A DNA stretch of 37,275 bases from an uncultured Lachnospiraceae bacterium. GTDB taxonomy: Bacteria > Bacillota > Clostridia > Lachnospirales > Lachnospiraceae. The first letter of the stretch is position 1. Each line of letters begins with the position of its first letter. The stretch lies in the NCBI GenBank assembly GCA_902781325.1, contig CACZJD010000013.1, positions 1-37,275 of the forward strand, given 5' to 3'. The translations under genes were made by a program, and so were the position numbers. The notes below the pieces were generated by a model that was not told the DNA's origin, ran no database searches, and worked only from the letters and a program-made list of their open reading frames with translations. This document shows positions 1-37,275 of the stretch, piece by piece.

Positions 1-902
1 CGCTTTTTCTCTACATCGTAGAGAACACTGCAGTTGTCCATAGCGCAGAACTTGGAAGCGAGACGGTCCAGCGCGGTTTCGCCCTCTGCGGGTGCGTCTG
101 TGCGGTACTGTCTGCTCTCAGCCGCGACGTCGTCGCAGACGATCTGCATGCCGTTGTCGTCCAGGATCTCAAGGAGTCCGGGAGCATCGGCGAGGATACC
201 GCTGGTCATGATGCGGATCTTGTCCTCTGCAGGAGCTTCTGCTTCAAGAACTGCCAGCAGTTCGTTCACGAGAGCTGTGTGCTCTTCTTTTCTCATGAAG
301 AAAGCGCTCTTGAAGATATCGCTTCTCTGTGCGCATGTGATCTCGCAGTGCGCTGCCAGTGCGGGAACCAGCGCTCTCATCGCCGCGTTGTGGGCGTTGT
401 AGACTTCGATGGACTCAGCGAGTTTCTCGTCGTCAAACTTAAGACCGGTCGCCTCTTCAAGGCCCCTGATCACGTACTCATAGCCGGCCTTTGTGAAAGT
501 GTGGCCGAAAGCGGGCTTTCTGTTCTGGGGATAGGTCATGGCGATAAAGGGGATGCCCTTAACCGCGTATTTCCAGTTCTGTCCGATAACTTTAAGGGAA
601 TCGCACAGGCTGGGGATCACGATTGCGGACGCTCCGTCGTATACGCCCTTGATTCCCAACTCGACAATGCTCTGCATGATCGTGCAGATAAATGCCGGGA
701 AGTATTTTTTGGCCTCGTTGATCTGAACGTCTGCTCCCCAAACGCCCATGGGAACCATTCCCATGGAATGGATGATCTCTTCGGGTGTATAGACAGGGGC
801 AGTCAGAACTACCTTGCGGCCTTCTGCCAGATATTTGTCCATCAGCTTCCTGGGGTCTGCGACCGCCTCATGGAAGCATGCGAGTAATTCCTGTTTGTTC
901 AT
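1..902 (-). CDS. hadC: 2-hydroxyacyl-CoA dehydratase beta subunit (partial, 3' end outside window)
   Basis: Reverse translation from an ATG at 902 gives about 300 residues open to the window edge; it begins MNKQELLACF and carries PAFICTIMQS and IPSLCDSLK, with Cys73 and Cys100 in positions expected for [4Fe-4S] ligands of the HgdB/HadC/FldC family (about 375 residues when complete). The start has a GGAGG about 5 bases upstream. The protein would pair with the alpha subunit encoded just upstream in transcription (83-bp gap) to remove water from an (R)-2-hydroxyacyl-CoA by a ketyl-radical mechanism. The substrate (hydroxyisocaproyl-, phenyllactyl-, hydroxyglutaryl-CoA or other) cannot be decided here; the symbol reflects operon order only. 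Confidence 0.85.
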   Translation of the reverse strand, partial: MNKQELLACFHEAVADPRKLMDKYLAEGRKVVLTAPVYTPEEIIHSMGMVPMGVWGADVQINEAKKYFPAFICTIMQSIVELGIKGVYDGASAIVIPSLCDSLKVIGQNWKYAVKGIPFIAMTYPQNRKPAFGHTFTKAGYEYVIRGLEEATGLKFDDEKLAESIEVYNAHNAAMRALVPALAAHCEITCAQRSDIFKSAFFMRKEEHTALVNELLAVLEAEAPAEDKIRIMTSGILADAPGLLEILDDNGMQIVCDDVAAESRQYRTDAPAEGETALDRLASKFCAMDNCSVLYDVEKK

Positions 903-985
903 TTATTCCTCCTTATTCCGGAATGTGCTGTGTAAGTTACGCTGTCAGGCCGCGTTTACGGCCGTCAAAATAGCGCTTCCCGCCA

Positions 986-2212
986 TCACTTCCGTGCTTC
1001 CATAATTTCCATAAGGCCCTGGACGCGGGTGTCATACTGCGCCTCAGAGAAGTTGCGGGGATCTGCCTGGTCGCCGTCGAAGCTTGCTACAGGGATGTCG
1101 CACTCTTCGCCGATCTGGCGGCTCATCTCATACATGAATCCGCTCCAGAGCTTGCAGCTGCGGTTGGTGTGGACCAGAAGGCCTTCGACCTTGTTGTTCT
1201 TGCAGAGCGTGACGCGCTTGTCGCGTGCGTACTCGAGGTTGATGGCGTTCGGCACCTTGCAGTATGCGCGGCACATATCGTCGAAGTCGTCATAAATGAA
1301 TCCGAAAGCGTCGGCGTAGATGGTGGTGACCATGTTGATGCCTCTGCTCTTAAGTCCTGTGGATGTCACGCGAAGCCAGGGCCAGCATGCGATGCCTTCG
1401 AACATGATCCTGTACTTCTCTTCCGTACGGAATGTGCTGACGCCCTTCTCGTGGTTCTCTTCGTACTCCTGATACAGCTTCTCCATAGCTTCCGCCGCCT
1501 CAAGTTTGCCGCGGGCGGTGACCATGACTGCCATGTGGTTGAGCAGGTCGAAGCCGTTGAAAGGTGAGGGCTCATAGTGAGCGCAAGCGGTAGCCTTGAG
1601 CCATGCGCGGCTGGTTCTTCCGCTGATCTCTCTGACTTCGTTGTACTTCTCCTCGCTCCACTTCTTGCCGGTCAGTTCCTCGAGCTGCTTGATGGCTGCG
1701 CGGAACTGGTCGCGGACATAAGCGACTTCAGCGTCGGATACTTCGTAGTCAGGGTTAAAGGGGATATCGATCATGATCATGGGGATATTGAGTTCCTTCG
1801 CCAGGTTCTCATACCACTTGATCATGCAGTTGCAGATATTATTACAACAGAGAAGGAAATCAGGCTGGGGCATATCCTGCTCCGGCGCGCTCTTAACCTT
1901 GGCATAGGCAAGGCTGATCCTTGCGTACGCGCAGATGTCGTTGGAATATCCGTCTGCTTCACTGATGTTGCACATGCGCTCGCCGGCGCCGCGGGCCGCG
2001 ATACCTGCCGCCTGGTTCTCGGGGTAAACTACTGCCAGGCCGAGGGTCTCGGGAATTTCCACGGGGAAGTTGCTGGAGCACCAGCCTACCATTTCACCGC
2101 GTTCCTTGGCAGCCTGTGCGGAAGAATATGCTTCTGCTGCGATCTTGCCAAGTCTTGCCTTCGCTGAATTCGGATCCAGCGGCGGACGTTTTTTCTTAAC
2201 TTCTTCTGCCAT
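986..2212 (-). CDS. hadB: 2-hydroxyacyl-CoA dehydratase alpha subunit
   Basis: About 408 residues, the usual length for HadB/FldB/HgdA. Cysteines at 45 (GWCSSNFP), 81, 94 and a cluster 122/123/127/129 (LLCCNNICNC) are in the region that holds the cluster ligands. I chose the ATG at 2212 (MAEEVKKK) because AAAGGA lies about 9 bases ahead of it; an in-frame TTG at 2230 would put the start inside that ribosome site. It follows the activator gene with an 18-bp gap and is translated in the same leftward operon. The product forms the iron-sulfur heterodimer with the beta subunit and receives one electron from the activator. The exact hydroxyacyl substrate is not visible. Confidence 0.9.
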   Translation of the reverse strand: MAEEVKKKRPPLDPNSAKARLGKIAAEAYSSAQAAKERGEMVGWCSSNFPVEIPETLGLAVVYPENQAAGIAARGAGERMCNISEADGYSNDICAYARISLAYAKVKSAPEQDMPQPDFLLCCNNICNCMIKWYENLAKELNIPMIMIDIPFNPDYEVSDAEVAYVRDQFRAAIKQLEELTGKKWSEEKYNEVREISGRTSRAWLKATACAHYEPSPFNGFDLLNHMAVMVTARGKLEAAEAMEKLYQEYEENHEKGVSTFRTEEKYRIMFEGIACWPWLRVTSTGLKSRGINMVTTIYADAFGFIYDDFDDMCRAYCKVPNAINLEYARDKRVTLCKNNKVEGLLVHTNRSCKLWSGFMYEMSRQIGEECDIPVASFDGDQADPRNFSEAQYDTRVQGLMEIMEARK

Positions 2213-2230
2213 GTCGATCGATCCTTTCAA

Positions 2231-3010
2231 TTATTTTTTCACTTGTTTCTGGTATGCATAAAGCGCTGCGCCGATCGCTCCGAACAGCTGGGCCTGTGGA
2301 GAGAACAGTATGGGCTGCCCGATGCTGCGGGATAGCGCGTTTCTGACGCCTGCGTTCTGCGCAACGCCTCCGCTCATACAGACATCCGGAACAATATTGA
2401 TTCTCTTGGCCAGATTTCCCACACGGACTGCTACGCTGCTGCAGATTCCCGCGATCAGGTCCTCCATCTCCACGCCGTTAGCCAGCTGGCTGATCACTTC
2501 GCTCTCCGCGAATACCGTGCAGGTACTGGAGATCTGGGCCGGGTTTACGGATTTTTCGCAGTACCCTGCGAATTCATCCACCGGCACGACCAGAATGTTG
2601 GCCATGACGTCCAGAAACCGCCCTGTACCGGCCGCGCACTTGTCGTTCATGAGGAAGTTGTTCATGCGGCCCTTTTCATCCAGGGAGATCACTTTGGCGT
2701 CCTGTCCGCCGATATCGATGATCGTGCGGACTGTGGGGAAAGTATGGTGCGCGCCGAGTCCGTGGCAGGACAGTTCGCTGACGTTATAGTCCGCGCCCTC
2801 ATAGCGGTTGCGGCCGTAGCCTGTAGCTGCTGTGGCTGCGAGGTCGTCCCATGTGACGCCTGCGTTTTCCAGTGCCTGGCTCACTGCCAGTTCCGGGCTC
2901 CTGGTGCCGATGCCTCCCACCAAAAGAGAGGTGCCGGCTATTCTTTGACCATCTTCCATGACCACGCATTTAGAGGTGGTCGATCCGATATCGATTCCGA
3001 ATGTATACAT
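2231..3010 (-). CDS. hadI: 2-hydroxyacyl-CoA dehydratase activator ATPase (archerase)
   Basis: 259 residues, full length for the BadF/BcrA/HgdC activator family. The ASKHA nucleotide-binding start GIDIGSTTSKC, the second phosphate loop DIGGQDAKV (about 99-107) and the adenosine motif MSGGVAQN are all present. Cys125 (NDKCAAGTG) and Cys164 (SSTCTVF) match the two cysteines that hold one [4Fe-4S] cluster across the homodimer. It uses ATP to push a single low-potential electron onto the dehydratase. The start codon lies 3 bases past the CoA-transferase stop and AAGGA sits within that gene's end, so the two are translationally linked. Confidence 0.93.
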   Translation of the reverse strand: MYTFGIDIGSTTSKCVVMEDGQRIAGTSLLVGGIGTRSPELAVSQALENAGVTWDDLAATAATGYGRNRYEGADYNVSELSCHGLGAHHTFPTVRTIIDIGGQDAKVISLDEKGRMNNFLMNDKCAAGTGRFLDVMANILVVPVDEFAGYCEKSVNPAQISSTCTVFAESEVISQLANGVEMEDLIAGICSSVAVRVGNLAKRINIVPDVCMSGGVAQNAGVRNALSRSIGQPILFSPQAQLFGAIGAALYAYQKQVKK

Positions 3011-3013
3011 CTT

Positions 3014-4249
3014 TTATTCCTTGTCCTGCCAGATATAGAGGGAGCCGTCAGCCAGCATCTGGTCAATCTTCTCATCTGTGTAACCGATCTCACTCAGGAT
3101 CTCGCGGCCCTGCTCGCCGATCATGGGAGCGGTCCTGCCGTCGATGTCGCCCTCGGACTCAAGACGGACGGGTGTGTGAGTTGCCTTGCGGACTACGCCG
3201 TTGGGGCAGGTTACATCGTAGAAAGCGCCGACAGCGTGTGCCTGAGGGTCGTTCATGATGTCATCCCAACTGTAAGCGATGCTGTGAGGGATATCGCCCT
3301 TTCTGAGGATCTCGTCCATCTCTTTGACGTCGTGCTCAAGGAAAGTCTTCTGGATCTCATCCATGAACTCCTTGATCAGGTTATTCGCGAGCATCTCTGT
3401 CTGGGGATAGTACTTGCCGCAGTCGATCAGGTCCTGTCTGCCAATGGCCTTAAGGAACTGCTCGAATCTTACGTTGTAGTCGGGGCATGCGCACTGGATG
3501 ATACGGTCGTCGCTGGTGCGGTATGCTCCGTTGAAGGGATTCTTGTTGTCGTAGATAGAGATCGGATAGTCATGAGCCTGGCCGTCATACTGCACGCCCA
3601 GAAGCATCATGGACATGTTGAAGATAGCGGTCTCATAAAGGCTCGTTGTGACAAAATCACCCTTTCCGGTGAACTGTCTGTTGTAGAGAGCGGTGATGAT
3701 ACCCATAGCGAGCATCAGACCGACGTTGTTGTCGCCGAGGCCGGGAATCATGGTGATAGGGTCATTTCCTCTGCGGCGAAGGTTCTGTGTATAGCCGCCT
3801 CTTCCGAAGAAAGCGGTGAAATCGTAGCCGGGCAGATCCTTGTCGGGGCCGGTCTTGCCGTAGCCGAGGATCATAGCATAAATGAGCTTGGGATATCTCT
3901 CTTTGAGGGTCTCATAGTCAAGACCTGCTCTCTGCAGAGCGCCCAGTCTCCAGTTTGTAAGAAGAACATCCGCGCCATCGAGGAGTTTGAAAAGTGCTTC
4001 TTTTCCTTCCTCTGTCTTGGTGTTGATTGAGATGCAGCGCTTGTTACCATTGAGATATTCCCAGGCAACATTCTCTTTGATGTTCTGAGGACGTCCTTCC
4101 TGCTCCTGTGTGTAGCGGATCGGGTCGCCCTTGGGGGACTCTACCAGAATAACGTCTGCGCCGTGATCTGCCAGATAACGTCCTGTAGCTGCAGCTGCGA
4201 TAAAGTTTGCCAGCTGAATAACTTTGATACCTTCCAGTGCCTTCCTCAT
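3014..4249 (-). CDS. hadA: Family III CoA transferase for a 2-hydroxyacid (HadA/FldA type)
   Basis: 411 residues of the CaiB/BaiF/formyl-CoA transferase fold. ADHGADVILVESPKGDP near the N-terminus and GYGKTGPDKDLPGYD (129-143) are family signatures; Asp143 of PGYD is at the position of the aspartate that forms the acyl anhydride. It is the first gene of the leftward operon, preceded by GGAGG 11 bases before the ATG. In hadAIBC and fldAIBC operons the first gene moves CoA from an acyl- or enoyl-CoA product to the free (R)-2-hydroxyacid. The gene order transferase, activator, alpha, beta here is the same. No hydroxyacid dehydrogenase or acyl-CoA dehydrogenase is visible in the window. Confidence 0.88.
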   Translation of the reverse strand: MRKALEGIKVIQLANFIAAAATGRYLADHGADVILVESPKGDPIRYTQEQEGRPQNIKENVAWEYLNGNKRCISINTKTEEGKEALFKLLDGADVLLTNWRLGALQRAGLDYETLKERYPKLIYAMILGYGKTGPDKDLPGYDFTAFFGRGGYTQNLRRRGNDPITMIPGLGDNNVGLMLAMGIITALYNRQFTGKGDFVTTSLYETAIFNMSMMLLGVQYDGQAHDYPISIYDNKNPFNGAYRTSDDRIIQCACPDYNVRFEQFLKAIGRQDLIDCGKYYPQTEMLANNLIKEFMDEIQKTFLEHDVKEMDEILRKGDIPHSIAYSWDDIMNDPQAHAVGAFYDVTCPNGVVRKATHTPVRLESEGDIDGRTAPMIGEQGREILSEIGYTDEKIDQMLADGSLYIWQDKE

Positions 4250-4597
4250 CTTTTCTCTGTTCCTCCTTCCGGATGCTGCTTCGCTGCGCTCTTCTATTTG
4301 TACTTTTCAGTACTTCAATGTTTTGGCGGCGAAGTATGTTTTTTATTTAACAAAAGTATAGCCTTGCCCGAGTGTTATCTTCCAATAAGCGTTTGGAATC
4401 AGTTGACAAGTAAAACCTTATTAATGAGTCCGGATTATTTGATATTTCGTTTTTTTCAGCCAGTTGGTATAATGATTTTCAGCAGTTAATAAGTTTTTAC
4501 TTATGAGTAGATTTCAAACTAATTGCTTCGGCAGGGTACCCCTTTTTACGGGGAGAGTCTTCCCGACGGCTATCTTGTCAGCAAAGGAGTGATCTGA
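4250..4597. promoter_or_regulatory. Divergent control region between the dehydratase operon and the LysR gene
   Basis: This 348-bp AT-rich gap separates two divergent units and holds no reading frame I can support. A LysR regulator usually binds such a gap. On the minus strand TATACT (4360-4355) with TTGGAA 19 bases upstream is a weak candidate promoter for the operon. The stretch 4500-4580 has short G/C blocks that could fold in the LysR leader, but no riboswitch class was recognised. This is inference from layout. Confidence 0.5.
4465..4473 (+). promoter_or_regulatory. Extended -10 promoter candidate for the LysR gene
   Basis: TGGTATAAT is a perfect -10 hexamer with the TGn extension. No good -35 box stands at 17 bases, which is tolerated for extended -10 promoters. 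It would give a leader of about 115 bases before the LysR start. Confidence 0.45.
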
Positions 4598-5509
4598 ATG
4601 ACTACCAATCAGCTCAAGTATTTCATCACAGCAGCAGAAACTCTCAGCTTCACGGAAGCCGGCAAACTGCACTATATTTCACAGACAGCGATCACACAGC
4701 ACATTCAGGCTTTGGAGGAGCAGCTCGGCGTCAAACTGTTCGCGCGCGAAAAAAAGCGGGTGCATCTTACACCCGCCGGAGAGATCTTCTATATGGAAGC
4801 AAAAGCGATCCTGGAGAGGAGCAAGATCGCGATAAACAGAGCCCGAAACGCCGCGGACGGCATCTCAGGCTCCCTGAATATAGGATATGTAAAGGGACAG
4901 GGCTTCTCCCTGATCACTCCCCTGATCAAAAAGTTCTATTTGCAGAATCCTTCCGTCAAGTTCCAGATCTACCGTCAGGCGCATCTGGATCTCCTCATGA
5001 ACCTGGAACAGGGCAGGATGGACTTCATCTTCAACATCGTCTACGGTAACACGGGCCTCACCGACTTCACCTATAAACGCATTGCCAGAGACAGGCTCTA
5101 TGCGGTGCTTCCGCCCGGACACCCCTACGCCCAGCTCTCCTCAATCCGCCGCTATGACCTGAGGGACGAGCCCTTTCTTCTGACGAAGTATTATGACGAC
5201 CCCTCAGCCAAAAAATATGGCCATGTCCTCCCTGACAAATACGCCGAATCAGGTTTCATCCCAAGGATCGACGCCCGCTCCTCCGACGCGGAGACCCTGA
5301 TGATCCTCGTTTCCACCGGCATAGGCATCACCATCCTTCCTGAGTCCATTGTGAGCGCCCTCGGGCACTCCACGGATCTGTCCTTTGTTCCTCTCGAGGG
5401 CGATCATGAATATGTGGACATCCTGGCCATCTGGAAAGACAACACTGTCAACCCCGTCACCCAGGTCTTCAAGGACTTCGTGCTGAAAGAATACGGGATG
5501 GAGGAATAA
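4598..5509 (+). CDS. LysR-family transcriptional regulator
   Basis: 303 residues, typical LTTR length. The N-terminal winged helix-turn-helix is clear: LKYFITAAETLSFTEAGK followed by ISQTAITQHIQALEEQLG and LFAREKKRVHLTPAG (residues about 5-65). The rest is the two-lobed periplasmic-binding-like effector domain (about 90-300). AAAGGAG lies 8 bases before the ATG. It is divergent from the dehydratase operon, the classical arrangement for a regulator of the neighbouring catabolic genes and of itself. The effector is unknown; a 2-hydroxyacid or its CoA ester is a guess from context. Confidence 0.92.
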   Translation: MTTNQLKYFITAAETLSFTEAGKLHYISQTAITQHIQALEEQLGVKLFAREKKRVHLTPAGEIFYMEAKAILERSKIAINRARNAADGISGSLNIGYVKGQGFSLITPLIKKFYLQNPSVKFQIYRQAHLDLLMNLEQGRMDFIFNIVYGNTGLTDFTYKRIARDRLYAVLPPGHPYAQLSSIRRYDLRDEPFLLTKYYDDPSAKKYGHVLPDKYAESGFIPRIDARSSDAETLMILVSTGIGITILPESIVSALGHSTDLSFVPLEGDHEYVDILAIWKDNTVNPVTQVFKDFVLKEYGMEE

Positions 5510-5524
5510 TAAAAAAACAAAATC

Positions 5525-5574
5525 GACCTCTGGGGTAGTTTGTCCCCAGGTGGGGACAAACTACCCCAGAGGTC
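5525..5574. repeat. 50-bp palindromic element (first in window)
   Basis: Left arm GACCTCTGGGGTAGTTTG continues TCCCCA, a 2-base centre GG, then TGGGGA and the inverted arm. With flanks AATC/GATT the perfect stem reaches 28 bp (5521-5578). It lies between the LysR and YhfC-family genes and is the left boundary of the repeat-rich part of the window. Confidence 0.97.
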
Positions 5575-5597
5575 GATTTACACATGGAGGTTAAGCA

Positions 5598-6389
5598 ATG
5601 ACCGTAACCGTTCCGACGTTATCAATCATTTTTATGGCTGTTTCCTGCGCGGTCTGCTTTCTGACGCCGCTGGCGCTCTTTCTATATCTGCGGCTGGTGA
5701 AAAAGGCGGATGTATATCCGTTCTTCGCAGGATGCGCCGTGATGCTGCTCTTCGCCTTTATCCTGGAGTCGGGGCTGCACAATCTCGTGTTCTCCTCTCC
5801 CGCAGGGCCGGCGATCCGCGGCAGCATCTGGCTGTACGCGCTCTACGGCGGCTTTATGGCAGGGCTCTTTGAGGAGACCGGACGCTATCTGGCCTTCGCC
5901 TTCGCCCTCAAAAAATACCGTGCCAAAAATGTGAACGCCCTCATGTACGGCGCAGGACACGGCGGCTTCGAGGCGATCGTCATCACCGGTTTAACCATGG
6001 TCAACAATATTATCTGGTCTGTTATGATCAACAACGGAAGTATCTCGACAATGCTCGCTTCTCTGTCCGGCGACCAGTTGGTCCAGGCGCAGCAGTCCAT
6101 CACTCTTTTGGCCACAACACCTTCCTATCAGTTCCTGCTGGGCGGTGTTGAGCGCCTGCTGGCCATCGCGCTGCATATCGCGCTGTCAGTCATCGTCTGG
6201 TTCGCCGTCAAATGGGAGGGCAAGCTCTATCTCTATCCGGCGGCAATCCTGATCCATTTCGCTGTCGACGCTGCTGCCGCCCTTCTGTCCGGTCTGGGCG
6301 TGAACGTGATCGCTATTGAGGTTGTAGTTGCTCTCCTTACTGCTGCCGCAGTGCTCTTCGCGAGACGTTTGTGGCGGGAGACGATGTAA
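5598..6389 (+). CDS. YhfC-family intramembrane metalloprotease-like protein
   Basis: 263 residues with about seven hydrophobic segments. The motif FEETGRY (91-97), followed by GAGHGGFEA (118-126) and ALHIALS, matches the YhfC/CPBP-like group of putative glutamate-type membrane proteases, with Glu92/Glu93 and His121 as likely active-site residues. GGAGG lies 8 bases before the ATG at 5598. An overlapping reading frame starting inside the repeat is rejected. Single-gene unit bounded by two palindromic elements. Substrate unknown. Confidence 0.82.
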   Translation: MTVTVPTLSIIFMAVSCAVCFLTPLALFLYLRLVKKADVYPFFAGCAVMLLFAFILESGLHNLVFSSPAGPAIRGSIWLYALYGGFMAGLFEETGRYLAFAFALKKYRAKNVNALMYGAGHGGFEAIVITGLTMVNNIIWSVMINNGSISTMLASLSGDQLVQAQQSITLLATTPSYQFLLGGVERLLAIALHIALSVIVWFAVKWEGKLYLYPAAILIHFAVDAAAALLSGLGVNVIAIEVVVALLTAAAVLFARRLWRETM

Positions 6390-6430
6390 AGCCTAAAACG
6401 GCGTGGAAATAGCCCCAAAACGACCATTGG

Positions 6431-6480
6431 GACCTCTGGGGTAGTTTGTAGACACCTGTCTGCAAACTACCCCAGAGGTC
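6431..6480. repeat. 50-bp palindromic element
   Basis: Complete inverted pair with a centre of the TAGACACCTGTCTGC type rather than CCCC/GGGG. It lies between the convergent YhfC-family and glycosyltransferase genes, where a hairpin could end transcription from both sides. Confidence 0.95.
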
Positions 6481-6482
6481 GT

Positions 6483-7640
6483 TTAATGAGCAATCTTCTC
6501 CAAAAATGCCCGGGCTTCCTTCGCACCGCCGCAGGCATGGAAACTGTCAGAGATTAAACCCGCGTTTTCTTTAAAAGAAGGTTCTGTCAGAACCCGCGTC
6601 AGTGCCTGCAGGACATCTTCCTCTGAGATCGACTTCAGCATAATACCGGCGCCGAGTTCCTCAGTTCTCTTTGCCACTGCGCCCTGCTCCGGCGTCTGAG
6701 GGAAGAGCACCAGCGGCACCCGGAAATACAGGCCCTCGGAAGCGGAGTTCATGCCGCAGTGGGTAACAAATGCATCCGCGATCGAGAGCACTGCCATCTG
6801 ATCGACGGATTCATGAATCTCGATGTTATCCGGCACATGTTCGAAATGCTCCGTGTTCGTACCCATGGAGATGATGACCTGCCAGTCGGTCTGCCCGAGT
6901 ACATGGATGCAGTTGCGGTAGAATTCTCTGTTCTGGTTGACCGTTCCCATAGAGATGTACACAGTCTTCTCTGCTGTCTTCTCAAAAGGTTCCTTTATTG
7001 GCCGGATCGACGGTCCGATAAAATGGTACCGATCGGAAAAAGTGTCCGAACAGGGCTGGAAATATTTTGACGTGTAGACGATTGTGTTGGTCTCGTTGTC
7101 GTTCTGCACAATGTCCAGGATTCCCTTCACAGGATAGCCTTTCTCCTGCAGGCGCCTGATCTGCTTGTTGATCTTGGGCATGGTGAAGAGCATTTTCGCG
7201 ATATCCCAGGGCGTCTCCTTCATGTATTTTGCCGAATAGCGGTTGAAGGCGAAGGTCGTGGTCGAGGAAACGTACGGAAGCCCGTGCTTCATTGCGACAA
7301 GTTTGCCCCAGAAAGCGACCGAGTCCGAGACTACGAGATCCGGCTTGATCTCATGCACCTTCTCTGTTGTCATCTCGTCGAGGGCCAGCGTCGAGGAGAC
7401 GAGGAGTTCCGTGGCAAAAGCCTTATCCTTGCCGACCCTGTCGGCGTTTTCCTTGTCCTCCATCTCGAAATCATAGCCGTCACAGCCTATAAAGGCCGCA
7501 CCCGCCTGCTCGATCTTCTCCCGGAACATCTCAAATGAGAAATAGTAGACCTGATGGCCGGCTTCGGTCAGCTCTTTCACAATACCGAGTGTCGGGTTTG
7601 TGTGCCCGTGGGCAGGTATGCAGAACCATGCGATCTTCAT
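6483..7640 (-). CDS. MGT-type UDP-glycosyltransferase (GT1 family)
   Basis: 385 residues, standard for macrolide-glycosyltransferase/YjiC-like enzymes. The N-lobe opens KIAWFCIPAHGHTNPTLG with His11 in the catalytic-base position. The C-lobe carries the nucleotide-sugar motif THCGMNSASEGLYFRVPL (293-310) and PQTPEQ. AGGAGG precedes the ATG by about 7 bases. Such enzymes transfer glucose or a related sugar to small hydrophobic acceptors, often as detoxification. The acceptor is unknown. The stop codon lies two bases past a palindromic element. Confidence 0.9.
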   Translation of the reverse strand: MKIAWFCIPAHGHTNPTLGIVKELTEAGHQVYYFSFEMFREKIEQAGAAFIGCDGYDFEMEDKENADRVGKDKAFATELLVSSTLALDEMTTEKVHEIKPDLVVSDSVAFWGKLVAMKHGLPYVSSTTTFAFNRYSAKYMKETPWDIAKMLFTMPKINKQIRRLQEKGYPVKGILDIVQNDNETNTIVYTSKYFQPCSDTFSDRYHFIGPSIRPIKEPFEKTAEKTVYISMGTVNQNREFYRNCIHVLGQTDWQVIISMGTNTEHFEHVPDNIEIHESVDQMAVLSIADAFVTHCGMNSASEGLYFRVPLVLFPQTPEQGAVAKRTEELGAGIMLKSISEEDVLQALTRVLTEPSFKENAGLISDSFHACGGAKEARAFLEKIAH

Positions 7641-7696
7641 TTTCTTACCTCCTGGATACTTCTTAAGATGTTTAAGACCTCGAACGCTTACTTAAA

Positions 7697-7794
7697 GACC
7701 TCTGGGGTAATTTGCATCTCTGAATGAATTTTACCATGAAAAGAGACCTCTGGGGTAGTTTGTAGACAGGTGTCTACAAACTACCCCAGAGGTC
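7697..7794. repeat. Single arm (7697-7714) plus 50-bp palindrome (7745-7794)
   Basis: The single arm GACCTCTGGGGTAATTTG has one change from consensus. The full palindrome has a near-perfect stem with centre AGACAGGTGTCT. They lie between two minus-strand genes. Confidence 0.95.
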
Positions 7795-7822
7795 GGTTTT
7801 AGATTTTAGATTAAAAATTAAG

Positions 7823-8566
7823 TCACTTCATGCAGATCATCGAGCCGTTGCGCCCGGTCACGTGATGGTCGCCCCTGTAGGAATGGTACTCTTTGCGGTC
7901 GCACATCGTGCACACGCCGCTTAGGAAGATGTTTCCCTTCGGAATACCCAGCTCCGCCAGAAGGTTCCTATTCACGGCAGTTGTGTCCATGAAATACTTC
8001 TGTCTTCCGTTGACGATGCGGTCCTTGCGGCAATATTTTGACACATCCACTATGCCGGCGAACTGTGTGACCACATCCTCTTCGATCTCAAAGCAGCATT
8101 CCAGGATACTGGGATTGATGTAGATCTCGATGTCCTGCGGCCTGCTGCCGTAGTGATCCATCATGAGCTGCGCCGCCTTCGGGACAATCTTCTGAACGGT
8201 TCCCTTCCACCCGCTGTGCACGTTTCCGATCACGCCCCGGACCGGGTCATACAGGAACACGCTCTGACAGTCGGCCGTATGGATTTCCAGCGCGACTCCC
8301 CGAAGATCCGTGAGAAGACCGTCCGCAGGCCCTGTCTCCTCGCCCAGATTCTGCTCATCCACAATGACCACTCTGTCTCCGTGGACCTGTTTGGTGCACT
8401 GTTTAACAGCGCGGAACTTGTATCCGAAATCGGCCTCGATCGACTCGATCAGCTTCTTTCTGCCCTCAGCTTCCAGTGCAGCGCCGCCAAAATCCAGCGG
8501 TTTGCGCGAATAAAATGACAAGATTCTCTCGTTGTTGATTCTGTCAAAAGTAAAATATTGATTCAT
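7823..8566 (-). CDS. YfiH/LACC1-family purine nucleoside phosphorylase-type protein
   Basis: 247 residues. The three conserved metal-site residues are visible: His62 in KQVHGD, Cys100 in HTADCQS, and His117 in NVHSGWKGT. The C-terminal SYRGDHHVTGRNGS is also typical of the family, once annotated as polyphenol oxidase or DUF152. Members phosphorolyse purine nucleosides and some deaminate adenosine. GAGAGGA lies 6 bases before the ATG. Single gene between two palindromic elements. Confidence 0.9.
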   Translation of the reverse strand: MNQYFTFDRINNERILSFYSRKPLDFGGAALEAEGRKKLIESIEADFGYKFRAVKQCTKQVHGDRVVIVDEQNLGEETGPADGLLTDLRGVALEIHTADCQSVFLYDPVRGVIGNVHSGWKGTVQKIVPKAAQLMMDHYGSRPQDIEIYINPSILECCFEIEEDVVTQFAGIVDVSKYCRKDRIVNGRQKYFMDTTAVNRNLLAELGIPKGNIFLSGVCTMCDRKEYHSYRGDHHVTGRNGSMICMK

Positions 8567-8606
8567 ATCAAGTCCTCTCTTTCAGTGGGACCGCGGTCTC
8601 TGCCTC

Positions 8607-8656
8607 GACCTCTGGGGTAGTTTGTGGACACCTGTCCACAAACTACCCCAGAGGTC
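8607..8656. repeat. 50-bp palindromic element
   Basis: Complete inverted pair with centre GTGGACACCTGTCCAC, itself self-complementary, between two minus-strand genes. Confidence 0.96.
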
Positions 8657-8670
8657 GATTTAAGTTAAGT

Positions 8671-9903
8671 TTAAGCCCAGTTTCCGCCCCGGAAGACCGG
8701 CACGGCCGTGCCGTCTTCAAGGATCCCGTCGATGTCCGTTCCGCGTGTTCCGATCATGAAATCCACATGCTGCATAGAATCGTTGGCTCCGCGCGCTGCG
8801 AGCTCTTCCTTGCTCATAGCCTCGCCACCCTCGATGTTCTCGGGATAAGGCCGTCCCAGCGCCAAATGGCACGCCGCGTTCTCGTCGTACAAGGTGTTGA
8901 AGAAGAGGATGCCTGACTGCGACACCGGCGAGTCATAAGGGACCAGCGCCACTTCGCCCAGATAAGCGGATCCCTCATCGTAGCTCAGCAGCTGCGCGAG
9001 CGCGTCTTCCCCCTCACGGGCGCCGAACTCGACGGCCTTCCCGTTCTCGAAGCGCAGCCAGAAGCCGTCGATCACTTTGCCCTCATAGTCCAGCGGCTTG
9101 GACGCGTACACAATTCCGTTTACACCGGTCTTGCGCGGCATGCAGAAGCACTCCTCGGTCGGCATATTCGGGTCAAAATATACCCCGTCCGGCGTTGTAC
9201 ACCCGCCGCCGACCCAGATGTGGTCCTTCACGAGTTCCACCTCTACATCCGTTCCGAGTTCGCTGGTAAAGTGCAGTTTCGCGAATCTATACGAATTCAT
9301 TTTTCGCGCGTGCCCGATCAATTCTTTGTCATGCTGGTCCCACTCGGCGATGGGATCGTTGTCTTCCGAAACCCGTGTCACGGCGAAAATCGCGTCTCCG
9401 AGCTTCTCAAAGGCCTCTTCTTCAGAGAGACCTGGGAACACTGTTTTGGCCCATTCCACGGAAGGCACGCCGATCACGCTCCACTGCCCCTCATTATTCA
9501 TGGTGTAACTCATAAGGTCCGCCATTTTCGTGTAATAGGCCATATTGGCGGCCTTGATCTTCTCGCTGTCCACTCCGGCCATGACGCCGGGCTTGTCGGA
9601 CAGGACTGTGATATAGCAGGCACCGTCGTCGTGCTGTGCTTTAGTCTTGTCATATTTCCACTGCGGCACCTGGGACAGCACTTCTTTGCTCTCATATTCG
9701 TAGGCCATCCTCGTGAGGTCGCTGTCGTGCCACTCGACACTCACATATCTGGCCCCGGCCTCATACGCGCACTTCACGATCTTTTTCACAAAAGCCGCGT
9801 CCTGCACGTGCGCCCTGATGACCACGGGCTGGTCCTTCTGAACATTTACACCTTTGCGCACCACGAGCTGCGCCAGTTTGTCGTACATTTTTTCTGTTAC
9901 CAA
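8671..9903 (-). CDS. M29-family aminopeptidase (AmpS/PepS-like)
   Basis: 410 residues, full length for the M29 leucyl aminopeptidase family. The C-terminal half has the metal-ligand region: ENAACHLALG, then SMQHVDFMIGTRGTDIDG near the end. A GGAGG stands 6 bases before a TTG at 9903; the first ATG (9888) would be 21 bases away, so I take TTG as the start. The enzyme is a cytosolic two-metal peptidase that removes N-terminal residues. Downstream lies a palindromic element; upstream lies a remnant of an unrelated peptidase gene. Confidence 0.9.
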   Translation of the reverse strand: MVTEKMYDKLAQLVVRKGVNVQKDQPVVIRAHVQDAAFVKKIVKCAYEAGARYVSVEWHDSDLTRMAYEYESKEVLSQVPQWKYDKTKAQHDDGACYITVLSDKPGVMAGVDSEKIKAANMAYYTKMADLMSYTMNNEGQWSVIGVPSVEWAKTVFPGLSEEEAFEKLGDAIFAVTRVSEDNDPIAEWDQHDKELIGHARKMNSYRFAKLHFTSELGTDVEVELVKDHIWVGGGCTTPDGVYFDPNMPTEECFCMPRKTGVNGIVYASKPLDYEGKVIDGFWLRFENGKAVEFGAREGEDALAQLLSYDEGSAYLGEVALVPYDSPVSQSGILFFNTLYDENAACHLALGRPYPENIEGGEAMSKEELAARGANDSMQHVDFMIGTRGTDIDGILEDGTAVPVFRGGNWA

Positions 9904-9914
9904 ATTGTGCCTCC

Positions 9915-10049
9915 TTACTTCAGGCAGCTGTCCATGAAGGACTTTATCTCAGCTTGCATTTCCTCGGGGAACTGACTATACATGATCGTGACGTGTGTTC
10001 CCGTCGGGTGGAACGCTATTTTGACGTTTTCATTATCCGGGTATCATTA
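9915..10049 (-). pseudogene. 3' remnant of an S37-type peptidase gene
   Basis: Read on the minus strand this codes for about 39 residues, among them AFHPTGTHVTIMYSQFPEEM and EIKSFMDSCLK, followed by a stop. That is almost identical to the C-terminus of the intact peptidase at 31770-33236 (IFHPTGTHVTIMYSLFPEEM and EIKSFMDSCLKTE). The similarity includes the His of the catalytic triad. It fades with a small indel near 10040 and ends where the palindromic element at 10050 begins. No start codon remains, so this is a truncated paralogue, not a gene. Confidence 0.85.
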
Positions 10050-10099
10050 GACCTCTGGGGTAGTTTGTCCACAGGTGGGGACAAACTACCCCAGAGGTC
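10050..10099. repeat. 50-bp palindromic element abutting a gene remnant
   Basis: Complete inverted pair with centre CCACAGGTGGGG. Its left edge touches the truncated end of the S37 peptidase remnant and its right arm runs into the 3' end of the phosphoesterase gene. Confidence 0.96.
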
Positions 10100-10775
10100 G
10101 AGGTCGTTTATCCAATTCTATTGCCGAAAGAACTTCTTTCCTCGTGTCATACCAGTTGTGGAATGAAATCTCCATATTGCTTACCATCATGGTTCCGAAT
10201 GATCTCGGCTTTTCTATGTAATCCAGAAGCCCCTCAGGATTTTGATACTTACTGTGCAATCTCGCAATTGTGACATGAGACGAAATGGTTTTGTATCTCT
10301 CCTCCAGCGGCAGTCCCCTCTGCTTAAGCATATCTCTGAGCTTCTGCCTGAATACCATTAACTGATCGTCATAATAGCCGCGCACCAGGATGGCATTATC
10401 GCTGGCTGTCAGGTCGTCAAATTCGATCCTGAAAGGAGAAATGTCTTTACTGCACTCTTCTATGCAGTTAATGTACTCTGTGATATTTTGGGGGATTTCT
10501 CTTCCCTCCTCGCCTTTTAGTACATCCATCACTGTGATGTGGAAATCCTTGGCAGGATAATAGTACAGATTTGGCTCAATCCCTCTTAGATCATCAATGC
10601 AGCTGTTGATCTTTTCTGCCAAATTAAGAGGAATGCGGATCAGAACAACAAGGGACATCCTGCTGTCAGTCAGGGCCCTTTCCAGAAGCGCGTCTCCAAT
10701 TCCGCCTGCCATGATCTTTTCCCTGTTTGCCGCAAGGATGGAATCGTAATGATTATCTAAAAATAATCTGTCCAT
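10086..10775 (-). CDS. 2H phosphoesterase (2'-5' RNA ligase-like)
   Basis: 229 residues from the ATG at 10775, which has GAGG about 5 bases upstream; a GTG at 10799 is an alternative with no clear ribosome site. Two HxT motifs spaced as in the 2H superfamily are visible: FHITVMD (His79, Thr81) and SHVTIARL (His167, Thr169). Such enzymes open or form cyclic or 2'-5' phosphodiester bonds in RNA or nucleotides. The reading frame ends inside a palindromic element, so the last residues RPRPLG and the TAG stop come from repeat sequence. Confidence 0.82.
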   Translation of the reverse strand: MDRLFLDNHYDSILAANREKIMAGGIGDALLERALTDSRMSLVVLIRIPLNLAEKINSCIDDLRGIEPNLYYYPAKDFHITVMDVLKGEEGREIPQNITEYINCIEECSKDISPFRIEFDDLTASDNAILVRGYYDDQLMVFRQKLRDMLKQRGLPLEERYKTISSHVTIARLHSKYQNPEGLLDYIEKPRSFGTMMVSNMEISFHNWYDTRKEVLSAIELDKRPRPLG

Positions 10776-10844
10776 AATACCTCGAATTATCACTTCCACG
10801 TTTTCTCATATCACTGCTTTTCTTTGTGCCGAATATCTGGATGT

Positions 10845-11171
10845 TCATACAGAACCCATCCTTTCACTCTTTTGCAATTCTGCTATGGAAACATAGTGCT
10901 TCACCGTGAAACTTTCCGGCGCATTTGCCTGTTCGATTTGATTTTCGGCTATATCGGTTCCTACCCACTCTGCCCCATACTTGTACATATTTCTCGGAAG
11001 CACACCGGTTCCGGTACCGATATCCAAAACCTTCTGCCCGTTCTTACACAGTCCAAGGGCCAAAATATAGTCATAGAATTCCTGAGAATATATGTCTCTG
11101 TATTTTGCATAATCCTCCGACGTTTTTCCCCAGTCAAAGGGTTTTCCTTTATCAATATTTTGAATGATCAT
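10845..11171 (-). pseudogene. Class I SAM methyltransferase with missing middle
   Basis: About 108 residues. The N-terminus is a normal methyltransferase start with SAM motif I VLDIGTGTGVLP and motif II GTDIAENQIEQA. Right after that the sequence jumps to APESFTVKHYVSIAELQK, which from memory resembles the C-terminal tail of this methyltransferase group (usual length near 250). About 140 residues of the substrate-binding part seem deleted. ATG 11171 or GTG 11177 could start it; the ribosome site is weak. A functional short protein is unlikely, though the frame remains open across the junction. Confidence 0.65.
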
Positions 11172-11235
11172 TGTCACAAGTCCCCAATGGCCGATTGCTG
11201 TGAGCTCAAATCTACAGAACGGCTTCCGTTCGCTC

Positions 11236-11772
11236 TCAGCACTTCCGCCCCATTTCCCTTGCCTCCTCCAACGCCGGGTGATCAGGCTTTTCGCCGGGCG
11301 CAGTCACACCGCCCATGAACACTGTTCCGGCGAAATTTGCTTTTTCAAAACATTCAACCCAGCCTTCTACGCCATGTATTGCTCTTTCCGGAACGAAATC
11401 TTCGTCCTCCGCAGCGGAAGAAAGGAAGTACACCTCGGTGAATGCATAGTCACTGGGATACAGCGGATTCAGGCGATCGAGCATTGTCTTGAGCTGGCCC
11501 GACATCTCGTAATAGTAAATAGGCGATGCAAAAACCAGCACGTTTGCTGTCAGCGCTTTCCGGCAGATCTCGACTGTGTCGTCTTTAATCACGCAATTCT
11601 GCGTTTTCTGACATGCAAAACATCCCCGGCAGAAGTTAATAGTCTTATCTCGGAGTGTGACGATCTCCACCTCATTACCGGCTTCCTTCGCTCCCTCCGC
11701 GAAAGCTTTGCACAACGTCTCAGAGTTGCTGTTTTTCCTGGGGCTGCTTGAAATGATCAGTACTTTTTTCAT
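11236..11772 (-). CDS. NAD(P)H-dependent flavodoxin-fold oxidoreductase, iron-sulfur flavoprotein type
   Basis: 178 residues starting at ATG 11772 (MKKVLIISSSPRKNSNS), with AAGGAG 7 bases upstream; an earlier ATG at 11802 is rejected. SSSPRKNSNS is the FMN phosphate loop and ASPIYYYEMSGQLKTMLDR the second flavin-contact segment. Between them FCRGCFACQKTQNC has the spacing Cx2Cx2Cx5C, the compact cysteine pattern of iron-sulfur flavoproteins, so a [4Fe-4S] cluster may be present. It would carry electrons between a reduced donor and a small acceptor. It is downstream of a NapH-like ferredoxin gene, separated by repeat arms. Confidence 0.85.
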   Translation of the reverse strand: MKKVLIISSSPRKNSNSETLCKAFAEGAKEAGNEVEIVTLRDKTINFCRGCFACQKTQNCVIKDDTVEICRKALTANVLVFASPIYYYEMSGQLKTMLDRLNPLYPSDYAFTEVYFLSSAAEDEDFVPERAIHGVEGWVECFEKANFAGTVFMGGVTAPGEKPDHPALEEAREMGRKC

Positions 11773-11818
11773 GGTTGGTCTCCTTTTCTTATGTATAAAC
11801 ATTTGCTGTTATGAAAAC

Positions 11819-11934
11819 GACCTCTTATGAAAACGACCTCTGGGGTAGTTTGTCCCCACCTGTGGAAAAACGACCTCTGGGGTGGTTTGTTCACACCTGT
11901 GGAAAAACGACCTCTGGGGTGGTTTGTTCACAGG
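11819..11934. repeat. Head-to-tail array of element arms, 37-bp period
   Basis: Three arms start at 11835, 11872 and 11909, exactly 37 bp apart, each followed by a CCTGTGGAAAAAC-like tail. A further short GACCTCT copy stands at 11819. No unique spacers separate the units, so this is not CRISPR. The third unit contains the stop codon of the adjoining gene. Confidence 0.93.
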
Positions 11935-12755
11935 GCCTCTTTAGGACAGTTCCTGACGCACTCCATGCAAAGAATGCACTCGGTACCGTTTTTCCTGCTT
12001 CTTGAATTGTCTGTCACATCCACATCCATGGGACACACACGCTTACATTTTCCACAGCCAACACATTTGTCCTTGTCGCATTTAATGCGGATCAGAGAAA
12101 AATAGCTCATTGGCTTTAAAAAGACCGTGATCGGGCAGATATATTTGCAGAAGGCCCGGTTGTCTTTCAGCGCAAATGCAAGCGCTATGCCAATGCCGTA
12201 ATAAGCAATATTTCCTATAATGAACGCCCAGAACATGATCCTTTCTATGTTCCCGACTTTTGCAAGAAACAGCGCTGATACGAAAATAAGCGACAAGGCA
12301 AATGTGATATAGCGGATCCATCCGATCTTCTTTCTCGGATGCGCCGGAACCTTGTATGGAAGAAAATCGAGTACCATTGCCGTCCAGCAGGCATAGCCGC
12401 ACCAGCCGCGTCCAAATACCAGGGGGCCGAATATTTTGGCAACTGCATAATGGATCGTCGCCGCTTCGAATACGCCCGTGAAAAGATAGTACCAGAAACC
12501 CTCGATCTGCATATTTTCGCGGCAGATCAGCCCGAGATAGACAAGCATGTACAGGCCGACGAGCAGTTGAACGATGCGCCTGGCATATTTGTATTTGTTT
12601 ATAAACAGGAATAGCCCGAGAGATATCGACAGCCCGATATAACTGAAGTTGAACAAATAGAATATATTGTTCTTCGTCAGCCACAATGTCACAGCTACGG
12701 CTTCAAAAACGATCAGTATGATCAGCGGTTGTAAGTATTGCCTGAATTGTTTCAT
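11928..12755 (-). CDS. NapH-like membrane ferredoxin protein with two [4Fe-4S] motifs
   Basis: 275 residues from ATG 12755. The N-terminal two-thirds holds about five membrane helices with GWCGYACW in a cytoplasmic loop, as in NapH/MauN/CcoG-like proteins. The C-terminus carries two ferredoxin motifs: CVGCGKCKRVCP and CILCMECVRNCP. It probably passes electrons between the membrane and a soluble redox partner. The only Shine-Dalgarno-like sequence is GAGGTC from the flanking repeat. The TGA stop also lies inside a repeat arm, so both ends of the gene touch elements. Confidence 0.86.
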   Translation of the reverse strand: MKQFRQYLQPLIILIVFEAVAVTLWLTKNNIFYLFNFSYIGLSISLGLFLFINKYKYARRIVQLLVGLYMLVYLGLICRENMQIEGFWYYLFTGVFEAATIHYAVAKIFGPLVFGRGWCGYACWTAMVLDFLPYKVPAHPRKKIGWIRYITFALSLIFVSALFLAKVGNIERIMFWAFIIGNIAYYGIGIALAFALKDNRAFCKYICPITVFLKPMSYFSLIRIKCDKDKCVGCGKCKRVCPMDVDVTDNSRSRKNGTECILCMECVRNCPKEAL

Positions 12756-12768
12756 GTTTAACGACCTC

Positions 12769-12835
12769 GACCTCTGGGGTAGTTTGTACCCACCTGTGGA
12801 AAAACGACCTCTGGGGTAGTTTGTTCTCCACGGGC
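12769..12835. repeat. Two head-to-tail element arms, 37-bp period
   Basis: Arms at 12769 and 12806 are in the same orientation, joined by ACCCACCTGTGGAAAAAC. They lie just upstream of the NapH-like gene and directly downstream of the YdcF-like gene. Confidence 0.93.
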
Positions 12836-12838
12836 ATA

Positions 12839-13630
12839 TCACCTGGATGCATACTCCGGATTTGCTGCCCTTGTTATATCTCCATACACTGTTTTTAACT
12901 GTTTGAAAGCTTCATCAACCGCCTCAGGAATATCCACATGGGCAATGAAGTTCTTTCCCTTGGGGCCGTAACCATTCTCATCGTCCCTAAGTCTCGGGAT
13001 CTCACCCATAAGTAAATTGATATAGCGGTCTATGTCCCACATTCCGTGAATAAGCTCTGAATAGGTCAGAGTATCATTCTCAGTTATGACGGAAGCCCTG
13101 TATGACGCGTAATTGATTATGAGCAGGTCGTCCGATGTATATTTTCGAAGGCCGGCGTCCATACGCCTCTGCATCGTGGCATCCTGGCAGAGAATTATGC
13201 TGGAACACTTGACATTGTTCTCTTTCAGCAGGTCCAACAGGAAGGTGATGTTGTTGCCGCAGTTGGTGGATTTTGACTCGAGGTAATCTGCCTCACAAGA
13301 ATAGACTTCTTTTAAATATCTCTGAAAGACTTCCGCTTCCTGCAGGCCGGCTGTTTCAATCGCAGGGTACTCGTTGTGTACTCTTTGCCGCAGGGCCTCG
13401 GTTGTGTGCCCGGCGCCGCCTACTATGACATAGACTTTCGCGATTTGGTCTTTTATTGCCTGGGCGAGCAGGTCCCCGCCCGCGAGAATACTTCCGCCAA
13501 ACAGGACGAATACATCTGCCTGGGGGATGCTATATTTTGCCAGAAGAGCTACGCTGTTCAGACATTCCACATCTCTCTTGCTGCAAAACTGTCCCAGGAT
13601 ATTAATCGCGTCTGCAGTGCTCTTTTTCAT
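12839..13630 (-). CDS. YdcF-like ElyC/SanA (DUF218) family protein
   Basis: 263 residues, close in length to E. coli YdcF. The DUF218 fold is suggested by DVFVLFGGSILAGGD, KVYVIVGGAGHTTEALRQ and the STNCGNN motif. YdcF is reported to bind S-adenosylmethionine and has no settled reaction. No signal peptide or membrane helix is visible, so it is probably cytosolic. The gene is followed by a two-unit repeat array and preceded by another. Confidence 0.8.
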   Translation of the reverse strand: MKKSTADAINILGQFCSKRDVECLNSVALLAKYSIPQADVFVLFGGSILAGGDLLAQAIKDQIAKVYVIVGGAGHTTEALRQRVHNEYPAIETAGLQEAEVFQRYLKEVYSCEADYLESKSTNCGNNITFLLDLLKENNVKCSSIILCQDATMQRRMDAGLRKYTSDDLLIINYASYRASVITENDTLTYSELIHGMWDIDRYINLLMGEIPRLRDDENGYGPKGKNFIAHVDIPEAVDEAFKQLKTVYGDITRAANPEYASR

Positions 13631-13663
13631 TGATTTGCTCCTTCACCCCCTCCGACCTCCTCC

Positions 13664-13747
13664 AACCTCTGGGGTAGTTTGTCCACACCTGGGTATACCT
13701 GGGTATAAATCGACCTCTGGGGTGGTTTGTCCACACCTGTCCATAAA
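13664..13747. repeat. Two degenerate head-to-tail element arms
   Basis: Arms at 13664 (AACCTCTGGGG start, one change) and 13712 (GGTGGTTTG form) are separated by a duplicated CCTGGGTATA. A short GACCTCC fragment precedes them at 13654. Confidence 0.85.
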
Positions 13748-13771
13748 CGGTCCCTCTTTGGCTGTTGAGGA

Positions 13772-14770
13772 TCAATCCGCCATATGGTATCCGTCCCTTA
13801 CATGACGAAGGTCCGCCTCCATTTCGGCGGCATCGGTCCAGCCGGAAAAGGATTGGGTATAAGAAAAACCATGGCTATATCCGAAATTAAAGCCCTGCAG
13901 GCTTCCATACCCGGCTGTCAGAATACCGTCTGCCGGTATTTTTAAATCAGTATAGCGGCAGGCCTCGTAGCTGGTTAAGACTGATCCGTCTGCGCGTGTA
14001 ACTTTTACCTCATAGGTATCGTATAGCACGTTGTACTCATATGAAGTGTTATCGTCCGAAATGAACAGGTACATCCGGTAAGGAGTACAAATCATATCCT
14101 GAGCAAACGATGAGGAAACGATGTCCTCCCAGTCCTCGCTGATGAGGCGTTCAGTGTTGGCGTGAATCTTGTTGAGGTTGTCTTCGCTCAGTTGATCAGT
14201 ACTCGTCACCCAGGCTGTGAGTCCCTCTACCGTGAACTGTTTCTCGGAAGGATCAAAGCGCCAGCCAAGTGGGGCCTGTGCCTTCACCGTGACTGCATCG
14301 CCGTTGCTCAAGCCGGTATCCGGTGTAACTTCGAATTTAGCTCCATCTGTATACTCCGCATTGCGGTCGGAAATCTGCAGCTCTGCCCTGCCTTTGCCGG
14401 ACATGCCGGAAAACTTGACAATCACAGTTGTAAACGGATCAGCTGTGCGGGGAAAGGCAAGCTCATGCATCGGAGAGCCGGGAATAGCCACATTGATGAG
14501 ACAGATTGCTGCGATCACGCAAAAAGCGATGAGCCAGCCTTTCAGCCGACGCTTGCGCTGTCTTTTCGTCTGCAGATCCTTGATGTCCTCCTCGGCACGG
14601 GCCATCGCTATTCGCCGCTCATATTCCTGCTGCGCGGTGTCATCCGTATCGATGAGCATTTCATGCCCGCAATACGGGCATACGGCCTTTTCTCCATCCG
14701 TCGACAGTTCCATTCTTCCTCCGCAGGAGGGACAAACAAGCGATAGTGTCTTCGTGATTTTTTGTTCCAT
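13772..14770 (-). CDS. Zinc-ribbon membrane protein of unknown function
   Basis: 332 residues. CPSCGG and CPYCGH (about 13-36) form a C4 zinc ribbon. A basic linker TKRQRKRRLKG precedes one membrane helix (about 78-96). The C-terminal two-thirds is probably extracellular, with beta-rich sequence and no family I can name. AGGAG lies 12 bases before the ATG, a rather long spacing. Similar zinc-ribbon, single-helix proteins are common in Clostridia; a second, different one is at the right end of this window. Confidence 0.75.
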   Translation of the reverse strand: MEQKITKTLSLVCPSCGGRMELSTDGEKAVCPYCGHEMLIDTDDTAQQEYERRIAMARAEEDIKDLQTKRQRKRRLKGWLIAFCVIAAICLINVAIPGSPMHELAFPRTADPFTTVIVKFSGMSGKGRAELQISDRNAEYTDGAKFEVTPDTGLSNGDAVTVKAQAPLGWRFDPSEKQFTVEGLTAWVTSTDQLSEDNLNKIHANTERLISEDWEDIVSSSFAQDMICTPYRMYLFISDDNTSYEYNVLYDTYEVKVTRADGSVLTSYEACRYTDLKIPADGILTAGYGSLQGFNFGYSHGFSYTQSFSGWTDAAEMEADLRHVRDGYHMAD

Positions 14771-14850
14771 GTTGATGCTGGTCTCCTAATTCTGTAATTT
14801 AGCCTGTTGCGATGACCTGGCGACCTCCTGACCTCAACCTCTGTGACCTC

Positions 14851-14928
14851 GACCTCTGGGGTAGTTTGTCCACACCTGTCCACAAACTACCCCAGAGGTC
14901 GGTTATTCCTCAAAGTACCCCAGAGGTC
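14851..14928. repeat. 50-bp palindrome (14851-14900) plus single arm (14911-14928)
   Basis: The palindrome is complete with centre CCACACCTGTCCAC. The single inverted arm, CAAAGTACCCCAGAGGTC, overlaps the 3' end of the next gene. Short GACCTC/GACCTCC fragments precede it from 14821. Confidence 0.95.
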
Positions 14929-15452
14929 GTTTTAAGAATATCCGGCACTTGGGACAGAACAATCTTTGAGTAATAGTAGAAGCTGTAGAACAGCTCATCT
15001 GAAACCGCATCGGGATTTTCAAATAATTGATCAAGATCCTCTTCTGTACAGTCTTCAGGCAAAAGATTCTCGTCATCCAGAAGATCCCGGAAATGGTCGA
15101 ACGGCTGCGCGTGCTCCATGTTTTCGGCATCGTTGCACACGTCGGTGTAGTACGCGAGTTGGTCGATCAATATTTTGGCAATTCCATCCGGGGATCCGTC
15201 TTGAAGGTGCTTTTGCAAAATCCTGACAAGAAATACCAGTACAAACGGAGCCGGCGGGAACATCGTGCTCTGGTGTTCAAAATCCGAGATGCGGGTAAAA
15301 GTCTTCTTCCACTGCACCTCGTCAGTGATTTCTTCAAGCACTGACAGCAGTTCATTGTAATGCTCCGCAGTGCCATAGGCAGTAAACATCCGGTTCCAGG
15401 GGATGCTCCTTCTGTCCAGACTATCGATATAATTCTTGATGGCTGTATCCAT
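14910..15452 (-). CDS. Hypothetical protein, acidic, 180 residues
   Basis: No family recognised. The protein is acidic, with a DDENLLPEDCTEEDLDQLFE stretch and no membrane helix or signal peptide. GAGGG lies 7 bases before the ATG. The last residues TTSGVL and the stop are encoded by an inserted element arm, so the original C-terminus may differ. It sits 27 bp downstream of the Imm32-like gene and is probably co-transcribed. Size, acidity and neighbours would fit an immunity protein, but that is only contextual. Confidence 0.65.
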   Translation of the reverse strand: MDTAIKNYIDSLDRRSIPWNRMFTAYGTAEHYNELLSVLEEITDEVQWKKTFTRISDFEHQSTMFPPAPFVLVFLVRILQKHLQDGSPDGIAKILIDQLAYYTDVCNDAENMEHAQPFDHFRDLLDDENLLPEDCTEEDLDQLFENPDAVSDELFYSFYYYSKIVLSQVPDILKTTSGVL

Positions 15453-15479
15453 TTCAGTACCCTCACTGTAAGCAGGAAA

Positions 15480-15689
15480 CTATCTGGTTCTCTCAATGAT
15501 CATTTCTGTTGAACCATCTTCAAGAGAATTGTTCACATCATAATGGATGTGATCGCCCGGTATTCCGTCTGCCAGCGCCGTTAGATGTTTTGCCAGCGAG
15601 AGCATCCCCTCTCTGTTCGCGGAGATTACGATTTCGCCAGTTTCGGCAACAGCTTTGATTTCAAAACCATCAACCCATTCAATTTTCAT
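15480..15689 (-). CDS. Small protein resembling the Imm32 immunity family
   Basis: 69 residues from ATG 15689 (MKIEWVDGFE), chosen because GAGGTGG stands 6 bases upstream; a TTG at 15707 is an alternative. The sequence has the pattern NREGMLSLAKHLTALA, then GDHIHYD, then LEDGSTEMIIER, which I recall from Imm32-type proteins (REGLLSLA, HIH, DGS.ELII). No toxin gene is visible nearby. The assignment is from memory of the motif and needs a profile search. Confidence 0.5.
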   Translation of the reverse strand: MKIEWVDGFEIKAVAETGEIVISANREGMLSLAKHLTALADGIPGDHIHYDVNNSLEDGSTEMIIERTR

Positions 15690-15751
15690 GTTCTTCCACC
15701 TCGCCAATCTGGATCGTGCAGGATCCGAATGGTGCGAAGGACCCCCGAGTG

Positions 15752-15769
15752 CAAACCACCCCAGAGGTC
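15752..15769. repeat. Single inverted element arm
   Basis: CAAACCACCCCAGAGGTC, the GTGG variant of the arm, with no matching left arm nearby. Confidence 0.85.
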
Positions 15770-15786
15770 GGTTTCTCTATATCATT

Positions 15787-16107
15787 TTATGTCCTTTTCC
15801 CTCTGCGCTTCTTGTTCGTTTGCCCTGCTGCCCGCTTTTTCTGACATTCCGAGCAATATTTTGGCCAGCGAGGGGCGTTTGACGGGAAAGTGAAGGTCTT
15901 CCCGCATTTCCGGCACTTTCTGGTGATATTCTCCACCGGCTGGTATTTCGCCCTGCACTCCTGGCAGCAATCCGGCCAGTGCTGGACATTTTCAGGGAGG
16001 GTGAAAGTCCTTCCGCATATCTTACATGTTCTTGTTATCATCCCCCGCTGCGGTGTCTTAGGATTCTTAACTCTCTTGGTAAACAGTCTCTTTAGCTGCT
16101 CAAACAT
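15787..16107 (-). CDS. Double zinc-ribbon protein
   Basis: 106 residues from ATG 16107, with AAGGGCGG just upstream; GTG 16131 would add eight residues. Two similar zinc ribbons repeat: CKICGRTFTLPEN...CQEC and CRKCGKTFTFPSN...CSEC, so the gene arose by internal duplication. Both ends are strongly basic, which suggests nucleic-acid binding. This C4 ribbon type is widespread in Clostridia as short stand-alone proteins of unknown role. Confidence 0.7.
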   Translation of the reverse strand: MFEQLKRLFTKRVKNPKTPQRGMITRTCKICGRTFTLPENVQHWPDCCQECRAKYQPVENITRKCRKCGKTFTFPSNAPRWPKYCSECQKKRAAGQTNKKRRGKRT

Positions 16108-16169
16108 TGGACCGCCCTTCTCATCTTTCACAGATGCCCTTATATTCTGACTCTGTCCTTAGTCATTAG

Positions 16170-16658
16170 TCACTTCGGAGCCTCAACCTCTTTGCCTGTA
16201 TAGAGATACCTCAGGTGAAAGCCTGCCGCAGGATCTTTGATATCCGAGTACGCGATGCTCACTCCGTATGCCTCCGATACGTCTAAAGCTTTATCACCAA
16301 AGCCGTAGACATAGTGATAATGGGGGTGCGCATCTGCAACAAGTCTTGGCTTTCTGCTCTTGACCCACTCCGCATCCTGCATGAAGTAAGCTCTCTCCTC
16401 TATGCGCTTGATGGTGCTCCCCGCTGGCATTTCCTTTACGGTTTTCCTCTTGCCTTTTCCCTTGACTTTGCAGTCGGACCAAACGCCGTCCTTGAGCGTG
16501 CCGATATAGGTTTCCTTAACAGATTGATCCTGCATAACCGCGAACCAATATGTGTCGCCCTTGCCGCCTATGATCCAGTCGACTTCATCGCGAAAGGCCT
16601 GATAGAATTCGAAGCCCTTTTCTTTTTCCACAAGTTCCAAAAAACGATAGGTCTTCAT
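16170..16658 (-). CDS. Hypothetical protein, 162 residues
   Basis: The start is ATG 16658 (MKTYRFLELVEKEKG), with GGAGG 9 bases upstream; the longer frame reads through a palindromic element and is rejected. No family recognised. The middle is basic (KVKGKGKRKTVKEMP) and the C-terminal half has an aromatic, His-rich patch HPHYHYVYGFGD. No signal peptide or membrane helix. Single gene between repeat elements. Confidence 0.65.
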   Translation of the reverse strand: MKTYRFLELVEKEKGFEFYQAFRDEVDWIIGGKGDTYWFAVMQDQSVKETYIGTLKDGVWSDCKVKGKGKRKTVKEMPAGSTIKRIEERAYFMQDAEWVKSRKPRLVADAHPHYHYVYGFGDKALDVSEAYGVSIAYSDIKDPAAGFHLRYLYTGKEVEAPK

Positions 16659-16689
16659 TGCTTGATTCCTCCTTGTTTGGGGTTCGATC

Positions 16690-16739
16690 GACCTCTGGGG
16701 TAGTTTGTCCCCATCTGGGGACAAACTACCCCAGAGGTC
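16690..16739. repeat. 50-bp palindromic element
   Basis: Complete inverted pair with perfect arms and centre CCCCATCTGGGG, between two minus-strand hypothetical genes. Confidence 0.97.
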
Positions 16740-16759
16740 AAATCGAGACTCGCTAAGAT

Positions 16760-17506
16760 CTATTCCCTATCTTCAAGCACGGTCACATTGTAGTAGGCAT
16801 TGTTGTAATCTTCATTCTCAAAATCATTCACGAATTCCGGGTGAATCACGAAGGCCTTCCCGTCAGGCGTGTGAAGTCTTGTGTCTCTGTCAAAGAAAAC
16901 GCCCTGCCCGCCATAATAGATCATCTGTTCAATGACCTTCATATAATCATGGGTCCTTTCCTCCGGAACATCGTCAATCCCGATGTCCGGCCTTCCGAAC
17001 TCAGCCATTCCCCTGGTATGAAGCCAATATTTTGCCCCTTCTTTAGAGTAAAGAATGACCACATGTCTCAGGACATCGACTTCTTTGTCAAAATATTTCT
17101 CCGTCCACTGTTCGGGCGAATACAGTGCGATGGTCTGCGGATCAAGTATGCCTGCGGCTCCTTTGTCGATAAAAGCCTGAATGATGCCTATCGCATTCCG
17201 CATATAATCAAGCGTGCTGTCGTTTATTACAGTACCCTGCAGGATCACACATGCCTTCGCTTCTTTGCATCGCTTCAGCAGATCTGCGTTTGCTGCTTCC
17301 AGCACCTTCCCCATCGGACCGGTGAGGAACCCGTCCATATAGTCTCCATGCTGGTCCCTTGTCAGAGTTCGCAGGTCAAGACCTTCCGGAAGTTCATCTA
17401 CTTTGTGCCTCTTCTGAGACACCTCCAGATCTTCACCAGTTACACCGTAGATCACGTAGAACAGGAATGGTTTGTAGCCTATGTCTTGGTAGTACTCTCT
17501 TTTCAT
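16760..17506 (-). CDS. Hypothetical cytosolic protein, 248 residues
   Basis: AAGGA stands about 5 bases before the ATG at 17506. The sequence contains GIIQAFIDKGAAGILDPQT and YWLHTRGMAEFGRPDIG, reminiscent of DUF4261-type proteins, but I am not certain of the family. No signal peptide or membrane segment. No operon partner: palindromic elements stand on both sides. It lies in a run of small hypothetical genes (14.9-17.5 kb). Confidence 0.65.
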   Translation of the reverse strand: MKREYYQDIGYKPFLFYVIYGVTGEDLEVSQKRHKVDELPEGLDLRTLTRDQHGDYMDGFLTGPMGKVLEAANADLLKRCKEAKACVILQGTVINDSTLDYMRNAIGIIQAFIDKGAAGILDPQTIALYSPEQWTEKYFDKEVDVLRHVVILYSKEGAKYWLHTRGMAEFGRPDIGIDDVPEERTHDYMKVIEQMIYYGGQGVFFDRDTRLHTPDGKAFVIHPEFVNDFENEDYNNAYYNVTVLEDRE

Positions 17507-17545
17507 TGTGTTCCTTTCGGGGCGGCCTGACCTCAGCTCAGCCTC

Positions 17546-17595
17546 GACCTCTGGGGTAGTTTGTCCCCATTTGGGGACAAACTACCCCAGAGGTC
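17546..17595. repeat. 50-bp palindromic element
   Basis: Complete inverted pair with perfect arms and centre CCCCATTTGGGG. Confidence 0.97.
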
Positions 17596-17613
17596 TCATC
17601 TCAGATGTTGAGG

Positions 17614-17970
17614 TCAGTTTTTGAGTTTTGCTTCCCATTCCTCTACCTTGAATCCGGTCAGTACAAAGTCATCACCTACAACCAGCGGACGCTTCACAAG
17701 CATTCCGTCGGTCGCAAGAAGCGCCAACTGCTCCTCTTCGCTCATATCCGGCAGCTTTTTGGATAAGCCCAGCTCACGATATGGAATGCCGCTCGTATTA
17801 AAAAAGCGTTTCATGGGCAGGCCGCTCAAAGTATAGTACTTCTGCAGAGTATCCTTGTCGGGGTGGACTGTTTTGATATCGATGTCTTCGTGCTCAATGT
17901 TGTTCTCATCCAGCCATTTCAGCGCTTTTTTGCAGGTACCGCACCTGCTGTAACAGTAAACTTTGATCAT
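17614..17970 (-). CDS. ArsC/Spx-family thioredoxin-fold reductase
   Basis: 118 residues. The N-terminus IKVYCYSRCGTCKKALKWL has a CGTC redox motif at 10-13, and the pattern LVKRPLVV near 92 with a C-terminal GFK segment is that of the ArsC/YffB/Spx fold. Two adjacent ATGs exist; GGAGG is 6 bases from the one at 17970 and 3 from 17973, so I prefer 17970. It could be a glutaredoxin-like arsenate reductase or a Spx-like protein. No ars genes are nearby and the residues cannot decide. Confidence 0.85.
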   Translation of the reverse strand: MIKVYCYSRCGTCKKALKWLDENNIEHEDIDIKTVHPDKDTLQKYYTLSGLPMKRFFNTSGIPYRELGLSKKLPDMSEEEQLALLATDGMLVKRPLVVGDDFVLTGFKVEEWEAKLKN

Positions 17971-18006
17971 CATCTGCCTCCTTTTATGATTTCTGCAGCA
18001 AACAGA

Positions 18007-18017
18007 CCCCAGAGGTC
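18007..18017. repeat. Short element fragment
   Basis: CCCCAGAGGTC followed by GTTTT, the outer end of an inverted arm, lies between the ArsC-like and NUDIX genes. Confidence 0.6.
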
Positions 18018-18024
18018 GTTTTCA

Positions 18025-19167
18025 TCAATTTGGTTTCTGCGACAACATCGCAAGAAATGTCGGAATGTTCATTTCATGCAGGCGCCCCTCTCCGTTTGTG
18101 TCCTCGTAAAGCGCAAGCAGCCGAAAACCTGCCTCGAGCTGTCCTCCGATCTGCTCTTCAAGTGAATGGGAGAACTGCATGCCGGCGTCTTCCTCTTCAA
18201 GCTGCCTTCGCTGGTCAAGGTTGCGCAGCGGATTAAAAGGAAGGCTGTTGACAATTTTCTTTTCTTCGCTGTCCACAATGTAGTTGATATAGTGATCGGT
18301 CCCGGCCAGCAGCCTGCCGCCCGGTCTCAAGACGCGAAAGCATTCCCTCCAGATTGGCCTTACATCTTCCACGTAGCAGTTGGACACGGGATGGAAAATG
18401 ACATCAAATTCTCCGTCCTCGAACGGCAGGCGTTTCGTCATGTCGCCCCGGATTATTCGGATGTCATAGCCCTCCCGCTCGGCGACCATACGCTCGCTCT
18501 CGAGCTGCAGGGGCGAATAGTCAAGGACCGTGCAGATTGCCCCAAGTGCCGCAAAAACCGGCATCTGCTGGCCTCCGCCGCTGGCGAGCCCCAGGATCCG
18601 CTTCCCTTTCAACTCTCCCAGCCATTCGTGCGGAACCGGTTTTGTAGGTGTGAGCAGTACGTCCCAGTCTCTATTTTTTGCCCTGTCAAAACATTCATGC
18701 GAGATCGGTTTTCCCCACTCCCATCCTTCTCGGATCCATCTGTCGATCGTTTCCGCGTTAATGTCCTGATAGGACTGCTGCGACTTCTCTATTGCCTCCA
18801 CTACCTTCACATCCGCAGGCAGCCAGTTCACCTGGCGCAGGTTGTCAAGGGGAAGCCACTTGGCCGCCTCGTGCTCAAGAAGGGTGAGTTTGCCGCTCTT
18901 CACCTTACACCAGTAACAGTCCATGGAAAGATGGAACTCCGGATAGTCATGCTCCACTGTGGTGAGATACTGCTCAACCGCAATCTCCGAGTCCAGTTCT
19001 TCCTTGATCTCCCTTGCCAGGGCAGCTTCCGGCGTCTCGCCGGGCTCTATTTTGCCGCCGGGGAACTCCCACCAGTCCTTATAGTCCCCGTAGCCTCTCT
19101 GTGTTGCAAATACCTTGCTGTCCTTGCGGATGATTGCGGCTACGACTTTGATTGTTTTCTTTTCCAT
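18025..19167 (-). CDS. NUDIX hydrolase - SAM methyltransferase fusion protein
   Basis: 380 residues from ATG 19167 (MEKKTIKVVAA), with GAGG 6 bases upstream; a longer frame through the repeat is rejected. Residues 1-130 form a MutT-like NUDIX domain with box GGKIEPGETPEAALAREIKE (37-56, ending EELD). Residues about 135-380 form a class I methyltransferase: ILGLASGGGQQ (motif I, 191-201), VLDYS (motif II), GEFDVIFHPVS and RVLRPGGRLLAG. Both domains look intact. MutT enzymes hydrolyse oxidised or unusual nucleotides. What the methyltransferase modifies is unknown. No frameshift is needed to join the domains. Confidence 0.88.
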   Translation of the reverse strand: MEKKTIKVVAAIIRKDSKVFATQRGYGDYKDWWEFPGGKIEPGETPEAALAREIKEELDSEIAVEQYLTTVEHDYPEFHLSMDCYWCKVKSGKLTLLEHEAAKWLPLDNLRQVNWLPADVKVVEAIEKSQQSYQDINAETIDRWIREGWEWGKPISHECFDRAKNRDWDVLLTPTKPVPHEWLGELKGKRILGLASGGGQQMPVFAALGAICTVLDYSPLQLESERMVAEREGYDIRIIRGDMTKRLPFEDGEFDVIFHPVSNCYVEDVRPIWRECFRVLRPGGRLLAGTDHYINYIVDSEEKKIVNSLPFNPLRNLDQRRQLEEEDAGMQFSHSLEEQIGGQLEAGFRLLALYEDTNGEGRLHEMNIPTFLAMLSQKPN

Positions 19168-19202
19168 ATGCTGCCTCGGCCTCGGTCCAACCTGGTCCAA
19201 TC

Positions 19203-19252
19203 GACCTCTGGGGTAGTTTGTCCCCAGGTGGGGACAAACTACCCCAGAGGTC
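19203..19252. repeat. 50-bp palindromic element
   Basis: Complete inverted pair, perfect arms, centre CCCCAGGTGGGG, identical in core to the one at 5525. Confidence 0.97.
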
Positions 19253-19273
19253 GAGAGGTCCAGGTCGGTCGTT

Positions 19274-19966
19274 TTACCCAATCTCCGCCAAAAACTGCTC
19301 TTTTGTGTACGGTTTCCAGTGTCCGTCAATCACGACGTCTGCGTTCAGTCCACGCACCTTGCCGGCCAAAGCAGCGAGCTTATCCCAATCCATCCTCCAT
19401 GACGGGTATTCACCGAGCTGCGCGTCTCCCACGAACAGGACATGGTCATCCGGAACATATACAAGCAGTGAGTCATCTGTGTGCGGCGATTCAGACTTTA
19501 TCAGCTCCACAGACACTCCGCCGAGGTCAATCGACTGGTCCACGGTCACTGTTTTGTCCGCCGGAACAACTTTCAGCGGCACACCGCCTGCGTATTCCCT
19601 GCGGATCGAGGGATCACTGCTCAGAAAGCGGACGGCTTTGTCCGGGTCTGCGTCCATTTCTGCCTTGATCTGCGCCAGTTTATCGCTCGTTTCAGGCCTT
19701 GCGAGAGTTTCGCCGTGTACAGCGTACATGCCAAAAGTGTGGTCCCAGTGCCAGTGAGTGATCACCGTGAGTTCCGGAAGCGGCAGATCTTCAGATCGAA
19801 TCGCGTTGTAGAAGTCCTCCACATGTGAAGAGGAATGACCGGCGTCCACTGCCAAAGCTTTCTCCCCGCCCAAAATATAGCCCAGATTCGGGCGGTCTTT
19901 GGGGGAATTAAAGGGAAGAATCCATACATGTTTACTGATTCTTTGCAGTTTTGGTCCTTTGTTCAT
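19274..19966 (-). CDS. Metallo-beta-lactamase-fold hydrolase
   Basis: 230 residues from ATG 19966, with GGAGG 7 bases upstream. THWHWDHTFGM (70-80) is the HxHxDH zinc motif; further ligands are ESPHTDDS, FVGDAQLG and IDGHWKP. The fold and length match soluble MBL-fold hydrolases such as glyoxalase II-like or lactonase-like enzymes, but nothing fixes the substrate. A much longer frame to 20668 only reads through the repeat into the antisense of the next gene and is not real. Confidence 0.9.
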   Translation of the reverse strand: MNKGPKLQRISKHVWILPFNSPKDRPNLGYILGGEKALAVDAGHSSSHVEDFYNAIRSEDLPLPELTVITHWHWDHTFGMYAVHGETLARPETSDKLAQIKAEMDADPDKAVRFLSSDPSIRREYAGGVPLKVVPADKTVTVDQSIDLGGVSVELIKSESPHTDDSLLVYVPDDHVLFVGDAQLGEYPSWRMDWDKLAALAGKVRGLNADVVIDGHWKPYTKEQFLAEIG

Positions 19967-20018
19967 CTTCTTTCCTCCGTCGATTGTTGGTGCGATTTCG
20001 ACCTCGACATTTGACCTC

Positions 20019-20068
20019 GACCTCTGGGGTAGTTTGTCCCCAGGTGGGGACAAACTACCCCAGAGGTC
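20019..20068. repeat. 50-bp palindromic element
   Basis: Complete inverted pair, perfect arms, centre CCCCAGGTGGGG. A GACCTCGACATTT-type fragment precedes it. Confidence 0.97.
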
Positions 20069-20085
20069 GGAGGTCGCAGTAGCCT

Positions 20086-21480
20086 CTACACCATCGCCTT
20101 TTTCATCCACTTCCCCCGGTAGAGCCGACTCAAGAAGATCAGCCCGCGGAAGCACAGCTCCAGTGCCATCGCCGTCCAGAATCCCTGAAGGCCCATGCGA
20201 GGCACCAGAAAAAGCGCCAGCATAATGCGCACGCACCACATACTCACAAGGTTCATAATACTGGGCCGCAAAGTATCTCCCGCTCCGCGGAACACGCCCG
20301 CGCAGCAGATTGAGGCACCGTACAGCGGTTCCGCGATCAGCTCGATCCGCAGAACATCTGTGCCCAAAGCCGCCACCTCCGCGCTGCTTGTCAGCATCGA
20401 GAAGACTAGTGGCGCGCCAAAATACATAATCCCGCCCGTCAGCCCCATCAGGACCATTCCAAGGTAGACTGAAACCCGCGAAAAGCTTTTGGTCAGATCG
20501 TGCCGCCCCGCACCGATGGTCTGCCCGATGATCGCCGTAGCCGCCGCCCCTATGCCGTAGCCCGGCATATAACACAGGGACTCCGCCGTAATCGCCAGGG
20601 AATGGGCCGCAACTGCAACAGTTCCCAGGGTTGCCACTATTTTGGTGCCGGCTACATAGGCGCTGCATGTAAAGACCTGGTCAAAAAACAGAGGAATCCC
20701 GATTTTGGCAGCGTTTTCTATGTTTTGGCGCTTCCATTTCCAGCTTCCTTTGTTTCTCAGCGAGATCCGCTTGTTCCTGGTCGCAAGAAGGTACAAAGCA
20801 GTGAGAGAAATGACGACCTCCGAGAGTGTCGTCGCGATGGCGGCGCCTACTACGCGCAGACCTGCTCCGGGGATCGGGATGCCGTGCACGGTGCTGGCGG
20901 GGAAGATCATCAGCCTGTTAAGCACAACGTTGAGCAGGCATACCAGGGCGGACAGGGCGCTCGGTGTTTTCATGTCTCCTGTGCTCTGCATCATGCCGTT
21001 GGACATCTGCCGGATGAGTATGAAGGGCACGCCCAGGCAGTAGATTCGAAAGTATGCGGTGGAATCAGCCAGGATCTCAGCTTCGCCGCCAAGCCATCGC
21101 GGGACGTGTCCGCTGATCGACATGCACGCAGCGCTGATCACAAGGCCCAGCAGAATTATTGATTTCAGGCCTTGCCGCAGCACGTCCTCCGCCTCGCGGT
21201 CCCGGCCGGCACCGATCAACTGTGCTACCTGCACGTAAAAACCGGCCGCAATGCCGATACAGCTGCCGCCGATCAGCCACGTGGAGGACGAAACCAAGCC
21301 GATAGAAGCTGTCGCTTCCGCGCCGAGGCTTCCCACCATCCCGGCGTCGATATACTGCATTGCGATGGACGTCAGTTGTGCCAGAATTGCCGGAAAGCTC
21401 ATGCTGAGGACAAGGCGGATCTTCTCAGCTCTGCTCACATCGCGCTTATTTAAAACTGTGTCAATGGTGTTGTTTTTCAT
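20086..21480 (-). CDS. MATE-family efflux transporter
   Basis: 464 residues from ATG 21480, normal for DinF/NorM-like MATE proteins, with about twelve membrane helices in two halves. Conserved pieces include FPAILAQLTSIAMQYIDAGMVG in the first helix pair and IGQTIGAGRHDLTKSF in the second half. It would exchange Na+ or H+ for drugs or metabolites. The only ribosome-site candidate is GAGAGGTC from the adjoining repeat, about 11 bases upstream. Longer frames through the repeat are rejected. Confidence 0.9.
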   Translation of the reverse strand: MKNNTIDTVLNKRDVSRAEKIRLVLSMSFPAILAQLTSIAMQYIDAGMVGSLGAEATASIGLVSSSTWLIGGSCIGIAAGFYVQVAQLIGAGRDREAEDVLRQGLKSIILLGLVISAACMSISGHVPRWLGGEAEILADSTAYFRIYCLGVPFILIRQMSNGMMQSTGDMKTPSALSALVCLLNVVLNRLMIFPASTVHGIPIPGAGLRVVGAAIATTLSEVVISLTALYLLATRNKRISLRNKGSWKWKRQNIENAAKIGIPLFFDQVFTCSAYVAGTKIVATLGTVAVAAHSLAITAESLCYMPGYGIGAAATAIIGQTIGAGRHDLTKSFSRVSVYLGMVLMGLTGGIMYFGAPLVFSMLTSSAEVAALGTDVLRIELIAEPLYGASICCAGVFRGAGDTLRPSIMNLVSMWCVRIMLALFLVPRMGLQGFWTAMALELCFRGLIFLSRLYRGKWMKKAMV

Positions 21481-21490
21481 TTTGCTTCGC

Positions 21491-21598
21491 GACCTCTCGA
21501 CCTCTGGACCTCTGGGGTAGTTTGTCCCCATATGGGGGGTTGCTTCGCGACCTCTGGGGTAGTTTGTCCCCATATGGGGACAAACTACCCCAGAGGTC
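21491..21598. repeat. Duplicated element: partial copy (21507-21536) and 50-bp palindrome (21549-21598)
   Basis: TTGCTTCGCGACCTCT occurs twice (21482 and 21540), each followed by an arm and TCCCCATATGGGG, so a stretch of nearly 60 bp was duplicated in tandem. The second copy keeps its inverted arm; the first has lost it. Confidence 0.92.
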
Positions 21599-21631
21599 AA
21601 ATTTCGCCATGTCGAGGTCCAAGTCTTCTCG

Positions 21632-22042
21632 TCAGATAATGATTCCCTCAAGATGATCTATCTCATGTTGGATGATCTGCGCGGTCCAACCGCTGTACTT
21701 CTTCCGCTGCTTTTTCCAGGCAGCGTCAAAATATTCAACTTCTATATTTTGATAGCGGGTTGTCTTCCGGACTCCTTCCAGTGACAGACATCCTTCTTCT
21801 GTTTGGTAGGATGTGTCCTTGTGAACTATTACCGGGTTATACATCACAACATTCATGAACCCTATATTCACAATAATGATTCTTTTGCGGATACCAATCA
21901 TATTTGCCGCCATGCCTACGCAGCGATCCTGATTGGCGCGCAGCGTGTCTTGCAGGTCCTGCCCCACAGGGAAGTCCTGCTTCGTTGCAGGCTCTGACTT
22001 TTGGCCAAGGAAGAAAACATCTCTAACTATTTTTTGAACCAT
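21632..22042 (-). CDS. def: Peptide deformylase, divergent short form
   Basis: 136 residues, shorter than the usual 150-190. Motif 2 EGCLS (Cys85) and motif 3 HEIDH (His126, Glu127, His130) keep all metal and catalytic residues. Motif 1, normally GxGLAAxQ, reads CVGMAANM, so the conserved Gln is Met48. GGAGG stands 5 bases before the ATG. It would remove formyl from the N-terminal methionine of new proteins. Because of the Gln change it may be a secondary paralogue of the housekeeping enzyme. Confidence 0.85.
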   Translation of the reverse strand: MVQKIVRDVFFLGQKSEPATKQDFPVGQDLQDTLRANQDRCVGMAANMIGIRKRIIIVNIGFMNVVMYNPVIVHKDTSYQTEEGCLSLEGVRKTTRYQNIEVEYFDAAWKKQRKKYSGWTAQIIQHEIDHLEGIII

Positions 22043-22087
22043 TGGCGCCTCCTGTGATAATTCTGCCTCAATGGTCTCAATGGTCTG

Positions 22088-22137
22088 GACCTCTGGGGTG
22101 GTTTATCCCCACCTGTCCACAAACCACCCCAGAGGTC
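22088..22137. repeat. 50-bp palindromic element, GTGG/CCAC form
   Basis: Both arms carry GGTGGTTT/AAACCACC in place of GGTAGTTT/AAACTACC, so the stem stays paired. Centre TCCCCACCTGTCCAC. Confidence 0.95.
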
Positions 22138-22151
22138 GTTTGCTCCTCTAT

Positions 22152-22649
22152 TTATACTTTTTCAAAAGCCAATCTGGGATAATTATCCTCTTGGACATAA
22201 ATCGTTCCACAGTGCACGAAGCCCAGCTTTTTCAGCATTTTCTGCATCACGCTGTTGTCCCCGTGCGTGTCGATGCGCATATGGCCGCACTGATCGAATG
22301 CCCAGTTCACGCAGAAAGCGCCGATTCCTTTCTCGGAACCGTCCGCCGCAATTCTGTGCACAACGCCGTAAGGTGCGTCCGAAAGCCAAGACCCGTCAGT
22401 GATTTCCCTATATGTCGGCTCGATGTCCTTTCCTTGAACATAATAAAATGTCCCGATCACCTCTCCGTTGTCATTCGTGCAAACATAACTGTTTCCGGTT
22501 TTAATGTCACTGCGGATCAGCTGCTCCGGCGGCCAGTTTGTGGGGCCCCATTGGTTTGGATTGCCGTTTTCTGCCATAAACCTGCGGGCATAGGCATAGA
22601 TTTCCATCATCCGCTCAAGGTCCTGTTCAGTGGATTTTCTGATATTCAT
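22152..22649 (-). CDS. GNAT-family N-acetyltransferase
   Basis: 165 residues. The fold is indicated by MNIRKSTEQDLERMMEIY at the start, GEVIGTFYYV in the core sheet, HRIAADGSEKGIGAF as the acetyl-CoA loop, and MRIDTHGDNSVMQKMLKKLGF with the usual NxxM..LxKLGF ending. AGGAAGG lies 10 bases upstream. The acceptor amine is unknown. Single gene between palindromic elements. Confidence 0.88.
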   Translation of the reverse strand: MNIRKSTEQDLERMMEIYAYARRFMAENGNPNQWGPTNWPPEQLIRSDIKTGNSYVCTNDNGEVIGTFYYVQGKDIEPTYREITDGSWLSDAPYGVVHRIAADGSEKGIGAFCVNWAFDQCGHMRIDTHGDNSVMQKMLKKLGFVHCGTIYVQEDNYPRLAFEKV

Positions 22650-22703
22650 ACGCCATGTACCTTCCTAAAAAATTACATCTTTTAATTATCATACTATAAA
22701 AAC

Positions 22704-22870
22704 GACCTCTGGGGTAGTTTGTCCACATCTGTCCACAAACCACCCCAGAGGTCGAGGTCGAGGTTCTGGGGTAGTTGGGGTAGTTTGTCCACATCTGTCC
22801 ACAAACCACCCCAGAGGTCGAGGTTGGGTTGGAGGTTGAGGTTGAGGTCGATGGTCGACAAAGGTCGAGG
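22704..22870. repeat. Two palindromic elements followed by GAGGTY-rich tandem tract
   Basis: A complete element (22704-22753, left arm GTAG form and right arm CCAC form) is followed by a second (22764-22819) whose left arm has a GTAGTTGGGG duplication. Then comes a 50-bp tract of GAGGTC/GAGGTT/GGGTT-like hexamers, apparently expanded from the arm's outer end. Confidence 0.9.
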
Positions 22871-23103
22871 TCGTTTCGATCGATCCTTGCATTCTTGAAC
22901 ATTCCGGTCCTCTGTGATAACATACATTCAACTCGTTCAGCGCTATTTTAATTCACGTCCGGCGCTGGATTTTCTGGTGCTAATGCCCATAAATCACGGT
23001 CATTACACTTCATTTCAGTTCAGTCTTCTGCGGGATTTCTCCGCAAAATTTCCGAACAGTTAATAAACCGGCTCAGCTCGCTATTTTGGCACTCAGAAGG
23101 TAC
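22871..23103. other. Gene-free stretch upstream of the RAYT gene
   Basis: About 230 bp with no reading frame I can support. It contains short AT-rich runs, a GCGGGATTTCTCCGC inverted repeat (23031-23045) and one TATTTTGGC copy of the dispersed 9-mer. It may be the left part of the transposase locus or its promoter. Confidence 0.4.
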
Positions 23104-23197
23104 AAATGACCTTAGAGGTCATTTTAAAATACCCACCTGAGGACAAACTACCCCAGAGGTCGTTCAACAGACAGAGGTCGTTCAACAGAGGTCGTTT
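23104..23197. repeat. Element remnants in front of the RAYT gene
   Basis: A short palindrome AAATGACCTTAGAGGTCATTT (23104-23124; arms of about 8 bp) is followed by a right half-element (23134-23161) and two tandem copies of CAGAGGTCGTTCAACAG-like sequence. They form the 5' border of the transposase gene. Confidence 0.85.
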
Positions 23198-23222
23198 AAA
23201 AAAGAAAGGAAAGCCTGCATCT

Positions 23223-23984
23223 ATGCCATCTCGTCCACGCGAAATCAGTTCTCTCGGTATTTATCATGTTGTCTATCGCGGCGTCAACAAGCAGCGTATA
23301 TTCGAAGATGATGATGATTACGGCAAGTTTTTGACAGTTCTTCGTAAATATCAGCCGATCTGCGGCTATAAGATCATCGCTTATTGTCTGATGTCCAATC
23401 ATATTCATCTGCTCATTAAGCCTGGCGAAATACCGTTGTCCAGGATTTTTCAGCGTGTCATTCCCAGTTTTGTGTACTGGTATAACAAAAGATACGAGCG
23501 AGTCGGCAGTCTCTTCCAGTCCCGTTTCAGAAGCAGGCCGGTCAACACCATCTCGCAGCTCTTCACCGTTATCAGATACATTCATCAAAATCCGATCAAG
23601 GCGGCGATTTGTGAGCACCCCGAGCAGTATCGCTATAGTAGTTATAAAAACTATTTTGGCAGCGATCTGATCGACAACAGCTTCGTGCGTTCAATGGTCA
23701 ATGAAGAGTTTTTCTTCAGTTATAACTGCACTGAAAACGATGATCAGTGTCTGGATATTGACGACGAGCGCCCGAGGATGAAGGATGAGCGCGCCGTGAA
23801 TATCATGCAAAGGCTCTCCGGTTGCAGCAATGTAACGGAGTTCCAACAGCTCGACGTTAAGTTGCGTAACGAGGTGCTTTACGATATGTGGATGGCCGGC
23901 GTCTCGGTCAGCCAGGCTAACAGGGTTACAGGGATCTCGTACGGCGTAATCAGGAAGGTAATCGCGTCGGCGAGGCATAGATGA
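23223..23984 (+). CDS. REP-associated tyrosine transposase (RAYT, Y1/HUH family)
   Basis: 253 residues from ATG 23223. The HUH motif is SNHIHLL (His60, His62). The catalytic tyrosine is most likely in RYSSYKNYFG (Tyr141 or Tyr144), and YIHQNPIKAAI (119-129) is the hallmark of TnpA_REP/Y1 proteins. The C-terminus (about 180-253) is a helix-turn-helix-like domain (VSVSQANRVTGISYGVIRKV), present in longer RAYTs. GAAAGGA lies about 13 bases upstream. Such proteins nick single-stranded hairpins and mobilise REP or REPIN sequences. The gene is bracketed by repeat arms and its TGA stop is the first three bases of TGACCTCTG. It is the only transposase seen here. Confidence 0.93.
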   Translation: MPSRPREISSLGIYHVVYRGVNKQRIFEDDDDYGKFLTVLRKYQPICGYKIIAYCLMSNHIHLLIKPGEIPLSRIFQRVIPSFVYWYNKRYERVGSLFQSRFRSRPVNTISQLFTVIRYIHQNPIKAAICEHPEQYRYSSYKNYFGSDLIDNSFVRSMVNEEFFFSYNCTENDDQCLDIDDERPRMKDERAVNIMQRLSGCSNVTEFQQLDVKLRNEVLYDMWMAGVSVSQANRVTGISYGVIRKVIASARHR

Positions 23985-24079
23985 CCTCTGCCCATTTCCA
24001 TTTATGACCTCTGTGACCTCTGCCTCTGTGACCTCTGAGGTAGTTTGTCCACACCTGTCCACAAAGTACCCCAGAGGTC
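23983..24079. repeat. Arm fragments and 50-bp palindrome behind the RAYT gene
   Basis: GACCTCTG fragments at 23983, 24006 and 24015 lead into a full palindrome (24030-24079) with one change in each arm (CTGAGG on the left, AAAGTACC on the right). These form the 3' border of the transposase gene. Confidence 0.92.
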
Positions 24080-24088
24080 CCCTCACGA

Positions 24089-24097
24089 TGTTATAAT
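24089..24097 (+). promoter_or_regulatory. Extended -10 promoter candidate for the GH1 gene
   Basis: TGTTATAAT is a perfect -10 with TGn extension, 74 bases before the start codon and just outside the palindromic element. No convincing -35 box. Confidence 0.45.
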
Positions 24098-24099
24098 AA

Positions 24100-25596
<1,497 letters not shown>

Positions 25597-25618
25597 AGTC
25601 TACCTCAATCCCTCAATC

Positions 25619-25716
25619 GACCTCTGGGGTAGTTTGTCGCCTCAATCGACCTCTGGGGTAGTTTGTCGACACCTGTGGAAAAACGACCTCTGGGGTAGTT
25701 TGTCGACACCTGTCTA
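25619..25716. repeat. Three head-to-tail element arms
   Basis: Arms at 25619, 25648 and 25685. The last two are 37 bp apart with a TCGACACCTGTGGAAAAAC-type junction; the first is truncated to a 29-bp unit beginning CCTCAATC, which is duplicated. Confidence 0.92.
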
Positions 25717-25878
25717 TTAAGTGCGTGCTAAAATAGAGAAAAAGCGTAAATTTACTATATTTCCCCTGCATTATTTAATTTGACCATGCAATATTTGTTA
25801 TATTTGTAATAGAATTTCGTCTATTTGCATAGAAACATCAAAAACCATATCCAACTAACAATAAAAGGAGATCAAAAA
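25717..25878 (+). promoter_or_regulatory. AT-rich leader of the DUF4342 gene
   Basis: No reading frame. TTGACC (25780-25785) with TGTAAT (25805-25810) at 19-base spacing is a weak promoter candidate. The region is much richer in A/T than its surroundings. Confidence 0.35.
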
Positions 25879-26391
25879 ATGGAAGAAAACAAAATCACTA
25901 ACGAGGAAATCATTGTAACTGAAGAAGAAAAGGTTGTTGAAGTCCCCAAGGCTGAAGAGCCTGCAGTAGAGGAGACCTCAACTGAAGAGACCGCAGCAGA
26001 AGAGACCACAGCAGAGGAGACCACCGCAGAGGAGACCACAGCAGAGGAGACCACAGCAGAGGAGCCTCAGTCGGAAGGCGCCGCTGAAGAGCCTGCCTCT
26101 GAAGAAGAGCCTCTCACCGACGATGATCTCAAGAAGTTCGCGGATGACATGGTGAGTAAAATCAAAGAACTCGTTGCGGAAGGAAATGTCAGCCGCATTC
26201 GCATTCGTAAAGGCGACACCATTATCCTGAATCTGCCCCTGTCCGTCGGTCTGATCGGAACCGCTCTCGGACTGGTCGCCGCTCCTTGGGCAGTGATCCT
26301 CGGCACGATCAGCACGATCGGTTTCAAGTGCACCGTAGAAGTCGAAAAGAAAGACGGTACCGTCACCATCCTCCATGGTAAAGAATCCTGA
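25879..26391 (+). CDS. DUF4342-family protein with acidic repeat tail
   Basis: 170 residues; AAAGGAG is 8 bases before ATG 25879. Residues about 27-75 are a highly acidic, low-complexity segment built on a five-residue AEETT unit (15-bp DNA repeat GCAGAGGAGACCACA). Residues about 85-170 are a DUF4342 domain: RIRIRKGDTIILNLPLSVG, a hydrophobic LIGTALGLVAAPWAVIL stretch and a KCTVEVEK strand. The domain's function is unknown; some members carry a ubiquitin-associated-like N-terminus, which this one lacks. The repeat number may vary between strains. Confidence 0.8.
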   Translation: MEENKITNEEIIVTEEEKVVEVPKAEEPAVEETSTEETAAEETTAEETTAEETTAEETTAEEPQSEGAAEEPASEEEPLTDDDLKKFADDMVSKIKELVAEGNVSRIRIRKGDTIILNLPLSVGLIGTALGLVAAPWAVILGTISTIGFKCTVEVEKKDGTVTILHGKES

Positions 26392-26409
26392 TAATAAATC
26401 AGGCTAAAA

Positions 26410-26427
26410 GACCTCTGGGGTAGTTTG
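26410..26427. repeat. Single element arm
   Basis: GACCTCTGGGGTAGTTTG without a partner, just past the DUF4342 stop codon. Confidence 0.9.
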
Positions 26428-26456
26428 CTGATAATTAAATTAAAAGACATCTAAGA

Positions 26457-26515
26457 GACCTCTGGGGAGGTTTGCGGACACCTGTCTACAAACCTCCCCA
26501 GAGGTCTCTATTTTT
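26457..26515. terminator. Covarying palindromic element (26457-26506) with T-rich tail
   Basis: This 50-bp copy has GGGGAGGTTTG on the left and CAAACCTCCCC on the right, so the departure from consensus is matched in both arms. The stem ends GAGGTCTC and is followed by TATTTTT, giving a plausible Rho-independent terminator for the rightward DUF4342 gene. Terminator activity is inferred. Confidence 0.7.
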
Positions 26516-26516
26516 C

Positions 26517-26547
26517 CACATATGGGGGACAAACTACCCCAGAGGTC
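26517..26547. repeat. Right half-element overlapping a stop codon
   Basis: CCACATATGGGGG then ACAAACTACCCCAGAGGTC. Its last bases form the TGA stop of the minus-strand DUF1349-like gene. Confidence 0.88.
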
Positions 26548-27145
26548 ATTCGTCCGGCTGCTGCCCGTCATGAGCCTTCCAGGCGCACTCAGTGACCTTC
26601 ATATCCGTGAACACTGCCGTAAAGCTCGAGTTCTCAGGGCTGCAGGCATAAATGCCAAAGCGTATCTTCCCGACGCCTTCCCACATATGACAAACTCTCA
26701 TCTGCGAAAAATGCTCGCCATCCTGAGAACATTCAATACAGTAATCATCTTCCCTGCGGCTGAACCGATACCACATAGTCTTCACGTTGGCCGGAATTGC
26801 CGTCGTCGCCCAATCTGAATAGCCATGGTTAGTCACCACAGAGCCCAAGTGCTGAAATTCCTCATTTTCGTACTCCACGGAGCCTTTCAACCAGTTCTCT
26901 GAATCAAGATACATGACAATACCGCACTGATCAAACCGGTGATGGCTGCCCGAAAAATCTGTTTTCACAATAAAGGAAAAGAACTTTTCCTCCGTCTCCA
27001 TCTGCAGTACCGGCGCGTTGTCATTTCGGAAATGATAATACGTCCTCTGCCACAGATCCGTCCCCGGCGCAGTCGTAATCTCGATCCGATCCGCTGTGAT
27101 ACGGAAATCCTTCGGCTCCCTTGTCCATTTCATTTCTGCTGTCAT
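26546..27145 (-). CDS. DUF1349-like (concanavalin-fold) protein
   Basis: 199 residues from ATG 27145 (MTAEMKWTREPKDF), with GAGGAAAAAAGGGG directly upstream. The pattern DLWQRTYYHFRNDNAPVL, then FSFIVKTDFSG, then DQCGIVMYLDSENWLKGSVEY and a final KIRFGIYACSPE fits the DUF1349 family, a laminin-G/concanavalin-like fold of unknown substrate that may bind sugars. The stop TGA is shared with the edge of a repeat arm. Longer frames through the upstream repeats are rejected. Confidence 0.78.
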   Translation of the reverse strand: MTAEMKWTREPKDFRITADRIEITTAPGTDLWQRTYYHFRNDNAPVLQMETEEKFFSFIVKTDFSGSHHRFDQCGIVMYLDSENWLKGSVEYENEEFQHLGSVVTNHGYSDWATTAIPANVKTMWYRFSRREDDYCIECSQDGEHFSQMRVCHMWEGVGKIRFGIYACSPENSSFTAVFTDMKVTECAWKAHDGQQPDE

Positions 27146-27175
27146 TCCCCTTTTTTCCTCTTTCTCTTGAAAATC

Positions 27176-27340
27176 GACCTCTGGGGTCATTTGTCCATTT
27201 GCCATGTCCTGGGACAAGAGACCTCTGGGGTGGTTTGTCTTTATTGCTATATTCACACTATCACGATTCACTATCTTTTTCCACAAGTGGGGACAAACTA
27301 CCCCAGAGGTCTCTTTTATCCGCGCAGAGGTCTCTTTTAT
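27176..27340. repeat. Degenerate element and an element split by 40-60 bp of other sequence
   Basis: A decayed copy lies at 27176-27216. A left arm (GTGG form) at 27220-27237 finds its right arm only at 27291-27313, so the pair is split by unrelated AT-rich DNA. After it, CAGAGGTCTCTTTTATCCGC is repeated in tandem. Confidence 0.8.
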
Positions 27341-27401
27341 CCGCCACCAAAAGCATCTATAATCTAGTGTGTATAAAATCAAAATATCGACACAACCGCA
27401 G

Positions 27402-27419
27402 CAAACCACCCCAGAGGTC
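27402..27419. repeat. Single inverted element arm
   Basis: CAAACCACCCCAGAGGTC, 26 bp ahead of the start codon of the ketopantoate-reductase-like gene. Confidence 0.88.
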
Positions 27420-27444
27420 GTTTGCCGCCACAGAAAGGACCCCT

Positions 27445-28342
27445 ATGAAGCCTATCAAAACCACCGCCATCTATGGCCTCGGTGCCCTCGGCATGCTCTT
27501 CGGCTCCCGGCTCCAGCAGACCTACAGCTCGGAAAACGTCAAATTCGTCATGGACAGCGCTCGCTTCGCCCGCCACAAGGACGATATTTACACGATCAAC
27601 GACGAGCCCTTTGCCTTCGCTCTTCAGGACGCAGCTGAAGTCACCGCTCCCTCGGACCTCGTGATCGTCGCCGTCAAGGGTCCCGACCTTGCAGCCGTTG
27701 TAGACCAGATCGCCCCTTCCGTCGGCCCGGACACGATCATAATATCGTTTATGAACGGCATCACCAGCGAAGACATCCTCGCGTCAAAATATACCCTACC
27801 CACCGCCACATTCTCGACTGCATCGCAATCGGTATGGACGCCATGCGCGACGGCACGCAGCTCCACTACACAAAATCCGGCAAAATACAGTTCGGCTCCC
27901 GCGATAACACACAGACGGAAGAAGTAAGGGCGGTAGAACGATATTTTGACACAGCGGGAGTCCCTTACGAGGTGAGAAATGACATCCGCCGCGCGATGTG
28001 GTACAAATACCTGCTCAATGTCGGCGTGAACCAGGCCTGCACCGTCTATGAGACAGACTACGGCCATGTCACATCACCCGGCCCGATCTGCGACTGAAAG
28101 AAGCGATGCGGGAGGTCTGCCGCATCGCAGCCATGGAAGACATCACCCTCACCGAGAACGACATCAACGCCGCAATAGAACTGGAAAAGACTCTCAAGCC
28201 CGACGGCTATCCGTCCATGCGCCAGGACGCGCTCGCTGGCAGGCCGACCGAGGTCGACCTCTTTGCGGGAACCGTCATCGAGATGGGCCAAAAATACGGA
28301 ATCCCTACACCGGTAAATCAGAAGTATAAAGACTGCCTCTGA
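27445..28342 (+). pseudogene. 2-dehydropantoate 2-reductase-like gene with two frameshifts
   Basis: Frame 1 runs from ATG 27445 with the Rossmann start AIYGLGALGMLFGSRL and DLVIVAVKGPDL. Near 27795 the coding frame moves by one base and continues as HILDCIAIGMDAMRDG through MWYKYLLNVGVNQACTVYE. Near 28085-28095 it shifts again, giving LKEAMREVCRIAAME and PVNQKYKDCL to the stop at 28342. Joined, the product is about 299 residues, the usual length for ApbA/PanE. Each shift is explained by one missing base. AAAGGA precedes the start. A sequencing error cannot be excluded; otherwise the gene is inactive. Confidence 0.85.
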
Positions 28343-28352
28343 TCTTGTCCTC

Positions 28353-28497
28353 GACCTCTGGGGTAGTTTGTCCCCACCTGTGAAAAAAAGACCTCGACCT
28401 CTGGGGTAGTTTGTCCACACCTGGGGAAAAAGACCTCTGGGAAAAAAGACCTCTGGGGTAGTTTGTGGACAGGTGTCCACAAACTACCCCAGAGGTC
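28353..28497. repeat. Three same-strand arms and a 50-bp palindrome
   Basis: Arms at 28353, 28396 and a truncated one at 28432 lead into the full palindrome 28448-28497 with centre GTGGACAGGTGTCCAC. The joints are CACCTGTGAAAAAAAG and CACCTGGGGAAAAAG, variants of the 37-bp array junction. Confidence 0.93.
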
Positions 28498-28507
28498 ACA
28501 TCCCTCC

Positions 28508-29476
28508 CTACAGAAACGCATCCAGCACCTTATGCGTCTTCAGAGAATCCTCCTCTGTCAGGATTCCCAGTTCCTCCAGCCTCTCGACCAGTTCTTCCCG
28601 GACTCCTGCTGCCGTCTCACAGTCCTCCGCTGTCAGCGAAATCTCCGTGATAAACCGACTCTCGCCGGACTCCGAATCAGGGATCTCCCAGACCTCAATC
28701 TGCACTTTAGAACCCCCGAATTTTCCATTATATCTGTCAAAAAATACAGGCCCGGCCATCTGTGCCGATTCAAGCGCTTCATTGCCCCATTGTACGGTTC
28801 CCCAGTCCCGCTCCTCCACAGGAATGTGCTGCTCCAGCATGTAACGTCCCTCATTAGGCGTCAAATACGCTATGCTCTCCTGTCCGCCGGAATCAACGTC
28901 TTCTTTGAGCGAAATACTCAGCGTCATACTCGAAAATCCCCACTCAACCTGCGCTACCCAGCTTTCTCCGGATAAGTCAAAACCTTCCTCCCCGGCGCGC
29001 CGTACAGCTTCGTCAACGTCCGTCCCGGATACGGGGTACCGCTTTTTATATGTCAGTTCAAACCCTTTGTCAGCCTTTCCCTCCTGCATCCTGATCCGAT
29101 TGATCCAGCCCTCTCGCTCAAAAACTCTATCCGTTCCGTCGTAATATACCACTCCAAATCTCTTGATCTTCTTGCCTGTATCAAATTCGCTGCGGATTTC
29201 CTTTTTCAACTTGTGATCTTCATCCAACACAGCATCAGAATCCAGCAAAAAATGGATCTCCGTCTCAATTTTTTGACCGCTCCACTTCTGAAAGTCATCA
29301 TCCGACCTCTGGGGTACTTTGTCCTGAGTTGACGATTCGGTCGAGACCATTGTCTTTTCAGTAGTACCTCCGTCCTCCATGTCAGCAGGCGTTTTTGCCC
29401 CAAACAATGCACACGCGGCCAGATTTGCTGCAAGCGCAGCACAGATAATTAGTATCGGGATCTTCCTTTTTTTCAT
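28508..29476 (-). CDS. Predicted lipoprotein with CYTH-like C-terminal domain
   Basis: 322 residues from ATG 29476 (MKKRKIPILIICAALAANLAA), with GGAG about 10 bases upstream. A signal peptide ends in the lipobox LAAC, Cys22. The body from about residue 68 shows E-T-E, an RIRM strand and TYKKR, the kind of charged tunnel pattern seen in CYTH/triphosphate-tunnel proteins, but this is a weak match. Residues 52-58 (DKVPQRS) are encoded by an element arm inserted in frame in the linker between lipid anchor and domain. Function unknown. Confidence 0.7.
   Translation of the reverse strand: MKKRKIPILIICAALAANLAACALFGAKTPADMEDGGTTEKTMVSTESSTQDKVPQRSDDDFQKWSGQKIETEIHFLLDSDAVLDEDHKLKKEIRSEFDTGKKIKRFGVVYYDGTDRVFEREGWINRIRMQEGKADKGFELTYKKRYPVSGTDVDEAVRRAGEEGFDLSGESWVAQVEWGFSSMTLSISLKEDVDSGGQESIAYLTPNEGRYMLEQHIPVEERDWGTVQWGNEALESAQMAGPVFFDRYNGKFGGSKVQIEVWEIPDSESGESRFITEISLTAEDCETAAGVREELVERLEELGILTEEDSLKTHKVLDAFL
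29304..29324. repeat. Element arm inside a coding sequence
   Basis: GACCTCTGGGGTACTTTGTCC lies within the lipoprotein gene, one base off the arm consensus, and keeps the frame open as DKVPQRS. Confidence 0.9.
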
Positions 29477-29501
29477 TTTTTCCCTACTCCTGTGTGCAAA
29501 T

Positions 29502-29620
29502 GACCTCTGTGCAAATGACCTCTGGGGTAGTTTGTCCCCACCTGGGGTGTAACGCTCCGGGCCAATCAACCTCTGGGGTGGTTTTGGGGTGGTTTGGCCC
29601 CACCTGTGGAAAACGCCCTC
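29502..29620. repeat. Degenerate same-strand arms
   Basis: Arms or fragments at 29502, 29517 and 29568, then a GGGGTGGTTTTGGGGTGGTTT stutter from slippage, and a GGCCCCACCTGTGGAAAACG joint. Confidence 0.85.
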
Positions 29621-29625
29621 CGGTA

Positions 29626-30459
29626 TTAAAGCCCTTCAATCCAAGAGAAAAACTTATCGAGGCCCCGATTCTCTTCTCTAGTCTCCAGAAACATGCCCGC
29701 TGTATACCATGAATGCGTATTCTTTCGGTCCACTACGCTGTACAACTCGCAAGTGTTGCCCAATTCTTCTGCCCGCCTGGCAAAATCCTCTGCGCATGCA
29801 AATTCAATCAGCCCATCATGTCTGCTTTGGATAAGCAACATGGGAATCCTGCTTTTGCCCATCAAAGCTATCGGCTCACCGTTTTTTCTGTTGTAGTTCT
29901 TTTTGAATAGCTGATCGAGCAGCAGTTTCAATGTAAGCGACTGATCATTCCTTAAACTGTATGGCCCGCCGGAGCCAATAAAACCTATGATGTTTGACAC
30001 ATCGACATTGAATTTCCTTTGGATTTTCCGGCAGTAACACATGATGGAAGTCAGGTGGGCTCCGGCTGACGGCCCGGCTACGATGACCTTCGACACATCG
30101 ATCCCATTCTCCTGCAAATAACTGATTGCCGAATTATATCCCTCACATACATCCTTGATCTGACAGGGATACTTGTATTTGGGAGACAGCCTGTAGCCCA
30201 GGGAAACAAAGCGGTATCCCTGCCCGCAAACACACTGCCCGACAAAGTCAAATAGCTTGGGATTGCCCGCATTCCAGCCGCCGCCGTGCACCCACACTAT
30301 GACCTTATCGCTGGTCACCCGCTCAGGTTCGTAGTAGAGAAAGTATTGTTCTCTGTTTTGACCATAGGAAACCATTACAGGTTTATATCTCTTCTTTACC
30401 TGAAACATCCTTCTGTATAAGCCAAAATAGCTCAGGCTTTCACGTAAATAATCATTCAT
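29626..30459 (-). CDS. Alpha/beta hydrolase, HSL/BD-FAE-like esterase
   Basis: 277 residues from ATG 30459, with AGGAG 5 bases upstream. HGGGW is the oxyanion motif, GPSAGAH the nucleophile elbow (Ser), SRHDGLIEF carries the acid and NTHSWY the histidine. The arrangement is that of carboxylesterases of the hormone-sensitive-lipase group. No signal peptide, so it is probably intracellular. Its ribosome site lies in a duplicated GGAGGAGCAGGGGTC tract at the edge of a repeat array, so translation strength could vary with copy number of that tract. Confidence 0.87.
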   Translation of the reverse strand: MNDYLRESLSYFGLYRRMFQVKKRYKPVMVSYGQNREQYFLYYEPERVTSDKVIVWVHGGGWNAGNPKLFDFVGQCVCGQGYRFVSLGYRLSPKYKYPCQIKDVCEGYNSAISYLQENGIDVSKVIVAGPSAGAHLTSIMCYCRKIQRKFNVDVSNIIGFIGSGGPYSLRNDQSLTLKLLLDQLFKKNYNRKNGEPIALMGKSRIPMLLIQSRHDGLIEFACAEDFARRAEELGNTCELYSVVDRKNTHSWYTAGMFLETREENRGLDKFFSWIEGL

Positions 30460-30502
30460 ACCTGCTCCTCCGACCCCTGCTCCTCCGACCCCTGCTCCCT
30501 CC

Positions 30503-30589
30503 GACCTCTGGGGTAGTTTGTCCACACCTGTCCATAATCGACCTCTGGGGTAGTTTGTCCACATCTGGGGACAAACTACCCCAGAGTTC
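30503..30589. repeat. Same-strand arm (30503) plus 50-bp palindrome (30540-30589)
   Basis: The arms start 37 bp apart. The palindrome has centre CCACATCTGGGG and one change at its right end (GAGTTC). Confidence 0.94.
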
Positions 30590-30600
30590 GAGGTCGCCTA

Positions 30601-30927
30601 TTACTCCAGGCTGTCATACTTCGCGGCACTTCCACGCGCCTTCTCCACAGGATATTTTGCCTCGTTCTGGTCCATCTTGCGATTGACGATCACATCCTCT
30701 TCCAAGCCAAGTTTGTCGAGCATATTCCGGCAGTACACGAGCACATCCGCCAGTTCTTCACTGACGTGGTCGACGTCATATTCCGTATCGGACCACTGGA
30801 AACACTCAAGAAGCTCTGAGGCCTCGATGGCAATCGATTTCGCAAGATTGGCAGGTGTATGGAACTGGTCCCAGTCGCGGTCCTCTGTGAATTTTCTGAT
30901 TCGGTCTATTGTTTCCTGCTTCATCAT
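30601..30927 (-). CDS. MazG-like nucleotide pyrophosphohydrolase
   Basis: 108 residues. The metal motif EASELLE...EELADVLVY (EXXE..EXXD) is that of the all-alpha NTP-PPase superfamily, close to the RS21-C6/YpjD type. It hydrolyses non-canonical or excess NTPs or dNTPs. Two adjacent ATGs (30927, 30924) follow a GGGGGG tract; either could start. It lies 11 bp behind the AlkD-like gene with no repeat between, so the two form an operon that links nucleotide-pool cleaning with DNA alkylation repair. Confidence 0.9.
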   Translation of the reverse strand: MMKQETIDRIRKFTEDRDWDQFHTPANLAKSIAIEASELLECFQWSDTEYDVDHVSEELADVLVYCRNMLDKLGLEEDVIVNRKMDQNEAKYPVEKARGSAAKYDSLE

Positions 30928-30938
30928 TTAGCCCCCCG

Positions 30939-31634
30939 TCACCTGCTCTGCCGCACCTTCAAAGTCTTCAAATACGCCTTTTGCTCATCCGAAATCCTAT
31001 AACTTTCTACGCTCTTCTGGATCGCCTTATTATGTACCCAGTCGGCAAGCTTCCTTTCTTCCAGATATGGCAAGACCGATTCATACTGCTTCGCCAGTGC
31101 GGTTGCAAAGTACCATGCAATCATCATGTTGACGTAGTATTCCTCCGACCTGACCTCGGCCACCATGTCCGCATACTCCCGGTCAAATCGCTCATCCAGG
31201 AAATGCTGCATCAGCATCCCGATCGCGAACCTGACCTTGTAGGTTTCGCCGGATTTGATCCACGACCGGATGCAGGGAAGCAGCCTCTCCGGCTCTTTTT
31301 TGAACGCCTTGGGCGAAAGCTGGTCGCAGGTAGCCCAGTTGTCGATGAACGGGAGAAATGCGTCAACTTCCGCCATGCACTTGTCAAAATCCTTCTCCAG
31401 CGAGATCACAAATGCATGCAGCTGGTCTTCGTCAAAATATTGATGCGGCGCGCCGGCAAGAAACGCATCTATATCCGTATCCTTGTATAGTTTTTTGGCA
31501 AATGCGCGGAGCGCCGGCGTCCTTACACCTATAATTCTGTCGGCAGCTACAGTGGGGATGATTTTTGCCTGCATAAGGGCATAGTCCTTATCCTGCAGCT
31601 GAAACAGTTCCGTTACGATCTCATCTCTGTTCAT
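30939..31634 (-). CDS. AlkD-like DNA alkylation repair protein
   Basis: 231 residues of the all-helical HEAT-like AlkD family. The pattern IIGVRTPALRAFAKKL near the start, FIDNWATCDQLSPKAFKK in the middle, and VRFAIGMLMQHFLDE and VNMMIAWYFATALAK later are those of the short COG4912 glycosylases. These excise positively charged alkylated purines without base flipping. GAGGAG lies about 9 bases before the ATG. It is the first gene of a two-gene unit with the MazG-like enzyme. Confidence 0.87.
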   Translation of the reverse strand: MNRDEIVTELFQLQDKDYALMQAKIIPTVAADRIIGVRTPALRAFAKKLYKDTDIDAFLAGAPHQYFDEDQLHAFVISLEKDFDKCMAEVDAFLPFIDNWATCDQLSPKAFKKEPERLLPCIRSWIKSGETYKVRFAIGMLMQHFLDERFDREYADMVAEVRSEEYYVNMMIAWYFATALAKQYESVLPYLEERKLADWVHNKAIQKSVESYRISDEQKAYLKTLKVRQSR

Positions 31635-31657
31635 TTTCTATACTCCTCTGTGCAATC

Positions 31658-31762
31658 GACCTCTGGGGTGGTTTGTCCACACCTGGGGTCAAACGACCTC
31701 TGGGGGGGTTGTGGACAGATGTGGAATAATCATCGTCTGGGGACAAAATACCTCAGAGGTCG
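31658..31762. repeat. Two same-strand arms and a decayed right half
   Basis: Arms at 31658 (GTGG form) and 31694 (TGGGGGGGTT, damaged) are followed by GGGGACAAAATACCTCAGAGGTC. In this last part the change CAAACTACC to CAAAATACC creates a copy of the dispersed GNCAAAATA 9-mer. Confidence 0.85.
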
Positions 31763-31769
31763 ATGTCGC

Positions 31770-33236
31770 TCATTCCGTCTTCAGGCAACTGTCCATGAAG
31801 GATTTTATCTCATCCTGCATTTCTTCGGGAAACAGAGAATACATGATCGTGACGTGTGTGCCTGTCGGGTGGAAAATAGTTTTCACGTTTTCATTTTCTG
31901 TGTCATGAATCCGCAAAGATGTCCATGGATCTGTTGGTCCGTAGATCATGAGATGTTTTGCCGGGCTTGTGTCAATGGATGCGTTCAGAGCATCCCTGAA
32001 AGACGGATCATAAACGAATGCTTTCTTCTGCTCCTCCGTGAAGACAAGGTCCTGAAACAGAGTCGCTTCCCCTTCTTCAGTGACGGATAAGGTATTCGGC
32101 AGGCCGGCGTCCGCGAGGGCTTTCCTCAAATAAGAAAAATCATAATGCTGTCTTCCGAGCTCTTTCGCCGTGTGTACATAATACGGCCAGGCAAAAAAGT
32201 CCGGCGACCAGTCTTCAAAACTCTGTACAGTCAATAGGAGCGATAATTCCTTTTCAAGTTTCGTTTCCTTTTCTCCTTCCGTTGTTTCGGGGAGGGCAAG
32301 TACCTTCTTAACAGAATCGAACATCTGCTGGTTGGACTGCCATATCTGCACGGCAAATTCCAAAACATTCATATCATACAGTTTGTCGATTGAATCCCGG
32401 AAACGCAGTCCCGACGCATTGACCTTTTCGGTATAAAGCGGGAGCAGCTCTTTTTTGTCCTTTAAAAGCGCAACCTGAAAATCCGTGACGAGCTTTCGAA
32501 GCTCCGCTCCCCGCTCTTTGCCCAAAGCATCTCCAATCTCAGTGTAAACAAATTCATACATGCGGTCGTCCGAGGTGCTCAGCGCGAAGGGCGCGGCCGT
32601 CGGGCAGTAAACACGCATGTCCTCCGGGAAATAATGGGCATAGATATTCGACATCAGCCCGCTGTAACTTGTGCCGTAGCTGAACCAGACGTCTCCCAGT
32701 ATCTTTGACATTTCCGTATAGATCTTGTGCATATCATTGGCGGCATTTTCTGCCGTCATATATTCCCAGTAACGGACGTCATCATTTGACATATCCTCCG
32801 GCCGGGATTTCCCGAAAAACCGGTGCTCAGGGTGTACAACACTCGCGCCGTATTCTTCGACAATGTCAAGCGGTATTCCCCACATAAAGTAATCATCCAT
32901 CAAAGCATAGCCTTCCGTATCCATAGCGGCAATTTCGGAGCCTTTTTTCAGGCTCACCTCCACCCGCTGCGGGAAAGAGCCCTTTTCGGGATGCTCCCAG
33001 TCCAGCGGCTGACTGAAGGTCACAATATACCTCTCGTCAAACTTGCTGATAAAAGGAAGCAGCCATACCTTCTCCACACTAGTCACCCCGTCCAGCTCGG
33101 CCAGACGCTGCTCCATGCTCTTTCCGTTTCCTTGCGCATAGCCGCCAATCGGGGATAACAGAGCGATCACACAAGCCGAAATCAGGACACGTGCTACGTT
33201 TCTAAATACTGTTTTCTGGGGATTTGGTTGTATCAT
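31770..33236 (-). CDS. Secreted S37-type (PS-10-like) serine peptidase
   Basis: 488 residues from ATG 33236, with AAGGAGG 6 bases upstream. A signal peptide is likely (basic start, hydrophobic VLISACVIALLSPIGGYA, cleavage near AQG). TFSQPLDWEHPEKGSFPQR, VVHPEHRFFGKSRPE and YGTSYSG (Ser190) are typical of the S28/S37 aminopeptidase group; Asp436 (GPTDPW) and His461 (TGTHV) complete the triad. It would remove tripeptides or proline-ended peptides outside the cell. A truncated relative of its 3' end stands at 9915-10049. Confidence 0.86.
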   Translation of the reverse strand: MIQPNPQKTVFRNVARVLISACVIALLSPIGGYAQGNGKSMEQRLAELDGVTSVEKVWLLPFISKFDERYIVTFSQPLDWEHPEKGSFPQRVEVSLKKGSEIAAMDTEGYALMDDYFMWGIPLDIVEEYGASVVHPEHRFFGKSRPEDMSNDDVRYWEYMTAENAANDMHKIYTEMSKILGDVWFSYGTSYSGLMSNIYAHYFPEDMRVYCPTAAPFALSTSDDRMYEFVYTEIGDALGKERGAELRKLVTDFQVALLKDKKELLPLYTEKVNASGLRFRDSIDKLYDMNVLEFAVQIWQSNQQMFDSVKKVLALPETTEGEKETKLEKELSLLLTVQSFEDWSPDFFAWPYYVHTAKELGRQHYDFSYLRKALADAGLPNTLSVTEEGEATLFQDLVFTEEQKKAFVYDPSFRDALNASIDTSPAKHLMIYGPTDPWTSLRIHDTENENVKTIFHPTGTHVTIMYSLFPEEMQDEIKSFMDSCLKTE

Positions 33237-33265
33237 ATTTATCCTCCTTGAAACGACCTTGAAAC

Positions 33266-33351
33266 GACCTCTGGGGTAGTTTGTCCCCAGATGGGGATTT
33301 TTCCACACCTGAGGACAAACCACCTCAGAGGTCGAGGTCACCCAGAGGTCG
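33266..33351. repeat. 68-bp long-centre element (33266-33333) and a short fragment
   Basis: Left arm, then CCCCAGATGGGGATTTTTCC and ACACCTG, then a right arm with two changes. Identical in length and centre design to the copy at 35682-35749; the two flank the M13 peptidase gene. A CCCAGAGGTC fragment follows at 33341. Confidence 0.92.
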
Positions 33352-33359
33352 AGGTCACC

Positions 33360-35582
33360 TTACCATATCAATACCCTGTCTTCCGGCGCCAGATACATCC
33401 CGTCGCCCTCCTTGATGCCATATGTGTCAAGGAATTCGTCAAACTGCTGAAGCGTCACATTGATGCGCTGGTAACTGAGCGGATGCGAGTCTGAAGTCGC
33501 CAGCCATTCACACATCTGAAGGGTGTCCATCCTCTGCCACATGCGCGCGTACGCGCGGAAGAATTTGTCATAATCGAATCCGTCAATCTTCTCAGCCATC
33601 AGAAGCACGCACTTGATGCCGCCCATATCGGCCGTCGCCTCGGTGTTCACGAGCTTGCCGCTGTTAGGCGTTCCGTCGTCGAAGGGCACTATTTTGTCAA
33701 AATACGCAATAACCTTGCCCGTTCTCTCATCAAACGCCGCCTTGTCCTCAGGGGTCCACCAGTTGTTAAAGTTTCCAGCCGCATCGTACTGCGCTCCGCC
33801 GCTGTCAAACGCGTGCGAGATCTCATGCCCGATCACGCCGCCGAGCGCGCCATATTTCTCTTCGATCGACATATCGCTCCTGTACGTGACATCGCAGAAA
33901 AAGCCGGGAATAATATTGATCGAATTATCTTTGGGCTCATAGTAAGCATTTGTCTCGATAATATCGATATCGCCCCAGAGTTCTTTGTCAACCGACCCAT
34001 TCATTCTGCCGACATCCCGCTGCTTATCAGCTGCCGCGCGATCCAATCTGGCTGTCAAAATATCGCCATCCTCATTCACAGAATAAATCGAGTAGTCCTC
34101 CCATTTGTCCGGATAGACGGCATGAATTGCTATGGCGTCCAGCTTGTTCTGGGCCGCCTCCCGGGTCTCGGCCGAGAGCCAGTCCGTCTTGGCAAGCATC
34201 TCTCTGTAAGTGTCAATCACATCCTCGCAGATCTGCCGAATCTCCTCCCGCACAGACTCGTCCAGATACTGCCTTACATACAGCCGCCCGAAACTGTCGC
34301 GGAACATACCGCGCGTACTCGTATAAGCCCGTGTCTCATCCGCGGGCACCTGCGTCAGTCCATAAAACTCCATATACTGCTTGATATACTCGCGATACGC
34401 AGCCTCGTCCAAATACTGCATGCTGCCCAGCAGAATATTCACCAGGATTTTGTCCCGCAGTGCCTCAGCGTTCTCCTCCGTGAAGAGGGCGTCGAGTTCC
34501 TTCAGCGCACCAGGCTGCAAAACATTGATCCGCTCAGCCTCGCTCCAGCCATCCCTCTCCATGATCTCTGCCAAAGGATAGTTCGGGGTCATCTCACGGA
34601 TCTGATCCATTGTGACCGGATTGACCGTCCCCTGAAGATAGGAAGGATCCTGCGTCTCCACTAACGGCGTCACATACTCCGCAAGCCGGGCGTCCAGCTC
34701 GTTGACATTGTCGATCGCCTTCTGCGCCTCCTCTTTGGTCAGGCCGACCCTTTCCAGCATGTAGGAAGCGAGGGATTCTTTCTGTTTTTTGACACGTTTG
34801 CCGTTCTCCGTAATCTTCCTGTACTCCGCGGCATCCTCCAAAAGCAGATTTGTCGGTCCAAGATTCACCTGGTACAGGCCGGAATCCTGCGTATACTTGT
34901 CCAGCCCGATCGGCACCAGCGCCGGCGCGTCCTGTGTGCTGAACCGCGCATATGTGTCGGACAGCAGGAAACTGCGCAGGTCATCCAGCGTTTTCACAGA
35001 TTGAAGAGCCTCCACGGCCGGCATGACAGGCGCCAGCCCCGCCTCATTCCTGCTCTCCCAATCCAAAAACTGATGATAATAATTCTGGATCAGCTCCGCG
35101 TCGTGACCCTCAGGTCCCTCAAGCTCTTTCAGCGGCTCATCGGCCAAAATAGTCATACAGCGCTCTTTCATCGTATCAACAGCCTGATACCAGGGCGTAG
35201 CGGACGGCCTCCCGGGGTACAGCTCCGCATCCCGCAGCCAGTCATGGTTGACCGCCAGATAAAAATCATCCTTGATATCCGCGGTCACATCGTCAGTGAC
35301 AAGCCCATAGATATTAGCATTGATCCAGGGCTTCATTACCGACGTGTCGATGCCAGCGACCTCTGCGACCTCTGGGGTAGTTTGTTCGTCGGCGGCCTCT
35401 GGTTCACCGGAGACCTCTGGGGTAGTTTGCCCGCCATGTTCGCCGGAGACCTCTGGGGTGGTTTGTGGGGTGGTTTGCTCACTTCCCGCCTGCCCTGCAG
35501 CCCCGGTTTGGCTGCCGCATCCGGCTACTGCACCGGCAGCCAGCACGCACACACATAAAAACGCTAATACTCTCTTCTTCAT
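33360..35582 (-). CDS. M13-family (neprilysin/PepO-like) zinc metallopeptidase lipoprotein
   Basis: 740 residues from ATG 35582, with GGAGGG about 4 bases upstream. A signal peptide ends in lipobox VAGC (Cys22), so the enzyme is anchored outside the membrane. The zinc motif GHEISHAFD has His586, Glu587 and His590; the third ligand Glu648 is in NTEATAD. It would cut oligopeptides. Residues 36-72 between anchor and catalytic domain contain three in-frame TTPEV units that are element arms read as protein. The gene is flanked by the only two 68-bp elements in the window. Confidence 0.93.
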   Translation of the reverse strand: MKKRVLAFLCVCVLAAGAVAGCGSQTGAAGQAGSEQTTPQTTPEVSGEHGGQTTPEVSGEPEAADEQTTPEVAEVAGIDTSVMKPWINANIYGLVTDDVTADIKDDFYLAVNHDWLRDAELYPGRPSATPWYQAVDTMKERCMTILADEPLKELEGPEGHDAELIQNYYHQFLDWESRNEAGLAPVMPAVEALQSVKTLDDLRSFLLSDTYARFSTQDAPALVPIGLDKYTQDSGLYQVNLGPTNLLLEDAAEYRKITENGKRVKKQKESLASYMLERVGLTKEEAQKAIDNVNELDARLAEYVTPLVETQDPSYLQGTVNPVTMDQIREMTPNYPLAEIMERDGWSEAERINVLQPGALKELDALFTEENAEALRDKILVNILLGSMQYLDEAAYREYIKQYMEFYGLTQVPADETRAYTSTRGMFRDSFGRLYVRQYLDESVREEIRQICEDVIDTYREMLAKTDWLSAETREAAQNKLDAIAIHAVYPDKWEDYSIYSVNEDGDILTARLDRAAADKQRDVGRMNGSVDKELWGDIDIIETNAYYEPKDNSINIIPGFFCDVTYRSDMSIEEKYGALGGVIGHEISHAFDSGGAQYDAAGNFNNWWTPEDKAAFDERTGKVIAYFDKIVPFDDGTPNSGKLVNTEATADMGGIKCVLLMAEKIDGFDYDKFFRAYARMWQRMDTLQMCEWLATSDSHPLSYQRINVTLQQFDEFLDTYGIKEGDGMYLAPEDRVLIW
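35367..35484. repeat. Three element arms inside the M13 peptidase gene
   Basis: Arms at 35367, 35412 and 35448 lie in the same orientation, the last followed by a partial GTGGGGTGGTTTG. All are in frame and read QTTPEV on the coding strand (residues 36-45, 52-57, 67-72). Confidence 0.93.
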
Positions 35583-35605
35583 TATGCCCTCCTTTTGTTG
35601 CAATC

Positions 35606-35776
35606 GACCTCTGGGGCTTGTCCAATCGACCTCTGGCTTGTCCAATCGACCTCTGGTGTCCAATCGACCTCTTGTCCAATCGACCTCTGGGATCATTTGT
35701 CCCCAGATGGGGATTTTTCTACACCTGGGGACAAACCACCCCAGAGGTCCAGAGGTCGAGAAATCCTCAGAGGTCG
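35606..35776. repeat. Collapsed tandem arms and a 68-bp element (35682-35749)
   Basis: CCAATCGACCTCT recurs at intervals of 22, 21 and about 17 bp with progressively shorter tails, a series of deletions in a same-strand array. It ends in the 68-bp element, then GAGGTC fragments up to 35776. Confidence 0.9.
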
Positions 35777-35786
35777 AGGGGCCCCT

Positions 35787-37055
35787 TTATTTTTTCCTGA
35801 TCTCCGTTATCACCCAGTCATCCTCCGCAGCGTGGTATTCCCTGCCGCAATAGGGACAATCCCTCACATGCATTGCATCGAAAGATCCTCCGCAATTCCC
35901 GCAGTTAACTGCGTGGATGCTGAATCCCGGGTCCGTGACAGTGCCGATCTTCCGCTCCATGCGGACCAGAATCCTCTCGTTTTTCCTCTTTACGCGGCCG
36001 CTCCCGCCGCTCTCCGCCAAGCCATCTGCGTAACAATTTGCCGTAAACACATCGAGAAGAATAGAGATGCGCCCGCTCCTCTCTTTGAACTCTTTCAGTT
36101 TATAAGCGCCCCTGTAGTCCAGATCGATCAGATTATCAAAAGCGGAAAGATCTCCTTTCCCCTCATAAATACTCAGGCTGTCACGGTCATCGCTGTATAG
36201 GACCGCTTGCAGGAGCGAGACCAGTTTCCCCTCAAATATCCTGCCAAAATAGTAAGGATCGTACTTTTCCATCCTGGCCTGCAATTTTTTGGCAGATCCC
36301 GCTGCGCCCAACATAGGGAGGACACTCCCGAGCTCAAGGAACAACTTCCCCATCAGGAAGAATGAATAACCCATATAGGTAAAGAAGGTCATCACCACCG
36401 CTGACAGCCCTGCCAGAAAAACATAGTACAGAGCCGCGCCCCACAGAGGCAGTTCCTGATTGTTTCTGCCAAGTACAATGGCCAGCACAAGGAAGACCAG
36501 AAAAAAGACGATCGCGGCTCTCGTGAACATCCGCTTCATCCTTTCGTCGAAGCCAAACCGCTCAACAATGTCGTTCGCGCAATAACAGGATGAAATGCGC
36601 GGATAGAGCTCACTCATGGAAAAATGTGTGCCGCAGAACGGGCACCCTTCTTCCAACCTGGACGCCATCGTGGCATTGCCGCAGTTCGGGCAATTGACCG
36701 CCACGTCCCTGCTGCCCTCCCGGTCCACGATCGTCGCATAGAAACCAACCGGATCCCGGTGATGCAGGATTCTCTTCTCGCCGCGATAAAAATCCCTGAT
36801 CCGCACAGTTTCCCTATAAGCTGTCACCCCCCGAAAAGGCGTCCGATTGTTCTTCGGTGAAGCCTCTATCGCGCCTGTAACCGCAGCAGCGTCAAAAACA
36901 TACTCCTCACTCATCGTGAGACCTTTTTTCTGCAGCCTATCCTGCTGCTCGTCCATGCAGAACCGCAGATCCCGCGTGATCTTGTCAGGAATCTCCCCTT
37001 TACCGGTCTTTATAAGAAATGCGTCTGTCATCGAGAGATACTTGTCTGTATTCAT
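35787..37055 (-). CDS. Zinc-ribbon membrane protein with TIM44-like domain
   Basis: 422 residues from ATG 37055, with AGGAAGG 6 bases upstream. A zinc ribbon CPNCGN...CPFCGT (about 122-142) precedes two membrane helices (about 185-205 and 215-245). The segment after them (DPYYFGRIFEGKLVSLLQAV through LLDVFTANCYADGL) resembles the bacterial TIM44-like domain. A second ribbon CGNCGG...CPYCGR is near the C-terminus. Such proteins occur in many Clostridia without a known role. No operon partner visible. Confidence 0.75.
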   Translation of the reverse strand: MNTDKYLSMTDAFLIKTGKGEIPDKITRDLRFCMDEQQDRLQKKGLTMSEEYVFDAAAVTGAIEASPKNNRTPFRGVTAYRETVRIRDFYRGEKRILHHRDPVGFYATIVDREGSRDVAVNCPNCGNATMASRLEEGCPFCGTHFSMSELYPRISSCYCANDIVERFGFDERMKRMFTRAAIVFFLVFLVLAIVLGRNNQELPLWGAALYYVFLAGLSAVVMTFFTYMGYSFFLMGKLFLELGSVLPMLGAAGSAKKLQARMEKYDPYYFGRIFEGKLVSLLQAVLYSDDRDSLSIYEGKGDLSAFDNLIDLDYRGAYKLKEFKERSGRISILLDVFTANCYADGLAESGGSGRVKRKNERILVRMERKIGTVTDPGFSIHAVNCGNCGGSFDAMHVRDCPYCGREYHAAEDDWVITEIRKK

Positions 37056-37088
37056 GTTTTGCCTTCCTGTCTCGAAAACGACCTCAAC

Positions 37089-37149
37089 GACCTCTGGGGT
37101 GGTTTGTCCCCACCTGTCCACAAGCGACCTCTGGGGTGGTTTGTCCCCT
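37089..37149. repeat. Two head-to-tail element arms, 37-bp period
   Basis: Arms at 37089 and 37126, both GTGG form, with the joint CCCCACCTGTCCACAAGC. Last elements in the window. Confidence 0.92.
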
Positions 37150-37275
37150 GTATTGTCAAAATATTGTTCATGTTAATAACTAAAACTTCCCATAGCAAAA
37201 ATGGGCTTCGTTCCTTGAAAACTCAATAATACAGGTAATCAGATAGTGTATTCAGGCTGCCAATGCCGCTTTCGT
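37150..37275. other. AT-rich window end without gene
   Basis: No reading frame. It holds one GTCAAAATA 9-mer and the string CCTTGAAAACTCAATAATAC, similar to the leader that often precedes 23S rRNA genes in Firmicutes. Nothing else here supports an rRNA operon. Confidence 0.3.

What the first reader, a model, noticed from the sequence alone, without database searches (positions are those of the whole stretch)
5525..37149. Dense family of 50-bp palindromic elements in nearly every intergenic space, with a resident RAYT
About seventeen complete inverted pairs and dozens of single arms (GACCTCTGGGGTAGTTTG and its inverse) occupy the gaps from 5.5 kb to the window end, roughly one locus per kb, while the only transposase present is a RAYT flanked by the same arms. 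Known REPIN/RAYT systems are mostly described in Gammaproteobacteria; one this dense in a Clostridia-like genome, with 18-base outer arms, may be undescribed. The sequence shows the repeats and the RAYT; that the RAYT moves them is inference from the family.
Basis: partly seen in the sequence, partly recalled or inferred. Interest (0 to 1): 0.92.

Follow-up and report, generated by a model that had tools for sequence, protein, structure and literature searches.

The report
Repeat islands around a RAYT transposase
A rumen gut bacterium carries short DNA palindromes packed between neighbouring genes around a gene for a small transposase-like enzyme, and single genes appear to come and go at these palindromes, which makes the region a candidate gene-shuffling zone built on an otherwise known type of repeat system.

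Summary
In detail: 73 arm copies (0 in shuffles), 17 fifty-base palindromes, and a core in 27 of 31 gene gaps, around one intact RAYT. It is a RAYT/REP system in an uncultured rumen Lachnospiraceae genus; across species only a 12-base core, GACCTCTGGGGT, is shared.

Copies sit in islands, mostly around RAYT genes; twelve 20-kb stretches elsewhere held one core. Occupied and empty sites exist.

The new part: gene order in island contigs is unstable, with 47 gene-scale differences in 284 kb aligned, against about one in 130 kb for two control stretches; in 25 of 33 clean cases a core lies within 35 bases of the empty junction. No integron integrase passes its cut-off in 8 genomes.

Spread of the repeats by the RAYT is well supported but inferred. 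Whether the RAYT or homologous recombination moves genes is open. RAYT-proximal REPs and double-foot REPs are already published: a new variant of a known kind.

The parts
23220..23984 (+). RAYT gene (Y1 HUH transposase, 254 aa from the ATG at 23220; the mechanical ORF starts at 23106 inside a repeat arm)
   Evidence: Pfam Y1_Tnp 1.9e-12; NHIH and YIHQNP motifs, no stops
23144..23161 (-). arm just upstream of the RAYT
24030..24079 (.). 50-base palindrome just downstream of the RAYT
5525..5574 (.). 50-base palindrome, first element of the island
6431..6480 (.). 50-base palindrome
7745..7794 (.). 50-base palindrome (single arm at 7697-7714 before it)
8607..8656 (.). 50-base palindrome
10050..10099 (.). 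50-base palindrome
11835..11926 (+). three head-to-tail arms, 37-base period
12769..12823 (+). two head-to-tail arms, 37-base period
13664..13729 (+). two head-to-tail arms
14851..14900 (.). 50-base palindrome (further arm at 14911-14928)
15752..15769 (-). single arm
16690..16739 (.). 50-base palindrome, left side of a gene absent at this site from G003, G033 and G084
16760..17506 (-). gene present only in the window at this site; one palindrome stands there in G003, G033 and G084
   Evidence: no Pfam match
17546..17595 (.). 50-base palindrome, right side of that gene
19203..19252 (.). 50-base palindrome; G084 carries about 1.5 kb extra here
20019..20068 (.). 50-base palindrome; centre differs in G033
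21549..21598 (.). 50-base palindrome (further arm at 21507-21524); centre differs in G033
22088..22137 (.). 50-base palindrome
22704..22753 (.). 50-base palindrome (further arm at 22802-22819)
25619..25702 (+). three head-to-tail arms
26410..26547 (.). 50-base palindrome at 26457-26506 with single arms on both sides
27176..27419 (.). four scattered arms
28353..28497 (.). head-to-tail arms and the 50-base palindrome 28448-28497
29304..29321 (+). single arm inside a reading frame
29517..29585 (+). two arms
30503..30589 (.). arm and 50-base palindrome 30540-30589
31658..31761 (.). diverged arms
33266..33333 (.). 68-base inverted pair of arms
35367..35465 (+). three arms inside the reading frame of an M13 peptidase
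35682..35749 (.). diverged inverted pair with stepwise truncated copies beside it
37089..37143 (+). two head-to-tail arms, last of the window
11864..12832 (-). block with a 4Fe-4S protein gene; in G033 it sits at another place of the island
13748..14851 (-). block with one gene, absent at this site from G033
21530..22085 (-). block with a peptide deformylase gene, absent at this site from G003

Best explanation
The region is a RAYT/REP island. The RAYT at 23220-23984 is a Y1 HUH enzyme that acts on hairpins formed by single-stranded copies of its cognate repeat, and it has spread them preferentially near its own gene until most gene gaps hold one. In this island the repeat looks like a double-foot REP: arm, GTAG or GTGG foot, short hairpin, inverted foot and arm; head-to-tail arms occur too. 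The dense repeats then serve as break and join points, so that single genes together with an element are gained, lost or moved. Shown: the repeats, their islands, the association with the RAYT, occupied and empty sites, and gene-scale differences that meet at elements. Inferred: that the RAYT made the copies, that it prefers nearby sites, and the chemistry. Undecided: whether genes move by the RAYT or by homologous recombination between copies.
For: RAYT clade and repeats co-occur: 12 of 12 against 2 of 49 genomes with at least 12 cores. Clustering: in G077 84 of the 100 cores listed (of 105) lie on the three contigs with a RAYT hit; in G069 33 of 52 lie within 20 kb of a RAYT hit; G084 C32 has 72 of 88 cores in its first 25 kb with the RAYT at 9.0-9.8 kb. 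Repeat variants differ with the RAYT. Empty and occupied sites. Gene-scale differences at elements: 25 of 33 clean cases; permutation on 31 distinct junctions 22 against 14.2 expected, p 0.001. Unbroken or nearly unbroken order in two control stretches. Related enzymes cut single-stranded REPs at CT (PMC8266576, passages).
Against: NCBIfam's REP-associated model hits below its cut-off, 63.4 against 80 bits. G068 and G024 have 17 and 19 cores without a close RAYT. G013 C3 holds an island without a RAYT hit on its contig. Four close RAYTs (G077_b, G005_a, G022_a, G078_b) have no core in the flanks held, 1 to 6 kb a side. Eight of 33 clean gene-scale differences are not at an element. The GT[AG]G foot is typical only of island A in G000, G003 and G084. 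No single cut site shows in the truncated copies.
Confidence: 0.75

Rival explanations
1. The RAYT makes the repeats, but all gene-scale changes are ordinary homologous recombination: the shared elements serve as homology anchors for deletion between neighbours and for import of DNA from related species.
For: At empty sites one element overlaps both ends of the missing block by 27 to 59 bases, as a crossover between two copies would leave it. The elements are alike across species.
Against: Homologies are short. At 16760-17506 both flanking centres in the window (TCCCCATCTGGGGA, TCCCCATTTGGGGA) differ from those of the empty sites (TCCACACCTGTGGA, TCCACAGGTGTGGA), where a simple crossover would leave mixed ones; conversion among copies could also explain this.
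Confidence: 0.5
2. The islands are regions where gene turnover is high for other reasons, and the repeats merely pile up there because insertions are tolerated.
For: Association does not show cause; island contigs were chosen because they hold the repeat; 8 of 33 clean differences are not at elements.
Against: Within contigs that have few elements, 13 of 19 junctions fall in gaps with an element against 6.0 expected, p 0.0002, with rough gaps. Islands centre on RAYT genes.
Confidence: 0.25
3. A chromosomal integron: single-gene cassettes with palindromic attachment sites moved by an integron integrase.
For: Mostly co-oriented single genes each separated by a palindrome, gained and lost one by one.
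Against: No match over the cut-off of the integron integrase model in 8 of 8 genomes searched; the below-cut-off hits also occur in all 14 control genomes. No recombinase among the 34 window proteins scanned. The assemblies are incomplete. Co-orientation also holds in the repeat-free first 4 kb.
Confidence: 0.03
4. The 12-base core is a DNA uptake sequence, whose inverted pairs often serve as terminators.
For: Short, highly repeated, frequently in inverted pairs.
Against: Uptake sequences are spread over a genome (recalled); here 12 stretches of 20 kb held one core while the islands hold dozens, and presence follows the RAYT.
Confidence: 0.02
5. Assembly or binning artefact: contigs of another organism in an incomplete bin.
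For: The genome is a MAG, 82% complete, 4.9% contamination, 219 contigs.
Against: Matching islands in other bins of the genus (G003, G013, G033, G084); window 1-6390 is collinear at 94% with G013.
Confidence: 0.03

Closest known systems
REPtrons: RAYT genes with cognate REPs/BIMEs in Gammaproteobacteria (Nunvar 2010, PMC2817692: passages and section 8 seen; Quentin 2018, PMC6006769: passages and section 13 seen)
   Same: Y1 HUH enzyme with HUH and Tyr motifs, flanked by many palindromes; repeat families follow the enzyme; REPs piled up near the rayt gene reported for three marine gammaproteobacteria and Thauera (section 8); double-foot GT[AG]G repeats reported for subclass 2.4 (section 13).
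   Different: Lachnospiraceae; a 12-base core shared by several RAYT types while foot and hairpin vary; several sharp islands in one genome; single-gene turnover at the repeats.
REPINs of Pseudomonas fluorescens (Bertels and Rainey 2011, PMC3116915: passages seen)
   Same: Inverted repeat pairs forming one hairpin as the main unit, with singlets and tandem arrays beside them.
   Different: One symmetric 50-base element with a single short central hairpin; islands in place of a genome-wide spread.
Chromosomal integron cassette arrays (recalled)
   Same: Single genes separated by palindromic sites and gained or lost one by one.
   Different: No integron integrase over the cut-off; near-perfect symmetric sites; a RAYT in the island.
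IS200/IS605 insertion sequences (recalled; Y1_Tnp)
   Same: Same enzyme superfamily; hairpin ends.
   Different: No multi-copy transposase-bearing element seen: one copy of RAYT A and one of its 69% relative in the own genome, many enzyme-less repeats.

Membership tests
RAYT / TnpAREP | Y1 transposase domain with HUH and tyrosine motifs | tested here: met
   Pfam Y1_Tnp; NHIH and YIHQNP
RAYT / TnpAREP | Passes NCBIfam's REP-associated tyrosine transposase cut-off | tested here: not met
   63.4 bits against a cut-off of 80, E 2e-17; the model is an equivalog model, so a distant member may miss it
RAYT / TnpAREP | Gene flanked by palindromic repeats | tested here: met
   arms at 23144-23161 and 24030-24079; 14 of 18 RAYTs of the close clade have cores within the flanks held
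RAYT / TnpAREP | Many enzyme-less copies of the repeat in the genome | tested here: met
   223 exact 12-mers in the own genome
RAYT / TnpAREP | Repeat presence follows RAYT presence | tested here: met
   12 of 12 against 2 of 49
RAYT / TnpAREP | GT[AG]G foot beside the hairpin | tested here: inconclusive
   28 of 35 copies around RAYT A in G000 and 29 of 37 in G084, but a minority around RAYT B and in G036_a, G078_A and G025_a
RAYT / TnpAREP | Cuts single-stranded REP | not testable with these tools
   needs purified enzyme
TnpAREP subclass 2.6 or 2.4 | Place in the published subclasses | tested here: inconclusive
   motifs NHIH and YIHQNP fit the table row of subclass 2.6 while the island A repeat fits the double foot of 2.4; reference sequences were not compared
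Integron cassette array | Integron integrase gene | tested here: not met
   0 of 8 genomes over the TIGR02249 cut-off; assemblies incomplete
Integron cassette array | attC sites with the known boxes | not tested
   no attC model was run
DNA uptake sequence | Genome-wide spread | tested here: not met
   one core in 240 kb of 12 other contigs

The most novel reading that the evidence does not exclude
The RAYT itself shuffles genes: it cuts single-stranded elements on either side of a gene and rejoins them, so that each gene plus one element behaves as a mobile cassette, giving an integron-like gene-exchange island run by a domesticated HUH transposase in place of an integrase.
Probability: 0.17. 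Interest if true: 0.92.

Novelty: new variant of a known kind. Interest (0 to 1): 0.62.

Why it matters
What RAYTs and their repeats do for their hosts is an open question. Here, inside one uncultured genus, there are several RAYT types, repeat islands with sharp edges, relatives without either, and gene gain and loss concentrated in the islands. This makes two ideas directly testable: that a RAYT seeds repeats near its own gene, and that the repeats act as join points for swapping single genes between species.

Tried and rejected
A single sharp cut site in the core (GACCTCT/GGGG, which would fit the published CT cleavage) was tested by where truncated copies end. Left truncations spread over match lengths 5, 6, 7, 8, 9 and 10 (44, 91, 27, 45, 21 and 6) and right ones fall off smoothly from 4 (105, 42, 24, 13, 9, 5, 2), so no one site is shown.

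The integron reading was tested and disfavoured, the uptake-sequence reading fails on the island distribution.

The permutation test used rough ORF gaps: some reading frames run through elements, so a junction lying on a core could be scored as a miss (for example G033 C85 at about 8601). In the dense window alone a position test is weak, because 68% of intergenic bases already lie within 30 bases of a core.

The first RAYT tree held one row translated on the wrong strand (G069_b). It was dropped and the tree rebuilt with 19 rows: A and B are separate supported groups, the deeper order is unsure and long rows meet.

Of the 19 'absent' rows, by eye about 11 look real (some the same site seen in two genomes); the rest are chance cores in coding sequence, an N run, or badly aligned stretches. 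The 227 'shared' rows count most clusters twice, once from each genome.

Paper searches listed no description of RAYT/REP islands in Lachnospiraceae. Only that open-licence library was searched, only listings were seen for most papers, and one search listed only papers on unrelated subjects. One exact arm was found in one viral contig. A plasmid search with the RAYT gave 16 records, all under 60% identical. No solved structure matched by sequence at E 0.001.
Full report
Observation. The arm GACCTCTGGGGTAGTTTG occurs 73 times (up to 3 mismatches) from 5525 to 37143 and never in 100 shuffles. Seventeen complete 50-base palindromes with a variable 14-base centre are found; other copies are head-to-tail arms, single arms, or stepwise truncated copies. 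A core lies at 27 of 31 gaps between hand-called genes. Folded as single-stranded DNA the element is one hairpin, -28.2 kcal/mol, z -11.2.

The enzyme. The protein read from 23220 is an intact Y1 transposase (Pfam PF01797, 1.9e-12) with NHIH and YIHQNP motifs. NCBIfam's REP-associated model hits it below the cut-off, 63.4 against 80 bits. It is the only transposase or recombinase found among 34 window proteins scanned. The own genome has two relatives, 69% and 33% identical.

Who it is. That they are rumen bacteria is my reading of the RUG names, not a tool result.

Association. Among 61 same-genus genomes the exact 12-base core GACCTCTGGGGT is present in 18 and absent in 43. Twelve of the 61 have a RAYT match at least 49% identical over most of the protein, and all 12 have at least 12 cores (12 to 235). 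Of the other 49 only G024 (19) and G068 (17) reach 12; G010, G007, G014 and G079 have 1 to 7 (Fisher p 5e-11). The cut at 49% was chosen after seeing the data. No genome-wide count was made for the RAYT-free genomes with other repeat families.

Islands. In G077 84 of the 100 cores listed (105 in all) lie on the three contigs with RAYT hits, one of them a fragment at a contig end; in G069 33 of 52 lie within 20 kb of a RAYT hit, one of these a partial gene. G084 C32, 87.8 kb, has 72 of 88 cores (up to 1 mismatch) in its first 25 kb, with a RAYT at 9.0-9.8 kb, and a smaller group near 50-62 kb. Twelve 20-kb stretches of the window's own genome held one core; they came from contigs without listed hits. 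The first 60 kb of G013 C3 have 68 cores and no RAYT hit lies on that contig. Accumulation near the rayt gene is already published for three marine gammaproteobacteria and Thauera (PMC2817692, section 8).

Variants. Around RAYT A the core runs on as GTAG or GTGG in 28 of 35 copies in G000 and 29 of 37 in G084. Around RAYT B, and in G036, G077, G078 and G025, the following bases differ, so that only the core is shared. Four close RAYTs (G077_b, G005_a, G022_a, G078_b) have no core in the flanks held. Double-foot REPs with GT[AG]G at both ends are known from subclass 2.4 (PMC6006769, section 13).

Mobility of the repeats. In collinear alignments 227 rows show an element in both genomes and 19 in one only; by eye about 11 of the 19 look real, for example a whole palindrome in G033 C7 that G000 C81 lacks, and palindromes in G013 C3 and G033 C65 that G000 C41 lacks. 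At two sites G033 carries a GGGGACGGTTCT palindrome where G000 carries this family. So most elements are shared between these species and a minority have moved since they parted. At orthologous sites the centre can differ while staying self-complementary, for example at 20019 and 21549 against G033 with both flanks matched.

Gene turnover. Window and relatives share a backbone, but blocks differ. The gene at 16760-17506 is missing at this site in G003, G033 and G084, where one palindrome stands in place of two; the only other match listed for it was in G020 (76%), and that listing was cut. 13748-14851 is missing in G033 and 21530-22085 in G003; 11864-12832 sits elsewhere in the G033 island; the gene at 6483-7640 matches another contig in G033. 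Over the island-bearing contigs compared with four genomes there were 47 differences of at least 300 bases in 284 kb aligned. They are not independent: the same site can count once per genome. Thirty-three were clean; 25 of these have a core (up to 2 mismatches) within 35 bases of the empty junction, and 16 have elements at both occupied ends too. Eight of 33 were not at elements. Control: two of the twelve non-island stretches (C1 and C5, the only two searched) gave about 130 kb aligned over up to four genomes and one gene-scale difference, by my tally; G033 had no match to C1. The two counts were made by slightly different methods and island contigs were chosen because they hold the repeat, so the contrast, roughly twenty-fold, shows association and not cause. 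On 31 distinct junctions 22 fall in gaps with an element against 14.2 expected, p 0.001; on contigs with few elements 13 of 19 against 6.0, p 0.0002; both with rough gene gaps.

Mechanism. The simplest account is a RAYT that copies its hairpin repeats near its own gene; the E. coli and Stenotrophomonas enzymes cut single-stranded REPs at CT (PMC8266576, passages). That dense repeats then seed gene gain and loss fits the data; by the RAYT or by homologous recombination is open. The overlap of one element at empty sites fits both. The matched centres on both sides of 16760-17506, unlike those of the empty sites, fit a block arriving with its own ends slightly better. No integron integrase passes its cut-off in 8 genomes.

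Verdict. A real, dense RAYT/REP island system in a lineage for which the searched library listed no report, with an association with gene turnover that I have not seen described in the passages read. A new variant of a known kind.

Noticed in passing
G033 C18 and C65 (L058, L061) against G000 C41 (L065); also L030, L034, L036: A second palindrome family with GGGGACGGTTCT arms occupies two of the sites that this family occupies in G000, and lies beside more distant RAYTs.
   Followed up: partly
L028:1318-1365 (G022 C172): The RAYT of G022 (56% identical) is flanked by a different palindrome of similar layout with ACCTTTAAGGCAGCG arms, perhaps another cognate repeat.
   Followed up: no
window 35367-35465 and 29304-29321: Arms lie in frame inside coding sequence: QTTPEV repeats in the N-terminal linker of an M13 peptidase, and one arm in the ORF 28508-29569.
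   Followed up: no
window 35600-35760; G077 C42 (L097, L098): Stepwise truncated copies of flank plus arm stand side by side, and G077 has 17-base head-to-tail core arrays; their origin is unexplained.
   Followed up: partly
window 27441-28330 and 10845-11177: A frame that looks like a broken reductase gene and a short methyltransferase-like fragment (names recalled from the letters, not from a search) suggest decaying genes in the island.
   Followed up: no
window 14851-14900 and 22088-22137: Palindromes with mixed centres (left half of one type, right half of another) are shared at the same sites by up to four genomes, as if halves had recombined long ago.
   Followed up: no
window against G033 C85: Neighbouring blocks of the island differ widely in identity to the same relative (76 to 97%), against 83 to 92% for the larger blocks of the control stretches, which could mean block-wise exchange between species.
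   Followed up: no
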